Virus record (IMG/VR): IMGVR_UViG_3300023184_004198
Span: 1-64,000 of that record
DNA length: 64,000 nucleotides
Reading direction: 5' to 3' (one strand)
Origin: a virus
Of the stretch, positions 1-64,000 are shown one piece after another. Position numbers and translations under genes: made by a program. The first letter of the stretch is position 1, and each line of letters begins with the position of its first letter. The notes beneath the pieces are model-generated. The model saw nothing but the letters and a program-made list of their open reading frames with translations. It made no database searches and had not been told where the DNA came from.

Positions 1-1
1 C

Positions 2-37
2 AACGTGATTGACCTCAAGCGCCTGGCAGGTCTTTAA
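2..37 (+). CDS. C-terminal end of an upstream gene (partial), possibly scaffold gp22
   Basis: An open frame enters from the left edge and ends at TAA 35-37, giving the tail NVIDLKRLAGL. It lies directly upstream of gp23, where T4 has the scaffold gene 22, so a scaffold C-terminus is possible from position alone. The ending resembles the short REMAGI motifs in the core-type protein at 32770-36222. Eleven residues are too few for a firm identity. Confidence 0.45.
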   Translation, partial: NVIDLKRLAGL

Positions 38-56
38 TCTTAACAAGGAGACTTAA

Positions 57-1253
57 ATGTCACAAGAACTATTAGAAAGTCGTTGGGGCGAAACCAAAGA
101 GGCACTGTTAGAAGGTCTTAATGGAACCAAACGCAATAGCATGAATGTTATCCTCGAAAACACTCGTCGCTATTTGAAAGAGAATGCAACAGCAGGTAGT
201 ACTGCTGCTGGCAACATTGCAACACTTAACCGTGTTATTCTGCCAGTGATCCGTCGTGTTATGCCCACCGTTATTGCTAACGAGTTGGTTGGCGTTCAGC
301 CCATGACAGGTCCAGTTGGTCAAATCCACACCCTGCGTGTGCGTTATGCCAACAGCTTGACAGATACTTCCGCAGCCGCTACTTCTGTATCAGCTGGTGA
401 AGAAGCATTGAGCCCATTCAAAATTGCTCAAGCATACTCTACCGTTCCTAGCGGTACAAACACTGCTACCAACTACACTGGCGGCAACACAGCCACCATG
501 GAAGGTACTGGCGGTAAGCAAATCAGCGTTCAAATCCTGAAGCAAGCCGTTGAAGCTCGCACACGTAAGTTGCAAGCACGCTGGACATTTGAATCTGCAC
601 AAGACGCACAAGCCATGCATGGTATTGACGTTGAAGCAGAAATCATGGCAGCATTGGCTCAAGAGATTACCGCTGAGATCGACCAAGAGATTCTCTTGTC
701 ATTGCGCTCATTGGCCGCTACTGAGTTCACATACAACCAAGCTACCGTTTCTGGTACAGCAACATTCGTTGGTGACGAACACGCCGCTTTGGCTGTGTTG
801 GTTAACCGTGTTGCTAACTTGATTGCTCAACGCACACGTCGTGGCGCTGGTAACTACGCTGTGGTTTCTTCTGCTGCTTTGACAGTGTTGCAAAGTGCAA
901 CAACTTCTGCTTTTGCTCGCACCACAGAAGGTACATTTGAAGCACCTACCAACACCAAGTTTGTTGGTACATTGAACGGCTCTATGCGTGTGTTTGTCGA
1001 CAGTTATGCTGCTGACACACAAAGCGTATTGGTCGGTTACAAAGGTTCTTCAGAAGCAGACGCACCAGCATTCTACTGCCCATACATCCCATTGATGTCT
1101 TCAGGCGTTGTGTTGGATCCAAGCACATTCGAACCAGTGGTGTCATTCATGACACGTTATGGTTACATCGAATTGACCAACACTGCATCTAGCTTCGGCA
1201 ACGCTGGTGACTACGTTGGTGAGATCGCTGTGTCTAACCTTTCATTCTCCTAA
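57..1253 (+). CDS. 23: Major capsid protein, T4 gp23 family
   Basis: This protein builds the hexameric lattice of the head. The family signature ELVGVQPMTGPVGQIHTLR (about residues 76-94) follows the helix VILPVIRRVMPTVIAN and is diagnostic for gp23. At 398 residues it is shorter than T4 gp23 (521). A gp21-type prohead protease site (L/I-x-E) is visible as LKE at residues 40-42, just before a Gly/Ala/Thr-rich stretch, so the mature protein probably begins near Asn43; this is inference. The ATG is preceded by AAGGAG at a good distance. A bidirectional terminator lies about 35 nt after the stop. No gp24-like vertex paralog is present in this window. Confidence 0.95.
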   Translation: MSQELLESRWGETKEALLEGLNGTKRNSMNVILENTRRYLKENATAGSTAAGNIATLNRVILPVIRRVMPTVIANELVGVQPMTGPVGQIHTLRVRYANSLTDTSAAATSVSAGEEALSPFKIAQAYSTVPSGTNTATNYTGGNTATMEGTGGKQISVQILKQAVEARTRKLQARWTFESAQDAQAMHGIDVEAEIMAALAQEITAEIDQEILLSLRSLAATEFTYNQATVSGTATFVGDEHAALAVLVNRVANLIAQRTRRGAGNYAVVSSAALTVLQSATTSAFARTTEGTFEAPTNTKFVGTLNGSMRVFVDSYAADTQSVLVGYKGSSEADAPAFYCPYIPLMSSGVVLDPSTFEPVVSFMTRYGYIELTNTASSFGNAGDYVGEIAVSNLSFS

Positions 1254-1285
1254 TCAGAGAATCCAACCCAGGGATGGGAAGGAAC

Positions 1286-1311
1286 AAAAAAGCACCCTCG
1301 GGTGCTTTTTT
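1286..1311. terminator. Bidirectional intrinsic terminator between convergent genes
   Basis: The stem AGCACC/GGTGCT with loop CTCG is flanked by an A-run on the left and a T-run on the right, so it can end transcripts from both directions. It sits between the end of gp23 (1253) and the end of the reverse-strand glycosyltransferase gene (1317). Confidence 0.9.
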
Positions 1312-1316
1312 GTTGG

Positions 1317-2465
1317 CTATACTTTGAACCAAGTTAGATATTGTTCTATTTTTTTGGTAACACTGGACCAATCTCCCATTGAAGGTTGACGGAATATCCT
1401 TGTGCTAGGATACCAAGGACTTGAGTCTCGGTCTAACATCCAACGCCAATCTGTGGCAAACCACTGTAACATCAACCAGGTAGGTCTTCCCAGTGCACCT
1501 GCTAGATGTGTAATAGCAGTGTCTACGCTAATCACAACATCCAAACAAGTTATCAATGCCGCAGTGTCAGCAAAACTAGCAATGGCTCCTGGGTACATTG
1601 TGACTCCAGCCGCTGCTAGTGCCTGCGATTCTTCATCAGTGGCATCCACCTGCAGGTTGATCCACTCGTATTGCGGATTGTTTTTGACTAACTCCAGCAT
1701 GGTTTCAAATGGCACGCTTTTGTGTTGATTAAGCCAGGCATCTCTACGTCCCGACCATGAAAATCCAACCCGCATGCGTGTTTTAGGACCCATGCGTTGT
1801 AACCAGGCTTTGACATCAGTTTCTTGTGCATTGATATAACTGATAGGACGCGGCAAATTATCTAAAGTAATTCCCAATACTCCAGGAATACTCATGATAG
1901 GAACCCAATAATCAAACTCGGGCGGTTCATCAGTGTATCTGCCAACCCAGTTAATAATACTAGCATTGGCTAACAAAGGAATCATGCCATCCGTGACTTG
2001 AAACAAAATCTTTGCTCCTGCGGCATGCAAGTTAAACAAAAATCTGCAGAACTGTATATTGTCTCCATGTCCCTGTTCACCTATGACCAATATGGTTTTG
2101 TCTTTTAAATCTTGTCCAGTCCAACGAGGTTGAGCATGTTGTGGCAGCGATCCCGCTAGATGTTCATACTGCCAACGTGCTTCGTAGGCCGGCCATCCAC
2201 GAGCATAATCGCCCATGATCAAATAACTCACAGCCAAGTTAAAACGTGCTGTGACATTGTTGGGATCAAGTATGGCAGCATGTTCTAAAAATGGTATGCC
2301 ACGTCTTGGTTGGCCCATTTCTCTCATGACGTTGCCATAGTTGTTGAATGCTGCCGCAGAATCAGGATCTTGACACATGGCCAAAGTATAACACTGCAAT
2401 GCCTGTGCAGGTTGATTGTTGGCACGATATTGGTTGCCTTCTTCAATGAGTTGTGATGAGTCCAT
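1317..2465 (-). CDS. TPR-containing glycosyltransferase (GT9/GT41-like)
   Basis: The N-terminal ~100 residues hold about three tetratricopeptide repeats (for example AAFNNYGNVMREMGQPRRG). A C-terminal glycosyltransferase-B-like part follows, with the segment VIGEQGHGDNIQFCRFLF and the late motif VDTAITHLAGALGRPTWLML, as in bacterial TPR proteins fused to heptosyltransferase-like domains. It probably transfers a sugar to a protein or glycan acceptor, with the TPRs binding the acceptor. It is reverse-oriented between gp23 and another virion gene, so the acceptor could be a head protein, but that is inference. The ATG is preceded by TAAATA-TCTC with no Shine-Dalgarno sequence. Confidence 0.8.
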   Translation of the reverse strand: MDSSQLIEEGNQYRANNQPAQALQCYTLAMCQDPDSAAAFNNYGNVMREMGQPRRGIPFLEHAAILDPNNVTARFNLAVSYLIMGDYARGWPAYEARWQYEHLAGSLPQHAQPRWTGQDLKDKTILVIGEQGHGDNIQFCRFLFNLHAAGAKILFQVTDGMIPLLANASIINWVGRYTDEPPEFDYWVPIMSIPGVLGITLDNLPRPISYINAQETDVKAWLQRMGPKTRMRVGFSWSGRRDAWLNQHKSVPFETMLELVKNNPQYEWINLQVDATDEESQALAAAGVTMYPGAIASFADTAALITCLDVVISVDTAITHLAGALGRPTWLMLQWFATDWRWMLDRDSSPWYPSTRIFRQPSMGDWSSVTKKIEQYLTWFKV

Positions 2466-2469
2466 GAGA

Positions 2470-2475
2470 TATTTA
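2470..2475 (-). promoter_or_regulatory. Late-type promoter box abutting the TPR-glycosyltransferase start
   Basis: TAAATA on the reverse strand ends 4 nt before the ATG at 2465. Initiation 6-7 nt downstream of the box would give a leaderless mRNA. No Shine-Dalgarno sequence is present. Confidence 0.5.
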
Positions 2476-2511
2476 CAGTATATACAGTGCGGTTTATTAT
2501 TTTAACTGATC

Positions 2512-2519
2512 CATAAATA
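2512..2519 (+). promoter_or_regulatory. T4-type late promoter (CATAAATA)
   Basis: CATAAATA matches 7 of 8 bases of the T4 late consensus TATAAATA. It precedes the virion protein gene at 2608 by about 90 nt. Confidence 0.6.
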
Positions 2520-2525
2520 AAAGTC

Positions 2526-2569
2526 AACGCAATTCTGCGTTTTATGCGGCTTAACCCACCGCGTAGCGG
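2526..2569 (+). other. Structured 5' leader with consecutive hairpins
   Basis: Two small hairpins lie downstream of the late promoter: AACGCA-ATTC-TGCGTT (2526-2541, followed by TT) and CCGC-GTA-GCGG (2559-2569). The region ends with a strong AAGGAG before the ATG at 2608. The leader may stabilise the mRNA; the first hairpin is too short to call a terminator. Confidence 0.4.
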
Positions 2570-2607
2570 CTAGAACCCGCATTGGGCTTCTATAAGGAGA
2601 AATCATA

Positions 2608-3408
2608 ATGGGAAGAGCTCTAAAAATTCAAAAAACAAATCCTGCCGGTGGTAATGGAGGTGCTTCAGTAAATGTGGATCAAGGCTTTCCACCTTTTTCA
2701 GCATTGACCAATCCTGAATATAACACACCAGTTCAAACTCTGGATGCAGCACAGTTTTTGGGCGTGGTTGGTGGCAGTTCAACAGACAGCACAGCAAGCA
2801 CAACTTATCCAGAAATAGCCGCAGTGGTCAACATTGCTTTGGCTGACGGTACCAGTACCACTGCTGGTGCAGGACGCATTGTGCGCCAAAAAGGCTCACA
2901 CAAGTTCTTGGTAGAATACACTGCTAGTTCAACCTCAGCAGGCAGTTTTATTGTGGGACAAGCATACAAGATTCTTTCTGTGGGCACCACAACTGACTGG
3001 AATGCTGTGGGTCACGGCGAAGGTTCGGCAGCAGTAGGCGATGAATTTACCGCTACAGCAGCTGGTTCTGGCAATGGCACAGCATACCCAATAGGCGTTT
3101 GCATTTTGTCAAACACAGGTACACCTGCCGCTGGATACATGAGTATTGCTTACAGTGTAGGCGACAGCTCTGCTGTGTATGCCAGTTATATCAGCAACAA
3201 GTGGGTACGTGACTGGTCTGGAATGACCTATGCCACATACGCTGACACCAACTACGGTGTTAACATTCAAAGCGGTGAAAATCAGTATGTTACCAACTTC
3301 TTCACAGACGAAGGCAACGTTACTGTATCTGGTGGCGAAATGGTGGGAACAACCTACACAACCAACGCTACTATTCAATTGGCTCAAATCGCCAACGTTA
3401 CTTCTTAA
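2608..3408 (+). CDS. Virion structural protein, probably head-associated
   Basis: This is a 266-residue Gly/Ser/Thr/Ala-rich protein with a basic N-terminus (MGRALKIQKTNPAGG). Residues ~112-155 carry a module of the kind GQAYKILSVGTTTDWNAVG...GDEFTATAAGSGNGTA that recurs in structural proteins of aquatic T4-like phages. The composition suggests a beta-rich surface protein. Position after gp23, a good AAGGAG Shine-Dalgarno sequence and its own late promoter suggest abundant late expression, possibly as a head decoration protein. No enzyme motif is seen, and the exact role is not identified. Confidence 0.6.
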   Translation: MGRALKIQKTNPAGGNGGASVNVDQGFPPFSALTNPEYNTPVQTLDAAQFLGVVGGSSTDSTASTTYPEIAAVVNIALADGTSTTAGAGRIVRQKGSHKFLVEYTASSTSAGSFIVGQAYKILSVGTTTDWNAVGHGEGSAAVGDEFTATAAGSGNGTAYPIGVCILSNTGTPAAGYMSIAYSVGDSSAVYASYISNKWVRDWSGMTYATYADTNYGVNIQSGENQYVTNFFTDEGNVTVSGGEMVGTTYTTNATIQLAQIANVTS

Positions 3409-3425
3409 TTTGTAAAGTGATCGGA

Positions 3426-3457
3426 TCCTCCCTGATACATACAGGGAGGATTTTTTT
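3426..3457 (+). terminator. Intrinsic terminator whose 3' arm is the next gene's Shine-Dalgarno sequence
   Basis: The perfect 9-bp stem TCCTCCCTG/CAGGGAGGA (3426-3434 and 3442-3450) has a 7-nt loop and is followed directly by seven T residues. The ATG of the next gene begins at the very next base (3458). GGGAGGA in the 3' arm is an ideal Shine-Dalgarno sequence with about 8 nt spacing, so the hairpin both ends upstream transcripts and hides the ribosome site. The loop contains GATACATA, a degenerate (6/8) late box. Confidence 0.8.
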
Positions 3458-4045
3458 ATGAGTGCAGCATTTGTATTGGGCAACGGTGTCAGCCGACTGG
3501 CAGTGAATTTAAATCAACTAAAGCAACGTGGAAAAATCTACGGATGTAATGCCTTGTACAGAGAATTTGCACCAGATGTGTTGGTCAGCACAGATCGAGG
3601 TATTGCACAAACTATTCAAAATTCTGGATATGCACAAAACAACACAATGTATACCAGAAAACCCTTGCCGGGACTGGGTGCTCGTACAGTGCCACAAAGT
3701 TATTTTGGTTACAGTTCAGGACCTATTGCAGTGGGGTTGGCTGCATTGGACAAACATCTAGCAGTATACCTCATTGGATTTGACATGGGCCCAATCGGCA
3801 ACAACAAGTTCAACAATGTGTATGCAGACACAGAATTTTATAGAAAAAGCATAAGTTTGCCCACATTTACTGGCAACTGGATCAGACAAATTGCAACCAT
3901 TTGTCGAGACTTCTCGGACACCAGTTTTCATCGCGTCATGGGCGATACCACTGCCAGTATTCCTGAACTAAACAATATTCCTAATTTAAAAAACATGCCC
4001 ATGTCAGACTTGCTTGACCGTATAAATAACACAAAGGACCTTTAA
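3458..4045 (+). CDS. Conserved phage protein with Rossmann-like N-terminus, function unknown
   Basis: This is a 195-residue protein that opens with AAFVLGNGVSRLAVNL, a nucleotide-binding-like beta-Gly-rich-loop-alpha start. It continues IYGCNALYREFAPDVLVSTDRG and later AVYLIGFDMGP. The pattern recalls DUF115/MptE-like or sialyltransferase-like Rossmann proteins of marine phages, but no catalytic set is certain. Translation depends on the Shine-Dalgarno sequence in the preceding terminator hairpin. The next fibre gene starts immediately after its stop (4045/4046), so the two are probably coupled. Confidence 0.5.
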   Translation: MSAAFVLGNGVSRLAVNLNQLKQRGKIYGCNALYREFAPDVLVSTDRGIAQTIQNSGYAQNNTMYTRKPLPGLGARTVPQSYFGYSSGPIAVGLAALDKHLAVYLIGFDMGPIGNNKFNNVYADTEFYRKSISLPTFTGNWIRQIATICRDFSDTSFHRVMGDTTASIPELNNIPNLKNMPMSDLLDRINNTKDL

Positions 4046-5554
4046 ATGTCAACAGTCAAACGAGTCAGTGGCGACTACACACTAGAAACCATAAATGCAG
4101 GTGATTTAGTCACTCTACAAAGTACCAATGTAAACATTGTGGGCAATCTCACAGTGACAGGCAATGCTGTGTTGACTGGAAATATCAATGCCGACAAAAT
4201 TTTTAACGGCACCAGTAGTGTAGAAATTCCCACAATCAATGGCAATATCACATTCAATCCTGGTGGCGTCAGCAATATCATGGTGGTATCCCCTTCTGGT
4301 ACTACCTTTAGTGGTGTGGTAGCATTTACAGGCAATGTAGACGCAGGTAATCTCAACACCACCGGCGGTGTTTATACTGCCAGTGGTACTGGTGCTGGCA
4401 ATGTTTCAATTGTCAACGGCAACATGTTGATTGCCTACAGTTCTAATACTACCAGCAATCAAAACATTAGATTTCAAGATTCGAACATAGCAGTAACTTC
4501 AGTAGGTGCAAACATTGGTGGCATAGAATGGTTTACATCTGACGCCACAGGCGCTGGCGCTAGAATCACAGCAAGAATTCGTGCAGTGTACGAAGACAGT
4601 GATGGCAACGCTAACATTCAAATTCAAACTGGCAGTACCTCAACTCCCACGACAAGAATCACTGTGATTGGTAGTTCAGGCAATGTAGGTATAGCCAATG
4701 TGGCACCGTTGCATGCGTTAGCGGTAACTGGCACAGTGTATGGCTCTAGCACACTTACCGCAGTGGGTAATATCACCGGCGGCAACATTGTCACAGCAGG
4801 ACTTGTGACTGTGACTGGTAATGTAAATGGTGGAAACTTACAAACTGCAGGATTGATCACAGCCACTGGCAACGTCACTGGTGGTAATGTAATCAGTTTG
4901 GGTGCGTTGAGTGCAGGTGCTGCTGGTATAACTGCAACTGGTAATATTCGCGGCGGTAACATTGTCAGTGATGACCAAATTTCAGCCACTGGTAACGTAA
5001 ACGCTGCCAACTTTAATGCTACACAAAACTTCAGTACCACAGGCAATGTACGCAGTGGCACAGTAACAGCATCTGGAAATATTGTTGGATCCAATATTCA
5101 AATAACCGGCAACAGTTACGGCACGGGTATTGGAGTAGAAAACATTGTATGGCAACCAACCACTGTGGCATTTAACAGTGCTGTACAGGCCAACGTTGGT
5201 ACATTAGGCTTCTTTATGCTGGGTGGTTACACTTACAAATTTGAAGCATACTTGCCTATATTACCTGCTGGTGCTACCACAACTGGTTTCAGTACATATT
5301 TTGATGCAGGAACTTGTTATTACACTGTTGAAGCACAAACCACACAAACTTCGGCATTTAGCACATCGACCTCCAACGTTTCGGGCACAGCCGCAGCCAC
5401 TCAAGGCATGACTGGTACCACACCTAGAACAGCAAGAATCACAGGCACTATTTACAGCGCCGGCAATGCCAATGTTGCTATACAAGCACAAACCAGTGCT
5501 GCAAATATCAACATACAAAGTGGCGCATTCCTGACCTACACTAGATTATCCTAA
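4046..5554 (+). CDS. Repeat-containing tail fibre/structural protein
   Basis: The middle of this 502-residue protein (about residues 225-360) is built from ~10-residue beta repeats such as TATGNVTGGNV and SATGNVNAANF, expected to form an elongated trimeric beta structure. The last ~130 residues are non-repetitive and begin near GTGIGVENIVWQPTTVAFNS; they look like a compact beta-sandwich tip. It starts right after the stop of the preceding gene with AAAGGA upstream. It heads a run of fibre-type genes reaching 14815. Receptor binding by the tip is plausible but inferred. Confidence 0.7.
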   Translation: MSTVKRVSGDYTLETINAGDLVTLQSTNVNIVGNLTVTGNAVLTGNINADKIFNGTSSVEIPTINGNITFNPGGVSNIMVVSPSGTTFSGVVAFTGNVDAGNLNTTGGVYTASGTGAGNVSIVNGNMLIAYSSNTTSNQNIRFQDSNIAVTSVGANIGGIEWFTSDATGAGARITARIRAVYEDSDGNANIQIQTGSTSTPTTRITVIGSSGNVGIANVAPLHALAVTGTVYGSSTLTAVGNITGGNIVTAGLVTVTGNVNGGNLQTAGLITATGNVTGGNVISLGALSAGAAGITATGNIRGGNIVSDDQISATGNVNAANFNATQNFSTTGNVRSGTVTASGNIVGSNIQITGNSYGTGIGVENIVWQPTTVAFNSAVQANVGTLGFFMLGGYTYKFEAYLPILPAGATTTGFSTYFDAGTCYYTVEAQTTQTSAFSTSTSNVSGTAAATQGMTGTTPRTARITGTIYSAGNANVAIQAQTSAANINIQSGAFLTYTRLS

Positions 5555-5566
5555 AATAGCAAACAA

Positions 5567-5593
5567 GTCCTTTTGGTAAATACATCAGAGGAC
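5567..5593 (+). promoter_or_regulatory. Late promoter (TAAATA) inside an SD-masking hairpin
   Basis: TAAATA lies at 5577-5582. GTCCT (5567-5571) can pair with AGGAC (5589-5593), and that right arm overlaps the Shine-Dalgarno AGAGGA before ATG 5605. A transcript started about 6-7 nt after the box would lack the left arm and expose the ribosome site. The stem is only 5 bp. Confidence 0.45.
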
Positions 5594-5604
5594 ATTGTAG
5601 ATCT

Positions 5605-8600
5605 ATGGCACAACAGATTATTGACATTGGTGCTGCTGCGAATGACGGCACTGGTGAACCATTACGCGATGCATTTAACGCTGTAAATGAAAACTTTACT
5701 GAGATTTATACTGCTGGCCCAGTAGGCAGCAATGTCGTCATCTCCGGTAATACCATCACCGTCACTGGTGTCAACAACAACCTAGTGCTCAAAGCCAATG
5801 GCATTGGCAATATTCAAGCAAATAGTTCAATCATGCCCAGTATTGATGCTGTGTATGACATCGGGGCTCCTACTGCAAGAATTGACACTGTTTATGCTGC
5901 ATATTTTGTAGGCAACGGACAAGGCATTACTGGAATTACCACAGCAGGTACCAGCATAAATTCTGGTACATCCAATGTAAAAATTGTCAGTGCAAACGGC
6001 AATGTAACTGTCAGTGTAAATGGCACATCAAATGTGGCTGTGTTTGGCAGCACTGACTCAAATATCAAAGGAAATCTAGCAGTTGGGAATCTTTCAACTG
6101 CAGGACAAATAACTGCCGCCAGCAATATCACTGGTGGTAATATTAGAACTGTTGGCTCAGTCAGCGCAACAGGCAATATCACAGGCAACTATATTTTAGG
6201 TAATGGTGCATTGTTGTCGGGCATTATTACTTCTGTATCTAACATCAACAACGGCAACAGCAACGTAAACATTCAAAATGCAGGCGCCAATGTTACTGTC
6301 AGTGTAAATGGCATAGCAAACACTGTGGTATTTGGTTCTGCGGCTACTACATTCACTGGTAATATTGTTCCTGGTGCCAACAATGTATACACTTTGGGTA
6401 CTGCTACTCAAAGATTTAAAAACATTTATCTGAGTGGTAACACAATCACTCTTGGTGATTCAACATTTACCGCCAACGCTGATTCTGTTATTTTAACCAA
6501 CCCTGTTGGTGGAACTTTTACCATACAAGGAACCAGTCAACTCAGTGGATCGTCTATTGTAAATGGTCTCAGTCAAATGGCCATTCCTGTGGCCAATGGC
6601 AATGTACAGGTAAGTGTGGGAACCACTGCCAATGCATTGGTGATCAGTGCCACCAACATGCAAAGCATTGGTAACATATTGGCCAACAATCAAATCAGTG
6701 CTGCTGGTAACATTGTGACCAGCGGTTTCTTTGTGGGTAACTTTGTGGGCAATGTCACTGGCAACCTTGTTGTGCCTGGCGTTAACACACAGATTCTTTA
6801 CAACAACTTTGGCAATGCTGGAGCCAGTGCTGCCTTTAGATTTGACAGCACCTCCAATGTGTTAACACTCACAGGTAACGCACAAGTTGGTAACGTTCGT
6901 ACTGTGGGACAAGTCAGTGCCACTGGCAATGTAACTGGCAACTACTTTATTGGTAACGGTTCCTTGTTGACTGGCATTGCTGCCACTTACAGCAATGCCA
7001 ATGTGGCAACATATTTGGCCAGTGGAACCAACACATCAAATATCATTACCACTGCCAATATTGCTGGTGGAAACTTATCTTTAACTGGTGCATTCTCTCC
7101 CAGTTCGTTTAGTTCTGCAGGCAATGTAACTGGTGGCAACCTAAGAACAGCAGGAGTAGTAAGTTCAGCAGGCAACATCATAACTGACGGATACTTTGTT
7201 GGTACGTTTGCTGGCAACATCACAGGCAATTTGACAGTACCTGGATCAAATACACAAGTTATTTTTAACAACGCTGGCAATGCTGGCGCTAGTGCTGGAT
7301 TTAGATTTGACACAGCAGGGCCTAACTTGCTCACAGTCAATGGCAACGTACAGACCATTGGCCTGTTGGCATCTAGCAATGTGTCAGCAGCCGGCAATAT
7401 ATTGGCAAACAATGTTGTCATAACTGGCCTGGTCAGTGCGGTAGGAAGCATATCAACCACAGGCAATATCACTGGCGGAAATATCAACACTGCTGGTCAA
7501 GTCACAGCCACCGCCAATGTAACAGGTGGCAATTTGATCACTGCTGGCACATTGTCTGTGGGCAGTACTGTTAGCGCAACAGGCAATATCACTGGCAGTA
7601 ATATTATTACTACAGGGTCAGTAAGTGCTGGCGGCGATGTCAGTTTACTAGGCAATGTGGATGGCGGCAATATTCGCACTGTTGGGCAAGTCACTGCCAC
7701 AGGTAATATCACCGGCGGCAACATTCTGTTTGGCATATTCAAATTACTTAATAATGGTGATGCACAAGTTGGTAATTTAACTGTCAGCAATGGTCCAGGT
7801 ATTGGCAACCTTCTTGTTGGTAATATTATAAGTGCAACTGGCAACATACTGACCGGCGGTAACGTCAGCGCAACTGCCAACGTTGTTGGCGGTAACTTGC
7901 TGGCTGGATCAGGCGTTATCACCACAACTGGCAACATCACAGGCGGCAATATATTGGCTGGTTCAGGCGTTATTAGTACTGGTGGCAACGTCAATGGAGC
8001 AATATTCAACGGCAATGTGGCATTTGGTACCGGCACAGTGTCGGGCACTGGCAACATCACTGGTGGTAACGTATTAGTTTCAGGTGTGTTGCTATCTACC
8101 AACACAGTTTCAGCAGCCGGTAATGTAATTGGCGGCAACATCAACACAGGTGGAAATATTTCTACTTCAGGCAATGTGATTGCCCAAGACATCAGAGTTG
8201 GTCCAGGCATAACTGGCGGTACCATAAGTGCATTGGGCAATATCACCAGTGCCAACTCATTGAATGCGGTTAGTTTGAGTTTGAGTGGTAATGTTGTATC
8301 ACCACTCAATATCACAGGCAATGTAACTAGTGGCAATATTGTTGCTGTGGCAGCAGTCAATGCTGTTTCAATTAGTGCAAGTGGCAACATCACCGGTGGT
8401 AACATACTTGGCGGAGCCAACGTTAATGCCACAACTCACACAGGTACCACCGTTTCAGTAACTGCTAATATCACAGGCGGTAACTTGAATGCTGCGGGAT
8501 TGAGTCTGAGTGGCAATGTTGTGTCACCACTCAATGTCACAGGTACCGTAACTGGCGGAAATATCATTAGCGTGGCAGCAATGTCAGCAGCCACAATGAC

Positions 8601-10872
8601 CACCACAGGAAATGCCGTAGTCGGCGGGGACTTGATTGTCAATGGTAATTTGACATATCTCAACATATCATCGTTCAATGTTGAAGATCCCATAATTGGT
8701 CTTGGGCGTGGACCCAACAACGCACCACTGATCTCTGATGACAACAAAGATCGCGGTACTGATTTATTTTATTTTGACACAACAGAAAAACAAGCCTTTG
8801 TTGGATTCAAAGACTCAACTGGTAAAATGTTTGCTGCAACTGATGTCAGCATCGCCAACGAAGTGGTCACAGTCAACAGTTATGGAAGTTTTGTAGTTGG
8901 GCAGTTAGAAGGTGCCACAGTAAGCACCACAGGCAATATAACAGGCAGTTACTTCATTGGCAACGGATCTACGTTAACTGGTGTAGTGGCCACAGCAATT
9001 GGTGTGTTGCCAAGTTTGAGTGTGACTGGCAATATCATCACAGGCAACTTGAATTCGTTAGGACAAGTAAGTGCAGTGGCCAATGTTGTTGGCGGTAATA
9101 TCAGTACCGCAGGATTGATCACAGCCACAGGTAATATCACAGGTGGCAACATTGCCACAGGTGGACAGATCACCGCAACCGGCAATATCACAGGTGGTAA
9201 CATCATGGGTGGTGCCAACGTCAATGCCACAACCCACACAGGTACCACAGTTTCAGTAACTGGTAATATAACTGGTGGTAATATTTTAGGTGGTGCTAAC
9301 GTTAATGCCACAACCCACACAGGTACCACAGTTTCAGTAACTGCTAATATCACTGGTGGAAATTTAAATTCTGCTGGATTGAGTTTGAGTGGCAATGTTG
9401 TATCACCATTCAATGTCACTGGTAATATCACCGGCGGCAATGTTATAACTCCAGGACTAATTACTTCAACTGGAAATATCACCGGCGGCAATATTATTTC
9501 TATTGCGGTAGTCAGTACAGTATCTATTGTTGCTACAGCAAACGTCTCTGGAGGCAACATTACCACAGCAGGACAAGTAAGTGCCACTGGCAACATAACT
9601 GGTGGCAATGTCATTACAACAGGTTTGGCCACGGTAACAGGTAATGTCATTGGTGGCAATGTTACCACTGTAGGACAAGTAAGCGCGACGGCTAATATCA
9701 CCGGTGGCAATTTAATCACTGGTGGCTTGGCCACAGTAACTGGTAATATCACAGGTGGCAACATCGCCACAGCCGGTTTAGTAACAGCAACTGGTAATAT
9801 TGTGTCTGGTGCACTGATTTCGGCCGCAGGCAATGTGTCAGCCGCAGGCAATGTATTTGCTCAATACATTTTTGGTAACTTGGTTGGCAGCATTTCTCTG
9901 TCTAGTTCTTCTAACAGTCAAATATTGTTCAACAGTGCAGGAATTATTACAGGCGATACAGGACTGACATTTGATTATGCAGCCAACGCACTCACTGTAG
10001 GCGGCGCCATAACAACTACCAATGGTGGAAGTTTAACAGTTGGTGGTGGTGCTACAATTACTGGAAACATTTCTACCACAATTGGCAACATTGGTGGCGG
10101 CAATATTTTGGCCACAACATTGGTCAGTGCTGGTGGCAATGTCACTGGTGGAAACATTACCACAGCAGGTTTAATAACTGCTACTGGAAATGTCACTGGT
10201 GGCAATGTTAATTCTGGCGGTTTAGCAAGCATAACTGGAAATGTCATTGGTGGTAACATATCCACAGCAGGTTTAATAACTGCCACTGGAAATGTCATCG
10301 GTGGCAATATCATCACATCTGCATTGGTACAAGGACTCACTGTAAGTGCTACTGCAAACGTGGTTGGTGGTAATGTCAGCACAGCCGGATTGATTACGGC
10401 CACTGGTAACATCACCGGTGGTAATTTAAACACTGGCGCACAAGTTGTAGCAACTGGTAATATCACTGGCGGCAACATCAATGCAATAGGACTGATTTCA
10501 GCAGTTGGCAACATTGTTGGTGGTAACTTGTCGGGTACCAGCATTGTTGGTACGTTGACCACAGCCGCACAAAACAACATCACCAGTGTGGGCACACTAA
10601 GCAGTCTTAATGTTACGGCTAATATTGTTGGCGGCAACATTAACACAGCAGGACTAGTATCGGCCACAGGCAACATCGTTAGCGGAAACTTAAACGCAGT
10701 GGGATTGAGTCTAAGTGGCAATGTAATCAGCGCAATCAATTTGACCGCAAACATAACAACAACTGCCAATGTCAACGCCAATAATATCAACGCTACAAGC
10801 ACGATAAATATCAACAACGCTAGGGTAGCAACCATAGATGACGCGGCTGCACTGGCAATAGCATTAGGATAA
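5605..10872 (+). CDS. Giant repeat tail fibre/virion structural protein (1755 aa)
   Basis: The N-terminus IIDIGAAANDGTGEPLRDAF is the attachment-type opening common in aquatic T4-like fibre proteins. Most of the rest is dozens of tandem ~10-12-residue units of the form (S/T)ATGNITGGNI, predicted to make a long beta-helical shaft. A distinct insert near residues 1010-1090 contains FNVEDPIIGLGRGPN and DRGTDLFYFDTTEKQAFVGF, a domain seen in other T4-like structural proteins. The C-terminus ends RVATIDDAAALAIALG. A late promoter and Shine-Dalgarno sequence precede it. The DNA repeats are near-identical in places, so copy number could change by recombination. Pro/Leu-rich antisense frames are shadows. 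Confidence 0.8.
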   Translation: MAQQIIDIGAAANDGTGEPLRDAFNAVNENFTEIYTAGPVGSNVVISGNTITVTGVNNNLVLKANGIGNIQANSSIMPSIDAVYDIGAPTARIDTVYAAYFVGNGQGITGITTAGTSINSGTSNVKIVSANGNVTVSVNGTSNVAVFGSTDSNIKGNLAVGNLSTAGQITAASNITGGNIRTVGSVSATGNITGNYILGNGALLSGIITSVSNINNGNSNVNIQNAGANVTVSVNGIANTVVFGSAATTFTGNIVPGANNVYTLGTATQRFKNIYLSGNTITLGDSTFTANADSVILTNPVGGTFTIQGTSQLSGSSIVNGLSQMAIPVANGNVQVSVGTTANALVISATNMQSIGNILANNQISAAGNIVTSGFFVGNFVGNVTGNLVVPGVNTQILYNNFGNAGASAAFRFDSTSNVLTLTGNAQVGNVRTVGQVSATGNVTGNYFIGNGSLLTGIAATYSNANVATYLASGTNTSNIITTANIAGGNLSLTGAFSPSSFSSAGNVTGGNLRTAGVVSSAGNIITDGYFVGTFAGNITGNLTVPGSNTQVIFNNAGNAGASAGFRFDTAGPNLLTVNGNVQTIGLLASSNVSAAGNILANNVVITGLVSAVGSISTTGNITGGNINTAGQVTATANVTGGNLITAGTLSVGSTVSATGNITGSNIITTGSVSAGGDVSLLGNVDGGNIRTVGQVTATGNITGGNILFGIFKLLNNGDAQVGNLTVSNGPGIGNLLVGNIISATGNILTGGNVSATANVVGGNLLAGSGVITTTGNITGGNILAGSGVISTGGNVNGAIFNGNVAFGTGTVSGTGNITGGNVLVSGVLLSTNTVSAAGNVIGGNINTGGNISTSGNVIAQDIRVGPGITGGTISALGNITSANSLNAVSLSLSGNVVSPLNITGNVTSGNIVAVAAVNAVSISASGNITGGNILGGANVNATTHTGTTVSVTANITGGNLNAAGLSLSGNVVSPLNVTGTVTGGNIISVAAMSAATMTTTGNAVVGGDLIVNGNLTYLNISSFNVEDPIIGLGRGPNNAPLISDDNKDRGTDLFYFDTTEKQAFVGFKDSTGKMFAATDVSIANEVVTVNSYGSFVVGQLEGATVSTTGNITGSYFIGNGSTLTGVVATAIGVLPSLSVTGNIITGNLNSLGQVSAVANVVGGNISTAGLITATGNITGGNIATGGQITATGNITGGNIMGGANVNATTHTGTTVSVTGNITGGNILGGANVNATTHTGTTVSVTANITGGNLNSAGLSLSGNVVSPFNVTGNITGGNVITPGLITSTGNITGGNIISIAVVSTVSIVATANVSGGNITTAGQVSATGNITGGNVITTGLATVTGNVIGGNVTTVGQVSATANITGGNLITGGLATVTGNITGGNIATAGLVTATGNIVSGALISAAGNVSAAGNVFAQYIFGNLVGSISLSSSSNSQILFNSAGIITGDTGLTFDYAANALTVGGAITTTNGGSLTVGGGATITGNISTTIGNIGGGNILATTLVSAGGNVTGGNITTAGLITATGNVTGGNVNSGGLASITGNVIGGNISTAGLITATGNVIGGNIITSALVQGLTVSATANVVGGNVSTAGLITATGNITGGNLNTGAQVVATGNITGGNINAIGLISAVGNIVGGNLSGTSIVGTLTTAAQNNITSVGTLSSLNVTANIVGGNINTAGLVSATGNIVSGNLNAVGLSLSGNVISAINLTANITTTANVNANNINATSTININNARVATIDDAAALAIALG
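9223..9343 (+). repeat. Exact 40-bp direct repeat inside the fibre gene
   Basis: A 40-bp sequence occurs identically at 9223-9262 and 9304-9343, offset by 81 bp (27 codons). Close copies begin near 8425 in the same gene and near 13782 in the 1071-residue fibre gene. They encode a module of the form NATTHTGTTVSVT(G/A)NITGGN. The in-frame spacing allows module gain, loss or exchange between the two fibre genes. Confidence 0.8.
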
Positions 10873-10875
10873 CAA

Positions 10876-11208
10876 ATGGCAAATACTTTCACACGAAAAA
10901 CTTCACAAAATGTTGGTGCAAGCCCTGGCATAATTGGCAATTACACAGTTCCGGCAAGCACAACCACTATTGTGATTGGCCTGACTTGTACCAACACCAC
11001 AGGCAGTGCAATCACAGCCAATGTGTTCTTGGCCAATGCCAGTGCCAACACCTACATTGTGGCCAATGCGCCTATCAGTTCAGGCGCTTCGTTGATTCCC
11101 ATTGGTGGAGATCAAAAGATTGTGATGATCACCGGGGACAAAATATACGTGCAAAGCAGTGCTGCCACCAGTATTGATGCAATTTTGAGCATAATGGAAA
11201 TCACCTAA
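10876..11208 (+). CDS. Small fibre-locus structural protein
   Basis: This 110-residue protein has the hydrophobic beta pattern TTIVIGLTCTNTTGSAITANVF and a late PIGGDQKIVMITGDKIYVQS, suggestive of a small jelly-roll or beta-sandwich. It begins 3 nt after the giant fibre gene, with AGGA upstream, and its stop overlaps the next start (TAATG). It may be a fibre cap, adaptor or chaperone; none of these is proven by motif. Confidence 0.55.
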   Translation: MANTFTRKTSQNVGASPGIIGNYTVPASTTTIVIGLTCTNTTGSAITANVFLANASANTYIVANAPISSGASLIPIGGDQKIVMITGDKIYVQSSAATSIDAILSIMEIT

Positions 11209-14200
11209 TGAGTTATCTTGGTCTTCAACCCAACACACCACTGCTGAATACCAGTACTCAAACATTCAGTGGTAATTCAGTGGCCACACAGTTTACTCTG
11301 GCTAGATCAGTAGCATCAGCGTCAGACTTGGATGTGATGATTGGCAGCACACTACAAAGACCATTTACAGATTACATTGCTGGCAACGTAGTTTTACAGT
11401 TTATTAGTGCTCCTACTACTGGCACAAACAATATTACAGTTACCTATCGTGGTGGTGCGTTGAACAGTCTTGATCTCACAGCATCCACATTCAACGCTGG
11501 TACTGTGGCTGCACCTAGTGTGGTAAGTCTGGCTGCCAACAACACAGGCATCTACTGGGCCAATGCGTCATCAATGAGTGTGACAGTAAGTGGTACCAAT
11601 CGTGCCACGTTTATGGCTAATGCTACTAGTATCAGTACAGATACTGGAGCAATGATTGTAGATGGTGGACTGGGGGTTGATGGCAATGTCAATATTGGTG
11701 GCAGAGTTGCTATTGTTGACTCTACAGAAAGCACCAGTGTAAGCACAGGCAGTTTAAAAACAGCTGGCGGTGCAGGCATCACCGGCAACTTGAATGTGGG
11801 CGGTGACATCACTTGTGTGGGTGATTTTACAGTCAACGGCACATTCACTACCACAGGCACAGACAGTTTGGCGGTGACAGACCCATTTATCTTTTTGGCT
11901 AACAACAATCCTGGCGACACATATGACTCAGGTGTGATAACACAGTTTTATGACGGTGCTAATATTCGTTACAGTGGTTATTTCCGCGACATAACCGATG
12001 CCAAATACAAGTTGTTCACAAATTTGTTGACACAGCCTACTACCACGGTTGACACAACTGATCCCAGTTTTCGGTACACTGATTTAATCTTAGCCAATTT
12101 GAGTGCCACGGGCAATGTGTCAGGCACATATTTTGTTGGCAACGGCGCAGCACTTACCGGTATCTCAACCAGCACCAGTAACATTTTTAACGCTAACACC
12201 TCAGTGGCCATTGCCGCAGTCAACGCCAATGTGAACATAGTGGTCAACAGTGCTCAAATTGCCAATGTGTGGTCAGGCGGTATCAGTGTAGTAGGTGCAG
12301 TGGCTGCCAGTAGCACAGTCAGTGCTACTGGAAATGTCATTGCTGGCAATGTTACTACATCAGGAGTGGTTACAGCCACTGGCAATATTACATCTGCGGG
12401 AAACATATCAGCAGGCAATGTGTTGGTTGGTGGTGCAGTAAGTTCTGTGGGCAACGTCACAGGCGGCAACATAATTGGCACCACTGCTGTCAGCACAGGC
12501 GGCAATGTACAAGGCGGCAATTTACGCACCAATGGCATTGTATCAGCCGCTGGTGATGTATACGGCAATAATTTCAGTGCTACCACTGACGTTACTGCTG
12601 GAGGATTAATTTCTGCTGTTGGAGATATAACCGGTGCCAATTTGTTCACCGGTGGCGTGGTAAGCGCAACGGGCAATGTGTCAGGCAGTTATTTCATTGG
12701 CAATGGCGCTGCACTCACAGGTATTGATGCTACAAGTATTCAATTTGGTACCAGCAATGTTCGAGTTGTGAGTTCAGGCGGCAATGTGTCAGTTGGTGTT
12801 GGCGGTACTGCAAACGTGGCAGTGTTCAGCACTTTAGGCGCCAATGTCACTGGTTGGATTGGTGCAACTGGAAACTTGGGCGTGGCTGGTAATGTGGCAT
12901 TTACTGGAACTGTGCAAAACATCAACATGGGTACCAGTCAAACCACAGGCAACGTTACAATTGGTGGAGCCACTCAAACTGGCACAATTTTAATTGGCCA
13001 AAGCACAGCCAGTCAAACTGTAAACATTGGTCATGGTGTCACTGGCACAGGCAACACAAAAACAATTCAAATTGGCGAAAACGGTGCTGCTGGATCAACA
13101 ACACTCATTGATATTGGTCCTGCTACAGCAACCACAGCCGCAGGTACAGTGACATTCAACACTGCCACAGTGGTAGCAGTGGCCAACACTTCAGGTTCTG
13201 CACTCAGCGTGGCTGGTAATATCACTGGTGGTAACTTAAATACGTCTGGTTCAGGTGGCAACATCACTGGCGCCAACGTTATATCATCTACCAGTTTCAC
13301 AGCCACAGCCAACGTGGTTGGCGGCAATATTATCACAGCAGGTGCTGTATCAGCAGCCTCAGTCAGTGCCAGTGGCACAGTGATTGGTGCTGGTAATATT
13401 ACCGGTGCCAACTTCAATACTGGTGGTTTAGTCACAGCCACAGGCAACGTCACGGGCGGTAATATCAATACCGCTGGTTTGATTACTGCAACTGGCAATA
13501 TAACATCTGCTGCCAACGTAGCAGGCGGCAATATATTGGCAACCAGTTTGATACAAGGTGCCAACGTCAGCGCCACAGCAAATATTGTGGCCACAGCCAA
13601 TGTCAGTGGCGCATATTTCTTGGGCACCGGCATCAGTTTATCAGGTAACGTGATTTCTGGCATCAGCACCACTGCTAATATCACTGGATCTAATATCATT
13701 GCCACAGCCGCAATGAGTGCTGTGTCAGTATCGGCTAGCGGTAACATCACAGGTGGCAACGTTTTGGGCGGAGCCAATGTCAATGCCACAATACATACTG
13801 GCACCACCGTCTCAGTAACAGGTAATGTCACTGGTGGAAACATTATAACCGCAGGGGCTATGTCAGCAGCATCAGTCAGCGCCAGTGGCACAGTAACTGG
13901 AACAACTATCACTGGTACCAGTTTGAACATCAGCACCGGCACAGCCAATGTAGGCAGCATTACAAATGCCAATGCCAATGGTGTCGGCAACATTGGTAAC
14001 AGTACAATTTACTTTAACACAGTATTTGCCAAAGCAACATCGGCACAATACGCTGACTTGGCAGAATGGTACACAGCAGATGCTGACTACCCTCCAGGTA
14101 CAGTGCTGATATTTGGTGGTGACAAAGAAGTTACTCAAGCAATCGGTATTGGTGATGTGCGGGTGGCTGGCGTAGTAAGTACAAATCCAGCACACATCAT

Positions 14201-14423
14201 GAATGCCGGGCTTGAAGCTGAACATACAGCAGCCGTGGCACTGACAGGTCGTGTACCTACCTTGGTGGTTGGCCGAGTAACCAAAGGCGACATGATGGTC
14301 ACCGCTGGGGGTGGTAGAGCGCAAGCCTGTGCAGAACCTAGACTGGGATCAGTGATTGGTAAAGCTGTACAAGATCATCCTGGCGGTCAGGGTGTGATTG
14401 AAATTGTTGTAGGAAGAATGTAA
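11208..14423 (+). CDS. Repeat tail fibre protein with conserved C-terminal domain (1071 aa)
   Basis: The N-terminus MSYLGLQPNTPLLNTSTQTF is a virion-attachment type shared with the 130-residue gene that follows. The shaft consists of GN(I/V)xGGN(I/V) repeats. The last ~140 residues form a conserved domain starting near FAKATSAQYADLAEWYTADA, with PGTVLIFGGDKEVTQ and GRVPTLVVGRVTKGDMMV. That domain is common at the ends of aquatic T4-like fibres and may be related to the G2-type intramolecular chaperone/peptidase fold (inference). The start overlaps the previous stop by one base, and the stop overlaps the next start in the same way. Confidence 0.75.
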   Translation: MSYLGLQPNTPLLNTSTQTFSGNSVATQFTLARSVASASDLDVMIGSTLQRPFTDYIAGNVVLQFISAPTTGTNNITVTYRGGALNSLDLTASTFNAGTVAAPSVVSLAANNTGIYWANASSMSVTVSGTNRATFMANATSISTDTGAMIVDGGLGVDGNVNIGGRVAIVDSTESTSVSTGSLKTAGGAGITGNLNVGGDITCVGDFTVNGTFTTTGTDSLAVTDPFIFLANNNPGDTYDSGVITQFYDGANIRYSGYFRDITDAKYKLFTNLLTQPTTTVDTTDPSFRYTDLILANLSATGNVSGTYFVGNGAALTGISTSTSNIFNANTSVAIAAVNANVNIVVNSAQIANVWSGGISVVGAVAASSTVSATGNVIAGNVTTSGVVTATGNITSAGNISAGNVLVGGAVSSVGNVTGGNIIGTTAVSTGGNVQGGNLRTNGIVSAAGDVYGNNFSATTDVTAGGLISAVGDITGANLFTGGVVSATGNVSGSYFIGNGAALTGIDATSIQFGTSNVRVVSSGGNVSVGVGGTANVAVFSTLGANVTGWIGATGNLGVAGNVAFTGTVQNINMGTSQTTGNVTIGGATQTGTILIGQSTASQTVNIGHGVTGTGNTKTIQIGENGAAGSTTLIDIGPATATTAAGTVTFNTATVVAVANTSGSALSVAGNITGGNLNTSGSGGNITGANVISSTSFTATANVVGGNIITAGAVSAASVSASGTVIGAGNITGANFNTGGLVTATGNVTGGNINTAGLITATGNITSAANVAGGNILATSLIQGANVSATANIVATANVSGAYFLGTGISLSGNVISGISTTANITGSNIIATAAMSAVSVSASGNITGGNVLGGANVNATIHTGTTVSVTGNVTGGNIITAGAMSAASVSASGTVTGTTITGTSLNISTGTANVGSITNANANGVGNIGNSTIYFNTVFAKATSAQYADLAEWYTADADYPPGTVLIFGGDKEVTQAIGIGDVRVAGVVSTNPAHIMNAGLEAEHTAAVALTGRVPTLVVGRVTKGDMMVTAGGGRAQACAEPRLGSVIGKAVQDHPGGQGVIEIVVGRM

Positions 14424-14815
14424 TGAGTTATTTAGGTAATACACCACAGATTGGCCAGTATCGCAAAATGGATAACCTAGTGTTTGATGGAGTACAACAA
14501 ACATTTGACATCAACATTGGTGGAGTTCCGTTCAACCCGCCCACTGCGTATGCCATGATGGTGAGTTTGAATGGTGTAGTATTGAATCCTGGTGTTAGTT
14601 TTTCAATATCAGGATCACAGATTAGTTTTGCAACGCCTCCGGCAGCATTGACACCGTTCTTTGGTCTCATCTTTGGAGACACACTATATACAGGTACGCC
14701 CAGCGATGCCACTGTCACAAACAGCAAAATTGCAGCAGGTACAATCAATTACGACCGGTTCAGTGTCAACACTCAAGCAACGTTGACAGCAAATCAAATT
14801 ATATTTGGAGTTTAA
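14423..14815 (+). CDS. Small virion protein with fibre-type N-terminus
   Basis: The 130-residue protein begins MSYLGNTPQIGQYRKMDNL and continues with a beta domain, VQQTFDINIGGVPFNPPTAY, MVSLNGVVLNPGVSFSISG. Such N-terminal domains bind fibre or baseplate partners in aquatic T4-like phages. It ends after a short helical tail (NSKIAAGTINYDRFSVN). It lies between two long structural genes with one-base or few-base spacing, so it is probably co-translated with them. Confidence 0.6.
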   Translation: MSYLGNTPQIGQYRKMDNLVFDGVQQTFDINIGGVPFNPPTAYAMMVSLNGVVLNPGVSFSISGSQISFATPPAALTPFFGLIFGDTLYTGTPSDATVTNSKIAAGTINYDRFSVNTQATLTANQIIFGV

Positions 14816-14818
14816 GAA

Positions 14819-17800
14819 ATGGCAAGAAAAAGAATATACGAGTACGTATTCACACCAGGCACAGCAGGTCTAGGCACTGTACAAGTCCAGGATCGTATCA
14901 ACCTGGAGGACTTTTTGGCCATATACGATACCACAACCAACACGTCAATCTACAACTTTGGAGCACCCACACAGGGAGGCACAGTGAGTTTTAGCACAGG
15001 CACCATTGCTGGCCTGCCCAACGCTTATGCAGGTGTGACCACACTGAATCTGGACTTGGACACATCAACATTGAGTGCCAATGACAAACTGGCCATCTAT
15101 GTGGAAGATCGCAACATCAGCACACAACCCTGGGAATTTGGACTGGATGCCATTGGACGCAGTCGTGTGTCCAATCCTGAAAGTTTAATTGATGCTGACT
15201 TTGAATATGGCTTGCAAAATACCAAATGGCAGAACGTTTCAACCATCAACAATATTCCCAGTTTCTACGAAGATGTTGGTGCTGACTTGGTGTACAACAC
15301 CAACGGCTATGCTACATTGTTGAGCAGTACCAACTTGCTGACCAGCAACGTTGACACATCAGTTAACACTGCAGACGCTGGAACCCCACCATTTATTACC
15401 AATGATTACGCACTGCTGATCAGCCAAACACAAGGCAACGTCACACCATTTGTCACAAGTTACCTCACTGCCAACGTCAACAGTTCAGCAGAACGCACAT
15501 TCACTGTGGCATCAACCACAGGTCTATCTGCGCTGGACAACATTATGTTGATTGGTTTGCCTACTTCGGGCGGAACCACTATCGCCGTGGCGAATATTAC
15601 CAGTAATGCCACAACCACAGTCAATGTGACATCAGCAGCAGGTGCTGGTATTGTGGCTGGTACTTATGTTATTGCTCAAACTGCCACTGCCAACGTTTAT
15701 GAAGTCATGGCAGTGACTTCGGTATCAACCAATGCACTCACTGTGGTGCGTCAAAGCAATGGTACCAATCCCAGTGCCGCAAACATCAATATTGGTGCCA
15801 ATATATTTGTTGCCAGCACTATTGAAGTTGCACAAGTGCAAGAAGTCACTGACGGCACAACACTACAACTCAATCGTGGTTGGTACAACATTCCAGCAGC
15901 CAACACATTCCCCACAGGTACAGTGTTCCAGAAACTGAGTTCTAACGTGGAACTGGTCAAAATGACCACAGCCAGTACCGCAGTCAACGGCACACAAACC
16001 ATCAGCCGCACACAGTTCAATACCACAGCACTCACAACTGCAGGCATTGGATCACCCTTAATTCGCATGACTGGCATATTTTATGGTGGTTCAAACACAG
16101 TGCCCACGGTCACAGTCAACGTTACGGATACTCCACTGGATGCCAATGAATATGTCAGTTTACAAAATACTTCAGCAACCAATGCTGAAGGTATCAACAT
16201 TGTGTATCTGGGCGAAACCAACAACTTTGCATACTATCCACGAAGATCAATTGCAGTGGCACCTGGATATCCGCTGAATCAAACCGATACCGCAGTTCGT
16301 CAGGCTTTTCCTTATACTGGGGCTGACCTTGATATTGTTAGCATAGCCAGCGATGGCGGCAACCCCAGTATCATCACAGTGACCACACTGTATGCCCATG
16401 GATTGTTTCCAGGTTGCCCCATCACTGTGGACATGACTGCAGGCACAAACACTGCCTATGCCGAAGGTTCGTTTATTATCAATGCCATTCCCAGCACAAC
16501 AACATTCCAGTTTCAAGCCAAAACAGGTGCTGTAGTAAGTGGCAGTTTGTCTGGTGTAATCAATGTGCGAAGCAATGCTATATTCTTAGCCAGACCGTTT
16601 GATGGCGGTGTGCTCATGGGACCAGGCACGCCCACACGTGGAGCAAGTGCAACTCGTGTGACCAAAAAATACTTCCGCTACCAATCTGGTAAAGGCATCT
16701 TATTCAGCACAGGTACTGTGTTGGCACCCACATTAGATGTGTCCTCAGTCACATCCAGTGGCACTGCTATCAACAGCAATATCACAATCACAACAGATGC
16801 CGAGCATGGACTCAATGCTGGCGCGACCATTGCGCTAAGTGGTATTACCACGTCAGGCTATGATGACACTGGATATGTGGTCACAAGTATCACCAGCGAT
16901 ACTGCATTTGTGGTACAGGCGCAAAATGTACTAGGCAGTGCTACTCCTGTATTAGGGCAACAACCTCGTATCAACGTCACTGGCTGGAGCGGGTCATGTA
17001 TTCGTGCAGGCCTGTTCGACGATCAAAATGGCTTGTTCTGGGAAAACAATGGAGTTAGTGTAAATGCAGTACAACGTACCAGCACATTCCAAACAGCAGG
17101 CTTGGTCAACGTCAGCGTTGGCTCCAACCTGGTCACTGGCGACGGCAACTGCCGCTTCCAAGACCAATTGAATGTGGGTGACGTTGTGGTGATCCGAGGT
17201 ATGACACACAGTGTGGCGTCAATCACCAACAACAACAGAATGACCGTGGTGCCCACATTCCGTGGTGTCTCAAATCAAACTCGGGTCAAAATGGCCTTGC
17301 GCAATGAAATTCGTGTGCGCCAAGCAGACTTCAACATTGATCCGCTTGACGGCACAGGCGCATCAGGCTTTAATCTTGACGCCAGCAAAATGCAGATGTA
17401 TGCGTTGGAATATTCCTGGTATGGTGCTGGTACAGTTATCTGGATGTTGCGTGGACAAGATGGCAAGTTCAATTGGGCACACAGACGTCCCAACAACAAC
17501 TTGAACAATGAAGCATACATGCGTTCAGGTAACTTGCCTGCACGTTATGAAGCCATTAACGAAACTCCCGTGAACTCATTGAACGGTGCTATCACAGACA
17601 GTCAAACCACAATCACCCTGAGAGATGCCACAGACTATCCTCCGGCCAGTGTGACATATCCTTCGTATGTGATGATTGACAGTGAGGTCATCAAGTATTC
17701 AGGCAAGAATGGTAACGACTTAACTGGTTGCACACGTGGTGCAACATTTACACAGTGGGCTGAAGGTCAAAGTCGTAGTTATACCAGTAGTGCAGCCACC

Positions 17801-18775
17801 AGTCACTTGGACAATTCAGGTGTTATTTTGATCAGCAACACTTGTGTGCCCTTGGTAAGTCACTGGGGTTCAGCAGTTATCATGGACGGTAACTTCAACG
17901 GTGACGAAGGCTTCTCATTCACATACAATCGCAGCAACTACGGCTTGCCGGCCACAACAGGTGCCAGCCAGACTGCGTTCTTGATGCGCTTGGCACCCAG
18001 TGTTTCAAACAGTGTTATTGGTGACTTGGGTGTGCGTGATCTTATCAATCGTGCGCAGTTGACCCTGCAAACGCTGACAGTGAATGTGAGTGCGGGACGA
18101 TACATTGTGACAGGTATTTTGAATCCCAACAACATTGACTCGGCCAACACTGTGTGGGCTGGCCTGAACAATGCTGGCGGTGGTTTCCAGCCCAGTTTTA
18201 CACAGTTTGCTGTGGCTCCTCGATACAACAACGAAACCACAGGTGGTGTGCAGGCTGCACCACTCAATACCACAGGTGGTTTCTCGCGATCAGGCACCAT
18301 GGTCAGTTCAAGCAGTGTTAAAACATTCTCTGGGCTGAGTCTGACCAATGTATCCAGTTCAGGTTCAACAGCCAACGTCACAGTGACATTGCAGGCATTG
18401 AAAACTGCATATAGTGATACCACAACTGCACTCTCCATTCAAAATCCTGGCACAGGATATGCTGTGGGCGATACTGTGAAGATTCTTGGTAGTGCATTGG
18501 GCGGAACAAGTCCTGCCAACGACTTGTTCTTGACCGTGGCTGCGGTATCAGCAGACGTCACAGGCGGTGAACGACTGTTTGCCATACCAATTCAGGCCAC
18601 AGGTGTCAACAATTTGGATCTAACACAGATCAAGCAAATTGGACAAAGTTCAATTCCAGGTACAGGTACCTATCCCAACGGACCAGAAGTGCTGGCTGTG
18701 GTGATCACAGCACTGAGCACACAGTCCAGCCCGGTTGGTGAGATTCAGTTGAGTTTCCAAGAAAGCCAGGCCTAA
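14819..18775 (+). CDS. Large conserved virion structural protein (1318 aa)
   Basis: The N-terminus MARKRIYEYVFTPGTAGLGT, followed by RINLEDFLAIYDTT and later SRVSNPESLIDADFEYGLQ and TKWQNVSTINNIPSFYED, matches a large structural protein recalled from aquatic T4-like phages. It is beta-rich with several repeated domains of the form ITxxAHGLxPGxxI (near residues 520 and 660). A baseplate or long-fibre role is likely from position; no enzymatic motif was found. Its TAA stop (18773-18775) overlaps the stop of the convergent NUDIX gene, with no terminator between them. Confidence 0.75.
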   Translation: MARKRIYEYVFTPGTAGLGTVQVQDRINLEDFLAIYDTTTNTSIYNFGAPTQGGTVSFSTGTIAGLPNAYAGVTTLNLDLDTSTLSANDKLAIYVEDRNISTQPWEFGLDAIGRSRVSNPESLIDADFEYGLQNTKWQNVSTINNIPSFYEDVGADLVYNTNGYATLLSSTNLLTSNVDTSVNTADAGTPPFITNDYALLISQTQGNVTPFVTSYLTANVNSSAERTFTVASTTGLSALDNIMLIGLPTSGGTTIAVANITSNATTTVNVTSAAGAGIVAGTYVIAQTATANVYEVMAVTSVSTNALTVVRQSNGTNPSAANINIGANIFVASTIEVAQVQEVTDGTTLQLNRGWYNIPAANTFPTGTVFQKLSSNVELVKMTTASTAVNGTQTISRTQFNTTALTTAGIGSPLIRMTGIFYGGSNTVPTVTVNVTDTPLDANEYVSLQNTSATNAEGINIVYLGETNNFAYYPRRSIAVAPGYPLNQTDTAVRQAFPYTGADLDIVSIASDGGNPSIITVTTLYAHGLFPGCPITVDMTAGTNTAYAEGSFIINAIPSTTTFQFQAKTGAVVSGSLSGVINVRSNAIFLARPFDGGVLMGPGTPTRGASATRVTKKYFRYQSGKGILFSTGTVLAPTLDVSSVTSSGTAINSNITITTDAEHGLNAGATIALSGITTSGYDDTGYVVTSITSDTAFVVQAQNVLGSATPVLGQQPRINVTGWSGSCIRAGLFDDQNGLFWENNGVSVNAVQRTSTFQTAGLVNVSVGSNLVTGDGNCRFQDQLNVGDVVVIRGMTHSVASITNNNRMTVVPTFRGVSNQTRVKMALRNEIRVRQADFNIDPLDGTGASGFNLDASKMQMYALEYSWYGAGTVIWMLRGQDGKFNWAHRRPNNNLNNEAYMRSGNLPARYEAINETPVNSLNGAITDSQTTITLRDATDYPPASVTYPSYVMIDSEVIKYSGKNGNDLTGCTRGATFTQWAEGQSRSYTSSAATSHLDNSGVILISNTCVPLVSHWGSAVIMDGNFNGDEGFSFTYNRSNYGLPATTGASQTAFLMRLAPSVSNSVIGDLGVRDLINRAQLTLQTLTVNVSAGRYIVTGILNPNNIDSANTVWAGLNNAGGGFQPSFTQFAVAPRYNNETTGGVQAAPLNTTGGFSRSGTMVSSSSVKTFSGLSLTNVSSSGSTANVTVTLQALKTAYSDTTTALSIQNPGTGYAVGDTVKILGSALGGTSPANDLFLTVAAVSADVTGGERLFAIPIQATGVNNLDLTQIKQIGQSSIPGTGTYPNGPEVLAVVITALSTQSSPVGEIQLSFQESQA

Positions 18776-19197
18776 GAACCAGCAGCAAGATAACGCTCTA
18801 CAGTGTCTATCTTGCTCTGCACTGCTTCTATGTTCACTGTTGACCACAGGCCAGGATGCATGGGTCTAGGCCATTGACCTCGATCAATCCAGGCATAGCC
18901 CATGTGTTCTTCATTGAGCACAGGCACAAACTCATCTGTGACAACACATACCCAGGTGTTGTATTCAAACTGACCATCTGCTGATGTGAATTTTTCCAGT
19001 GGAACCAAACGTTGATATTCAGGCATTGCACCCAGTTCTTCAATGCATTCACGTTCCATGGCACCCAACAATGTTTCGCCTGACTCTACTTTGCCGCCAG
19101 GCAGTCCCCATGAGCCAGGATGACGTGTGTCATTGCGCAACAGATACAAATACCGTCCAGTGGCGCTGCTACGGAACCAAACTCCCACTGCCTTCAA
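18772..19197 (-). CDS. NUDIX hydrolase
   Basis: A complete NUDIX box is present, GGKVESGE followed by RECIEELGA, so the protein should hydrolyse a nucleoside diphosphate linked to another group (for example dGTP-type, ADP-ribose or Ap(n)A substrates). The fold begins with KAVGVWFRSSATGRYLYLL. No ATG is available. I prefer TTG at 19197 because it overlaps the gp15 stop as TTGA and has GGAG 9 nt upstream, giving 141 residues; a longer TTG start at 19251 would overlap gp15 by 58 nt. It is the distal gene of the reverse gp14-gp15 operon. Confidence 0.85.
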   Translation of the reverse strand: MKAVGVWFRSSATGRYLYLLRNDTRHPGSWGLPGGKVESGETLLGAMERECIEELGAMPEYQRLVPLEKFTSADGQFEYNTWVCVVTDEFVPVLNEEHMGYAWIDRGQWPRPMHPGLWSTVNIEAVQSKIDTVERYLAAGS

Positions 19198-20597
19198 AGC
19201 ACAATTCTCCAGGTGCCTCCTGGATATGCACCTTGGTAACTTTTGACCCAAGCATCACCCATCCAGCGATATTGAATGCCTGTGGTAAGGTTTGTGACAT
19301 ACTGTGTAGTATTGGTTTCTGTGGCGGCACGGAATACCACACGCCAGTAGTTGTTTGAGTATTGAATGATGTCATTGGCCTGCGCCACTAGCCCACGTCC
19401 ATTAGCACCAACCCATGCACTGGCAGGATTGGGATTGTCCAATGACCCTGTGTCTTCTGTGAGCAAATAGCGTTGGCCATCAATGGCACTGTCTAGCCCA
19501 TCTTGTGGACCAGAAGTCAATGGATTGATCACAGCATCAATAGGATCCAGTGTATTTTGTGGTGTGGTGTCAATGTCCACATCAAACAATAAAAATCTAT
19601 CGTCGTTGGGGTCTAATGCAATGGTACCCACAACTTCTGTCTCGTCAGGTTGTATCAATCGTATTTGACTGATGCCAGGACGCAATGATCCATACAAGTC
19701 AATCACTGCTGGCCACAACAAATTTGAATCAGGCACAATTTCAGTTGGAGCCAATGAATCATTACTGGGTTCTTCGGCAAGATACTTTTGTTGCAAACAC
19801 TGTAGTTTGTTGCCAATTAGCACAGCGGCATAGTTGAACGGAGTAATAACTTGTCTGGTGCCCATCAGCAGGTCTTCGTTGTCAATGGCGTTGTTCAAGT
19901 CACCTTGTGCATCGTACATTGACGCAATCACACGCTCAATCACACCCAGTTTCAACACTTTGGCAGGAGGTGATATCCAGATAGGCATGCTGAATTGCAG
20001 TGTGGCAATGTCAATGGGATTTTCTGTGCTAATGGGCACCGTGCGACTGCTCCAAGTGGTGCGATCCAGGTACATCACACTCAAACTGGTCCAGTCAATG
20101 TAGTTGTCAGTGCTTTGAATTTCCAAACTGGGATTGAACAGCGTTAGTATTTGTTCTAAAATTTGCAATTTTTGATTGGTATTTGATGTCCATATGTCCA
20201 AATTGATAGTGAGCTTGAATGGCACAGGCATCAATCGTTCAATAGTAAACGCATTGCCTTGTGTGGTTTCATAAGTTTCAGTGGCAGGGTCGTAAGTTTG
20301 TTGACGCACGTTGATTCTGCTGACAAAGTAAGGGTCTTGCATGCGACTTTGTTCATAGTCCAGGCCAGTGATATAAAAAGTCATCAATGGAGTAGAGGGC
20401 AAACTGTTACGACTGTTTTCTTGTATGATAGTTTGAGCATTACGTGTAGCATCGCCATATCGCACAGGCACACGAATCAAGGCGGCAGCATTTACTCCGT
20501 CGTTTTCGTTGGCATACTCTACTTGAAATCCTGAAAAGATTCTGGTGAATTGCAGTAAGAATCTGCGTATTTGTTCATCGTAAAAAAATTGCTGAAT
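19194..20597 (-). CDS. 15: Tail completion / sheath stabiliser protein, T4 gp15 family, predicted ATT start
   Basis: gp15 caps the contracted-sheath end of the tail and joins it to the neck. The family pattern is clear: FFYDEQIRRFLLQF, VPVRYGDATR, FYITGLDYEQSRMQDP, LMPVPFKLTINLDIWTSNTNQK and NPIDIATLQFSMPIWI. The conserved N-terminus lies upstream of any ATG, GTG or TTG: the first such codon is TTG at 20480, which would delete 39 residues including the conserved FFYDxQIRRF segment. The reading frame is open through that region, and the only start with a Shine-Dalgarno sequence is ATT at 20597 (GGAG, 7 nt spacing). At 467 residues it is longer than T4 gp15 (272), with a C-terminal extension ending YRWMGDAWVKSYQG. 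Confidence 0.85.
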   Translation of the reverse strand: MQQFFYDEQIRRFLLQFTRIFSGFQVEYANENDGVNAAALIRVPVRYGDATRNAQTIIQENSRNSLPSTPLMTFYITGLDYEQSRMQDPYFVSRINVRQQTYDPATETYETTQGNAFTIERLMPVPFKLTINLDIWTSNTNQKLQILEQILTLFNPSLEIQSTDNYIDWTSLSVMYLDRTTWSSRTVPISTENPIDIATLQFSMPIWISPPAKVLKLGVIERVIASMYDAQGDLNNAIDNEDLLMGTRQVITPFNYAAVLIGNKLQCLQQKYLAEEPSNDSLAPTEIVPDSNLLWPAVIDLYGSLRPGISQIRLIQPDETEVVGTIALDPNDDRFLLFDVDIDTTPQNTLDPIDAVINPLTSGPQDGLDSAIDGQRYLLTEDTGSLDNPNPASAWVGANGRGLVAQANDIIQYSNNYWRVVFRAATETNTTQYVTNLTTGIQYRWMGDAWVKSYQGAYPGGTWRIVL

Positions 20598-20609
20598 TTT
20601 AATTCTCCT
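20595..20609 (-). promoter_or_regulatory. Ribosome-binding site with ATT start of gp15
   Basis: On the reverse strand the order is AGGAG, AATTAAA, ATT, followed by CAG CAA. This decides the gp15 start. A matching context precedes the methyltransferase at 59812. Confidence 0.6.
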
Positions 20610-20611
20610 GG

Positions 20612-21952
20612 TTAGGTGCCAGGCGGTAAGAAGCCACCTTGATCACCATTGTCTGCTCGGGGGCGAAGAATTTCGCTCAAACTCTGACGACTTGGAATGT
20701 TACCCAGGTCTTTGGTGCTGACAGTAGCAGTGTTATTTACGAAGCCACTACGCAGTGTTTTATTTGTTGGACCATTGTTGAGATTGGTGCGAACTTTGTC
20801 ATCGACTTTGACCCAACGTGCGCCATCATAACGGAATAACCGATTGGGTTTGTAATCTAGGCGTAGCACATAAGCACCTGCCACAGGATTGGGTGGGAAG
20901 TTCACCGCAGGAGTAACTGGCAAACCATTGGGTGCCGCACCGCCACCAGTGAGGTAACCGGCAGCATATCCTTCTCCTGTGGGAGTAACACTGCCACCAC
21001 CTTGTGTACCGTCTACTGTGGTAGTTTCATCAGCGGTCAAACTGGTAGGATTGGCTGGTGTACCTGTCAACGTAGTAGGCTCAATGTAGAATGTGGTATT
21101 GTCGTAACCTGACAGCGGCACTTCTGCGTCTGCTTGTGCCAAGATGGCGTCATTGATTTCGGTGTCTTTGTTGCGTGTGCCTTGAACATCGCTGATGGTA
21201 CTTGGTGTGTACTCTTGCCAAAACGTAGTATTTGTAATATCGGTATCAGCAGGCACATTGCTTTGTGCTTGGTAATAAGTGTTACCATAGTTTACAATGG
21301 TACCAGTGGGATAAAAATTGCCCGGATCCCATATATTTTCTGCCACAAAAGGCTTGTTGGTAATTTGGTTGAACTCTTGTTGATCCTTCATGGGTGTGCA
21401 TTTCACACGCCACAAGTGCGGCAACCAAGTTACTGAAAAGCCTTCTGAAGCATAGTCAGCATCTTGAATCACGTAGTATCTGGGCAAGGCTCGTGGTATG
21501 TTTTGATTCAGTGGATGATAGTCTTTGAGATTGGGAATCTCTATCACATCACCGTTCATGAGTTTGCGACCAAATGTGTCAATCATGTCGTTGTAGTGAA
21601 ACGTCATGAATATGGTGTCATTGTTTAAAAACAAACCAAATTGAGTCAAATCAAAGTCCACGTCCTGGGTGTTGTACACACCGCGCATGACATACACATC
21701 AGGGTCATACACTCGGTCGCGGTTTTCCAGCAACAGCAGGTCTTGAATGTTTAGCACATCCACAGTTTCATATGTGGGCTGTGTGGCGTCAAAGTTGCCA
21801 CTCAATGCTGAATCATTGCCTCCGGCCTGCGGTCCTTTGTACTTGTGAACATAAATGTCCAAGCCGCCCACAGTGTACATTTCACTGATGGTGCGGTCCA
21901 GGAATTGATAATCTCTGGTGCGATTTGGGCGGTATAGGGATAAGCGTGGCAT
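20612..21952 (-). CDS. 14: Neck protein, T4 gp14-like
   Basis: gp14 forms the neck ring between the head portal/gp13 and the tail. The N-terminus reads MPRLSLYRPNRTRDYQFLDR, then ISEMYTVGGLDIYVHK. The typical gp14 middle is DVYVMRGVYNTQDVDFDLTQFG, FMTFHYNDM and GDVIEIPNLKDYHPL. It lies directly upstream of gp15 as in T4. At 446 residues it is longer than T4 gp14 (256), with a low-complexity C-terminal extension that includes YDGARWVKVDDKV, similar in style to the gp15 extension. A perfect TATAAATA box ends 4 nt before the ATG, with no Shine-Dalgarno sequence, so a leaderless mRNA is likely. Confidence 0.75.
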   Translation of the reverse strand: MPRLSLYRPNRTRDYQFLDRTISEMYTVGGLDIYVHKYKGPQAGGNDSALSGNFDATQPTYETVDVLNIQDLLLLENRDRVYDPDVYVMRGVYNTQDVDFDLTQFGLFLNNDTIFMTFHYNDMIDTFGRKLMNGDVIEIPNLKDYHPLNQNIPRALPRYYVIQDADYASEGFSVTWLPHLWRVKCTPMKDQQEFNQITNKPFVAENIWDPGNFYPTGTIVNYGNTYYQAQSNVPADTDITNTTFWQEYTPSTISDVQGTRNKDTEINDAILAQADAEVPLSGYDNTTFYIEPTTLTGTPANPTSLTADETTTVDGTQGGGSVTPTGEGYAAGYLTGGGAAPNGLPVTPAVNFPPNPVAGAYVLRLDYKPNRLFRYDGARWVKVDDKVRTNLNNGPTNKTLRSGFVNNTATVSTKDLGNIPSRQSLSEILRPRADNGDQGGFLPPGT

Positions 21953-21956
21953 GGTA

Positions 21957-21964
21957 TATTTATA
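21957..21964 (-). promoter_or_regulatory. Perfect T4 late promoter TATAAATA for the gp14-gp15-NUDIX operon
   Basis: TATAAATA on the reverse strand is an exact match to the T4 late consensus. It ends 4 nt upstream of the gp14 ATG at 21952. Confidence 0.8.
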
Positions 21965-21990
21965 GTACTTTGGGTTTACCTTTTCAGTGC

Positions 21991-22019
21991 TTGACCAATA
22001 ATGCCGTTTCTGCTATAAT
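21991..22019 (+). promoter_or_regulatory. Strong sigma70-type (early) promoter
   Basis: TTGACC (21991-21996) and TATAAT (22014-22019) are separated by exactly 17 bp, with TGC before the -10 (extended -10). A near-late box TATAAATT follows at 22024-22031. This drives the gene at 22047 and possibly later genes. Confidence 0.85.
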
Positions 22020-22046
22020 TACGTATAAATTCACTAAGGAGCCCTG

Positions 22047-23180
22047 ATGAACGCAACACGAGCCGCTGTCAAGCCAATGAATCCTCGCAGTCCTGATACC
22101 AAATACACAGGACTGGAACCCACATGGCGTGTGCAACCCACAGACGATCGCACCAGCCAACTCAGTGCTGCCTTTTCGTGGTATAACTATTTTTATGGCA
22201 AGAAAGATGCTCGCGAAATGCTGGTGGCATACCTGGAACATCACGGACGCAAAGCAGATGTCCGCGCCCTCAAAGGCGTGCCAGACTCAGCAGTTCGACT
22301 GACCACTGCATGGTTGTGCCGCATGAGCATGGTGGGACTGGAACTCACTGATTCAGAGCAAGTTAGATTAGAAGGCTATATTCAAGAAATTCTAAAAGCC
22401 CGTGAGCCTGAAGTAGTAGTGGAGGCCGCACCCGTAGTAGCCAAGCCCAACATTCAAGATCGCCTGCGTGAAAAGGTATCAGAGTGTGCAGGTGAACTGG
22501 ATGGCATGTTTGATGAGTTTGTGATCAACGGTGCCAAGATGAGTGCGGACTACAAACCCATCACAGTGATCCGTGGCATGAACGTGGCACCACAAATGAT
22601 TTCAGACATTGCCAACTTGTGGAAGCAAAAACTCGCAGAGTTTGAAACTGCTATTGAGGGCAAGGATCCACAAGTTGTAGAGGGCTACAGCAATTTCTCT
22701 AAAATTCAAATGCGCAACATTGTGAAGTTCTGCGAAGCAGTGATCAATGACTGTGGCGCCTATGTACAGATCAAGAAGGTCGAACGCAAACCGCGCAAGG
22801 TCAAGTCAGTGCCACCTGAGAAACGGGCTGCCAAGTTTAAAGTGCTCATGGATTTTCCCGAGCTCAAGCTCAAAGGTTTTCCAGCCGCAAGTTTGGTGGA
22901 CAAAGCCGAAGCATGGTTGTATGACACCAAAAAGCGCAAGTTGATCCATCTTGTGGCTGACAGCCATACACAGGCGTTTACTGTAAAAAGCAACAGCATC
23001 ATTGGTTTCAGCACTGTGGAGACCATGCAAAAAACTGTGCGCAAGCCAGCAGATGTTGTTAAGGCTGTGCAAGCCGCAGGCAAACCGGCAGCACGTAAAA
23101 TCTACAAAGATCTCTCTACAACAGAAACTCCGTTCAACGGACGTGGTACGGAGAACTTGATGATCCTAAAAGCCTGGTAA
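22047..23180 (+). CDS. Unknown 377-residue phage protein, early-type expression
   Basis: I do not recognise a domain with certainty. The protein has the N-terminal segment FSWYNYFYGKKDAREMLVAY, a helical middle, and a basic region KKVERKPRKVKSVPPEKRAAK. A C-terminal domain then ends with KKRKLIHLVADSHTQAFTVK. The basic hinge suggests nucleic-acid contact, but this is inference. It has AAGGAG 5 nt before the ATG and the best sigma70-type promoter in this part of the window, so it is probably expressed early, unlike its structural neighbours. Similar proteins occur in other aquatic T4-like phages. Confidence 0.6.
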   Translation: MNATRAAVKPMNPRSPDTKYTGLEPTWRVQPTDDRTSQLSAAFSWYNYFYGKKDAREMLVAYLEHHGRKADVRALKGVPDSAVRLTTAWLCRMSMVGLELTDSEQVRLEGYIQEILKAREPEVVVEAAPVVAKPNIQDRLREKVSECAGELDGMFDEFVINGAKMSADYKPITVIRGMNVAPQMISDIANLWKQKLAEFETAIEGKDPQVVEGYSNFSKIQMRNIVKFCEAVINDCGAYVQIKKVERKPRKVKSVPPEKRAAKFKVLMDFPELKLKGFPAASLVDKAEAWLYDTKKRKLIHLVADSHTQAFTVKSNSIIGFSTVETMQKTVRKPADVVKAVQAAGKPAARKIYKDLSTTETPFNGRGTENLMILKAW

Positions 23181-23200
23181 ATACAGGGACTTGGAGTCCC
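23178..23200 (+). promoter_or_regulatory. Late promoter next to an SD-masking hairpin upstream of gp13
   Basis: TAAATA (23178-23183) overlaps the preceding stop codon. The hairpin GGGACT-TGG-AGTCCC (23186-23200) buries the Shine-Dalgarno GGAG of gp13. Initiation 6-7 nt after the box falls inside the left arm, so late transcripts should be free of the hairpin while read-through early transcripts keep it. Confidence 0.65.
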
Positions 23201-23202
23201 AC

Positions 23203-23973
23203 ATGCCAGAACAGCAACAACAATCACTGTCCACACTGAAGCAAAACTTAATTGAATATGTCAAACTTCAGTTGGGCGGTGATATCATTGACCTAGAACT
23301 AGATCCTTCACACTACGAAGCGGCTTATCAAAAAACCATTGGCACTTATCGCCAACGAGCCAACAACGCCTATGAAGAGAGTTATAGTTTCATGCAGTTG
23401 GTTTCGGACGTTAACATTTACGAACTGCCCCAAGAAGTTGTAAGTGTGCGTCAAATATTCCGCAGAACATTTGGCGATAGTTCAGGACCGTTTGCATCAA
23501 ACTTTGATCCGTTTGCACAGGCTTCAATCAATGTGTACTTGATGAACTTCAACGTGGCGGGTGGTTTGGCCACTTACGATTTCTATACTCAATACATTGA
23601 ACTGGCTGGGCGCATGTTTGGTGCGTACATGAACTATACTTGGAATCCAGTTACCAAAAAACTGCAACTGATCCGTGATCCCAAAGGTTCAGGAGAAACT
23701 GTGTTGTTGTGGACCTACAACTTGAAGCCTGAATTTAATTTGCTCAGCGACTACCAAATCTCGCAATGGATCCGTGACTACATGGTGGCCAACTGCAAAA
23801 TGATCATTGGCGAAGCACGTGAGAAATTTGGCACTATTGCCGGACCGCAAGGTGGCGGTAGTTTAAATGGTGCAGCCATGAAGTCAGAAGCCAAAGTAGA
23901 AATGGACTTGTTGATCAATCAATTGGTAATGTATGTGGATGGAAGTCAGCCTCTTACATTTGTTATTGGCTAA
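23203..23973 (+). CDS. 13: Neck protein, T4 gp13-like
   Basis: gp13 binds the portal and connects it to gp14. The family traits are an N-terminal helical part (LIEYVKLQLGGDIIDLELDP, then YQKTIGTYRQR), followed by VNIYELPQEVVSVRQIFRR and a beta part with WNPVTKKLQLIRDPKGSGE, and helices to the C-terminus. The ATG at 23203 is preferred over an upstream TTG at 23191 because GGAG lies 6 nt before it; this gives 256 residues (T4: 309). It is on the opposite strand from gp14, unlike T4. Confidence 0.75.
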   Translation: MPEQQQQSLSTLKQNLIEYVKLQLGGDIIDLELDPSHYEAAYQKTIGTYRQRANNAYEESYSFMQLVSDVNIYELPQEVVSVRQIFRRTFGDSSGPFASNFDPFAQASINVYLMNFNVAGGLATYDFYTQYIELAGRMFGAYMNYTWNPVTKKLQLIRDPKGSGETVLLWTYNLKPEFNLLSDYQISQWIRDYMVANCKMIIGEAREKFGTIAGPQGGGSLNGAAMKSEAKVEMDLLINQLVMYVDGSQPLTFVIG

Positions 23974-24002
23974 ACTGCATACACTTTTTTCTAAAATCCT
24001 GC

Positions 24003-24008
24003 TATAAT
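24003..24008 (+). promoter_or_regulatory. Extended -10 promoter abutting the exonuclease start
   Basis: TGCTATAAT is an extended -10 element identical in core to the one at 22014. The ATG (24014) begins 5 nt after it, so the mRNA would be leaderless. No good -35 hexamer is present. Confidence 0.5.
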
Positions 24009-24013
24009 GTGGC

Positions 24014-24535
24014 ATGGACTTAATGATCGACATCGAAGGTTTGGCAACAGGCCCTGAGACCACAATATTGACCATTGCGGCACAGGCATTTGACCCTCTT
24101 GGCAAGGGCTACTACGAGCACAAGTATTATGCCCGAGTTGATCTCGAAAGCCAAGAAAATCGCACCATTGAACAAGGCACCATAGACTGGTGGGCCACAC
24201 AACCCGCTGCCGCACGTGACGAAGCCTTCAATGAGGTGGGACGTATTCCCTTGGACCAAGCCCTGGATGAGCTTCATAAACTTTGCTGGAAATGCAATCG
24301 TATCTGGATGAATGGTCCCACATACGATGCCAACATCCTGGAGCATGCCTACAAGAGTTATGGTAAACCACTACCTTGGCAATATTATAAGATCTGTGAT
24401 GCAAGGACGGTATATAAGCTGTATCCAGGGTTGCCCAAGCCGCCTACCAGTCATCATGCGCTGGAAGACTGCCGCAGACAAATTGACTTGTTACAAGCAA
24501 CCTTGGCACATTTAAACATCAAAGAACTGGCATGA
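24014..24535 (+). CDS. DEDD-family 3'-5' exonuclease (Rv2179c-like)
   Basis: An RNase H-fold exonuclease of 173 residues. The first acidic motif is MIDIEG (Asp6, Glu8). The middle motif is NGPTYDANILEHAYKSYG and the last is HHALEDCRRQI (His and Asp of the DEDDh type). KICDARTVYKLYP lies between them, as in Rv2179c-type 3'-5' exoribonucleases found in phages. It may process RNA or DNA ends; the substrate is not shown by sequence. Its stop overlaps the dNMP kinase start as ATGA. The ATG is 5 nt after a TATAAT box without a Shine-Dalgarno sequence. Confidence 0.8.
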   Translation: MDLMIDIEGLATGPETTILTIAAQAFDPLGKGYYEHKYYARVDLESQENRTIEQGTIDWWATQPAAARDEAFNEVGRIPLDQALDELHKLCWKCNRIWMNGPTYDANILEHAYKSYGKPLPWQYYKICDARTVYKLYPGLPKPPTSHHALEDCRRQIDLLQATLAHLNIKELA

Positions 24536-25182
24536 TCATTGGAATTTGTGGATTTATTGGCTCGGGCAAAGATACCATTGCAGACTATCTTGTGAATCTA
24601 CATCACTTCCGACGTGAAAGTTTTGCCAACACACTCAAAGATGCTGTAGCACAGGTGTTTGGCTGGGACAGAACCATGCTGGAAGGCCGCACAAAACAGG
24701 CCCGTGAGTGGCGAGAACAAGTGGATCCTTGGTGGGCCCAACGCCTGGGCATACCACACCTAACTCCCCGTTATATTCTACAACAGTGGGGCACAGAAGT
24801 GTGCCGTAAGAACTTTCACGATGATATCTGGATTGCCAGCTTGGAAAACAAACTGCGCAATTCCAAAGACGATGTTGTCATAAGTGATTGCAGATTTCCC
24901 AACGAAATCCGTGCTATCAAACAATCAGGTGGCATAGTGGTGCGTGTTGTTCGTGGTCCTGAGCCTAAGTGGTATGATGCGGCTGTAAGTGTAAACCGTG
25001 GTCCCAACGGCAACAGTACCTGGGCCTTGAGTGGACGAAAATTAGAACAACTAGGTGTGCATGCTAGTGAAACATCATGGGTAGGCACTAATTTTGATGT
25101 AGTACTAGACAACAACGGCACACTAGATGACTTGTATCAGCAGGTCAAGCGTCTGGTTCAAGATCACCCGCCCGCCATGTGA
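24532..25182 (+). CDS. 1: Deoxynucleoside monophosphate kinase, T4 gp1-like
   Basis: The enzyme phosphorylates dNMPs, which supplies nucleotides (including any modified ones) for phage DNA. The P-loop is GICGFIGSGKDTIADYL near the N-terminus. FANTLKDAVAQVFGWDRTML and TPRYILQQWGTEVCRKNF follow, then VISDCRFPNEIRAIKQSGG, all typical of T4-like dNMP kinases. At 216 residues it is close to T4 gp1 (241). The start is coupled to the exonuclease through ATGA. The last 38 nt overlap the convergent HNH-like gene. Confidence 0.85.
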   Translation: MIIGICGFIGSGKDTIADYLVNLHHFRRESFANTLKDAVAQVFGWDRTMLEGRTKQAREWREQVDPWWAQRLGIPHLTPRYILQQWGTEVCRKNFHDDIWIASLENKLRNSKDDVVISDCRFPNEIRAIKQSGGIVVRVVRGPEPKWYDAAVSVNRGPNGNSTWALSGRKLEQLGVHASETSWVGTNFDVVLDNNGTLDDLYQQVKRLVQDHPPAM

Positions 25183-25489
25183 CTTCTACTCGGGCTATTT
25201 CTTCCACACAGTTACGACAAACTGTGCGTAAGTTTCTTACAGTGGCATTATTGAGATCTCCATCAATGTGATACACCAATAACTGACTAGCAAACCTGGC
25301 TTTAAACCCGCATCTATCACATGCGGGTTTTTTCTTGTACCCTGCGGACTTCCAACGTGGTTCCCTAGGCTTGATTCCTTTGCCCTTGCGCTGACAAGTC
25401 TCACATCTACTGCGATAGTGCGTGACATCTTCTCGAATGTAGTTCACAGCACAAGGACGTTGATTGCAGGCTCGACAAATGGGTCTCAT
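25145..25489 (-). CDS. HNH-type endonuclease-like zinc protein
   Basis: The 114-residue protein starts MRPICRACNQRPCAVNY and carries paired Cys motifs (CRAC, CETC, CDRCG, CRNC). These include ACDRCGFKARFASQLLVYH and VYHIDGDLNNATVRNLRTVC, the latter resembling an HNH core with His-Asp-Gly and Asn. Such small proteins behave as HNH endonucleases or homing-type nicking enzymes in T4-like phages; activity is inferred. The ATG at 25489 is preferred to an upstream TTG because homologous proteins, as recalled, start at MRPIC, and TAAATA-CTCC precedes it. The gene opposes the sheath operon. Confidence 0.65.
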   Translation of the reverse strand: MRPICRACNQRPCAVNYIREDVTHYRSRCETCQRKGKGIKPREPRWKSAGYKKKPACDRCGFKARFASQLLVYHIDGDLNNATVRNLRTVCRNCVEEIARVEVTWRAGDLEPDA

Positions 25490-25493
25490 GGAG

Positions 25494-25499
25494 TATTTA
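25494..25499 (-). promoter_or_regulatory. Late-type promoter box abutting the HNH-like gene
   Basis: TAAATA on the reverse strand ends 4 nt before ATG 25489; there is no Shine-Dalgarno sequence. Confidence 0.45.
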
Positions 25500-25553
25500 G
25501 TACCTGGACCTTTGCCAAAGGGTGCTGTAAACTGGGTTTTTTTGGGTATGCCA

Positions 25554-25560
25554 ATAAATA
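25554..25560 (+). promoter_or_regulatory. Late promoter (ATAAATA) of the sheath gene
   Basis: ATAAATA lies 25 nt before ATG 25586, and AAAAGGAA serves as the Shine-Dalgarno sequence between them. Confidence 0.65.
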
Positions 25561-25585
25561 TCAATAACTTGAAAAGGAACCAACC

Positions 25586-28500
25586 ATGGCACTAGTATCA
25601 CCAGGCGTAGAAGTAACAGTAATTGACGAGAGTCAGTATATCCCTTCTGCTGTCAACACAGTACCCTATTTTTTAATCGCCACAGCACAGAACAAAGCTG
25701 ATGCAGCTGGCGTTGGTGTAGCAGCAGGCACAACCGCTGCCAACGCAAATAAAACTTATCTCATTACCAGTCAGCGAGATTTGGCAGCCACATTTGGTGT
25801 GCCATTCTTTTACAATACCACAACTGGTACCCCCATCAATGGTTACGAACTCAATGAGTACGGTTTGCTGGCAGCATACTCGGCACTGGGTGTTACAAAT
25901 CGTGCTTATGTACAGCGTGTAGACATTGACCTAACCGAACTCACAGCCAGTTTGACTCGTCCCACTGGTAATGCCAACAACGGTACATACTGGTTAGACA
26001 CCAGCACCAGTCTCTGGGGCATTTTTGAGTGGGATCAAACAGCCGCGACATTCACCAATCAAGTGCCTATTGTGATCACAGACACAGCAGATGTGGTAGA
26101 CTATGCTGGCGGAGACTACACACCACTCAGTACCATTGGCAGCATTGGCGACTATGCTGTGAGCGCAGTGAGTTTAAACAATGAAAACTGGTACAAAAAT
26201 ACCAGCAATGATTGGGTATTATTGGGCTCTGATGCATGGAAAAATTCTTGGGCCACAGTACAGGGCACAAATTCAGTGACTGGTAGTGGATTGACCATTG
26301 GTTCTAACATGTACATCAATGGTACATTGGCCACAGTTGGTGCTACCAACACTGTGGCAGGTTTTGCCGCAGTTATCAATGCATTGAACATTACAGGTGT
26401 TACTGCTGCTTCTGTCAGCAACAAACTCACTTTGTATGCAGACAGCGCCGCAACCAATGACGGATCCACAGACAATGGTGGTGTGATCAGTATTCAAACA
26501 GGTACCATTGGCGGTGCTGCATTGTTGACTACTTTGGGTATTGCTGCCATTGAATATCGTGCTCCAAGTTATTTCCCAGGCTATAGTTATCAAGCTCCTC
26601 GTTGGAGAATCACAGATGTAGCACCTGCACCCACAGGATCTGTATGGCAAAATGTCAGCACAGCCAGCACTGGTATGAATTTAAAAATGAAAAAATACAG
26701 TGCTGCATTGGACACCTGGGTAGCACAAAGCACTCCTGCATACGTATATGATGGGGCAGCAAATTATGGACTTGACCCCACAGGTGGTGGTAAAAATATT
26801 CCTGTCGGTAGCACTTATGTGCAATACAACAACGAAGCGTATAACACTACCCCTAACCCCAATGCTACTTTTATGATTCTTGAAAGAATAGCACTGGGCG
26901 CCACTGTTGTCACTGGTGATACAACTCCAGGTAGCAATGGAGACAGTTTGTTCACAAGTGGCAATCAATTTAATATCTTTGCAACCTCAGCAGGAACAGA
27001 TGTCACTGCTGGACCTTACAGCGTGACTTTGAGTGGCACAAGTGTTGCATCATTTATCACCGATGTAAGTGCTGCCAATGTTCCTTATGTGAGTGCCAGT
27101 GTTAACAGTGCTGGGAACATTGTGTTTACACACAGCCAAGGTGGTGCAATTTACCTAGACAACATAACCGGTTCACCAGTTACCACTGCTGGATTTACCA
27201 CAGCCACACCAAAAGTTCGTCAAGATCAATCTGCTGGAATTTTGGTATTGAGCAATTGGGTCACAACTGATTTGTTCAACTATACTGCAAGTGATGTTGC
27301 ACCAGATCAAAATCCAGCTGATGGTCGTTTGTGGTATTACAGCAGTATCAGTGATGTAGACATCATGATTCAGGACAATGGAACATGGCAAGGTTATCAA
27401 AATGTCACAAACGACACTCGTGGTTTTGACTTGACACTGACCAATGCATCTGGTCCTATTATTGCTGCCACAGAACCAATGACACAAAACGATGCAGCTG
27501 AAAGCCCACTGCAATATGGTGATTTGTGGATTGACTCAAGTGATCTTGAAAACTATCCCAAGTTGTATCGTTGGGAACAGGTCAGTGGAACAGATCAATG
27601 GGTCTCAGTTGACACCACAGATCAAATCACATCAAACGGTATTTTATTTGCAGACGCACGTTGGGCACCAAACGGCACAACTGATCCAGTGGCAGATCCA
27701 TTCCCCACAATTGAAAGTTTGTTGATCAGCGATTATTTGGATCTGGATGCACCCGATCCCGCATTGTATCCCCAAGGTATGTTGTTGTTCAACACACGCC
27801 GTTCAGGCTACAATGTCAAGAGTTTCCAAAGCAATTACTTTAATTCAACCACGTTCCCTGACGACACACTGCCTGCGGTGACCAATACCTGGCTCACTGC
27901 ATCAGGCAACAAAGATGACGGGGCTATGTACGCTGGACGGCTGGCACAACGCAAGTTGATTGTGGCTGCCATGAAGTCAGGCATAGACACAAGTTTGGCT
28001 GCACGTGAAGAACAAAATCAATTCAACTTGATTGCTGCACCTGCTTATCCTGAACTGTTGACCAATTTGGTTGCACTCAGCAACGAACGTGCTAACACAC
28101 TGTTTGTTGTGGGCGATACTCCAATGCGTTTGTCAAACAGTGGTACTGATCTAGTAACACATGCTACCAACAACAATGGACTTGGCGTACCAACAGAAGA
28201 TGGATTGACTATTGGTTCAGCCTATGCTGCTGTGTTCTATCCTTCATGTCAGACCACTGACTTGTCAGGCAACACAGTTGTTGCACCACCCACACACATG
28301 ATGGTACGCACAATCCTGCGCAGTGATGCGGTGAGTTATCCATGGTTGGCACCTGCTGGCACACGTCGTGGTGTAGTAGATAATGCTAATGCAATTGGTT
28401 ACATCAATGCACAAACTGGCGAATTCGTGCAGTTGGCTGTGGGTCAAGGTGTACGTGATATATTGTATGAAAACAACATCAACCCAATTACCTTTATTCC

Positions 28501-28882
28501 AGGTATTGGTATCACAAACTTTGGTAACAAAACACGTCAAGGTGCTACCACAGCCCTGGATCGTATCAACGTTGCACGACTGATCTGCTTCTTGCGTGGT
28601 CGCTTAGAAGAAATTGGTAAACTGTATTTGTTTGAACCCAATGATCAAATTACACGCAATGAGATCACCAACACTGTGAACAGTTTGATGATTGACCTTG
28701 TGGCCAAACGTGCTATCTATGACTATTTGGTTGTGTGCGACTTGAGTAACAACACTCCTGCACGTATTGACCGTAATGAGTTGTGGGTCGACGTTGCTAT
28801 TGAACCAGTCAAAGCAGTTGAATTTATCTATATTCCATTGCGTATCAAGAACACTGGAGAAATTTCAGGACTCAATGCTTGA
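25586..28882 (+). CDS. 18: Contractile tail sheath protein, T4 gp18 family
   Basis: gp18 polymerises around the tube and contracts to drive injection. The conserved N-terminus ALVSPGVEVTVIDESQY and the conserved C-terminal half (FPTIESLLISDYLDLDAP, GMLLFNTRRSGYNVKSF, LAPAGTRRGVVDNANAIGY, NITFIPGIGI-like motif, FLRGRLEEIGKLYLFEPND) are clear. At 1098 residues it is far longer than T4 gp18 (659). The extra sequence is a beta-rich insertion of several hundred residues between the conserved halves, probably displayed on the sheath surface. It has its own late promoter, and a hairpin lies just after the stop. Confidence 0.93.
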   Translation: MALVSPGVEVTVIDESQYIPSAVNTVPYFLIATAQNKADAAGVGVAAGTTAANANKTYLITSQRDLAATFGVPFFYNTTTGTPINGYELNEYGLLAAYSALGVTNRAYVQRVDIDLTELTASLTRPTGNANNGTYWLDTSTSLWGIFEWDQTAATFTNQVPIVITDTADVVDYAGGDYTPLSTIGSIGDYAVSAVSLNNENWYKNTSNDWVLLGSDAWKNSWATVQGTNSVTGSGLTIGSNMYINGTLATVGATNTVAGFAAVINALNITGVTAASVSNKLTLYADSAATNDGSTDNGGVISIQTGTIGGAALLTTLGIAAIEYRAPSYFPGYSYQAPRWRITDVAPAPTGSVWQNVSTASTGMNLKMKKYSAALDTWVAQSTPAYVYDGAANYGLDPTGGGKNIPVGSTYVQYNNEAYNTTPNPNATFMILERIALGATVVTGDTTPGSNGDSLFTSGNQFNIFATSAGTDVTAGPYSVTLSGTSVASFITDVSAANVPYVSASVNSAGNIVFTHSQGGAIYLDNITGSPVTTAGFTTATPKVRQDQSAGILVLSNWVTTDLFNYTASDVAPDQNPADGRLWYYSSISDVDIMIQDNGTWQGYQNVTNDTRGFDLTLTNASGPIIAATEPMTQNDAAESPLQYGDLWIDSSDLENYPKLYRWEQVSGTDQWVSVDTTDQITSNGILFADARWAPNGTTDPVADPFPTIESLLISDYLDLDAPDPALYPQGMLLFNTRRSGYNVKSFQSNYFNSTTFPDDTLPAVTNTWLTASGNKDDGAMYAGRLAQRKLIVAAMKSGIDTSLAAREEQNQFNLIAAPAYPELLTNLVALSNERANTLFVVGDTPMRLSNSGTDLVTHATNNNGLGVPTEDGLTIGSAYAAVFYPSCQTTDLSGNTVVAPPTHMMVRTILRSDAVSYPWLAPAGTRRGVVDNANAIGYINAQTGEFVQLAVGQGVRDILYENNINPITFIPGIGITNFGNKTRQGATTALDRINVARLICFLRGRLEEIGKLYLFEPNDQITRNEITNTVNSLMIDLVAKRAIYDYLVVCDLSNNTPARIDRNELWVDVAIEPVKAVEFIYIPLRIKNTGEISGLNA

Positions 28883-28887
28883 TCAAA

Positions 28888-28925
28888 AATGACCGGTTTT
28901 GACCGGTCATTGAATTAGGTAAATA
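28888..28925 (+). promoter_or_regulatory. Hairpin plus late promoter between sheath and tube genes
   Basis: The perfect 9-bp stem AATGACCGG/CCGGTCATT with loop TTTTGA (28888-28911) lacks a following T-tract, so it is more likely an RNA-stabilising or processing element than a terminator. TAAATA at 28920-28925 is followed by an AGGAGA Shine-Dalgarno sequence and ATG 28948. Confidence 0.6.
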
Positions 28926-28947
28926 AAAACAACAGGAGATATAACAA

Positions 28948-29574
28948 ATGGCAGTTTCATCATTACAGAGAATGACAGTACCCTTGGCAAGTGACCAAAG
29001 CTCACCAACCCAAGGTCTGTTGATGCCCAAGCTCAAATATCGCTTTAGAGTGATGTTTGAAAATTTTGGTGTGAGCACACCAAGAACAGAAATGACCAAG
29101 CAAGTAGTAAGTTTTGCTCGTCCCAATTTGACATTTGACAACATAGAAATTCCAATCTACAATTCAAAATTGAACTTGGCTGGCAAACACACATGGGCAC
29201 CTACTTCATGTGAAATTCGTGACGATGCATCAGGTGCAGTGAGCAAGTTGGTTGGTGAACAACTACAAAAGCAAATGGACTTTTTGGAAATGAGTAGTGC
29301 ATCATCGGGCATTGACTACAAGTTTACAACCAAGGTTGAAATACTTGACGGCGGCAATGGTGCTAACACTCCTGTGGTGCTTGAAACTTGGGAATTGTAC
29401 GGCTGTTACCTTGCTGGCGCTGACTATGGTGCGTTGAACTACAGTGAAAATGCTCCAGTGACAATTACCATGAGCATTGTATACGACAACGCCAACCAGA
29501 CACCAACAGGTACTGGGGTTGGTACTGAAATTGGTAGAACCTTAGGCGATGTGATAACCGGCGCAGGTGTCTAA
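28948..29574 (+). CDS. 19: Tail tube protein, T4 gp19 family
   Basis: Subunit of the inner tail tube through which DNA passes. The family pattern is seen in PKLKYRFRVMFENFGV, TKQVVSFARPNLTFDNIEIP, YNSKLNLAGKHTWAP and WELYGCYLAGADYGALNYSE. At 208 residues it is somewhat longer than T4 gp19 (163). Its own late promoter and a strong Shine-Dalgarno sequence fit high late expression. It lies directly downstream of the sheath gene, as in T4. Confidence 0.9.
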   Translation: MAVSSLQRMTVPLASDQSSPTQGLLMPKLKYRFRVMFENFGVSTPRTEMTKQVVSFARPNLTFDNIEIPIYNSKLNLAGKHTWAPTSCEIRDDASGAVSKLVGEQLQKQMDFLEMSSASSGIDYKFTTKVEILDGGNGANTPVVLETWELYGCYLAGADYGALNYSENAPVTITMSIVYDNANQTPTGTGVGTEIGRTLGDVITGAGV

Positions 29575-29576
29575 AC

Positions 29577-30815
29577 ATGTCGTTTTTTGGGCAGGACTTT
29601 CTCAAAGGTATAGACCCAAACTTTGGTGCTAATTTAAAAAATGGTTTCTTAGGCAACAATGTCTTGCGTGACTACCAACACGCAAGTCGCACTTTTACCA
29701 CCAACGCTTACGAACTCAAGCCTCGATACAAGTTTCTCTTCCATGTTAGTTTTACACTTAATCTAGCAGAAGTTCCTTACTTGCGGGGCGCATTTGACAA
29801 TGATGACATAACCAATCTCAGCCTAGCAGTTAAAACCATTGACTTGCCAAAATACAACATTGAAACTGAAACTTTAAATCAGTACAATCGCAAAAGAATC
29901 ATACAGAAAAAACTCAACTATGATCCAATAAGTGTGACTTTTCATGACACCAGTGGTGATTTGATTCGCAAGATGTGGTATTACTACATGAACTATTACT
30001 ACAAAGATTCTTCACAGCGATATCTTGATCCCAACAATACCAATGGAGCCAACGGGTTTGATGCACAACGTCAAGCAGGATTCGGTTACAATGCCAGAGA
30101 CATCTATGCCAAGGAACGTGTGGGCAATGTCAACGACTGGGGATACATTGGCGAAGCATTCAATGACGGAAGCACTGCTGGCGCTGCTGGCGGTAAGCCT
30201 GCATTCTTTAGAGACATAAGAGTCTACGGTATGGACCAACGCAAATTTGCCGAGTATGTGTTGATTAATCCCTTGATTACCAATTGGAGTCACGATCAGT
30301 ACAATTATGCTGAAGGTGGTGGTACCATGCAAAATTCAATGACCATTGCCTACGAAACTGTGAAATACTATTCAGGTGCTGTGGGCAAGGCACAATCGGG
30401 TGGTGATCCCAATGTACAAGGTTTTGCCACAGATGCACACTATGACAAAACACTGAGCCCTATTGCCAGACCAGGCTCAAACGCCACAGTGTTTGGTCAA
30501 GGCGGCTTGTTGGAAACAGGCGCAGGCATCATTGGCGACTTGCAAAGTGGCAGTGTGTTGGGACTCATTGGTGCTGCACAAAAAGCCGGGCGACTCAACC
30601 AAACATTCAAAGGTAAAAATCTTGCTGCCATTGCCAAGAGCGAGGCTGTGGCGCTGGGCACTCAGACTCTGCAACAAGGTTTGCCTGCCGCCACAAGAGC
30701 AGTGGCTAACAAGGCTGATGGTTGGATATTCCCCACACAAACGTTTAATAGAAACAACACAGGTACCAATCAAACACAGGCAGAGACCAATAGATTATTA
30801 AATACAAGACGATGA
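29577..30815 (+). CDS. Tube-like protein, probable tube initiator/baseplate cap (gp54/gp48-type)
   Basis: The 412-residue protein has a tube-like N-terminal half: LKPRYKFLFHVSFTLN, LAVKTIDLPKYNIETETLNQ, YNRKRIIQKKLNYDPI and SVTFHDTSGDLIRKMWYYY. A Gly/Ala-rich C-terminal half follows. This pattern is typical of a second tube-fold gene next to gp19 in aquatic T4-like phages, annotated as tail tube or gp54-like. A role where the tube meets the baseplate is inferred. It starts 2 nt after gp19 and overlaps the next gene as ATGA. Confidence 0.65.
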   Translation: MSFFGQDFLKGIDPNFGANLKNGFLGNNVLRDYQHASRTFTTNAYELKPRYKFLFHVSFTLNLAEVPYLRGAFDNDDITNLSLAVKTIDLPKYNIETETLNQYNRKRIIQKKLNYDPISVTFHDTSGDLIRKMWYYYMNYYYKDSSQRYLDPNNTNGANGFDAQRQAGFGYNARDIYAKERVGNVNDWGYIGEAFNDGSTAGAAGGKPAFFRDIRVYGMDQRKFAEYVLINPLITNWSHDQYNYAEGGGTMQNSMTIAYETVKYYSGAVGKAQSGGDPNVQGFATDAHYDKTLSPIARPGSNATVFGQGGLLETGAGIIGDLQSGSVLGLIGAAQKAGRLNQTFKGKNLAAIAKSEAVALGTQTLQQGLPAATRAVANKADGWIFPTQTFNRNNTGTNQTQAETNRLLNTRR

Positions 30816-31171
30816 GCACTGTAAATTATAATAATCCCAATGTAGATTTGACTGTTAAAGTTTTTGATCGATTCTATGCTTATGAAGCCAATGTGCCTGC
30901 GGCAGAGTATGATATTGTGTACAGTTATTTTTTGAGTGTGATGAGCACTCGTCAGGCTGCCGGCAACTTCACTGTGAGTTTGTTTAGAGTGGCAGAAAAT
31001 ACCGGCATATCACCTCTGACATTGTTGGATGAATTCAAAGGCACAAATGGCATAAATCTCAGCGCCAGTTTGGCTTATTATCTCAATGCTGTGCGCAGTG
31101 CTGCCACACTGTTGGGTGTGGGTGTTGCAGTGGTACCTAACTTTTATCAGGCTAGAAACGTACTGCTATGA
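30812..31171 (+). CDS. Conserved protein of the tail/head-completion locus
   Basis: A 119-residue mainly helical protein with VDLTVKVFDRFYAYEANVPA, YDIVYSYFLSVMSTRQAAGNF and YYLNAVRSAATLLGVGVAVV. Similar small proteins sit between tube and gp4 genes in aquatic T4-like phages; the function is unknown. It overlaps both neighbours as ATGA. TAAATA at 30799-30804 lies 7 nt before its ATG but is inside the upstream coding sequence, so promoter status is uncertain. Confidence 0.55.
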   Translation: MSTVNYNNPNVDLTVKVFDRFYAYEANVPAAEYDIVYSYFLSVMSTRQAAGNFTVSLFRVAENTGISPLTLLDEFKGTNGINLSASLAYYLNAVRSAATLLGVGVAVVPNFYQARNVLL

Positions 31172-31599
31172 GTCGTTGGGCGCAAGGCAACTATGTCATA
31201 ATAAATCGTGAAAAGTACGCAGGCAACGGCACACCGCGTTACAGATCAGGTTGGGAACTGAGTTTTATGAAATTTTGCGACACCAATGATCATGTGTTGC
31301 AATGGGCAAGCGAAAGTATTGCTATTCCATATCGTCATCCCATTACAGGCAAGGTCACACAGTATATTCCAGATTTTTTGATCACTTATCGCAACAGGGA
31401 CAACACTGTGCGAGCAGAGTTGATTGAGATCAAACCCAAAAGTCAAAGTGTAATTGAGTCAAAGATGAACAGCAGAGATCGTGCTGTGGTAGCCATCAAT
31501 TATGCCAAGTGGGACGCCGCTACCAAATGGGCTAGAAAAAACGGCCTGACTTTTAGAGTGATCACAGAAACCGATATGTTTCACAACGGTCGTGCTTGA
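31168..31599 (+). CDS. 4: Head completion protein, T4 gp4 family
   Basis: gp4 acts after DNA packaging to finish the head. The family carries a PD-(D/E)xK nuclease-like core: YRSGWELSFMKFC, WASESIAIPYRHPITGK, YIPDFLITYRNRD and ELIEIKPKSQ, where the Glu, Pro-Asp and Glu-x-Lys positions are all retained. Length (143 residues) is normal (T4: 150). It starts inside the previous gene (ATGA) and is followed by a late box for gp16. Confidence 0.85.
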   Translation: MSRWAQGNYVIINREKYAGNGTPRYRSGWELSFMKFCDTNDHVLQWASESIAIPYRHPITGKVTQYIPDFLITYRNRDNTVRAELIEIKPKSQSVIESKMNSRDRAVVAINYAKWDAATKWARKNGLTFRVITETDMFHNGRA

Positions 31600-31603
31600 C
31601 CAC

Positions 31604-31609
31604 TAAATA
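31604..31609 (+). promoter_or_regulatory. Late promoter box abutting gp16
   Basis: TAAATA is followed by GGGC and ATG 31614. No Shine-Dalgarno sequence is present, so a leaderless mRNA is expected. Confidence 0.6.
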
Positions 31610-31613
31610 GGGC

Positions 31614-32135
31614 ATGACCCGTAAACTCGAAGAACTTTTTGAATTACCCCCATCTGAACATGCACCAACAGTAGATGCCGGATCCCCACCCCCAGAAGAT
31701 CTGCGTAGCCAATTGCAGACACTGGACGAAAACATAGACAAAATTGATCAGGCCTTGCCAGGTGTACGTGGGCTAGAAGCCAACGACGAAGAAATGGACG
31801 GCCTAGCCGACTTGGCCAAAAGCAGTTACAATGATCTCATGGACCTGGGCATGCAAGTAGATTCAAGATTTGCCAGTGAAATCTTTTCAGTGGCATCAAA
31901 CATGCTAGGTCACGCCATCACAGCAAAAACTGCCAAAATGGACAAAAAACTCAAAATGATTGATCTACAGTTGAAGAAGATGCGACTGGACCAACAACAA
32001 GCGGCAATGGATGCCAAAGCAGCAGAAGCAGGCGGCGGCGAAGCCATGCAAACTGCACAAGGCATGGTGTTGAGCCGCAATGATCTTTTGGAACGTTTGT
32101 TGGCCAGCAAAGATCAAAAAGATAAAAAAGAATAA
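31614..32135 (+). CDS. 16: Terminase small subunit, T4 gp16 family
   Basis: gp16 regulates the packaging motor and recognises concatemeric DNA. The central part (DKIDQALPGVRGLEANDEEM, DGLADLAKSSYNDLMDLGM, FASEIFSVASNMLGHAITAK) and the coiled-coil region KMDKKLKMIDLQLKKMRLD match gp16 of aquatic T4-like phages. At 173 residues the length is normal. Unlike T4, where genes 16 and 17 are adjacent, the large subunit gene lies about 11 kb downstream. Confidence 0.8.
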   Translation: MTRKLEELFELPPSEHAPTVDAGSPPPEDLRSQLQTLDENIDKIDQALPGVRGLEANDEEMDGLADLAKSSYNDLMDLGMQVDSRFASEIFSVASNMLGHAITAKTAKMDKKLKMIDLQLKKMRLDQQQAAMDAKAAEAGGGEAMQTAQGMVLSRNDLLERLLASKDQKDKKE

Positions 32136-32138
32136 ATA
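32131..32138 (+). promoter_or_regulatory. Late promoter (AATAAATA) inside the end of gp16
   Basis: AATAAATA overlaps the gp16 stop codon. It is followed by AGGA (32145-32148) and ATG 32156, giving a short leader with a Shine-Dalgarno sequence. This makes ATG 32156 more likely than ATG 32138, which overlaps the promoter itself. Confidence 0.6.
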
Positions 32139-32155
32139 TGTTACAGGAACCTGAT

Positions 32156-32764
32156 ATGAAAAATTTTGCCCATTACCTCGCCGAAAGCGAACGTACATAC
32201 AACTATCGTATCAAAATACTGGGCAAACCGTCCGGTGATTTGGTATCGCAGTTGAAGAAAAAGTTGGATCAATTTGATCCTGTTAAAATGAGTGATCCTC
32301 GTACCACTCCTATACAGATCATTCCCACTGACTTTCCCAACAACAAAAATGACTCAGTAACAATGTTTGACGTGAGTTTCAAGTATCCAGCCATTGAACC
32401 ACAGATCAAACAACTAGCACAGTTGCTGGGACTTGACCCCAATCACATCATCATGCAGACCACACCACACGTGGATGGCCTGGTAGATGAGTATGAAAAA
32501 ATTGATGCTGAAAACAAAGACTTGTTGGGTGACACAGACTATCCTGCTCCTGACGCAGAACAAAAGGCATTGAAGAAAGACTACTCAACTGGTCCTTATG
32601 ATCATGCTGTGTTGAAAAATGCGTACCGTTCAGATTTCACCGTGGCTGGCGGCAAAACACCCGCAGCCAAAACCACAAATGATATTCCAACGGGCAATAA
32701 AAGCCCAATGAGCAAGATCACTCGTCCACCCAAGCCAGCCACTGGCGCTAACCCAAGAGGATAA
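32156..32764 (+). CDS. Putative internal head protein with capsid-targeting-like N-terminus
   Basis: The start MKNFAHYLAES closely parallels the T4 internal-protein capsid-targeting sequence (MKTYQEFIAEA as recalled), including a possible gp21 cleavage site L-A-E/S. The rest has a ferredoxin-like domain, YNYRIKILGKPSGDLVSQLK and DSVTMFDVSFKYPAIEP, then an acidic helical part and a Pro/Lys-rich tail. I infer packaging into the prohead core; the function inside the head is unknown. ATG 32156 is chosen because AGGA lies 7 nt upstream and the late promoter ends before it. Protein length is 202 residues. Confidence 0.6.
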   Translation: MKNFAHYLAESERTYNYRIKILGKPSGDLVSQLKKKLDQFDPVKMSDPRTTPIQIIPTDFPNNKNDSVTMFDVSFKYPAIEPQIKQLAQLLGLDPNHIIMQTTPHVDGLVDEYEKIDAENKDLLGDTDYPAPDAEQKALKKDYSTGPYDHAVLKNAYRSDFTVAGGKTPAAKTTNDIPTGNKSPMSKITRPPKPATGANPRG

Positions 32765-32769
32765 TACAA

Positions 32770-35700
32770 ATGAGTTTCTTTTACGATTTAAACAAAAAAC
32801 TAGACGCCATCCGCCAAACACCAAGCAAGACACATGGTCAATTGAATGAGCGTGATATGGGCAAACACAACAATGCCACCACAGGGTTCAAAGCATTGGC
32901 TGACAAAGCCGGCAAAGAATACGGCAGCAAGGCTGCTGGTGAGCGTGTGGCTGGTGCTGTCAAAGCCAAGATGGCCAAGGCCGGCAAACTAGAAGAAGAA
33001 GAAGGCATGAGCCGTGCTGCCAAAGGTTATGAAAAGTACGGCAAAAAAGGTATGGAAGCGTTGGCCAAAGCCGGACGTGAAGGCAAAGCACTAGACCCTG
33101 TTAGAAAAAAATACGACAAGTATGACAATAAAGAAGTGTCTGAAGACTTTGGTCCAGGTACTGCAGGTCGTAACAGAAATCAAGCAGGCCCAGAGTATTC
33201 CTTCAGCCCAGATACTAAAAACTATAAGACTCCAAATCTTGATAGAAATACTGAAATAGACCGAAAAGGATATGTGACAGATTGGAACAAAGAGATTGTC
33301 AACACAACAATGGGTCCGGATACTCGCGGTAACCAAGCACACATTGGTGCATATACGTCTGATGGTCAAGGTCAAACCAAATATGTAGACAGAACAACAC
33401 CTGGTGTTATCAACAAAATCAAAGACAAACTGGGTTGGGACATGCCTGATCCAGCATATGGTCCAAGACCAGACGAAACACAACGTTTAGCCAAACGTTA
33501 TCCCAAGCCAACACAAGAAAGTGGTGGGCCTGCTCCTGCAAAATCAATGGTTGACAAGCAAGCATCCACAGCAGGACGTACTCCGCCATATGTGCCTCCC
33601 AAGGCCAGCAAGCCAGCCCCCAAGGACAACGGCATGGGTCGTATTGTGCAAGGTACATGGCAAGCAGACCCCAAAGGAACAGTTAAAGCACCTAGTGGTG
33701 ATCCTGAAGGCGTACCAGAATCTAGTGCTCCAATGACACCCAAACAAAAGTCATTTGCCAAGCTGGCACCACCTGCAGACAAAATCACTTTTGCTGACAA
33801 GATTGCTGGCGCCAAAAAAGAAGTTGACGAAATGCTGGGCGATGTGGCTGCTGAGGCAATGAGAGCCGCGCTGGGCAAAGGCAAGCAAACTGTTCAAGGC
33901 ATGGCCGAAGATCAACCCACACATTTTGAAGTGCATTACAAAGACAATCAAAAAGGCCGTACAGCAAAAACCAAAGTCAAAGGGTCTGATGCCAAACAAG
34001 CAAAAGCAGCTTGGAATGACTGGAACAGCAGCAACACACCAGGCCGTTTTACTTTTGTGGCAGTAAAACCTGTGGCCGCTGAGATGGACGAAGGCAATGC
34101 ATTTGACTACAAGTCACCAAGAGATGCTGCACCCAAGGTTGGTAGTGTTGAACGTGGCCACAAGCACGACATTGAGCACACAGCCACAGGTCGTAAAGTC
34201 ACACGCCGTGTGGATGACCAAGGTCATTCAGTTGGTGCCGACGACGAAACAGATACACAACAAGGACCACGTGGACGTGGACGTCCAAAAGGCACTAAAG
34301 GTGCTATTGGTGCCAAAGGCCCGTCAGGTCGTTCTAAGTTGATGACCAAAGAAGGCGATCAAGACATCACTGACCAAGGTGAATACGATCAAGAAGGCGA
34401 CATGGCCAAAGACGACATCAAGACCATTGTGCGTCATGCACAGGCCTTGAGCCGAGTATTAGGCGACAACGACAACTTGCCAGAATGGGTACAATCAAAA
34501 CTGGCCAAGATTGAAGGCATGATGATCAGCATTGACGAGTACATGCAGAATCAAGCCAGCGATGATAGTGAAGAAGAACCCATTGCTGAAAAAGCAGTGA
34601 GCAAGAAACAACAACGTTTCATGGGCATGGTTCACGCAGCACAAAAAGGTGAAAAGCCTGCCAGCAAAGAAGTTGGCAAAGTGGCCAAAACCATGAAGAA
34701 AAAAGATGCTGAAGATTTTGCCAGCACCAAGCACAAAGGCTTGCCTGAAAAAGTCAAGAGCAAAAAGAAAGAAGAAGTTGATGAAAACTCTGAAGAAGGC
34801 AGATTGATTACTAAACAAACTGGTCCAGGACAGACTTCAACTAGTTCAACCACTGGCCGAGTCAGTGCCACAATGGACAAAGGCCAAGTCACTGTTAAAC
34901 CAGCCAAGTCTGGCGGCGTCAGTTACGGCAAAGGCATTTACGACTCAATGAATCGTGAATTAGAACTGATGATTGCTGAATCAATGAGCGTGAACATGAG
35001 CGACTCAACAGAAGGCAACAAGAGTCTGACTGTTACAGCCACAGATGACGATGCAATGAAACTGGCTATGATACTTAAATCAGCAGGCCTTGGTGGCGGC
35101 GACGCACACTCACACGGCGAAGAAGCATGTGATACCTGCGGCATGACAGATTGTGGTTGCGGTGATGTACAAGAAGCGGTGGATGAAAATGCTCCTGATT
35201 GGCCCACCAACACTGAACAGGCTGACAGCAACTTTGGTTATGCTGGTGGATTGAACAAGCCCAAAGCAGACATTGCTGGCGATGGACAATCAACTGTGCC
35301 TGTTGTGGCTACCCGTCCACACAATGATGATCTACGCAGAATCAGAGAAATGGCTGGGATCAAAAATGAAGAACACATTGATCTAGGACCAACATCTCCT
35401 GAAGTTGCTGCCATGTCAAAAGACGAAGTTGATGCTGCATTGAGATTAGGAATGAGCCCAGATATTTCTGGCATGGATCCCGACGAAGTAAATGCACAAT
35501 TTGGCGATAGCAACGATACCCAGTACGAAGACAGCATTCAACGCATGCGTGAAATGGCCGGTATCAAAGAATGGGAAGTTAAACTAGACTCACCACCAAG
35601 AACTGGTGCTTATCCACACGAACTGTATGGCAAAGATAGAGAGAGATATGATGCTGTACAAACAGGATCTGGCCCAGAAAGTCAGAAAGTGCAACAATAC

Positions 35701-36222
35701 TATCAGAATAAAAACGCAGGCAGTTATGATTCTGGACAAAAATACACCGACGAACGTGATGCAGATTACGCAGATAGATTAAATGCTGCACGTGCAGGAA
35801 GAATAGCCAACAATGAATTAACACCTGGTGAATGGATACAAAAAGGAACAAATGCTGTAAGAAAAGCATTTGGCGGACAAGATAAACCACTACAGCCGGC
35901 TAAGACAGTGGTAGACCTTGATGGCCCATCAAACTATCCAAGCGCGAGATATGTTGGCAGTGATGACGCAAATATAAAACGTTACTTAGATCCAAAGGCT
36001 GATGCAGCGTATAAAGCAAGACAAAAGGCATTGTTCCCAGACGATTTTAAAGAAGGAAAGGGCGACGGCAACTTAGCCAACAACGCTAAACCATATGACA
36101 AAGTCACACAGGGTGATGTTATTGCTGGACGTCTTGGCAAAGACGAAAAAGGCGGCAAAGAAAAACAAGTTGAAGAAAGCATTTTTGCTCTCACCAACCA
36201 ATGGAAAGCATACAAGGGGTAA
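32770..36222 (+). CDS. Very large internal/core-type head protein (1150 aa)
   Basis: A highly charged Lys/Glu/Gly/Ala-rich protein. Visible parts are SRAAKGYEKYGKKGMEALAK (~residue 80), DDIKTIVRHAQALSRVLGDN with LPEWVQSKLAK (~547-590), a DUF3008-like segment KKQQRFMGMVHAAQKGEKP to DFASTKHKGLPEKVK (~606-660), a Cys cluster CDTCGMTDCGC (~785) and two REMAGIK motifs (~855, ~922). Many (L/I)xE sites suit a prohead protease. Such proteins are found near packaging genes in aquatic T4-like phages; a prohead-core or ejected role is inferred. It begins 5 nt after the previous gene. Confidence 0.6.
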   Translation: MSFFYDLNKKLDAIRQTPSKTHGQLNERDMGKHNNATTGFKALADKAGKEYGSKAAGERVAGAVKAKMAKAGKLEEEEGMSRAAKGYEKYGKKGMEALAKAGREGKALDPVRKKYDKYDNKEVSEDFGPGTAGRNRNQAGPEYSFSPDTKNYKTPNLDRNTEIDRKGYVTDWNKEIVNTTMGPDTRGNQAHIGAYTSDGQGQTKYVDRTTPGVINKIKDKLGWDMPDPAYGPRPDETQRLAKRYPKPTQESGGPAPAKSMVDKQASTAGRTPPYVPPKASKPAPKDNGMGRIVQGTWQADPKGTVKAPSGDPEGVPESSAPMTPKQKSFAKLAPPADKITFADKIAGAKKEVDEMLGDVAAEAMRAALGKGKQTVQGMAEDQPTHFEVHYKDNQKGRTAKTKVKGSDAKQAKAAWNDWNSSNTPGRFTFVAVKPVAAEMDEGNAFDYKSPRDAAPKVGSVERGHKHDIEHTATGRKVTRRVDDQGHSVGADDETDTQQGPRGRGRPKGTKGAIGAKGPSGRSKLMTKEGDQDITDQGEYDQEGDMAKDDIKTIVRHAQALSRVLGDNDNLPEWVQSKLAKIEGMMISIDEYMQNQASDDSEEEPIAEKAVSKKQQRFMGMVHAAQKGEKPASKEVGKVAKTMKKKDAEDFASTKHKGLPEKVKSKKKEEVDENSEEGRLITKQTGPGQTSTSSTTGRVSATMDKGQVTVKPAKSGGVSYGKGIYDSMNRELELMIAESMSVNMSDSTEGNKSLTVTATDDDAMKLAMILKSAGLGGGDAHSHGEEACDTCGMTDCGCGDVQEAVDENAPDWPTNTEQADSNFGYAGGLNKPKADIAGDGQSTVPVVATRPHNDDLRRIREMAGIKNEEHIDLGPTSPEVAAMSKDEVDAALRLGMSPDISGMDPDEVNAQFGDSNDTQYEDSIQRMREMAGIKEWEVKLDSPPRTGAYPHELYGKDRERYDAVQTGSGPESQKVQQYYQNKNAGSYDSGQKYTDERDADYADRLNAARAGRIANNELTPGEWIQKGTNAVRKAFGGQDKPLQPAKTVVDLDGPSNYPSARYVGSDDANIKRYLDPKADAAYKARQKALFPDDFKEGKGDGNLANNAKPYDKVTQGDVIAGRLGKDEKGGKEKQVEESIFALTNQWKAYKG

Positions 36223-36225
36223 ACA

Positions 36226-36414
36226 ATGAGTTCAAACAACATGATGAGACCCTACAGTGAAGTAGCAGCAGAAATTGCACAGCGCAACGCCAACAATTAT
36301 GTGCCACCCGCTGTACCAAGCGTGAAACAAACACCTGTGGAAATTCCAGGTGTGATGTATCAAGCACGAGAACTATTTCAACCCATAGTTTCCAAACCTG
36401 AAGGTGACAAATAA
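36226..36414 (+). CDS. Small unknown protein (62 aa)
   Basis: This protein (MSSNNMMRPYSEVAAEIAQR...) has a Pro/Val-rich middle and a C-terminal helix VMYQARELFQPI. It starts 3 nt after the large core gene and its stop overlaps the next ATG (TAATG), so it is co-translated in a head-protein operon. No domain is recognised; a small internal or head-associated protein is a guess from position. Confidence 0.5.
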   Translation: MSSNNMMRPYSEVAAEIAQRNANNYVPPAVPSVKQTPVEIPGVMYQARELFQPIVSKPEGDK

Positions 36415-36761
36415 TGGCAACCACAGTACAAGTTGTAAACGCAATTGGCAACACTCTTTGGACCACAGACAAAGTGGAATTTGCTACGTCACTGAGTAAT
36501 GTGACGTTTCAAGTCAGTGCAGTGCAGTTGACTTATGCACAGGCCAACGGCACGCCTGCCAACGCTACAATGACCACTCCTGTGGGCAACTTGTATGCCA
36601 ATGCTATCAGTGTTCCAGGCAACACAGTGTCACAGTACTATGTGGGTGCTGGCAATTATTTGAACATTCTCACAGGTACTGGTGGCTTCACCGCCACAGC
36701 ACTGGGCACTGCAACCAGTGCCACAGCAGCCAGCAATGGCATAGCAACTCCAGCATCATAA
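36414..36761 (+). CDS. Small beta-rich virion-type protein (115 aa)
   Basis: Sequence such as VQVVNAIGNTLWTTDKVEFA and SLSNVTFQVSAVQLTYAQAN, followed by Gly/Thr/Ala-rich strands, resembles small structural or decoration proteins. There are no enzymatic motifs. It overlaps the preceding stop by one base and is 1 nt from the next gene. The function is not identified. Confidence 0.5.
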   Translation: MATTVQVVNAIGNTLWTTDKVEFATSLSNVTFQVSAVQLTYAQANGTPANATMTTPVGNLYANAISVPGNTVSQYYVGAGNYLNILTGTGGFTATALGTATSATAASNGIATPAS

Positions 36762-36762
36762 T

Positions 36763-37134
36763 ATGAGAGCACAAGAGTTCGTCACTGAAGACAAAGTTGG
36801 TAAAATCAGCAGACGACTTGACACGGCCACAGTGGGCCTGCACAAGTTTCGTGACATGCAATTTGCTGACCGCGTGTATGAACTCAATCGTATCATGATG
36901 GCCGTGGCTTCAACTGACGGCACTTTTGTGCCCGACCTAGATGGCGAATCCTGGGCCGGGCGCAACAACATTGCCGCACCGTACACTCCTGAAGAACAAG
37001 ACATGCTGAAAATGGCCTACAAGGCCATTGGCAGCCACCATGAAGATTTGAATCACGGTGACTTGCGCAGTCAAGAACATCCTGCGGTGAACACCACTAG
37101 TCCTGTGTCAGCGTTCAAAGGCTACCCACGATGA
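36763..37134 (+). CDS. Internal head-type protein with MRAQEFVTED start and FKGYPR end
   Basis: The 123-residue protein begins MRAQEFVTEDKVGKISRR. The QEFVTED part parallels the QEFIAEA portion of the T4 capsid-targeting sequence, and V-T-E could serve as a protease site. The body (LHKFRDMQFADRVYELNRIM, PYTPEEQDMLKMAYKAIGSH, NHGDLRSQEHPAV) is helical and conserved in aquatic T4-like phages. The last residues SPVSAFKGYPR closely match the end of the unrelated protein at 37628-38014. Incorporation into the capsid interior is inferred. It overlaps the next gene as ATGA. Confidence 0.6.
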   Translation: MRAQEFVTEDKVGKISRRLDTATVGLHKFRDMQFADRVYELNRIMMAVASTDGTFVPDLDGESWAGRNNIAAPYTPEEQDMLKMAYKAIGSHHEDLNHGDLRSQEHPAVNTTSPVSAFKGYPR

Positions 37135-37631
37135 GCATGCATTCTGCAGCCGAAGTTGATGCTCATATCAAATCTTGGATAGAGCATGTCAGCCAGCCAC
37201 AGGAAAAATTAGACAACTTGCCCGTGTGTCCTTTTGCTAAAAAAGTAGAATATAAACTAATTGACACAAACTTAGATCAATTGGGTATGCCAAACCATGA
37301 TTTGAAATTGATAATTTATATTTTACCTGATGAAGTTTCTGAACAGCAAATGGCCGATCGTTGTTTAGCATTGAACAAGCAATACCCAGATTATGTGTTT
37401 TTACCAGACCACAAAAACAAGCGCACTTATATCAATAATATATTGACCAACAACTGCAAATATAATTTGGTCATGTGCCAACCTAAAGAAGAAATTGAAA
37501 AAAGCAGAGAAAGTCTGTTAAAAACAAATTATTACACATTTTTCAATAACAAATATTGGAATCAAGAGTGTGTATATGAATCCATTGTGCCTAACAACCA
37601 CTGGAGCAAAACAGTGGAGCCAGCCACATGA
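37131..37631 (+). CDS. Unknown protein with LPVCPFAKK motif (166 aa)
   Basis: The N-terminal segment IKSWIEHVSQPQEKLDNLPV, followed by CPFAKK, recalls the Cys-Pro-Phe-Ala-Lys motif of DUF1415-type proteins. After it come an alpha/beta part (HDLKLIIYILPDEVSEQQMA, YVFLPDHKNKRTYINN) and a basic, Asn/Tyr-rich C-terminus. Its lower G+C appearance contrasts with its neighbours. It is sandwiched by ATGA overlaps between two small proteins that share end motifs. The function is unknown; a link to the modification genes downstream is possible but unproven. Confidence 0.5.
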   Translation: MSMHSAAEVDAHIKSWIEHVSQPQEKLDNLPVCPFAKKVEYKLIDTNLDQLGMPNHDLKLIIYILPDEVSEQQMADRCLALNKQYPDYVFLPDHKNKRTYINNILTNNCKYNLVMCQPKEEIEKSRESLLKTNYYTFFNNKYWNQECVYESIVPNNHWSKTVEPAT

Positions 37632-38014
37632 GAGCACGAGAGTTTATCACAGAACAAGCAACGCTGCCTCCTGAGCAAGCAGATCCCATGAATCATGTGT
37701 TTGTGTTGCCTGGAGTAAAATCCAGTGATCCATATCAAATCTATCGACTGGGTGTGGCCATGGCCCGTGCCAGAAGTGATGCTGGCTCAGATGGCATTGC
37801 CGACAACTTTCCAGCCTGGTCTCCTCAAGCTGCATTTGGAGAAGAAGCAGTAGTTGGTGGGTTTAACGCCACTATTGAACCCATAATTGATCAGGCATTG
37901 AAAATGGCCGGCTTGCCTGACAAAAAAATACAAATCAGCACACCCAACAGCCTGGAACCTGCGTCTGTTCAGAAACAAAGCCCTGTGCGGCCATTCGCTG
38001 GCTACCCCCGTTAA
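37628..38014 (+). CDS. Internal head-type protein with MRAREFITEQ start and FAGYPR end
   Basis: The 128-residue protein begins MRAREFITEQATLPPEQADP, parallel to the start of the 36763 gene and to the T4 capsid-targeting sequence (I-T-E/Q as possible cleavage site). It ends QKQSPVRPFAGYPR, matching the SPVxxFxGYPR end of the 36763 protein. The middle (YQIYRLGVAMARARSDAG, GGFNATIEPIIDQALKMAGL) is different, so the ends look like shared targeting or assembly signals on different cargo. It starts as ATGA with the previous gene. Confidence 0.6.
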   Translation: MRAREFITEQATLPPEQADPMNHVFVLPGVKSSDPYQIYRLGVAMARARSDAGSDGIADNFPAWSPQAAFGEEAVVGGFNATIEPIIDQALKMAGLPDKKIQISTPNSLEPASVQKQSPVRPFAGYPR

Positions 38015-38048
38015 CTAATTCACCTTTTAACAATAGCTCTTATTTCAC

Positions 38049-38054
38049 TAAATA
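38049..38054 (+). promoter_or_regulatory. Late promoter (CTAAATAA)
   Basis: TAAATA preceded by C lies 19 nt before ATG 38074, with an AGGA Shine-Dalgarno sequence between. Confidence 0.6.
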
Positions 38055-38073
38055 AAGCAACTTAGGAATTCTA

Positions 38074-38679
38074 ATGGCCAACCCGCCTCCACCATACGAC
38101 AACATCACAGGCATTAGCCGTGCTGTGATGAAAGACACCGCACAGATTACTGTGCAAAATTATAATGGCGTTGCTCGTCCTGGCGAACTTGTAGTTGATC
38201 AAATTACTGACAATCTTTATGTGGGCAACATCAATGGTAACTTGACCCTGGTGGGATTTGGGTCAGGATTATCAACTCCCACTGCATTTAATCCACAGTT
38301 TACAGACGCATCAGGTACCACTGCTGGTACCACAGTGACTGGTGCCTACACCTTGATTGGCCCGCTGTGTTATTTTAGAGTTTACGCAGACTTCAGCACC
38401 ACCACCAACTTTGGCACCCTAGGTTATCAAATCACATTGCCATTTGCCAGTGTGCAAACCATGCGCATTGCTGGAGGCACCTTGCATCAGGTGTCTGGAG
38501 CAGGTTCACCGGCCCTGTTTCACATTGCTGGTATCACAGACAACGCAGTCAGCACCACAGTTCACAAGTTGTATTATTCAGGCAGCACCACAGATCTGCC
38601 CTGGAAGTACAATACTCCAACATCCTGGGCACAACCTGACAGCCACTTTGACATCTCAGGCATTTACCAAATAGCCTAA
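38074..38679 (+). CDS. Virion structural protein with beta-sandwich tip
   Basis: The 201-residue protein has the N-terminal motif NYNGVARPGELVVDQITDNL, then YVGNINGNLTLVG, common in aquatic T4-like virion proteins. A C-terminal beta domain follows (TVTGAYTLIGPLCYFRVYAD, GTLGYQITLPFASVQTMRI) resembling fibre-tip or C1q-like sandwiches. It could be a head fibre or small tail fibre. Its own late promoter and Shine-Dalgarno sequence indicate late expression. Confidence 0.6.
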   Translation: MANPPPPYDNITGISRAVMKDTAQITVQNYNGVARPGELVVDQITDNLYVGNINGNLTLVGFGSGLSTPTAFNPQFTDASGTTAGTTVTGAYTLIGPLCYFRVYADFSTTTNFGTLGYQITLPFASVQTMRIAGGTLHQVSGAGSPALFHIAGITDNAVSTTVHKLYYSGSTTDLPWKYNTPTSWAQPDSHFDISGIYQIA

Positions 38680-38680
38680 C

Positions 38681-38687
38681 ATAAATA
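38681..38687 (+). promoter_or_regulatory. Late promoter box abutting the nuclease gene
   Basis: ATAAATA (preceded by C) is followed by TTAAT and ATG 38693, with no Shine-Dalgarno sequence. Confidence 0.55.
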
Positions 38688-38692
38688 TTAAT

Positions 38693-39499
38693 ATGAAAAA
38701 ACTTTTATTTGTGCTGTTGCTCACAGCCGTTAATCTAGCACAGGCCTGGGACCAAACAGCCCCACTTGACCCTGCTCGCTGTCAAACACACAATCCTTAT
38801 GGTTGGGCACAAACCTCAAAACCGGTCACAGCCATTTGCCGCAGAGCATACTTTGTGGCCTATGATGCGGCTGCAAAGATTCCCAACTATGTCACATACA
38901 CATTGACCCCACCCAATGCACTAGGATGCTGGCCAAGAACCAATGCGTTTGTGGCAGATGCAAGTGTGCCCAACGGACCAAGACCAGATGACTACGCTGG
39001 CACCGGCTACGACAAAGGCCATGCCGCTCCTGATGGCGACTTATCTTGGGACCAACAAGTGGAATATGAGTCATTCCTAATGACCAACATGTACCCACAA
39101 CTGGGTGGATTGAATCGTGGCATTTGGAAACTGTTGGAAACGTCAGTGCGTGGCTGGACTGTGCAACAAAATCAGGTGTATACAATCTATGTGGGTGCTG
39201 TGTATGACACTGCCACTGACAAAAAGATTGGCAACGGTGTTGTGGTGCCCACAGGTTTCTACAAGATTGTGATCAATCAAGCCACAGGTGCCATGGCTGG
39301 CTGGTATTTCCGACACGAAGGAGGACAAGGCAATGACTTGACCAAGGCTCGTGCTGCCGTCTCTGCTATTGAAAACAAAGCAGGTGTGAAGTTTGCTTAT
39401 CCTGCCAATGCACGCGAACTGCCCATTGGACAAGAATGGCCTGTGGACTTTGGTGCGTTGACCAATGCCAAACGCCAAAAATGCAAGAGCGCCGACTGA
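38693..39499 (+). CDS. Secreted DNA/RNA non-specific endonuclease (NUC/beta-beta-alpha-Me family)
   Basis: The N-terminus MKKLLFVLLLTAVNLAQA is a clear Sec signal peptide with AQA/W cleavage near residue 18. The catalytic motif is YDKGHAAPDGDLS (His110; DRGH-type), followed by TNMYPQLGGLNRGIWKLLE, which supplies the metal-binding Asn141 and Glu149 by comparison with Serratia nuclease. It should cut nucleic acids in the periplasm or outside the cell, so possible roles include destroying incoming DNA or releasing nucleotides. At 268 residues it is full length. It has a leaderless-type late start. Confidence 0.88.
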   Translation: MKKLLFVLLLTAVNLAQAWDQTAPLDPARCQTHNPYGWAQTSKPVTAICRRAYFVAYDAAAKIPNYVTYTLTPPNALGCWPRTNAFVADASVPNGPRPDDYAGTGYDKGHAAPDGDLSWDQQVEYESFLMTNMYPQLGGLNRGIWKLLETSVRGWTVQQNQVYTIYVGAVYDTATDKKIGNGVVVPTGFYKIVINQATGAMAGWYFRHEGGQGNDLTKARAAVSAIENKAGVKFAYPANARELPIGQEWPVDFGALTNAKRQKCKSAD

Positions 39500-39504
39500 C
39501 ACCG

Positions 39505-39510
39505 TAAATA
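39505..39510 (+). promoter_or_regulatory. Late promoter box abutting the first radical SAM gene
   Basis: TAAATA is followed by CGGT and ATG 39515; there is no Shine-Dalgarno sequence. Confidence 0.55.
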
Positions 39511-39514
39511 CGGT

Positions 39515-40654
39515 ATGAGCAACTTCTATTGTGCAGCCCCCTGGCGTGGTTTGCACATCAATCCCCGCGGTGATGTTAAAACTTGTTGTGCTGGCAACCC
39601 CAACATGTTGGGCAATCTCAATGGTCAAACAATAGAGCAAATACTCAACTCAGACTTGATGGCTGGTATACGCACCAGTTTGGCACAAGGACAAGCACAC
39701 GACTATTGTTCAAACTGTGTACGTGCAGAACGTTTTGGTGCAGACTCAGAACGTGCCTGGCACAACAATGTAAACCCTGATTTTGATTATAGCACAGCAG
39801 GCAAAGAATATCACTATCCTGTGATAGTGGATGTGCGTTGGAACACCACTTGCAATTTCAGTTGTAACTATTGTGATCCCAGTGCCAGTAGCAAATGGGC
39901 ACAACTAAAACAAGTACCATTCAAGTCAGGTACAAGACCATACTATGAACAAGTGTGTAACTTCTTGGAACAGTATCATGATCACATACATGAAGTTGCC
40001 TTGGTAGGTGGCGAACCATTATTGCTGCCTGAGAACGAACGTCTGTTAGATGTCATTCCAGAGTCTGCTATTGTTACACTGATCACAAACTTGAATGTGG
40101 ACTTGCAGAATAATCGAATATTCCGCAAACTGTCTGAACGCAACAGAGTAGGTTGGAGCATGAGCTTTGATAACATTGGTGAACGATTTGAATACGTGCG
40201 CTATGGCGGATCTTGGACCATGTTGCAAGAAAATTTAAAAGTCATAAAAAGTCTACACCGTGATCGAGGACACTGGGGCGGTGTGCATGCAGTGTACAAC
40301 ATCTACAATGCCACACGATTGTGTGAATTCAGACAATTTGTTGAGGACACCAATAACACAGTGCTGTGGCAAAACTTGTTTCAACCGGAATACCTTGATC
40401 CATTTTTGCATGGAGTGGATGTGGCTCAAGCAGCGGCTGCAGAGATACGTGAGTTATACGGCATGAACATTGCCACACCTGCAGAACGTGTTTTCTTTGA
40501 TCAAGCACTCAGCAAGTATGATTCTATAACTACTGTACAGCCCAAGATTACCGCACAGTTTAAAAGACACATACAAGCAATTGAAACACAATACCATCCC
40601 AGCACAGCAGGCGAGTTTGCAAGACTATGGCCGGAGATTGCACAATGCTTGTGA
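39515..40654 (+). CDS. Radical SAM protein with N-terminal twitch/SPASM-type cysteines (1)
   Basis: The radical SAM core carries CNFSCNYC (Cys113, 117, 120) and the SAM-binding motif VGGEPLLLP. An N-terminal accessory cluster region begins FYCAAPWRGLHINPRGDVKT, with a CC pair (Cys24-25) and YCSNC near residues 67-71. Such enzymes use a 4Fe-4S cluster and SAM to make a 5'-deoxyadenosyl radical and often modify peptides or carbohydrates. The substrate is unknown. It overlaps the oxygenase gene by 10 nt. It resembles the genes at 41181 and 50589 in the sequence around RWNTTCN and YVRYGGSW. Confidence 0.85.
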   Translation: MSNFYCAAPWRGLHINPRGDVKTCCAGNPNMLGNLNGQTIEQILNSDLMAGIRTSLAQGQAHDYCSNCVRAERFGADSERAWHNNVNPDFDYSTAGKEYHYPVIVDVRWNTTCNFSCNYCDPSASSKWAQLKQVPFKSGTRPYYEQVCNFLEQYHDHIHEVALVGGEPLLLPENERLLDVIPESAIVTLITNLNVDLQNNRIFRKLSERNRVGWSMSFDNIGERFEYVRYGGSWTMLQENLKVIKSLHRDRGHWGGVHAVYNIYNATRLCEFRQFVEDTNNTVLWQNLFQPEYLDPFLHGVDVAQAAAAEIRELYGMNIATPAERVFFDQALSKYDSITTVQPKITAQFKRHIQAIETQYHPSTAGEFARLWPEIAQCL

Positions 40655-41184
40655 CACCGGTAGACAACGAAAACAATTTATTCCGTGTAGAGCATGCTGT
40701 GAGTGCAGAACTGGCTGCCAAAGTTGTAGCCACGGACTGGTTGTCGTTGCCTTGGCAACGCCAGGAAGGCCAAGAAAACTGGGCACGTAGACGTATAACA
40801 GACAGTGCTATACCTTGGATTGATCAGTGGCATCAAGAAATCAGCAGTCAATGGTCAACAATAGAACAATCAGTGGGTAGACAGTTGCATCCTTACTTTG
40901 GCACAGCCTGGTGGCTGGATGAACCTGGATTTACATGCAGTATGCACACTGATGGTGAGTTACCGGGCAGTATGCACCTAATTTGGCGTGGTACAGGAAC
41001 TGCATTTTATTGGCATAAAGATCCTGCGACCCTGCGCTATCAAACACCCGAACAGCCCAATGCTGGTTATGTCATGATCAATCAAGCAGACAGCATAGGA
41101 TATAGACGACTGTTGTGGCATGCCATGCTCACACCGTCAGACTCTTATAGAGTAACTTCATACACATGGATACACCCACAATGA
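40645..41184 (+). CDS. 2OG-Fe(II) oxygenase-like protein
   Basis: The 179-residue protein has GTAWWLDEPGFTCSMHTDGE, where His-x-Asp fits the iron-binding motif. LIWRGTGTAFYW follows, and a distal His lies in RRLLWHAMLTPSDSYRVTSY (HxD...H). This double-stranded beta-helix pattern suggests a 2-oxoglutarate/Fe(II) hydroxylase or prolyl-hydroxylase-like protein. The ATG at 40645 is preferred to 40627 because it gives a short overlap and the typical start MLVTPVDNENNLFRVE. It sits between two radical SAM genes, with the next start overlapping as ATGA, so joint action on one substrate is plausible. Confidence 0.7.
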   Translation: MLVTPVDNENNLFRVEHAVSAELAAKVVATDWLSLPWQRQEGQENWARRRITDSAIPWIDQWHQEISSQWSTIEQSVGRQLHPYFGTAWWLDEPGFTCSMHTDGELPGSMHLIWRGTGTAFYWHKDPATLRYQTPEQPNAGYVMINQADSIGYRRLLWHAMLTPSDSYRVTSYTWIHPQ

Positions 41185-42317
41185 TTTCTTCAAGCCCTAC
41201 ATTTTGCCCTGCGCCCTGGACCAGTCTTAACATTGATCAAGCTGGTAGAGTAAGTCCTTGTTTTCACTGTGTTGAAGTGATGGGCAACGTCAAAATAAAC
41301 ACCATACAAGAAGTTATCACAGGCCCAGAATTTGTCAAGATGAAACAATCAATGGCAAGTGGAGAATGGTTTTCTGGCTGCTCATGGTGCAAACGACTAG
41401 AAGAAACCACAGGAGTCAGCGGCAGAACTACACGACGTGCAAGCAAAGAAACCATAGATCAAATAGACTCTGACCCTGAATTTTTCAAATTAGAACATCT
41501 TGTGGTCAACTGGAGCAACTTGTGCAACCTTGCTTGTGTGTATTGCAATCCTGAAACCAGCACAGCATGGCAAAGCATAAAAAAAATTCCCATCAATCAT
41601 GTCAAAAACGAACACGCAGATTTAATTGAACTGGCCCGCACACAAGGGCACAACATTCAAGGGCTGAGCTTGGGTGGTGGCGAGCCGTTGTTGCAAAAAG
41701 GACTAGAACAGTTTTTAAACTACATTGATGCCAGCAAAGTCAGTGTCATGGTCACTACCAATTTGAGCATGGACCTTGAACACAATGCCATTTATCAACG
41801 ATTAAAAACTTGGCCCAATGTAAGTTGGATGATCAGTTTTGACAATGCTGACAAAGACAAATTTGAATATGTGCGGCACGGTGCAAGCTGGGCACAATTT
41901 GTTGACAACATACAAGTCATGAAACGCGATCGACAAAAAATTCAAGCACACCCGGCATATTCAATCTATTGTGCGTTAGATTTGATGGAATATTATGATT
42001 TTTGTGTCGAACAACAGTTAGATATTTTTTGGTGCGAGTTAAATCATCCTATGGAACTGGATATGCGTCGCCAATCTAATAGACTGCGACAACTTGCAGT
42101 GGAAGAAATTGATCGCGTTGTAACCAAATACAAAGATTGTCAGCAATTGGCCACGGATGTATTGCAACGATATCGCATGACTCTCATTGACAACAGTTAT
42201 TTAAACAACAAAAATTTTATACCAAACATTTTAAAATGGCATAAAACTACTGAAGCAACTTTGAACAAAAGTACAAAATTCGTCGACTTATGGCCTTTGT
42301 TGGCTCAACAATTATAG
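41181..42317 (+). CDS. Radical SAM protein with N-terminal twitch/SPASM-type cysteines (2)
   Basis: CNLACVYC lies at Cys115, 119 and 122, and the SAM motif is LGGGEPLLQKGLEQ. The N-terminus FCPAPWTSLNIDQAGRVSPC, then FHCVEVMGN and WFSGCSWCKRLEE, provides accessory cysteines. The YVRHGASWAQFVDNIQVMK segment is shared with radical SAM proteins 1 and 4, so these are one subfamily. ATG 41181 overlaps the previous stop (ATGA); a start at 41166 is also possible. The substrate is unknown. Confidence 0.85.
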   Translation: MISSSPTFCPAPWTSLNIDQAGRVSPCFHCVEVMGNVKINTIQEVITGPEFVKMKQSMASGEWFSGCSWCKRLEETTGVSGRTTRRASKETIDQIDSDPEFFKLEHLVVNWSNLCNLACVYCNPETSTAWQSIKKIPINHVKNEHADLIELARTQGHNIQGLSLGGGEPLLQKGLEQFLNYIDASKVSVMVTTNLSMDLEHNAIYQRLKTWPNVSWMISFDNADKDKFEYVRHGASWAQFVDNIQVMKRDRQKIQAHPAYSIYCALDLMEYYDFCVEQQLDIFWCELNHPMELDMRRQSNRLRQLAVEEIDRVVTKYKDCQQLATDVLQRYRMTLIDNSYLNNKNFIPNILKWHKTTEATLNKSTKFVDLWPLLAQQL

Positions 42318-42324
42318 GAATGAT

Positions 42325-43077
42325 ATGAAAAAGAATAAAACACTATGGCATTTTGGTACAAAATCAGCCGGACAAACATTTCGATGGATGCCCACAGACA
42401 CTGAAGAAAGTTTTCAAAGACTGATACAAAACGAAGAATACCTTGAGTATTTTCGTAACAAAGGCTGGTTGGATCCCGATGCTATAACATATCGTATAAA
42501 CAGTGCTGGATTCAGGTCTGAAGAGTTTGATCCGCAAGCAGCCAGCATGGTTTCACTGGGGTGCAGTTATACCATTGGTATCGGTCTGCCTGAGCAAGCC
42601 ACATGGAGTTATCTAGTATCGCAGGCCTTGGGGTTGAAAAACTATAATTTAGCATGGGGTGGCACCAGTGCAGACACTTGTTTTATGATAGCCGATCATT
42701 GGTTACCAATATTAAAACCAAAGTTGGTGGTAATGACCGCACCTCCCAAACACCGATTTGATTTGATAACAGAAAAAAATCATCACAGTCATGACACCTA
42801 TCTGCCTAGCAGTGAAATTGGTGGAGCAGATCAAGATGGTTTTGTCAAAACTTGGTTTTTGAATGATCGCAATGCTGACTTAAATAATGCACGTAATCGA
42901 TTTGCAGTAGAAGGTCTGTGTGCTAGATTGGGCATACGGTGTTTGACCTATAACGCTCATGATTGGTTTGCCAAAAGTCGAGATGAAGTAGAATATGCCA
43001 GGGATCGCATGCATGCTGGACCTCGAGGACATCAGACATTTGCAGAAAGAATATTACATGATTGCACCACCAAGTAA
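42325..43077 (+). CDS. SGNH/GDSL-type hydrolase-like protein
   Basis: The 250-residue protein shows SGNH blocks: SLGCSYTIGIGLPEQATW with nucleophile Ser81, NYNLAWGGTSADTCFMI (Gly block), and a C-terminal RDRMHAGPRGHQTFAERIL giving Asp and His. AITYRINSAGFRSEEFD precedes the Ser block, as in phage and bacterial members. It should hydrolyse an ester or acetyl group from a sugar or other acceptor. Its position after two radical SAM genes and an oxygenase suggests part of the same pathway. The gp17 gene starts inside its 3' end. Confidence 0.7.
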   Translation: MKKNKTLWHFGTKSAGQTFRWMPTDTEESFQRLIQNEEYLEYFRNKGWLDPDAITYRINSAGFRSEEFDPQAASMVSLGCSYTIGIGLPEQATWSYLVSQALGLKNYNLAWGGTSADTCFMIADHWLPILKPKLVVMTAPPKHRFDLITEKNHHSHDTYLPSSEIGGADQDGFVKTWFLNDRNADLNNARNRFAVEGLCARLGIRCLTYNAHDWFAKSRDEVEYARDRMHAGPRGHQTFAERILHDCTTK

Positions 43078-44647
43078 AAATTTAGAAACAGTGCTGGTCA
43101 AGGCACCGCACCGCAAAGAAGTATACACAGAAGATGAACTTGTAGAGTTTGCAAAGTGCGCTGATCCTGTTACTGGCCCGTTGTATTTCATGGATAACTT
43201 TTTCTTTATTCAGCATCCCACACGCGGCAAGATGTTGTATCATCCATTTGAGTATCAAAAGCGACTGATTGCTACATATCACAACTACCGATATTCAATA
43301 TCCTTGATGCCTCGACAAACAGGCAAGTCAACGTCGGCCGCTGGTTACTTGTTGTGGTACGCAATGTTTGTGCCAGATTCAACCATCCTTGTGGCTGCAC
43401 ACAAATACACAGGCGCACAAGAGATCATGCAACGTATTAGATACGCATATGAACTGTGCCCTAATCATATCCGAGCAGGTGCTACCAGTTACAACAAGAA
43501 TTCATTGGAATTTGAAAACGGATCACGTATTGTAGCGCAGACCACAACAGAAACAACAGGACGGGGTATGAGTATTTCACTCTTGTACGCTGATGAGTTT
43601 GCATTTGTGCGACCCACTATTGCTAGAGAGTTTTGGACTTCTATTTCACCTACCTTGGCCACAGGTGGTAAGGCTATTATTACAAGTACTCCCAACTCGG
43701 ACGAAGATCAATTCGCATACCTGTGGAAAGGTGCCAACAAGACCATGGACGAACATGGCAACACCACTGAACTGGGCATCAATGGGTTCCGTGCATTTAG
43801 AAGCAACTGGCGTGAGCACCCTGACAGAGATGAGCAGTGGGGACTAGAGCAACTAGCACAGTTGGGTGAAGATCGATTTCGTAGAGAAATGGAATGTGAA
43901 TTTGTTATCAACGACGAAACACTAATTGCTCCTACCAAACTCTTGGACCTGGAAGGCATAGAGCCTCAGCGCAGAACTGGCCAAGTGCGTTGGTACAAAA
44001 CTCCAGTCAAAGACAAAATATACATCGTGGCGTTGGATCCTAGTTTAGGCACTGGTGGTGATCCTGCTGCCATACAGGTATTTGAAGCAGATACCACAGA
44101 ACAAGTGGCTGAATGGCGGCACAATCGCACAGACATTCCCACACAAGTAAAACTGCTGGCAGACATTGTAAAAGAGTTATACGATATCACAAAAGACGAC
44201 AAAAAGATCTATTACAGTGTGGAAAACAATACCATTGGCGAAGCTGCCTTGATAAGCATAAACGAGTATGGGGAAGAAAACATACGAGGATATTTTTTGA
44301 GCGATAACAGTGTAACAGGCACAACTGGGCGTAGATTCCGCAAAGGATTCAACACCACAAACAAAGCCAAGCTCACTGCCTGCAACAAGTTCAAAATTTT
44401 AGTGGAATCAGGACGCATGAAACTGTATAGCAGACCCTTGATTTCGGAACTCAAAACTTTTGTTGCCCATGCCGGTAGTTATGCTGCTAAACCTGGGGAA
44501 ACGGACGATCTTGTAATGGGTTCACTGTTGGCAGTGCGCATGCTGATGATGTTGCAAACATATCATGCAGAATTGGATTCGCACATGAAAGATCATGGCG
44601 ACAATATCATAGAACCTATGCCTTTTATAGTTAGTATGGCACGCTAA
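43058..44647 (+). CDS. 17: Terminase large subunit, T4 gp17 family
   Basis: The DNA packaging ATPase and nuclease. The Q-type motif is YHPFEYQKR, Walker A is MPRQTGKST (about residues 84-92), and Walker B is SLLYADE with Asp179/Glu180. A coupling motif is ITSTPNSDEDQF. The nuclease domain starts with IVALDPSLGTGGDPA (Asp327) and contains YSVENNTIGEA and ETDDLVMGSLLA. The ATG at 43058 (MIAPPSKNLETV) overlaps the hydrolase gene by 20 nt and gives 529 residues (T4: 610). It is displaced 11 kb from gp16. Confidence 0.95.
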   Translation: MIAPPSKNLETVLVKAPHRKEVYTEDELVEFAKCADPVTGPLYFMDNFFFIQHPTRGKMLYHPFEYQKRLIATYHNYRYSISLMPRQTGKSTSAAGYLLWYAMFVPDSTILVAAHKYTGAQEIMQRIRYAYELCPNHIRAGATSYNKNSLEFENGSRIVAQTTTETTGRGMSISLLYADEFAFVRPTIAREFWTSISPTLATGGKAIITSTPNSDEDQFAYLWKGANKTMDEHGNTTELGINGFRAFRSNWREHPDRDEQWGLEQLAQLGEDRFRREMECEFVINDETLIAPTKLLDLEGIEPQRRTGQVRWYKTPVKDKIYIVALDPSLGTGGDPAAIQVFEADTTEQVAEWRHNRTDIPTQVKLLADIVKELYDITKDDKKIYYSVENNTIGEAALISINEYGEENIRGYFLSDNSVTGTTGRRFRKGFNTTNKAKLTACNKFKILVESGRMKLYSRPLISELKTFVAHAGSYAAKPGETDDLVMGSLLAVRMLMMLQTYHAELDSHMKDHGDNIIEPMPFIVSMAR

Positions 44648-44650
44648 ATA
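44645..44650 (+). promoter_or_regulatory. Late promoter box abutting the 879-residue core protein gene
   Basis: TAAATA overlaps the gp17 stop codon; CACAACT and ATG 44658 follow. No Shine-Dalgarno sequence is present. Confidence 0.55.
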
Positions 44651-44657
44651 CACAACT

Positions 44658-47297
44658 ATGACAATGGAAGCATTACCTCAAGATCTAGCAGATTTCTTGG
44701 TCACACGCAATTTTGACCCAGAATATTTCAACAAAAAAGGCGATCCCTCAGAAGCCAGCGAAGCCACTACCATGAAATTTGACTATGTTGCTGGTTCGGG
44801 CAAAAACTATGGCACAGCAGTATGTGTGATTGCTGATGATGAGCTCAGTTTGTTCTACGGAGACAATCTGGGCCGTGGCATGGAACCCGAAGACAAACAA
44901 GAGTGGTTTGACTTCTTAGAACAACTCAGCAACACTGCTGCCAGCCATGGTGCAACATGGAGTCCTACAGAAATCAACAAACTCAAACACACCTTGGCTG
45001 GTATTGCTGCTATCAAAGAAGGGTTGTTTGAAGGCTACTACGGCAATCGCAAGGTCAGTTACATGGGCGAACAAACTCAAGCTCGCTTGGTAATCAACCA
45101 CAATCGTGTGCTGGGCGAAAACGACAAGCGTTATCGCTATGTGGAAAGCCTGTATATTGAAACAGCAGATCAAGAACGTTTTCGACTGCCATTCAAAAGT
45201 CTAGCAGCCGGCAGAGCCATGCTGGAACATGTACGTCAAGGCGGACGTCCTTACGACATTCGTGGCAATCACATCACAGAGATAGTGAGCGAAATGGCTG
45301 TGCTCAGTCGTTTCAACCGTGCGCAACACCATCGTGTGTACGAAGGTGTCACACAAGAACTTGTGGAAAGCGCACAGCAATACTATCATAACCTACAAGA
45401 AACCATGAAGCATCTTGGCAGCCCACGCGGCTATCGAGCATACTTTGAAAGCTGGGCTCCTGACCAAGTTGGTGAAGCCGAAGCCCTAGTAGAAAATCTA
45501 CGCGACCTGTTTGTAGAACAAACATTGGATGCTAGAATTGAAGCTGCCTTGCCCACACTGGCCAAGATACAAAAACAAGGAAACAACATGAAAGAAGCGC
45601 AAATATTTGAAAACTGGGTCAACCAGTTGAGCGAAGGAACTTGGGCATTGCCAGAAACTCCTGAGCAAATGGAAAAACTCAACCAACTCATGAGTGGCGA
45701 ACTTATTGTTGGTCCAGATGCCACCAATGCCACAGAGCAGTTGTATGACATTGTGGGCGATGATGAACTGTTTGATATTTTGAACGACTTGGCTGACCGT
45801 AGTGAAGGTCGCGCCAATGTTTGGGACGACTCAGATGTACAACGCAGACTGGCTGAACTGGGCATTCAAACCCCTCAGAGCACACAAGCAGAACCTGCTG
45901 ACGTTGAACAAGACACAGCACCCCCAATGATGGAAACTCGCGAAATCCGTAACAAAAAAGGCAGATTACTAGGAACATGGGATGGTCGCGTGTTCACCAT
46001 GGATCCTGAAACAGAACAAATATGGGCTGAAGAAAATGGTCCAGAATGGGTTGAAGATTTTAAAGCCAAAAAAACAGCAGAACTACAACAGCAATCAGCG
46101 CCATCTGAAGACATGATCAAATACTATGCCAACGAATTGGAAAAATATGATGTCCAGGCTGGCCAACCAAGACAGTCTAGACAACAGTATTATGATCTAG
46201 CGGCACAGATGGTATCAGGTGCCCTGGCGGAAGGCGAAGAAGCAGACAACCCCAAGTACAGCATGTCTAACCCAGGAAAACTCAGCAATGACGAATACAA
46301 AGATAGTTTGAATCGTCGATACGGTCAACCTGATTTGGATACTTCAAAGTTCAACAAGTCACATCAAGATTACTATGATCGGAACCCCAGTTTCAAACAA
46401 AGCGGAAAAGAAATTGTCAGTCCTGGTGACGGACGTCTTGCTTCAAAAGTTGTGCCAGCAGTGACTGATACAAACGTAGGTCGTATCCCAATGAACACAC
46501 CCGGTGGTAGTGCCATGCGCGGAGGTGGAGGTATGGGCGGAGGCACAGGACTCGGTGGTAGAAAACCAGGAGATGACTGGAGACTCAATATGCTGAAATT
46601 AGAGAACGCCGACTTGGCCCGCATGTTACAACATGCTGGCGTACCACTGCAAGAAGGTGTGCTGACTGATTCAACAGGCAGCACACTGGAACACATCAAA
46701 GACACATACAAGCGTGACGTCAAAGACTTCATGCAAACTGGCGAAATGAGTCGTCATTTGGAGCAAGTATTGTATGATTATTACTATGACGATATGCCAT
46801 ATGGCGCGAAAACTGGTGAAGACATAGATACATCTGAATGGATCAGTGATCGTTTTGCCGAAGATCTTGGCATGAATGAAAACCTAATCACCCCAATGAT
46901 CATGCCAGTAAGCGAAGGATCATGCAACATGACCATGGAAGGTTCTTACTGCCCAGAACACGGCCTGGCTGAATGTGGTGGCATGTATGAAGATGAGTAC
47001 ATACCACGTGTTGAAATCCGTGGTTTTGGTCCTGATTTTGAAGACCTTCCAGCAGGAAAAAAACTAATCAATCCAATGCAGCCACGTGTCCATAATGCGC
47101 TGTCTCCACTCACACCTGGAGACAGTAGTCCAATGCCTCCAGTGGCCAATGTTGACTTGACAGTGGATGAAGGCAACGATGATCCAATCAATTCAAACTC
47201 CGCCATTACTGGAAGTTATTATGAGGGCAAGGAATACCAATCTCAAGAAGGCGATGCACTTTTGGCAAGAATAAAATCACTGGCTTTGCTCAAATGA
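44658..47297 (+). CDS. Large conserved core-type virion protein next to the terminase (879 aa)
   Basis: Recognisable segments are FENWVNQLSEGTWALPETPE followed by MEKLNQLMSGELIVGPDATN and DIVGDDELFDIL (about residues 317-390), and a Cys/His motif CNMTMEGSYCPEHGLAEC (about 755). Both recall internal or core proteins of aquatic T4-like phages. The N-terminal ~150 residues (YGTAVCVIADDELSLFYGDN) form a separate globular part. A Gly-rich linker (MRGGGGMGGGTGLGG) lies near residue 620. It shares charge-rich composition and a small Cys motif with the 1150-residue protein. A prohead-core or ejected role is inferred. Confidence 0.6.
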   Translation: MTMEALPQDLADFLVTRNFDPEYFNKKGDPSEASEATTMKFDYVAGSGKNYGTAVCVIADDELSLFYGDNLGRGMEPEDKQEWFDFLEQLSNTAASHGATWSPTEINKLKHTLAGIAAIKEGLFEGYYGNRKVSYMGEQTQARLVINHNRVLGENDKRYRYVESLYIETADQERFRLPFKSLAAGRAMLEHVRQGGRPYDIRGNHITEIVSEMAVLSRFNRAQHHRVYEGVTQELVESAQQYYHNLQETMKHLGSPRGYRAYFESWAPDQVGEAEALVENLRDLFVEQTLDARIEAALPTLAKIQKQGNNMKEAQIFENWVNQLSEGTWALPETPEQMEKLNQLMSGELIVGPDATNATEQLYDIVGDDELFDILNDLADRSEGRANVWDDSDVQRRLAELGIQTPQSTQAEPADVEQDTAPPMMETREIRNKKGRLLGTWDGRVFTMDPETEQIWAEENGPEWVEDFKAKKTAELQQQSAPSEDMIKYYANELEKYDVQAGQPRQSRQQYYDLAAQMVSGALAEGEEADNPKYSMSNPGKLSNDEYKDSLNRRYGQPDLDTSKFNKSHQDYYDRNPSFKQSGKEIVSPGDGRLASKVVPAVTDTNVGRIPMNTPGGSAMRGGGGMGGGTGLGGRKPGDDWRLNMLKLENADLARMLQHAGVPLQEGVLTDSTGSTLEHIKDTYKRDVKDFMQTGEMSRHLEQVLYDYYYDDMPYGAKTGEDIDTSEWISDRFAEDLGMNENLITPMIMPVSEGSCNMTMEGSYCPEHGLAECGGMYEDEYIPRVEIRGFGPDFEDLPAGKKLINPMQPRVHNALSPLTPGDSSPMPPVANVDLTVDEGNDDPINSNSAITGSYYEGKEYQSQEGDALLARIKSLALLK

Positions 47298-47305
47298 TAT
47301 AAATA
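47298..47305 (+). promoter_or_regulatory. Perfect late promoter TATAAATA upstream of gp32
   Basis: An exact TATAAATA lies just after the stop of the preceding gene. A transcript from here would run into the hairpin terminator at 47325-47359. Confidence 0.7.
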
Positions 47306-47308
47306 CAC

Positions 47309-47337
47309 TTGACACGTAGACAAGAAGCGCATATACT
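47309..47337 (+). promoter_or_regulatory. Strong sigma70-type promoter of gp32
   Basis: TTGACA (47309-47314) and TATACT (47332-47337) are separated by exactly 17 bp. The -10 lies in the loop of the overlapping terminator hairpin. Confidence 0.85.
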
Positions 47338-47359
47338 ACTACAGTGTTTGCGCTTTTTT
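47325..47359 (+). terminator. Terminator hairpin enclosing the gp32 promoter -10
   Basis: The stem AAGCGCA/TGCGCTT (47325-47331 and 47349-47355) closes a 17-nt loop and is followed by a T-run to 47359. Transcripts from upstream form the whole hairpin. Transcripts from the sigma70-type promoter start inside it and lack the left arm. Confidence 0.7.
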
Positions 47360-47370
47360 GTTTGTGTCAC

Positions 47371-47419
47371 AGGCAACTAAGATCTAAACATTTAGATAGG
47401 CAACATAACATAGGCAACT
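47371..47419 (+). promoter_or_regulatory. Possible gp32 autoregulatory leader: hairpin and AGGCAAC repeats
   Basis: The leader contains ATCTAAA-CA-TTTAGAT (47382-47397) and three copies of AGGCAAC (47371, 47398, 47412) before the AAGGAG Shine-Dalgarno sequence. T4 gp32 represses its own mRNA by binding a structured element plus unstructured repeats, so a similar operator is plausible. Confidence 0.4.
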
Positions 47420-47437
47420 TATCAAGGAGAAAAAACT

Positions 47438-48433
47438 ATGGCATCATTAGCAGAAATCAGAGCAAGACTACAGGCAGCAGAGGGTAACAAAGGTGGGCAA
47501 TCCACCGGTGGAGACAATTCAATTTATCCACATTGGAACATGGAAGAAGGGCAAAGTGCAACACTGCGATTCCTTCCCGATGCAAATATAAAAAACACAT
47601 TTTTCTGGCAAGAACGAGCAATGATTCGTTTACCATTCGCTGGCATCAAAGGCGAAGGTGATTCTAAACAAGTGTACGTGCAAGTACCTTGTGTGGAAAT
47701 GTGGGGCGAAGCATGTCCTATCTTGGCAGAAGTACGCACCTGGTTCAAGGACAAGAGCCTTGAAGAAATGGGTCGCAAATACTGGAAGAAACGTTCATAC
47801 ATTTTCCAAGGATTTGTGCGTGAGAACCCACTGGCCGACGACAAGACACCAGAGAATCCAATCCGACGTTTCATCATCGGACCACAAATCTTTGCCACCA
47901 TCAAAGGTGCGCTGATGGATCCTGAATTGGAAGAAATGCCCACAGACACACTGCGTGGTTTGGACTTCCGTATCACTAAAACCAGCAAGGGTGGCTATGC
48001 TGATTACAGTACAAGCAAGTGGGCACGTAAAGAATCAGCATTAACTGAAGCCGAACAAGCCGCAGTTGCCGCACATGGTGCGTTTGACTTGAGCACATTC
48101 CTGCCTAAGAAGCCAGGCGATGTCGAACTCAAAGTCATCAAAGAGATGTTCGAAGCAAGTGTGGATGGACAGCCTTACGACACAGAGCGTTGGGGTCAAT
48201 ACTTCCGTCCTGCTGGTGTTCAAGCACCCGGCGGTGCCGGAGCCGCACATGCTGACGAGGATACTCCTGCGCCAGCAGCCAAGCCTGTTGCCAAAGCAGC
48301 GCCTGCTCCAGCAGACAATGGGTTTGATGACGACGACACTCCCACAGCAGCCGCACCAGTGGCCAAGCCTGCAGCCAGTGGACAAAATGCCCAGGACATC
48401 CTGGCCATGATTCGTAGCCGTCAAGCCAAGTAA
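47438..48433 (+). CDS. 32: Single-stranded DNA-binding protein, T4 gp32 family
   Basis: gp32 coats ssDNA during replication and recombination. The N-terminus SLAEIRARLQAAEGNKGG is the cooperativity region. The core has EGQSATLRFLPDANIKNTFF, VQVPCVEMWGEACPILAEVR, KKRSYIFQGFVREN and RRFIIGPQIFATIKGAL. Only two cysteines are seen where T4 gp32 has its His/Cys3 zinc site, so zinc binding may be altered or absent. The acidic/Ala-Pro C-terminal tail (DDDDTPTAAAP) fits the partner-binding tail. Length is 331 residues (T4: 301). The stop overlaps the sulfotransferase-like start (TAATG). Confidence 0.9.
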   Translation: MASLAEIRARLQAAEGNKGGQSTGGDNSIYPHWNMEEGQSATLRFLPDANIKNTFFWQERAMIRLPFAGIKGEGDSKQVYVQVPCVEMWGEACPILAEVRTWFKDKSLEEMGRKYWKKRSYIFQGFVRENPLADDKTPENPIRRFIIGPQIFATIKGALMDPELEEMPTDTLRGLDFRITKTSKGGYADYSTSKWARKESALTEAEQAAVAAHGAFDLSTFLPKKPGDVELKVIKEMFEASVDGQPYDTERWGQYFRPAGVQAPGGAGAAHADEDTPAPAAKPVAKAAPAPADNGFDDDDTPTAAAPVAKPAASGQNAQDILAMIRSRQAK

Positions 48434-49053
48434 TGCGAACGGCTCTGGACACAGAGCTGTTTCCAAAACTGTGTGAAGTGGTAGAAATGCCACTTCACAA
48501 TCAATGGGTTTATCTGATTCAGAAGAATGGAAACAGTAGTTTGCGGATTCAGCAGTCAAGAGACAATCTTGCTGTGTTCACCAATGACGAAATAAGTGCT
48601 CTTGATTATGTAGATGTGTATATCCGTAATCCCAGAGCCAGGTATGTCAGTGGCATCAACACTTACTTGCAACATCTTCAACGCGACCACCCTGAGTTAG
48701 ATTACAACACCGCATTTTGGTTTGCCCGACGTTATAAATTTTTAAACACACACTACTTGCCGCAATTTCATTGGTTGGCAAATCTCAGCCAGTATTTGCG
48801 CACAGATACAAAAATACGTTTTAGAGATTTTAAAAATTTCAGTCTGATTGTCAATATAAATCATGACGCATACATAACAAAACCAACACAGGTTTTTGTT
48901 GAAAAATTATTTCAAGATGACAAGTCAATCGAACTTTGGTTGTTCTTGGATCAAATTTTGTTGGATCTAGCAGGCCAAGAAATGACCTGGACACAATTGT
49001 TAGATCATTACCAACGTTACCACCCTGATATTATAAAATATGTATTGCCCTAG
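48433..49053 (+). CDS. Sulfotransferase-like protein
   Basis: The 206-residue protein has VYLIQKNGNSSLRIQQSR, which fits the 5'-phosphosulfate loop (KxGxxSL), and VDVYIRNPRARYVSGINTYL, which fits the 3'-phosphate-binding Arg/Ser motif of sulfotransferases. It would transfer sulfate from PAPS to a carbohydrate or other acceptor. It is translationally coupled to gp32 (TAATG) and overlaps the next radical SAM gene by 14 nt. No PAPS-synthesis genes are seen here. Confidence 0.65.
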   Translation: MRTALDTELFPKLCEVVEMPLHNQWVYLIQKNGNSSLRIQQSRDNLAVFTNDEISALDYVDVYIRNPRARYVSGINTYLQHLQRDHPELDYNTAFWFARRYKFLNTHYLPQFHWLANLSQYLRTDTKIRFRDFKNFSLIVNINHDAYITKPTQVFVEKLFQDDKSIELWLFLDQILLDLAGQEMTWTQLLDHYQRYHPDIIKYVLP

Positions 49054-50017
49054 ACTAGATCATTTTGTTCGTTTTAATTTTGATGGATCAGTTGGTCGTT
49101 GTGGTCATATGACCGCAGCACCGCAGTTTGAAACACTGCAACAAATGGATTCCAGCGATTGGCTTGCAAAGATTCGTACTTCAATGAGCCAAGATGTTTG
49201 GCCGGAAGAATGTGTTCGTTGCAAAGAAGTTGAAATCATTGGTAATAAAAGTGTTAGACAACAATCATTGGATAGACATGCACCGCTGTTGGATGTTAGA
49301 TCCGATTATCTTGTGCTGGGCGGCGTACTAGACAATGTGTGCAACAGTGCATGCCAAACTTGCAATGAAACACTCAGCACCAAGATAGGTAGTTTGCATT
49401 CAAAAGAATACACCAAAATCAACAACACCGCGTTGATTGACACATTGCCAGTGGAACGCATTGTGCAAATGGACATCAACGGTGGTGAGCCTAGTACCAG
49501 TCCTAACTATTTAAAACTGTTGGAAAATTTACCGCCCAACGTCAAACATGTACGAGTCAATACCAATGGCAGCAGATTAATCACAGTGCTGCCTAAATTA
49601 ATTGAACGTGGCATCAAAGTCACTGTGACCGTGAGCCTGGATGGCATTGATCGTAGACACGATTATGTAAGGTGGCCCATCAAATGGCAGGATGTTGAAC
49701 AAAACATTCAAGCATATCAAACCATGGGCTTGCATGAATTAAATACCTGGACCACAGTGAGCGCATTAAACATTGGTGATTTGAAGAACATTTTTTCTTA
49801 TGTACAACAGAACAATTTAAAAAATTCTTGGGCATTGTTAGAAAATCCTTCTGTGCTGAGTGTAAAGTACAGCAATCATTTAACAAGGCAAGCAGATGTG
49901 CCAGACGAACTAAAATCCGTTGTAGCACAAGGACCAGACAACACTGTGGAATTACAGTTGTGGACCACAGCACAAGATCAGTTGCGTGGCATCAAACTCT
50001 GGGATTATTTTCAATGA
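49040..50017 (+). CDS. Radical SAM protein (3)
   Basis: The motif CNSACQTC lies at Cys101, 105 and 108, with the SAM motif MDINGGEPSTSPNY. The N-terminus is accessory-type: MYCPRLDHFVRFNFDGSVGR, then CGHM and WPEECVRCKEVE. VTVSLDGIDRRHDYVRWPIK is a typical radical SAM barrel segment. The C-terminus ends GIKLWDYFQ. It overlaps the SDR gene as ATGA. It is more divergent from proteins 1, 2 and 4. The substrate is unknown. Confidence 0.82.
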   Translation: MYCPRLDHFVRFNFDGSVGRCGHMTAAPQFETLQQMDSSDWLAKIRTSMSQDVWPEECVRCKEVEIIGNKSVRQQSLDRHAPLLDVRSDYLVLGGVLDNVCNSACQTCNETLSTKIGSLHSKEYTKINNTALIDTLPVERIVQMDINGGEPSTSPNYLKLLENLPPNVKHVRVNTNGSRLITVLPKLIERGIKVTVTVSLDGIDRRHDYVRWPIKWQDVEQNIQAYQTMGLHELNTWTTVSALNIGDLKNIFSYVQQNNLKNSWALLENPSVLSVKYSNHLTRQADVPDELKSVVAQGPDNTVELQLWTTAQDQLRGIKLWDYFQ

Positions 50018-50589
50018 AAATAGCCATCACAGGTCATACCGCAGGTATAGGTCAGGCATTTGCAAAAATTCTTTCAGGCCGTGGACATGAAATCATAGGC
50101 CTAAGCAAACGACATGGCGACAACATTAGAAACACTGTTAAAATTTTAGAAAAAATAACACCCTGTGACATGTTCATAAACAATGCACAGGCCGGATATG
50201 CTCAGACTGAATTGTTGTATGCTGTGTGGCAAGCCTGGCAAGATCAACCAGGCAAATACATATGGTGCATTGGCACAATGATGACACAGTCACCAGTGGA
50301 TCAGGCCGTACCAGGATACAGCGACCTAGTAATGAGTCAATATCGAAATCAAAAAATTGCATTGGATGATGCAATAACCCAACTGCGCAACAAAAAACAC
50401 ATGCCAGTTATTACCATGATCAGACCAGGTGCAATAGCCACACAACCTGACCAACTGTCTGAATGGCCTTATTGTGATGTTGATACATGGGCCGATACAG
50501 TGGTGTCAACCATGGTGCTGGCCAACAAACAAGGCATGCGATACAATGAACTGGCATTGTGTGCTGCCAAGAACTCAATGCCTTTGTAA
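50014..50589 (+). CDS. Short-chain dehydrogenase/reductase (SDR)
   Basis: The 191-residue protein starts MKIAITGHTAGIGQAF (TGxxxGIG cofactor loop). It has MFINNAQAGYAQ (NNAG-like), YRNQKIALDDA with Tyr-x3-Lys of the active site, and TMIRPGAIATQP after it. It should oxidise or reduce an alcohol or carbonyl with NAD(P). The start at 50014 is chosen because it overlaps the previous stop as ATGA and begins the Rossmann fold. It lies between two radical SAM genes, and the next start overlaps its stop (TAATG). Confidence 0.8.
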   Translation: MKIAITGHTAGIGQAFAKILSGRGHEIIGLSKRHGDNIRNTVKILEKITPCDMFINNAQAGYAQTELLYAVWQAWQDQPGKYIWCIGTMMTQSPVDQAVPGYSDLVMSQYRNQKIALDDAITQLRNKKHMPVITMIRPGAIATQPDQLSEWPYCDVDTWADTVVSTMVLANKQGMRYNELALCAAKNSMPL

Positions 50590-51746
50590 TGGATGCCAAA
50601 CAAATATTAACCAACCGTGCATTTTGTCCTGTGCCGTGGACTGGCATCATGTACAACTTTGACGGCACAGTTAAAAACTGTATTCGCAGTGCTGAACCCA
50701 TTGGCAACATCAACAACAATACCATTGAAGAAATTCTAAGAGATGATTATCTAATCAAATCAGACATGCATGCTGGGATAAAATTTGGTCGCTGTGATCC
50801 TTGCTACAATTTAGAACAAGATAAAAACAATTTCAATATCATAAGTGACAGAGTGTTTTATCTCAAAGAATTGCGCGATGTAGACAATACTTTGTATGAT
50901 ACCGCCAACCATGCTTTGCACACTGTGGACATACGCTGGAGCAATCTATGTAATTTTGCCTGTGTGTACTGCAATCCAGAATTCAGTAGCAAATGGGCCA
51001 GCGAGCGCAACATAGTCATACACACTCCAGAGGACCAAAAACGTGAAGCATTCAAACAATACATTTTTGATCGTGCTGGGCAACTCAAACATGTGTATCT
51101 AGCCGGTGGTGAACCGCTGTTGATGAAAGAGAATTTGGAATTTTTAGAACTGTTAAAAAAGGTCAATCCAAAGATCAATCTCAGAGTCAACACCAATCTC
51201 AGCAAAGTAGACACACGCATATTTGATTTGATCTGCGAATTTAAAAATGTGCATTGGATTGTGAGCATAGAGGCTTTGGAAGCAGAATACGAATACATAC
51301 GGCATGGCGGGGCATGGCAAGATTTTGTGGATAACTTGCAAGTTATCAAACACCTGAATCACAAAATATCATTCAACATGTTACACTTTTTGTTAAACCA
51401 TTTCAGTATTTTTGATTGTGTGGATTACCTATCTGGACAAGGATTTCACAACAACAGTTTTATAATTGGGCCAGTGACCGGACCGGCATACCTAAATATT
51501 AGACATCTGCCGGACAATGTGTTAAACTCAGTGAAGAAGATGCTGTCAGATCGTGTTGCTCAACAACCAGGTTATTTGTTGGAAAACGGTTACAAAAACA
51601 TGTTGACACATCTAGATCAGCCGTTTGAAAAAGATCTAGCAGGGTCCTTTGAAAAAATAGCCGACATGGATCAACGGCGTAAATTAGACAGCAGAGCAAT
51701 TTTTAAAGATTTATACAAGGAAGAAAATCATGGGAAAACCATTTGA
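50589..51746 (+). CDS. Radical SAM protein with N-terminal twitch/SPASM-type cysteines (4)
   Basis: CNFACVYC lies at Cys121, 125 and 128; the SAM motif is LAGGEPLLMKENLEF. The N-terminus FCPVPWTGIMYNFDGTVKNC, followed by GNINNNTIEEIL and RCDPCYNLEQ, gives accessory cysteines. YIRHGGAWQDFVDNLQVIKH matches proteins 1 and 2, so it is a paralog of them. ATG 50589 overlaps the SDR stop. Its 3' end overlaps uvsX by 17 nt, so the recombinase is translationally linked to this gene. Confidence 0.85.
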   Translation: MDAKQILTNRAFCPVPWTGIMYNFDGTVKNCIRSAEPIGNINNNTIEEILRDDYLIKSDMHAGIKFGRCDPCYNLEQDKNNFNIISDRVFYLKELRDVDNTLYDTANHALHTVDIRWSNLCNFACVYCNPEFSSKWASERNIVIHTPEDQKREAFKQYIFDRAGQLKHVYLAGGEPLLMKENLEFLELLKKVNPKINLRVNTNLSKVDTRIFDLICEFKNVHWIVSIEALEAEYEYIRHGGAWQDFVDNLQVIKHLNHKISFNMLHFLLNHFSIFDCVDYLSGQGFHNNSFIIGPVTGPAYLNIRHLPDNVLNSVKKMLSDRVAQQPGYLLENGYKNMLTHLDQPFEKDLAGSFEKIADMDQRRKLDSRAIFKDLYKEENHGKTI

Positions 51747-52785
51747 CGTAAGCAAGTTCCGTAAGGAAATTACCAAAAGCATTGACGGACTGTCAATTGG
51801 CTTTAACGATCCCACAGACTGGATCTCAACAGGCAATTATGCACTAAACTATTTGATCTCAGGCGATTTCAATCGCGGCATTCCCCTAGGCAAGGTCACG
51901 GTGTTTGCTGGCGATTCTGGCGCAGGCAAATCATACATTTGTTCAGGCAATATCATCAAGAATGCACAAGAGCAAGGTATTTTTGTTGTGCTGATTGATA
52001 GTGAGAACGCCTTGGACGAAGATTGGCTCAAAGCTTTGGGTGTGGACACAAGCGAAAGCAAACTGTTGAAACTTTCAATGGCCATGATTGATGACGTGGC
52101 CAAGACCATATCAACATTCATGAGCGACTACAAAGCATTACCCGAAGGCGAACGTCCCAAGGTCATGTTTGTGATTGACAGCTTGGGCATGTTGTTGACT
52201 CCCACAGACGTAAACCAGTTTGATGCAGGCGAAATGAAGGGTGACCTTGGTCGTAAACCCAAAGCTCTCACTGCCTTGGTGCGTAACTGTGTGAACATGT
52301 TTGGTTCATACAATGTAGGTTTGGTTTGTACCAATCACACATACGCAAGTCAGGACATGTTTGACCCCGATGATAAAATCAGTGGTGGACAAGGCTTTAT
52401 CTACGCCAGTTCAATTGTTGTGGCCATGAAGAAGATGAAGCTCAAAGAGGACGAAGACGGCAACAAAGTGTCAGATGTCAACGGTATTCGTGCAGGCTGT
52501 AAGGTTATGAAAACACGCTATGCCAAGCCTTTTGAAGGTGTGCAGGTCAAGATTCCTTACACCACAGGTATGAGTCCTTACTCAGGCTTGGTGGACTTGA
52601 TTGAAAAGAAAGAATTGCTCAAGCGTGAAGGCAACAGCCTGGTGTTTACCACGTCAGATGGCGAGATCATCAAGAAGTTCCGCAAAGCCTGGGAAAAGAA
52701 CGATGATGGTTGCTTGGACAAAGTCATGGCAGACTTCAAGAACATCAAGTCAGAGGTAAGTACGTCTGACGCTGTTGAAGAATAA
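51730..52785 (+). CDS. uvsX: RecA-like recombinase UvsX
   Basis: The ATP-dependent strand-exchange protein of T4 recombination-dependent replication. Walker A is GDSGAGKS (61-68) in VTVFAGDSGAGKSYICSGN, and Walker B is VMFVIDSLGML. VLIDSENALDEDWLKALGVD and VCTNHTYASQDMFDPDDKIS, followed by GGQGFIYASS, are family hallmarks. At 351 residues it is close to T4 UvsX (391). It starts inside the preceding radical SAM gene. Confidence 0.93.
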   Translation: MGKPFDVSKFRKEITKSIDGLSIGFNDPTDWISTGNYALNYLISGDFNRGIPLGKVTVFAGDSGAGKSYICSGNIIKNAQEQGIFVVLIDSENALDEDWLKALGVDTSESKLLKLSMAMIDDVAKTISTFMSDYKALPEGERPKVMFVIDSLGMLLTPTDVNQFDAGEMKGDLGRKPKALTALVRNCVNMFGSYNVGLVCTNHTYASQDMFDPDDKISGGQGFIYASSIVVAMKKMKLKEDEDGNKVSDVNGIRAGCKVMKTRYAKPFEGVQVKIPYTTGMSPYSGLVDLIEKKELLKREGNSLVFTTSDGEIIKKFRKAWEKNDDGCLDKVMADFKNIKSEVSTSDAVEE

Positions 52786-52792
52786 ACACAAA

Positions 52793-53491
52793 ATGAATAA
52801 AACCGTACAAGTAACTGATGCCAATCCTGTGGTTGAAATACGTTCAAAATATCCCAAACTTTATGTCATGTGGGTAATTGGTATACGGTGTAATTTTGCT
52901 TGTAGTTATTGCCCCGATGTTTGGCATGATAAACACAGCCCACATAAAACGTTGGATGAATTAAAAGATGCTTGGCGCAAACTTGTACAACAGGCACAAA
53001 ATAATTCTAAGAGATTGTCTGTGAGTATTCTTGGTGGTGAACCCACACTGAATCCAAATTTGTTATCTTTTTTGCAATGGGTAAAAGTATACTATCGTCA
53101 ACATAATGTTGAAGTAGCAGTTTATTCCAATGGCACTGCTTCACTTGATGATTACAAAAAATTAAGCAAATATTGTAATTTTAATTTTTCCACTCATAGT
53201 GAATTTATGAACGAATCTAAGTTTTTTTCCACTGTAACAAGTTTGTCTCAATATGTTAAAGAACAGAATATAAATTGTCATGTAAATGTGTTGGTCATGG
53301 ATGAAGAGTGGAACAAAGACCGAACAGTAGAATACATTGCATATCTCAAAGAAAATAATATAAATTATCAAGTATCTCCAGTTGAGCCAGTGTGGCAACC
53401 GGGAACAAATTGGCCCGAACAAAATATAAAGTCCAGTGCCGGGACAAAAAAAACAAACAAGGTAAATTTTTATGACCGTATTTCTAACTGA
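52793..53491 (+). CDS. Radical SAM core protein (5), apparently lacking its C-terminal cluster domain
   Basis: CNFACSYC lies at Cys33, 37 and 40, with the SAM motif SILGGEPTLNPNLLSF. The barrel continues to CHVNVLVMDEEWNKDRTVEY. The frame then ends after a Lys-rich tail, and the expected auxiliary-cluster domain is found in the next, overlapping frame (53472-53792). ATG 52793 is preferred to a TTG at 52775. The overlap contains a T5 run (53467-53471), so a natural split, programmed frameshift or indel are all possible. Length is 232 residues. Confidence 0.8.
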   Translation: MNKTVQVTDANPVVEIRSKYPKLYVMWVIGIRCNFACSYCPDVWHDKHSPHKTLDELKDAWRKLVQQAQNNSKRLSVSILGGEPTLNPNLLSFLQWVKVYYRQHNVEVAVYSNGTASLDDYKKLSKYCNFNFSTHSEFMNESKFFSTVTSLSQYVKEQNINCHVNVLVMDEEWNKDRTVEYIAYLKENNINYQVSPVEPVWQPGTNWPEQNIKSSAGTKKTNKVNFYDRISN

Positions 53492-53792
53492 ATCACCAAA
53501 CAGTGATTGTACAGCGATTCTAGCAGATGGCACTGAAATTGATATCGAATCTTGGGACTTATGGCGCAATAATATTGCTTATTTTCAAGGTTGGAATTGT
53601 GCAGCCGGCATGGATAGTATAGTAGTTGAAAGTGATTTTCAAGTTTGGTCAGGAGTTTGTAGAAATAATAATCTAGGAAATTTAATGGATGAAAATTTTT
53701 CATTACTAAAGGAACCAACTGTATGTGTAAAAAATCAGTGTACTACTTGTATTGCTGATTTAATCAACGATAAAAAAATGTCAAAGGAATAA
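53472..53792 (+). CDS. SPASM-like C-terminal part of a radical SAM protein, encoded separately
   Basis: The 106-residue product contains FQGWNCAAGMDSIVVESDF, VWSGVCRNNNLGNLM and VCVKNQCTTCIADL. The spacing of Cys residues resembles the auxiliary [Fe-S] domain that normally ends radical SAM proteins. It is in the +1 frame relative to the gene at 52793 and starts with ATG within TATGA. It could be re-initiated after the upstream stop, fused by frameshifting, or act as a partner subunit. Its AT-rich base composition matches the upstream piece. Confidence 0.65.
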   Translation: MTVFLTESPNSDCTAILADGTEIDIESWDLWRNNIAYFQGWNCAAGMDSIVVESDFQVWSGVCRNNNLGNLMDENFSLLKEPTVCVKNQCTTCIADLINDKKMSKE

Positions 53793-53793
53793 A

Positions 53794-54057
53794 ATGTCAA
53801 CAGAAGTAGCAAGCGAAATTTGGGGCGAATTAAAACGATACGTTAATGTAGTAGATCGTATAGATGCTGCTGAGAGCATAGTGTCTATCTTGATTGATCA
53901 TGACTACGACGTAGAAGAAATTCGTGATGCCTTTAAAGGAGATTCAGACATTAAAAAAGCCTTGACTGCGTACTTAGACCATGACAAAGATTACGCAGAA
54001 GAAGAGGAAGAAGAGTTTGATGATGAAGACAACTACAATCAAGAAGATGATTACTGA
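53794..54057 (+). CDS. Small acidic conserved phage protein (87 aa)
   Basis: The N-terminal helical part, WGELKRYVNVVDRIDAAESI then DYDVEEIRDAFKGDSDIKKA, is followed by a very acidic tail (AEEEEEEFDDEDNYNQEDDY). Similar proteins are recalled near uvsX in other T4-like phages; the function is unknown. It lies between the split radical SAM gene and radical SAM gene 6, with TGATG coupling to the latter. An acidic-tail partner protein is the simplest reading; a radical SAM peptide substrate is a weak alternative. Confidence 0.6.
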   Translation: MSTEVASEIWGELKRYVNVVDRIDAAESIVSILIDHDYDVEEIRDAFKGDSDIKKALTAYLDHDKDYAEEEEEEFDDEDNYNQEDDY

Positions 54058-55235
54058 TGTCTGCAGACAGAGATTACTATTGCTCTTATAAATTTAAATA
54101 TTTAAAGATTGATTTGGTATCCAATGCCACATATAACTGTCATGCGGCAAAGCAGCATAACATTGACTTCCAATGGTTATCTAAGAACAAAGGAAATTTA
54201 TTCAATACTGATATTAATGTTTCAGAAAGAAACATGATGTTGGTTAATCAACGAAATCGTAGTTGTGAAGAAATTTGTTGGCCACTAGAAGATCAAGGAG
54301 CCATAAGTCCTCGATTGTGGCAAAATGGACAGATCAAAACACATACCAAAGTCCACACACAACCCGAAATATTAGAAATAAAACTAAATGACAATTGCAA
54401 CTTGTCTTGCTCTTATTGTTGTAAAGAATACAGCAGTGCTTGGCGAAGAGACTTGTTTAACAATGGTCAATACAATGTTGACGTCAATGAAAGATACAAA
54501 CTCACGGACCGTGACAAATTGATGTTTAAAATAAGTCAGAATGAAGTTAAAAACACTGATCGTTTTCAACAGTTGTTGTATGAAATAAAAAACTTCAGCA
54601 AAAAACTTGAAGAAATAGTTATAACAGGTGGTGAGCCATTGCTTGACAATCAACTGTTTGACATAATAGAAGCAGTGTCAGACGGTTCAGCAAAAATTAA
54701 CATATACACCGGCATGGGAGTGGATTATAAAAGATTTACAAGAATGTTAGATCGAATTAAACAAGTACCCAATGCCATGATATCGGTCAGTGCAGAATGT
54801 ACAGATAAATTTTATGAGTTCAATAGGTTTGGTAGTCAGTGGCATGATTTTTTAGAAAAAATAAAAGTATTGATTGATTCGCAGATTGAATTTAGATTCA
54901 GCACATGCATTACCAATTTAACAGTGATTGATTTGGCATCTTTTATAAGACAATTTGCCAATTGCCGTATAGGTTTGGTTTTTGCACATCAGCCCGGCAT
55001 GATGGCTCCATATGTATTGGACCCAAGTACCAAACAACAGATCATACAAGACATTCAATCGTTGCCTGATCATTATCGGACTCAGATTACACAGTCCATA
55101 CAGGCCGATCCCAGTGAAACACAACGGCAACAAATGTCAGAATTTTTAAAAGAATATGCTGCTCGTAGACATCTTGACCTGAGCATTTACCCATCAAGTT
55201 TTTTAGAATGGTTGGATATCCATGTGGTACAGTAA
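54057..55235 (+). CDS. Radical SAM protein (6)
   Basis: CNLSCSYC lies at Cys114, 118 and 121, followed by another Cys (CCKEYSSAW), and the SAM motif is ITGGEPLLDNQLFD. The N-terminus (YYCSYKFKYLKIDLVSNATY, CHAAKQHNIDF, CEEICWP) differs from that of proteins 1, 2 and 4 and may hold another cluster or substrate-binding part. FNRFGSQWHDFLEKIKVL matches the YVRHGxSWxxF segment of the paralogs. It overlaps both neighbours. The substrate is unknown. Confidence 0.82.
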   Translation: MSADRDYYCSYKFKYLKIDLVSNATYNCHAAKQHNIDFQWLSKNKGNLFNTDINVSERNMMLVNQRNRSCEEICWPLEDQGAISPRLWQNGQIKTHTKVHTQPEILEIKLNDNCNLSCSYCCKEYSSAWRRDLFNNGQYNVDVNERYKLTDRDKLMFKISQNEVKNTDRFQQLLYEIKNFSKKLEEIVITGGEPLLDNQLFDIIEAVSDGSAKINIYTGMGVDYKRFTRMLDRIKQVPNAMISVSAECTDKFYEFNRFGSQWHDFLEKIKVLIDSQIEFRFSTCITNLTVIDLASFIRQFANCRIGLVFAHQPGMMAPYVLDPSTKQQIIQDIQSLPDHYRTQITQSIQADPSETQRQQMSEFLKEYAARRHLDLSIYPSSFLEWLDIHVVQ

Positions 55236-55674
55236 AGTAGTAGCAGATCTTGGCAACATACCTGACTTCATTGCACACTTTGAGTCAGAGTTAACGGATG
55301 CCAAGCGTGACTGCAAGATTGGTGGCCTGGTAGAGAAGAACATCACTGCACTACCGGGCATTACCGAGCACAGGTTCAATCAATTACAAGAGATCGAAGC
55401 GGTGTTGAACTTTCTCAACATTCAACTGCGCAAAATACGCACCAAACATTTCAAAAAGTACTTGGAAGGTTATGCTCGTGCGCTGACAGCACGTGATGCT
55501 GAAAAGTACGTGGACGGTGAAGAAGAAGTTGTGGACTTTGAAACCATCATCAACGAAGTAGCACTGTTACGTAATCGTTGGCTGGGTATCATGAAGGGTT
55601 TGGATACCAAGCAATGGCAAATGGGTCACGTGGTGCGACTGCGCACAGCAGGTATGGAAGATATTACAGTCTAA
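55222..55674 (+). CDS. UvsY-like recombination mediator candidate
   Basis: The 150-residue helical protein, with RFNQLQEIEAVLNFLNIQLR, KHFKKYLEGYARALTARDAE and FETIINEVALLRNRWLGIMK, has the size and helical layout of T4 UvsY (137 residues), which loads UvsX onto gp32-coated ssDNA. Its place at the end of the gp32-uvsX operon supports this. Direct sequence identity to T4 UvsY is not obvious, so the call is mainly from context. It starts 14 nt inside the preceding radical SAM gene. Confidence 0.5.
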   Translation: MWYSKVVADLGNIPDFIAHFESELTDAKRDCKIGGLVEKNITALPGITEHRFNQLQEIEAVLNFLNIQLRKIRTKHFKKYLEGYARALTARDAEKYVDGEEEVVDFETIINEVALLRNRWLGIMKGLDTKQWQMGHVVRLRTAGMEDITV

Positions 55675-55675
55675 C

Positions 55676-55789
55676 ATGACCAATCAAGAACGCTGGCAAA
55701 GAGATTTGGAAGAAATAGAATTCTTTTTGCTAATATTCTTCATTGAAGCCTGGACAGCTTTTTGGTGGTGCATGAGTCATGTCAGTTAA
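55676..55789 (+). CDS. Tiny predicted membrane protein (37 aa)
   Basis: The frame begins 1 nt after the UvsY-like stop. It encodes an acidic/basic N-terminus (MTNQERWQRDLEEIE) followed by a single hydrophobic helix, FFLLIFFIEAWTAFWW. It fills the gap between two genes exactly and ends in the TAAATA box of the next gene. A small inner-membrane peptide is plausible, but with so few residues it could be chance. Confidence 0.45.
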   Translation: MTNQERWQRDLEEIEFFLLIFFIEAWTAFWWCMSHVS

Positions 55790-55792
55790 ATA
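55787..55792 (+). promoter_or_regulatory. Late promoter box abutting the nucleotidyltransferase gene
   Basis: TAAATA (overlapping a stop codon) is followed by TTCAC and ATG 55798; no Shine-Dalgarno sequence is present. It opens the glycan island. Confidence 0.5.
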
Positions 55793-55797
55793 TTCAC

Positions 55798-56562
55798 ATG
55801 AAAATTGTAATAGTCACAGGTGGATTTGATCCACTACATTCTGGGCACATTGCTTATTTTGAAGCAGCCCGAGCCCTGGGCGATAGACTAGTGGTTGGTA
55901 TCAACTCCGATGCGTGGCTCACACGCAAAAAAGGTCGCCCATTCATGCCCATGGCAGAACGGCGTGCCATCATTGAAAATCTACGCATGGTAGACAAAGT
56001 AATTGAGTTTGATGACGCTGATAACACAGCCATAGATGCTATACGTGTTGCTCGTACATATTATACCATGCCCAGATCCCAATTTATATTTGCCAATGGC
56101 GGTGATCGCACAGCAGACAACATACCAGAAATGGTGTTTGATGATGTAGACTTCCAATTTGGTGTAGGTGGCGAAAACAAAATGAATTCAAGTTCATGGA
56201 TACTTATAGAATGGAAGACACCGCGAACTGATCGAGCCTGGGGATATTATCGTGTGCTACACGAAGTAGGCGCCAATACCAAACTCAAAGAACTCACTGT
56301 GATGCCCAAACAATGTTTGAGCATGCAACGCCATGACAGTCGTGCAGAATTTTGGTTTGTGGCTGAGGGAGAAGCCACTGTGTATACTTTGGATCAAGCC
56401 AGCACCGACCAGGAAGTCAAATGCAGTCTTGTCATGCACGAACACACTTTTATCAACATCAATGAATGGCATCAACTGTGTAATGAAACTGATCAACCAC
56501 TAAAGTTGATTGAAATACAATACGGCGACCGTTGTGTTGAGGAAGATATCGAACGCAGATGA
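55798..56562 (+). CDS. Nucleotidyltransferase fused to a mannose-6-P isomerase-type cupin
   Basis: Residues 1-~135 form a cytidylyltransferase-like domain: VTGGFDPLHSGHIAYFEAAR holds the HxGH motif, followed by LVVGINSDAWLTRKKGRP, as in RfaE/HldE C-terminal domains. Residues ~140-254 form a cupin like type II mannose-6-phosphate isomerase: RAWGYYRVLHEVGANTKLKE, LSMQRHDSRAEFWFVAEGEA and NINEWHQLCN. The fusion probably activates and isomerises or senses a sugar phosphate for glycan synthesis. ATG 55798 is chosen at the start of the Rossmann fold. It overlaps the GT8-like gene as ATGA. Confidence 0.8.
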   Translation: MKIVIVTGGFDPLHSGHIAYFEAARALGDRLVVGINSDAWLTRKKGRPFMPMAERRAIIENLRMVDKVIEFDDADNTAIDAIRVARTYYTMPRSQFIFANGGDRTADNIPEMVFDDVDFQFGVGGENKMNSSSWILIEWKTPRTDRAWGYYRVLHEVGANTKLKELTVMPKQCLSMQRHDSRAEFWFVAEGEATVYTLDQASTDQEVKCSLVMHEHTFININEWHQLCNETDQPLKLIEIQYGDRCVEEDIERR

Positions 56563-57242
56563 AACCTATTCCTGTATTTGTAGGATATGATCCTAGAGAA
56601 GCCATAGCATATCACACATGCGTGAACAGCATTATTAGGCATGCCAGCCAACCTGTTGCTATCATACCTGTGGCATTGAACCTGTTTCAAGACTACGATG
56701 AAACACACACTGATGGTTCAAATCAATTTATCTACAGCCGCTTTCTTGTACCACACTTGATGGATTATCATGGATGGGCAATATTCATTGACGGTGATAT
56801 GATCTTGCGTGGGGATATTGTGGAGTTATGGGAGTGTAAAAATCTTGCCAAGGATGTCATGGTGGTCAAACATGACTACAAAACACGCATGACTGAAAAG
56901 TATCTTGGCAGTAAGAACGAAGATTATCCACGCAAGAACTGGTCAAGTGTGATCTTGTGGAACTGCAACAGTTTCCCAAATCGCAAGCTCACACCTGAGT
57001 TTATACAAAATTCAACAGGCGCAGAACTGCATAGATTTACCTGGATTGATGATGAACGCATTGGAGAACTACCTCCAGAATGGAACTGGCTGGATGTTGA
57101 ATACGACTGGAACCCCAATGCCAAACTAGTACACTATACCTTGGGCACACCTTGCTTTCATGAATTTGCTGCTCGTGGAAGTTTTTGCAACGAATGGCAC
57201 GGTGAACGAATGTTAACTACCTACTGTGAACAAAGAAAATAA
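56559..57242 (+). CDS. GT8-like glycosyltransferase
   Basis: The 227-residue GT-A protein begins PIPVFVGYDPREAIAYHTC and has the metal-binding motif AIFIDGDMILRGDI (Asp78-Gly-Asp80). VVKHDYKTRMTEKYLGSK and HYTLGTPCFHEFA follow, as in GT8-type phage and bacterial enzymes. It transfers a sugar from a nucleotide donor; the acceptor is unknown. It is translationally coupled to the nucleotidyltransferase-cupin gene. Confidence 0.75.
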   Translation: MKPIPVFVGYDPREAIAYHTCVNSIIRHASQPVAIIPVALNLFQDYDETHTDGSNQFIYSRFLVPHLMDYHGWAIFIDGDMILRGDIVELWECKNLAKDVMVVKHDYKTRMTEKYLGSKNEDYPRKNWSSVILWNCNSFPNRKLTPEFIQNSTGAELHRFTWIDDERIGELPPEWNWLDVEYDWNPNAKLVHYTLGTPCFHEFAARGSFCNEWHGERMLTTYCEQRK

Positions 57243-57243
57243 T

Positions 57244-58206
57244 ATGGATGATGAAGAACTAGTACAACCAGAACAACACGAATTTGACCTACTGCTACCT
57301 GAAATAAAAGAAATATTTTATAATATAATAAGATACAGAGCAGATCCGGCTGGCGAATACTATGGTATAACCCTTGATACTATTGTGTCAAAGATTCGTG
57401 CTTTGGATACCAATGCCATACATGCTATTGACAGTGAATACAGATATGAAAGAAAAGGATATATGTACGATCCTATATTAGAAAGTTTTGTGCGTGGCTG
57501 CGGAGGCCAAATAACCACATGGAGTAAAACTGAAACAACTCCTACTCCTGTGGTACTACGTGGCATTACCAAACGCAAACAAATGGATGCTTGTCGTGCC
57601 ACAGGCAAAGACTTTTATTACATTGACACTGGCTATTTTGGCAATGGCAAGAAAAAATTATATCATAGAATCACAAAAAACAATGTGCAAAATTTTGGTC
57701 CTATTGTAGAACGTCCCAGTGACAGACTCGATTGCACCGGAGTCAAAATAAAAAAGGTACGTGCCGACGGCAGTCGAATACTCTTGGCACCACCCAGTCA
57801 AAAACTGTTGAATCTTTACAATATAGATCTTGAAACATGGTTAGAACAAACTCTAAGCGAAATTGGTGCCCACACCGACAGAGAAGTGGTTATACGCCGC
57901 AAGCAAGGACGCAGTACCAGAGTCAACGATGACACCATAGAAATGGCCCTGGACCAAGACATATATTGTTTGATAACTTATTCCAGTATTGCAGCCGGCG
58001 AAGCCATACTGCACGGCAAACCTGCTATTACCCTTGGACCCAATGCTGCTTCGGCAATTTGTAGCACTGCTATTTCGGAAATAGAAAATGTCAAAACACC
58101 AAGTCTTGACGAAATCTCAGCATGGGCTAGACACATAGCATATTGTCAATTCACCGAAGCAGAAATGCGTGATGGCACAGCATGGAGAATATTACAGGGT
58201 GGTTGA
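57244..58206 (+). CDS. Capsular-polysaccharide-type glycosyltransferase A
   Basis: The 320-residue protein has PVVLRGITKRKQMDACRATG, FYYIDTGYFGNGKKKLYHRI, PSDRL, and a C-terminal GT-B-like region with LITYSSIAAGEAILHGKPAI and ISAWARHIAYCQFTEAEMRD. The last part resembles donor-site motifs of capsule or polysaccharide synthesis proteins. It is clearly paralogous to the reverse-strand gene at 61775-62578, which shares these motifs in the same order. The ATG at 57244 is chosen because an upstream GTG (57226) lies inside the previous gene. Confidence 0.65.
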   Translation: MDDEELVQPEQHEFDLLLPEIKEIFYNIIRYRADPAGEYYGITLDTIVSKIRALDTNAIHAIDSEYRYERKGYMYDPILESFVRGCGGQITTWSKTETTPTPVVLRGITKRKQMDACRATGKDFYYIDTGYFGNGKKKLYHRITKNNVQNFGPIVERPSDRLDCTGVKIKKVRADGSRILLAPPSQKLLNLYNIDLETWLEQTLSEIGAHTDREVVIRRKQGRSTRVNDDTIEMALDQDIYCLITYSSIAAGEAILHGKPAITLGPNAASAICSTAISEIENVKTPSLDEISAWARHIAYCQFTEAEMRDGTAWRILQGG

Positions 58207-59125
58207 CGTAGTAGTTTACATCAGCAGTGTGGCCAATCCACAAAAACATTCTAGAAAAATCCAATGCTTGGAGAGTTTTGCTGAAGGTGTGCGAGCAACT
58301 GGGCACACAGTCACGGTGGAATGGGAACACAGATATACACCCAGTCGATTGGCTGTGATTTTAGGTTGGGCTACCACCAACACAGGCGGTCGTAATATCA
58401 CATTACGAAAACAAATCATACCAGAACAGCGTAGACTGGGATTCCACACCATGTGCATAGATGCCAGTTGTTGGAAATATCTTGACGATGCCAGCGGCTA
58501 TCTGCGATACAGCCTCGGTGGACCATTTTACGATCGTGCTGAGTATGCAAACAAAAACAGTGATGCTACCAAATGGATGGAGATAAGTCGTAGGTTAGGA
58601 GTGCAATTAAAACCGCCCAAGGATAATTCTTCAGGACACATCTTGATCTGCATGCAACGAGATGGCGGCTTTGCAATGAAAACCTTGGATCCCATGTCAT
58701 GGTTGCAACAAAAGGTACAACAGATTAGATCTGTCAGTTCTAGGCAAATTTATGTGCGGCCGCACCCAGGACAATACAACATGACAGACTTTGCTGCATA
58801 TACCAATAAAATGGGCAAGAGACAGAATATAGTCATACTTGAGCCTACTCACAGCAGATTAATTGACAACTTACAAGGCGCACATTCAGCGGTATTTTTC
58901 AACAGTTCGGCTAGTGTGGCAGCGGCATGCGAAGGCATACCTGTGTTTGCAGACGACGCCAGCTGTGTGGCCTGGGCAGTGGCCAACAAGGATGTCAGTA
59001 AAATTGAAACGCCTGATGTATTTGCCAGGGAACAGTGGATGTATGATCTAGCAGCCGCACATTGGAGTGACGATGATGCTAGAGCTGGCCGTATCTATCA
59101 AAAGTTTTTGCCGTATCTTACTTAA
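58199..59125 (+). CDS. Capsular-polysaccharide-type glycosyltransferase B
   Basis: The 308-residue protein begins VDVVVYISSVANPQKHSRKI. It has RRLGFHTMCIDASCWKYLDD, HILICMQRDGGFAMKTLD and QIYVRPHPGQYNMTDF, then AVFFNSSASVAAACEGIPVF, a GT-B donor-site pattern. It is in the same family as the partial gene at the right edge (63371). The start is uncertain: GTG 58199 gives a short overlap, and ATG 58172 or GTG 58169 are possible. It follows gene A directly, so A and B probably act together. Confidence 0.6.
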   Translation: MVDVVVYISSVANPQKHSRKIQCLESFAEGVRATGHTVTVEWEHRYTPSRLAVILGWATTNTGGRNITLRKQIIPEQRRLGFHTMCIDASCWKYLDDASGYLRYSLGGPFYDRAEYANKNSDATKWMEISRRLGVQLKPPKDNSSGHILICMQRDGGFAMKTLDPMSWLQQKVQQIRSVSSRQIYVRPHPGQYNMTDFAAYTNKMGKRQNIVILEPTHSRLIDNLQGAHSAVFFNSSASVAAACEGIPVFADDASCVAWAVANKDVSKIETPDVFAREQWMYDLAAAHWSDDDARAGRIYQKFLPYLT

Positions 59126-59131
59126 TAGTAA

Positions 59132-59812
59132 TTATCTATGATTTACTTCCACAAATTCATACTTACCAGTAAATGATTCCGGAATGTCTTGCCAAGTGCC
59201 AGACAATTGGTCACTTATCCACTGCTCGTAGTAAGGACGGTCTTTGAACCACCAGAACAAATCACTGCCGGACCAGTCTGAGTAAAAACTACGAAAGAAC
59301 GCTCTATCTCGAGGCACACAAAAATATGCAGGATCGTATATGGTCTTTTTGCCTTTGGCCACACGTTGAAAGTTTAGCCCAATAAAACAAAACTTTTCAG
59401 CATGCCCTTGCAAAGTTTCACGCACCCAGGTCATGTCATCGTCGGGTATGCTGTTTAGCACCTGTGTGCATATCACCCCGTCAAATTTTGCATCTGGCGG
59501 TGGTGGTGTTTCAAATTCTGGCACACAAGGATCATAACAATAGACACTGACACCTAGATATTGATCAAACGTCTGCCATTGATCGGGAGCCAGTTCCATT
59601 CCTTGATTGCCTCCATATGGCAATCGTTCTTTGTATTGCAGTCCTTTGCCGCATCCGTAGTCTAAAATATTTTTTGCTCCATAACGATCTACCAGATCCT
59701 TGATACACTTTTGGTATTTTACAACATCATAACCAGCCCAACTTTTGTTGCTGGCTTGAAACTCACGACCCAGTCGCACTGATTCTTCATAATATTGGCT
59801 AGGGCTTGTAAT
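59132..59812 (-). CDS. Class I SAM-dependent methyltransferase, predicted ATT start
   Basis: The Rossmann methyltransferase motif NILDYGCGKG is followed by FDGVICTQVLNSIPDDDMTW and PYYEQWISDQ. The natural N-terminus appears to be ITSPSQYYEESVRLGREFQ. The first ATG/GTG/TTG is GTG at 59779, which would remove the YYEES segment. ATT at 59812 has GGAG 7 nt upstream, the same layout as gp15, and gives 226 residues. The methyl acceptor is unknown. It lies at the end of the reverse glycan/methylation operon, 6 nt from the convergent gene. Confidence 0.75.
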   Translation of the reverse strand: MTSPSQYYEESVRLGREFQASNKSWAGYDVVKYQKCIKDLVDRYGAKNILDYGCGKGLQYKERLPYGGNQGMELAPDQWQTFDQYLGVSVYCYDPCVPEFETPPPPDAKFDGVICTQVLNSIPDDDMTWVRETLQGHAEKFCFIGLNFQRVAKGKKTIYDPAYFCVPRDRAFFRSFYSDWSGSDLFWWFKDRPYYEQWISDQLSGTWQDIPESFTGKYEFVEVNHR

Positions 59813-59823
59813 TTTATTTCTCC
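59810..59823 (-). promoter_or_regulatory. Ribosome-binding site with ATT start of the methyltransferase
   Basis: On the reverse strand the order is GGAG, AAATAAA, ATT, ACA. The stop codon of the upstream GT25-like gene (TAA, 59816-59814) lies within the spacer. Confidence 0.55.
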
Positions 59824-60500
59824 AAATTTATTGTGGTAGATAATTTTTTGATATTATCATCTTTCGTATACAGCGGATGCAATCTTGCAATAGTAGGACG
59901 GCAATGGCTCACGGACATAATATTTGTGCCTAGCAACCAGTCAGTTGGAAGAAAACCATTGGCTTTGACCCAATCAATCAATCTTGCCGCGGCATGTGGT
60001 TTGATGATGTAAGCGTAGGCCCCAAACGTGTTCCAGCCAGCGGCAGTTTCATGATTGCCACCACCGTGTTCACCATTTTGAATGGTCCAGATTGATGATG
60101 CATCAGTTGAGTGTGTGTCCAACCAGTGTTCATACGAATCGCTGTAAGGATTTCCAGAATCTAATTTAATGACATCATCAAACAAGTCTAAAATGTTGTC
60201 TGGCAGTGGCTTGATAAAATATCCATCATGTTCTAGCACAAGATATGGGATATTGTGTTTGACACAATCCAGCCACAAGTAATAATGACTTAAAAAACAA
60301 CCAATTATTCCCACTCGCCCTTTTTTGAATTTTCCCAAGGGTCGTAGACCCAACAAATCCAAATGACCGTCTGCATCAAACCCGTTTATAGCATCAAATA
60401 CTTCAACAGATATCCCAAACTTTGCGGCCTGTTCTATGCAATCCTGTGCTACTGTTTGAGACAGCTGATGATTTTGTAACACTATTATTTTTGTTCGCAT
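59814..60500 (-). CDS. GT25-like (LPS-type) glycosyltransferase
   Basis: The 228-residue protein starts MRTKIIVLQNHQLSQTVAQD. It carries the GT25 signature IIGCFLSHYYLWLDC, followed by YLVLEHDGYFIKP, where Glu-His-Asp replaces the usual acidic triplet. Later parts TFGAYAYIIKPHAAARLIDW and LGTNIMSVSHCRP also fit the family. It probably adds galactose or another hexose to a glycan. ATG 60500 is preferred to TTG 60512. It overlaps the FkbM gene upstream by 16 nt. Confidence 0.75.
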   Translation of the reverse strand: MRTKIIVLQNHQLSQTVAQDCIEQAAKFGISVEVFDAINGFDADGHLDLLGLRPLGKFKKGRVGIIGCFLSHYYLWLDCVKHNIPYLVLEHDGYFIKPLPDNILDLFDDVIKLDSGNPYSDSYEHWLDTHSTDASSIWTIQNGEHGGGNHETAAGWNTFGAYAYIIKPHAAARLIDWVKANGFLPTDWLLGTNIMSVSHCRPTIARLHPLYTKDDNIKKLSTTINLEK

Positions 60501-61141
60501 GTGTATATCCAATCAGATTCGTTCAGTGTATCAACATGTGTGTAACCCAAGGATGCCAGTAAGTCTTTGGTTTTTTGATTGATGTTGTCTCCAAATCTAT
60601 TCAGATATTTACTTGGAGGTGGATCCCACATTTCAATGGCTATAACTGGTTTGAATTTTTTGATAGTAGACACAGCGCCGCTGAGAGCAAAATATTCATA
60701 GCCTTCTATATCCAAGTGTATCAAATCACATGCTGTCAATCCCAAATTATCTATCAAATAGATTGGATAAATCCCATCACCGTTGATAAAACTTTTTCCT
60801 CTACTTTTGGATTTGATATGAAGATCGACCAATCCAGGATCACTACCAAGACATCCTTGAGATTTAACTATATTTCCTTCAGGGCAATTCATTGCTAAAC
60901 AATAGAAATTTAGCCAGTCTGGTTCAAAAGTATAAACAGCATTAAAAATTTTTGAATATTGTTTTGGATACATACCGCAGTTGCCGCCAGCTTGCACCAC
61001 AACTTTTTTGTCATCAACGTAACTGGATATTCGGCCAGGCAAATCAAAATTTTCTAATAAAAATTTCCAAGTATTGGTATCATCTTTTGGCCAATACCAT
61101 CCTTCTTTAATTTCTACTAGATCAAGTGCAGTTATGGCCAC
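60485..61141 (-). CDS. FkbM-type methyltransferase (1)
   Basis: VVVQAGGNCGMYPKQYSKIF is a motif I variant, followed by YTFEPDWLNFYCLAMNCPEG and the FkbM middle LIHLDIEGYEYFALSGAVST, then KPVIAIEMWDPPPSKY. These enzymes O-methylate sugars or polyketides with SAM. The start is GTG at 61141, overlapping the preceding FkbM gene by 10 nt. It resembles the next gene in fold but not closely in sequence. The acceptor is likely a glycan made in this island (inference). Confidence 0.75.
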   Translation of the reverse strand: MAITALDLVEIKEGWYWPKDDTNTWKFLLENFDLPGRISSYVDDKKVVVQAGGNCGMYPKQYSKIFNAVYTFEPDWLNFYCLAMNCPEGNIVKSQGCLGSDPGLVDLHIKSKSRGKSFINGDGIYPIYLIDNLGLTACDLIHLDIEGYEYFALSGAVSTIKKFKPVIAIEMWDPPPSKYLNRFGDNINQKTKDLLASLGYTHVDTLNESDWIYTCEQK

Positions 61142-61782
61142 CCCATGATCCAGTCGTCACGTATTTGCTCCAGTTTGATCATGCCCCAGGCTTGCAATAA
61201 TTCTACTGCTGCAAACTGACCGTATTGCTTGCTGTAAGCATCATGTGGTTTTTGTTCTATCACTATCACAGGTCTACAACGGCGAATGGTTTGTTCAGCG
61301 CCTTGCAAGATACGATACTCGTATCCCTCGCAGTCAATTTTGATATAACTGACATCATGAAAATTCAATGTATCCAGTCGAACAACTTGCACATCGCCAG
61401 TGCCCATGGTAGCAGGATCTAGATGGCTGTGCCCAGAATTTTTCTCCGTGATGATCATGGTTCCTTGTGTGTCTTGATCACCTAAGGCAATTGGCTGAAC
61501 TTCAAAGTTCGTGCCTCGCACATTTTGTTCCAGGCATTCTCTAAACAAGGCCACTGGTTCAAATGCTATCACACGAGCAAAACTGCCAACAAAGTCACGA
61601 CTCCACAAGCCCACATTGGCACCAATGTCTAGGGCCAGGTCTCGTTTTTTGCACAGTTCAATGCTTCGACGTCGCACAGCAACTTGATATTCAGCCGGGA
61701 GACCTTTGTCTACACTTTTCCTTAACATCTTTGGAAGATGTGTTTCAAAGTCCGGGAATTTCCATCCATAATGCTCAACCAT
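61132..61782 (-). CDS. FkbM-type methyltransferase (2)
   Basis: LALDIGANVGLWSRDFVG is a textbook SAM-binding motif I. It is followed by VIAFEPVALFRECLEQNV, SYIKIDCEGYEYRILQGAEQ and RPVIVIEQKPHDAYSK, typical of FkbM methyltransferases. At 216 residues it is full length. AGGAG lies 7 nt before the ATG. It sits between a polysaccharide-type glycosyltransferase and another FkbM gene in a coupled reverse operon. Confidence 0.8.
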   Translation of the reverse strand: MVEHYGWKFPDFETHLPKMLRKSVDKGLPAEYQVAVRRRSIELCKKRDLALDIGANVGLWSRDFVGSFARVIAFEPVALFRECLEQNVRGTNFEVQPIALGDQDTQGTMIITEKNSGHSHLDPATMGTGDVQVVRLDTLNFHDVSYIKIDCEGYEYRILQGAEQTIRRCRPVIVIEQKPHDAYSKQYGQFAAVELLQAWGMIKLEQIRDDWIMGWP

Positions 61783-62578
61783 TTAATATCTCCTCAGTTT
61801 GTTTAATTATACGTTCTGCTGAACCGTTCTTGAATTCGTCTATGTGAAACTGCGCATAGGCCAAATGATACGCCCAGGCCAACACTTGATCTCGATCTGG
61901 AAACCATGGATTGTCTATGTGAGTCAAGTCTGTGTTGCTGACAGGTTTGGCAGCATTTGACGGTGCTAATGCAAACACAGGCACACCTGCTAAGATGGCT
62001 TCTGTGCCTGCTATTGAGTTGAATGTTACTACAGCATGTACATCATCCAAGGCTTTTTCCACACGATTGGTTTTTCTGTCTGTTCGACTTCGATTGCGTT
62101 CACGGATCACAATGGGCCTATCAGTGTGTTGTTTGATAGTGGCAACGGTTTCTGCCAACCAAGTATCCAGCTCTATGTCGTAAAACTTACAAGGCTTTTC
62201 ATCTGGAGCAACAATCAGTATTGTGCTGCCGCGTCGACGATTGGCTGCTTCTAATCCCAGTTGGTTCCAACGATCACTGGGCCGCGGTATGACTTGATCA
62301 TGTTGCAAATTGTTGGGCACTATTCTATGCCAGTGTTTCCATCCATGCGGATTTTTGAAACTGGGACGATTGCCCAAGTAACCTGAGTCCATGTATCTAA
62401 ATGGTCTGTTATCTGCCCAGCACTGTTTGATGATTTTGTGCTTCATTATGCCACGTAGCATGAGTGGCTCTGTGCTGTCCTCGTAACGCCATGACTCCAA
62501 TGGAGTAGACTCAACACCAAGTCCATGTGCATACATGTCGATGTATTCGTCATCACCATTCTTGCTCAAAAATATCAT
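61775..62578 (-). CDS. Capsular-polysaccharide-type glycosyltransferase A' (paralog)
   Basis: The 267-residue protein has LMLRGIMKHKIIKQC, FRYMDSGYLGN, HRIVPNNLQHDQVIPRPSDR and AVVTFNSIAGTEAILAGVPV. Each matches a segment of the forward-strand protein at 57244-58206 in the same order. It is shorter at the N-terminus than that paralog. The ATG overlaps the previous stop (ATGA). A related but different acceptor or sugar is the simplest explanation for keeping both copies. Confidence 0.65.
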   Translation of the reverse strand: MIFLSKNGDDEYIDMYAHGLGVESTPLESWRYEDSTEPLMLRGIMKHKIIKQCWADNRPFRYMDSGYLGNRPSFKNPHGWKHWHRIVPNNLQHDQVIPRPSDRWNQLGLEAANRRRGSTILIVAPDEKPCKFYDIELDTWLAETVATIKQHTDRPIVIRERNRSRTDRKTNRVEKALDDVHAVVTFNSIAGTEAILAGVPVFALAPSNAAKPVSNTDLTHIDNPWFPDRDQVLAWAYHLAYAQFHIDEFKNGSAERIIKQTEEILNG

Positions 62579-63357
62579 CGCCAGTATGTTTCTTTTCTTG
62601 GTGCCACTAGATCTGACAAGTTGCTGCGGCCACTGCCTTTGCGTTTGCCTTTAAGATGATCAATATATCCTCCCCAATCACAGTTGATCAAGGGGTGACC
62701 CTCGCCCATTTGCAAGTGTGCTGTCCAATTGAGTTCTGCCAGTCCACTGCGAGCTTTTACCGCATCAAACACAAAACTGTCGTGCCATTCTTTCAGAGTA
62801 AAGATGCCATTCTCAGCGTCATCATACATGCGTTGAAACTCTGCCAAGAACTTTTGCACAGGTTCTCTGGTTAGATTCATACCGTATAGGCCACATTCAC
62901 TGAATTTGTTACTGCGACCTGCATAACACAGTTCACGATCTGCAGGAAAGAACTGATCCAATCGTTGCACAGTGATTGGTGAGTGGCATACCATGTCAGC
63001 GTCCATCCAAATCAACCAGTCTGTTTGGGCATGTTTGGCAGCATGAAATATAGCATACACTTTGTGACTGAATCTCACTGCTTGCCATTTGAATGATTTA
63101 CGTTCGCTACCAGGGCCATTATCGCCATTGGCCTTGGGCACGTTGCGCCATTTGTTTTTGAATGCCACAAGATCAGCACTTGCCCCTTCCAAGTCCAACA
63201 CTTGTAAATTGGGCGCTGATGTTTTAACACGACACCCTTCGGCGTATACTCGGAGCATGACATCCCGGGGCCATGTTTGTAAAAAAGTGTCAATCATGCG
63301 CCGACCGTAGGTATTGTAACCGTCGGCATTAAAAGTGGTAACTACAGTGTATTTCAT
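62575..63357 (-). CDS. GT-A glycosyltransferase-like protein
   Basis: The 260-residue protein starts MKYTVVTTFNADGYNTYGRR. It has the metal-binding motif WLIWMDADMVCHSPITVQRL, and later CGLYGMNLTREPVQKFLAEF and EWHDSFVFDAV, a GT-A layout. ATG 63357 is chosen because TAAATA-CGCTT precedes it; an upstream start at 63384 would overlap that box. It is the first gene of the reverse operon 63357-59132 and divergent from the gene at 63371. Confidence 0.65.
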   Translation of the reverse strand: MKYTVVTTFNADGYNTYGRRMIDTFLQTWPRDVMLRVYAEGCRVKTSAPNLQVLDLEGASADLVAFKNKWRNVPKANGDNGPGSERKSFKWQAVRFSHKVYAIFHAAKHAQTDWLIWMDADMVCHSPITVQRLDQFFPADRELCYAGRSNKFSECGLYGMNLTREPVQKFLAEFQRMYDDAENGIFTLKEWHDSFVFDAVKARSGLAELNWTAHLQMGEGHPLINCDWGGYIDHLKGKRKGSGRSNLSDLVAPRKETYWR

Positions 63358-63362
63358 AAGCG

Positions 63363-63368
63363 TATTTA
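63363..63368 (-). promoter_or_regulatory. Late promoter box for the reverse glycan operon
   Basis: TAAATA on the reverse strand ends 5 nt before ATG 63357; there is no Shine-Dalgarno sequence. Six reverse genes follow with overlaps or near-zero spacing. Confidence 0.55.
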
Positions 63369-63370
63369 CA

Positions 63371-64000
63371 GTGATCAAATCCATAGCCTATTTTCCTGCC
63401 CAGTGTGCGCTAAATTCCAAACCTGTAATGGCAGCGTTTTTGGATTGTTGTCAAGCCGCAGGTATACAAACACAAGAGAATTCCCGGACTGCTGATGCCG
63501 CAGTGATTTGGTCAGTGTTGTGGCACGGTAGGATGCGGCCTAATCAACAGGTGTACGAACACTATCGCAGCCAAAACAAGCCTGTGATTGTGATAGATGT
63601 TGGTGCGCTGTATCGTGGGCAGACTTGGAAATTGGCAGTTAATCATATCACTCGGGATGGGTATTATGGACATTATGACAATTTGGATTGGGGTCGACCC
63701 AGACAATTGCAAATCAGTTTGGCCACACAAGTCAATCCAGGACCAGAAATCATCATTGCCGCACAACATCAAAAAAGTCTACAGGTTGCTGGAATTGGTA
63801 ACATGGAATCATGGGTGTTGATGCAAATTCAACAACTACGTAACTCTACTGATCGTCCCATACGCATACGTGCGCACCCACGTAGTCCACTACGCATGCC
63901 ATACATACCCGACAACGTCACAATAGAAGTTGCACAGCCTGTGGCCAACACTTACGACAACTTTGACATGCACTTCAACTGTCATGCTGTGGTAAATCAC
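63371..64000 (+). CDS. Capsular-polysaccharide-type glycosyltransferase B' (partial, runs off the window)
   Basis: The frame is open from GTG 63371 to the window end. It starts IKSIAYFPAQCALNSKPVMA. PVIVIDVGALYRGQTWKLAV, EIIIAAQHQKSLQVAG and RPIRIRAHPRSPLRMPYI parallel the protein at 58199-59125 in order and position, so the two are family members. ATG 63428 is an alternative start. At least 210 residues are present; the C-terminus is missing. It is divergent from the reverse operon, with 13 nt between the two starts. Confidence 0.6.
   Translation, partial: MIKSIAYFPAQCALNSKPVMAAFLDCCQAAGIQTQENSRTADAAVIWSVLWHGRMRPNQQVYEHYRSQNKPVIVIDVGALYRGQTWKLAVNHITRDGYYGHYDNLDWGRPRQLQISLATQVNPGPEIIIAAQHQKSLQVAGIGNMESWVLMQIQQLRNSTDRPIRIRAHPRSPLRMPYIPDNVTIEVAQPVANTYDNFDMHFNCHAVVNH

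Follow-up and report, generated by a model that had tools for sequence, protein, structure and literature searches.

Six radical SAM (rSAM) genes and four partner enzyme genes of a large uncultured freshwater phage, a T4-like jumbo phage represented by a 212.6-kb record (IMGVR_UViG_3300023184_004198), are arranged in at least three blocks that lie between core genes and are gained and lost independently. We lean towards regarding these blocks as swappable glycan-tailoring modules, whose most likely role is to decorate sugars of the host surface or of the virus particle. The window, that is, the whole stretch of DNA analyzed, comprises the first 64,000 nucleotides of the record, and the entire record, which is possibly incomplete (a point that bears on gene absences), contains approximately 12 rSAM genes together with those for IscU and IscA.

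Organization of the rSAM Region

The ten genes are real and retain their catalytic motifs, and the same gene order recurs in hundreds of relatives, far beyond chance. The coordinates of the six rSAM genes and their CxxxCxxC and GGEP motifs, as listed in an earlier note on this DNA, were verified, and the motifs of the interleaved oxygenase, SGNH hydrolase, sulfotransferase and short-chain reductase (SDR) that it had proposed are conserved in homologues. Neighboring genes overlap by 1–28 nt, with a single 7-nt gap before the SGNH gene, and translational coupling across the overlapping junctions is plausible, as had been suggested. The region is not a single operon-like cluster because genes for TerL (42995), a virion-protein-like product (44658), gp32 (47438) and UvsX (51730) are interposed; UvsY (55222) comes after the ten-gene region. 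One block is located upstream of the terminase gene:

39515..40654, + strand: rSAM1, N-terminal twitch radical SAM protein (PF13186 and PF04055)
40627..41184, + strand: 2OG-Fe(II) oxygenase-like protein (conserved HxD...H...R)
41166..42317, + strand: rSAM2, N-terminal twitch radical SAM protein
42325..43077, + strand: SGNH/GDSL hydrolase-like protein, esterase or acyltransferase (weak PF13472 match, E = 0.0025)

The oxygenase-like protein has no Pfam match, and its H107xD109...H165...R175 residues are present at 100% in 13 distinct sequences; an rSAM gene lies within 300 bp of its homologues in 32 of 43 loci. The SGNH protein, whose Pfam score is below the cut-off, conserves G79-[CD]-S81, G113 and D227xxH230.

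The Cassette Between gp32 and uvsX

The genes for the sulfotransferase, rSAM3, the SDR and rSAM4 (48433–51746) constitute a cassette of two enzyme pairs that occupies the slot between gp32 and uvsX:

47438..48433, + strand: gp32-like ssDNA-binding protein, left border of the slot (phrog_1192, E = 2e-67)
48433..49053, + strand: sulfotransferase-like protein, pair 1 (PAPS-type motifs)
49040..50017, + strand: rSAM3, short N-terminal twitch radical SAM protein, pair 1
50014..50589, + strand: SDR, short NAD(P) reductase, pair 2 (TGxxxGIG, Y109xxxK113)
50589..51746, + strand: rSAM4, N-terminal twitch radical SAM protein, pair 2
51730..52785, + strand: UvsX-like recombinase, right border of the slot (phrog_97, E = 2e-67)

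The sulfotransferase-like protein contains a PAPS-type K31NG.SS loop (K31 in 35/36) and an R65...R70.xS73G motif (R65 in 36/36, S73 in 29/36); its AlphaFold model has a pLDDT of 91, and the best six Foldseek matches are heparan sulfotransferases, at a non-significant level (E > 0.2, TM about 0.3). The SDR retains TGxxxGIG and Y109xxxK113 invariantly in 35 sequences, and it has SDR matches among PDB chains; a start at 49828 was rejected in favor of the real start at 50014, which forms an ATGA overlap. Alignments show invariant cysteines in both rSAM3 (C3, C21, C58 and C61, plus C101, C105 and C108) and rSAM4 (C13, C31, C69, C72, C121, C125 and C128), and the catalytic residues of rSAM3, the SDR and rSAM4 are retained at approximately 50% identity. 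SkfB is the top profile match of rSAM3 among PDB entries, and Foldseek matches of rSAM4 include the peptide-modifying SPASM enzymes SuiB, SkfB and anSME, which are placed level with BlsE, a sugar-nucleotide enzyme. Overlaps join the four cassette genes, and no small ORF or precursor gene was found between them; a RiPP operon was rejected, given that the cassette has no precursor gene.

A Split rSAM/SPASM Pair and rSAM6

The remaining genes lie between those for UvsX and UvsY:

52775..53491 (alternative ATG at 52793), + strand: rSAM5, catalytic half of a split pair (PF04055)
53472..53792, + strand: SPASM-like auxiliary-cluster protein, partner of rSAM5 (conserved Cys)
54057..55235, + strand: rSAM6, divergent N-terminal twitch radical SAM protein in the uvsX/uvsY slot

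The genes at 52775 and 53472, previously taken as a single rSAM locus, form a conserved split pair, in which 53472–53792 is a separate SPASM-like gene whose 106-aa product has conserved C43, C63, C85, C90 and C93. A frameshift was rejected because the split is kept at all other viral loci found; at one of these the two genes are in a different relative frame, and in a Bdellovibrionales locus the SPASM-like protein is likewise encoded by a separate gene. The presence of rSAM6 among relatives is patchy.

Relationship of the rSAM Proteins

All six rSAM proteins match Pfam Radical_SAM (E = 3e-17 to 2e-8), and judged by profile scores they would mostly belong to NF033640 (N_Twi_rSAM), whose curated cut-off is 170 bits: rSAM1 (207.7 bits), rSAM2 (195.7 bits) and rSAM4 (248.1 bits) score above it, rSAM6 (161.6 bits) just under it, and rSAM3 (140.2 bits) and rSAM5 (36.6 bits) below it. 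As in that family, a four-cysteine N-terminal twitch region precedes the rSAM core, as seen from the invariant cysteines of rSAM3 and rSAM4 and from the SPASM match located before the core in rSAM1, rSAM2 and rSAM4, whereas rSAM5 has a different architecture without the N-terminal twitch. No assigned function or known substrate for any member of NF033640 was found in the sources searched. A recent tandem duplication of one rSAM gene was rejected because the paralogues share only 16–26% identity, and a viperin-like defense role was rejected on the basis of a best NF038283 score of 43.8 bits against a cut-off of 180; PADLOC viperin matches are weak and span only the generic rSAM core.

Exchange of Slot Contents

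A census anchored on uvsX covered 62 phage contigs: the gp32/uvsX slot contained nothing in 18 of them, the complete cassette in 9, part of it in 1, and other genes in the remaining 34. These alternative occupants are largely of sugar- or metabolite-tailoring types (formyltransferase, hexapeptide acyltransferases, GDSL, Asp/Arg hydroxylase and B12-rSAM), and individual slots can house quite different tailoring genes across relatives. The cassette order is retained in 80 rSAM4-anchored loci, and a second lineage (L201/L207/L215) carries the swapped order SDR-rSAM4-sulfotransferase-rSAM3 after the replicative helicase, abutted by an SGNH homologue with GCSxTxG. The sulfotransferase-rSAM3 pair occurs alone in five loci, and in two others SDR-rSAM4 is accompanied by a different gene replacing the other pair, from which we recognize the cassette as two pairs. 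The neighborhood survey did not find independent occurrence of the genes of two blocks, which form conserved sets with shared neighbors; a single cluster or pathway was rejected, since the blocks vary independently of each other.

Alleles of the cassette recombine freely while the flanking genes stay similar (rho of 0.12 for rSAM3-SDR versus 0.78–0.83 for flanking-gene pairs), and such rapid exchange would fit a surface-exposed product. The census shows T4-like phages exchanging tailoring genes at positions flanked by core replication genes, a finding relevant to the ways in which host surfaces are altered by phages or phages conceal their own. The sulfotransferase and SDR of the cassette have no match in 50,697 phage records, and the phage isolates searched contain no relative of the cassette or of rSAM1.

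Proposed Function and Alternatives

Genes of glycan metabolism are located immediately downstream of the rSAM region:

55762..56562, + strand: nucleotidyltransferase and sugar-phosphate isomerase/cupin (PF01467, PF01050)
56559..57242, + strand: GT8-like glycosyltransferase (PF01501)
59814..60512, - strand: GT25 (LPS-type) glycosyltransferase (PF01755)
61132..61782, - strand: FkbM methyltransferase (PF05050)

These genes and the sugar- or metabolite-type slot occupants argue for glycan tailoring, as do the bacterial relatives. Scanning genomes with the alignment of rSAM4 yielded no relative in bacteria, and a motif-pattern search identified 37 bacterial stretches with family members, which adjoin genes for carbamoyltransferase (4), PhyH (3), glycosyltransferases, GDP-mannose-type epimerases and ABC-2 (polysaccharide) exporters. 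An N-terminal twitch rSAM gene adjoining GT8 in the cultured Vibrio phage K566 points in the same direction. Of what was proposed earlier, tailoring is the role that fits best, and a single multi-step pathway is not supported.

In the mechanism that we envisage, an N-terminal twitch rSAM enzyme would use its SAM cluster and one auxiliary Fe-S cluster to generate a radical on a nucleotide- or lipid-linked sugar, which would be dehydrated, oxidized or epimerized, and the SDR might reduce the resulting carbonyl, by analogy with AprD3 following AprD4. The sulfotransferase could then sulfate, the oxygenase hydroxylate and the SGNH enzyme acylate or deacylate the product, and phage or host glycosyltransferases would place the sugar on host LPS or capsule or on virion glycans, where it may change receptor recognition. 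IscU and IscA of the phage may assist cluster loading. IscU was found in 7 of 20 relatives, including a 151-kb relative without an rSAM-family match, and its use as an rSAM-tied marker is unsupported; an APS kinase-like gene at 179663 (133 aa), considered as a possible supplier of PAPS, scores only 31.3 bits, equal to a generic AAA model.

Several observations run against glycan tailoring, namely the non-significant fold match of the sulfotransferase, the equal Foldseek ranking of peptide SPASM enzymes and BlsE for rSAM4, the position of the cassette slot among replication genes, the absence of an NF033640 substrate from every source searched, the IscU gene of the 151-kb relative, and the fact that adjacent genes co-occur partly through physical linkage. 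A more elaborate version, which we regard as doubtful, is a two-stage phage-specific pathway in which rSAM4 and the SDR deoxygenate or epimerize a carrier-linked sugar, and rSAM3 together with the minimal sulfotransferase opens up one more site and caps it. If true, this would yield a previously undescribed sugar that is both sulfated and radical-edited, with alleles and whole modules exchanged between phages in fixed slots in a manner resembling antigenic variation. The large N-terminal twitch rSAM family appears here as two minimal pairs with one partner each, conserved across many uncultured phages. Three small units lend themselves to testing: the SDR/rSAM4 pair, the sulfotransferase/rSAM3 pair, and rSAM5 plus its separate SPASM protein.

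SPASM/twitch rSAM enzymes are mostly peptide maturases, and this general background, together with the SuiB, SkfB and anSME matches of rSAM4 and the SkfB match of rSAM3, would suit modification of a ribosomal peptide or virion protein in the manner of sactipeptide or sulfatase maturases; we consider this rather unlikely, as the overlapping cassette genes leave no space for a precursor gene, a sulfotransferase, SDR and SGNH enzyme are atypical RiPP partners, and polysaccharide genes neighbor the bacterial members; a virion protein may still be a substrate. Hypermodification of phage DNA, for which both rSAM enzymes and glycosyltransferases are known, would make a modified base or nucleotide the substrate of these enzymes, so as to protect the genome, and the slots indeed adjoin replication genes (gp32, uvsX and helicase); it appears improbable, given that homologues of thymidylate synthase/hydroxymethylase, QueC and QueD were not found in the possibly incomplete 212.6-kb record, and that surface glycans better match FkbM, GT25 and the acetyl- and formyltransferases. 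The product might instead be a small molecule resembling an aminocyclitol or a nucleotide, either secreted or kept inside the cell, and directed against competitors or host defense. This reading is suggested by the resemblance of rSAM plus SDR to AprD4/AprD3 of apramycin synthesis (PMC5461906) and by amidinotransferase-like genes, identified from weak ADI-fold matches in this genome and also present as slot occupants, but it is quite improbable for a cassette that has no transporter or resistance gene and for proteins that viperin models match weakly, through the generic rSAM core. That unrelated accessory genes pile up in tolerant slots and co-travel by linkage, with no shared function, would account for the many gene types accepted and for the independent variation of blocks, but is very improbable given that pairs persist through reordering, relocation and strong recombination with catalytic residues retained at approximately 50% identity.

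Comparison with Known Systems

Previous work already reports T4-like phages with multiple rSAM genes, as well as rSAM cassettes within hypervariable islands; a prior account of the two-pair cassette, the slot exchange or the split rSAM/SPASM pair was not found in the literature. The rSAM density highlighted in the earlier note is indeed high and has a precedent in TARA_ERS488813_N000010, a T4-like viral genome of marine origin that measures 183 kb and contains 12 rSAM genes plus one for an Fe-S carrier (2017, PMC5332604); the present record appears similar in being T4-like with approximately 12 rSAM genes and IscU/IscA, whereas that paper, in the part available, counts genes and does not describe a cassette, partner enzymes or slot exchange. 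The cultured Vibrio phages K566 and nt-1 (T4-like, about 250 kb) encode N-twitch-like rSAM proteins at only 23–25% identity and lack the sulfotransferase-rSAM-SDR-rSAM cassette. AprD4, an rSAM diol dehydratase that acts on paromamine, works with the NADPH reductase AprD3 (PMC5461906), a pairing similar to that of rSAM4 and the SDR, and is among the fold matches of rSAM4 (E = 4e-4), but the twitch domain of rSAM4 is N-terminal and the similarity is at the superfamily level only. In pelagimyophages, rSAM gene cassettes are found in hypervariable islands (2020, PMC7029224), and the host recognition cluster is such an island, with LPS-type glycosyltransferases, in which relatives differ by rSAM cassettes. 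The slots described here are likewise exchangeable between relatives and linked to glycan genes; in contrast to the one island in the structural region of pelagimyophages, they are several, small and dispersed between replication and packaging core genes, and one of them holds a fixed four-gene cassette.

Genome and Radical SAM Complement

The virus record is 212,614 bases long, the window being its bases 1-64000, and encodes a gp32-like protein, UvsX, UvsY, a DnaB-type helicase and a primase; it is therefore a T4-like jumbo phage. The large terminase subunit shares 51% identity with its counterpart in the PA5oct jumbo-phage group. About 12 radical SAM genes (rSAMs) were found across the whole record. 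The genes named in the earlier note are all present with their catalytic residues kept, and two details were corrected: the SDR gene starts at 50014, and 52775 and 53472, entered there as one locus, are two genes. Within the window, rSAM1 (39515), rSAM2 (41166) and rSAM4 (50589) belong to NF033640, a radical SAM family with an N-terminal twitch, and rSAM3 (49040) and rSAM6 (54057) are divergent relatives of it; beyond the window's six rSAMs, 4 more NF033640 matches lie at 68215, 77899, 102646 and 133278, and the two at 174758 and 210333 are rSAMs of a different type. Accessory genes elsewhere in the record are as follows.

Accessory genes outside the window
87623-88015 and 89700-90023: one is IscU (NifU_N, PF01592; E 3e-52), one an IscA-type Fe-S carrier (PF01521; E 3e-18)
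117604-118758, minus strand: Porin_4-type outer-membrane porin
118808-119857, minus strand: phosphate-binding-like (PBP_like_2) protein
123036-123962 and 124979-126175: two amidinotransferase-like genes (ADI-fold, weak)
179663-180064: short APS-kinase-like P-loop protein (a generic kinase model scores equally well)
180061-181026: TctC-type tripartite tricarboxylate transporter receptor protein

The TctC-type and Porin_4 proteins hint at a betaproteobacterial host, and the porin and PBP_like_2 protein may be host-surface or nutrient genes. IscU occurs in 7 of 20 relatives, whose records are fragments, and one of these has no NF033640-type rSAM, so that a link of IscU and IscA to the rSAMs is plausible but not specific. 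The APS-kinase-like protein possibly supplies PAPS to the sulfotransferase described below.

A Two-Pair Cassette between gp32 and uvsX

Across 80 loci chosen by similarity to rSAM4, the order gp32-sulfotransferase-rSAM3-SDR-rSAM4-uvsX is near-constant; at two of them (L063 and L065) the SDR was not detected and rSAM3 runs into rSAM4. Because these loci had been selected by one cassette member, a second sample was anchored on UvsX, in which 62 contigs carried both gp32 and uvsX. The site is empty (60-83 bases) in 18 of the 62, and holds the full cassette in 9 (one with an extra gene), sulfotransferase and rSAM3 alone in 1, and other genes in 34; contig L104 has an empty site and a UvsX 98% identical to the window's. 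Relatives of the two amidinotransferase-like genes also occupy this slot in other phages.

Further samples, anchored on the SDR and on rSAM3, addressed the substructure of the cassette. Among 59 newly listed rSAM3 loci, some of them re-cut pieces of contigs already seen, all four genes are present in 52, sulfotransferase-rSAM3 stands alone between gp32 and uvsX in 5, and 2 end inside the cassette. SDR-rSAM4 has a different neighbour in L326/L327, and three SDR-anchored loci (L201, L207, L215) show the swapped order SDR-rSAM4-sulfotransferase-rSAM3; in L201 the cassette lies downstream of a primase (39% identical to that of the window's genome) and a helicase (55%), is abutted by an SGNH homologue and has another rSAM upstream. 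These partial and reordered forms show that the unit consists of two enzyme pairs.

Pairwise protein identities were ranked by Spearman in 21 phages with all genes intact. Those of gp32, UvsX and UvsY rank together (0.78-0.83), as against 0.12 for rSAM3 versus SDR and 0.22 for rSAM3 versus rSAM4; no p-value is claimed, since pairwise identities are non-independent. Phage pairs close in gp32 (91-100%), UvsY (92-100%) and UvsX (85-100%) have a median SDR identity of just 55%. What is shown is gene content, motifs, pairings and exchange.

The Split rSAM5 Pair and Neighboring rSAM Loci

Gene 52775 encodes an rSAM core (rSAM5); the product of 53472 is SPASM-like and has five cysteines that are conserved. 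The comparison comprised 14 rows; 3 are the window's own sequence, and two row pairs are either near-identical loci or overlapping copies of a single contig. All the other viral loci found also keep the SPASM-like gene apart from the rSAM gene, one of them with a different relative frame, and Bdellovibrionales contig L287 has the same two-gene arrangement (30% and 33% identity). The rSAM5 pair is therefore genuinely a split enzyme, which probably receives its auxiliary cluster in trans. A minority of relatives have rSAM5/SPASM and rSAM6 in the uvsX/uvsY slot.

Upstream of terminase, rSAM1, a 2OG-Fe oxygenase-like gene, rSAM2 and an SGNH gene keep a fixed order, any member being missing in some relatives; an rSAM lies within 300 bases of the oxygenase in 32 of 43 oxygenase-anchored loci. 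A 340-kb relative (L247, 8048-15695) packs five N-terminal-twitch rSAMs into about 7.7 kb; an oxygenase-like gene is close by, and glycosyltransferase-like and carbamoyltransferase-like genes surround them. Runs of 2-4 such genes also occur in predatory bacteria (L259, L284, L266/L273; Bdellovibrionia and Bacteriovoracaceae contigs).

Likely Function

The AlphaFold model of rSAM4 (mean pLDDT 82; residues 71-91 low) resembles SuiB, BlsE, SkfB and anSME, and AprD4 more weakly; the predicted fold is that of a SPASM-type rSAM, compatible with a peptide or sugar substrate alike. Gene context is what decides, and it favors glycan tailoring with moderate confidence; the substrate, reaction order and target surface are inferred. 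Alternative gp32/uvsX occupants include a formyltransferase, hexapeptide acyltransferases, GDSL enzymes, an Asp/Arg hydroxylase and a B12-rSAM; nucleotidyltransferase/sugar isomerase, GT8, GT25 and FkbM genes lie directly downstream within the window; bacterial members, in the family neighborhoods scanned, adjoin carbamoyltransferases, PhyH oxygenases, glycosyltransferases, epimerases and ABC-2 exporters; and such rSAMs sit next to GT8 genes in Vibrio phage K566, which is in culture. Proteins of one ~320-aa family, which share a conserved DHxxGFD-like motif, also recur in the slot (L113, L116, L117, L134, L138, L142, L150, L177); the one member scanned gave no Pfam hit.

Relation to Known Systems

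The open-licence literature yielded no earlier account of the two-pair sulfotransferase/rSAM/SDR/rSAM cassette, of exchange at its slot, or of a split rSAM/SPASM pair. PMC5332604 reports T4-like genomes that carry 12 rSAMs together with Fe-S genes, and PMC7029224 describes rSAM cassettes within a hypervariable island linked to LPS; the general kind, multi-rSAM T4-like phages and rSAM cassettes, is therefore already known.
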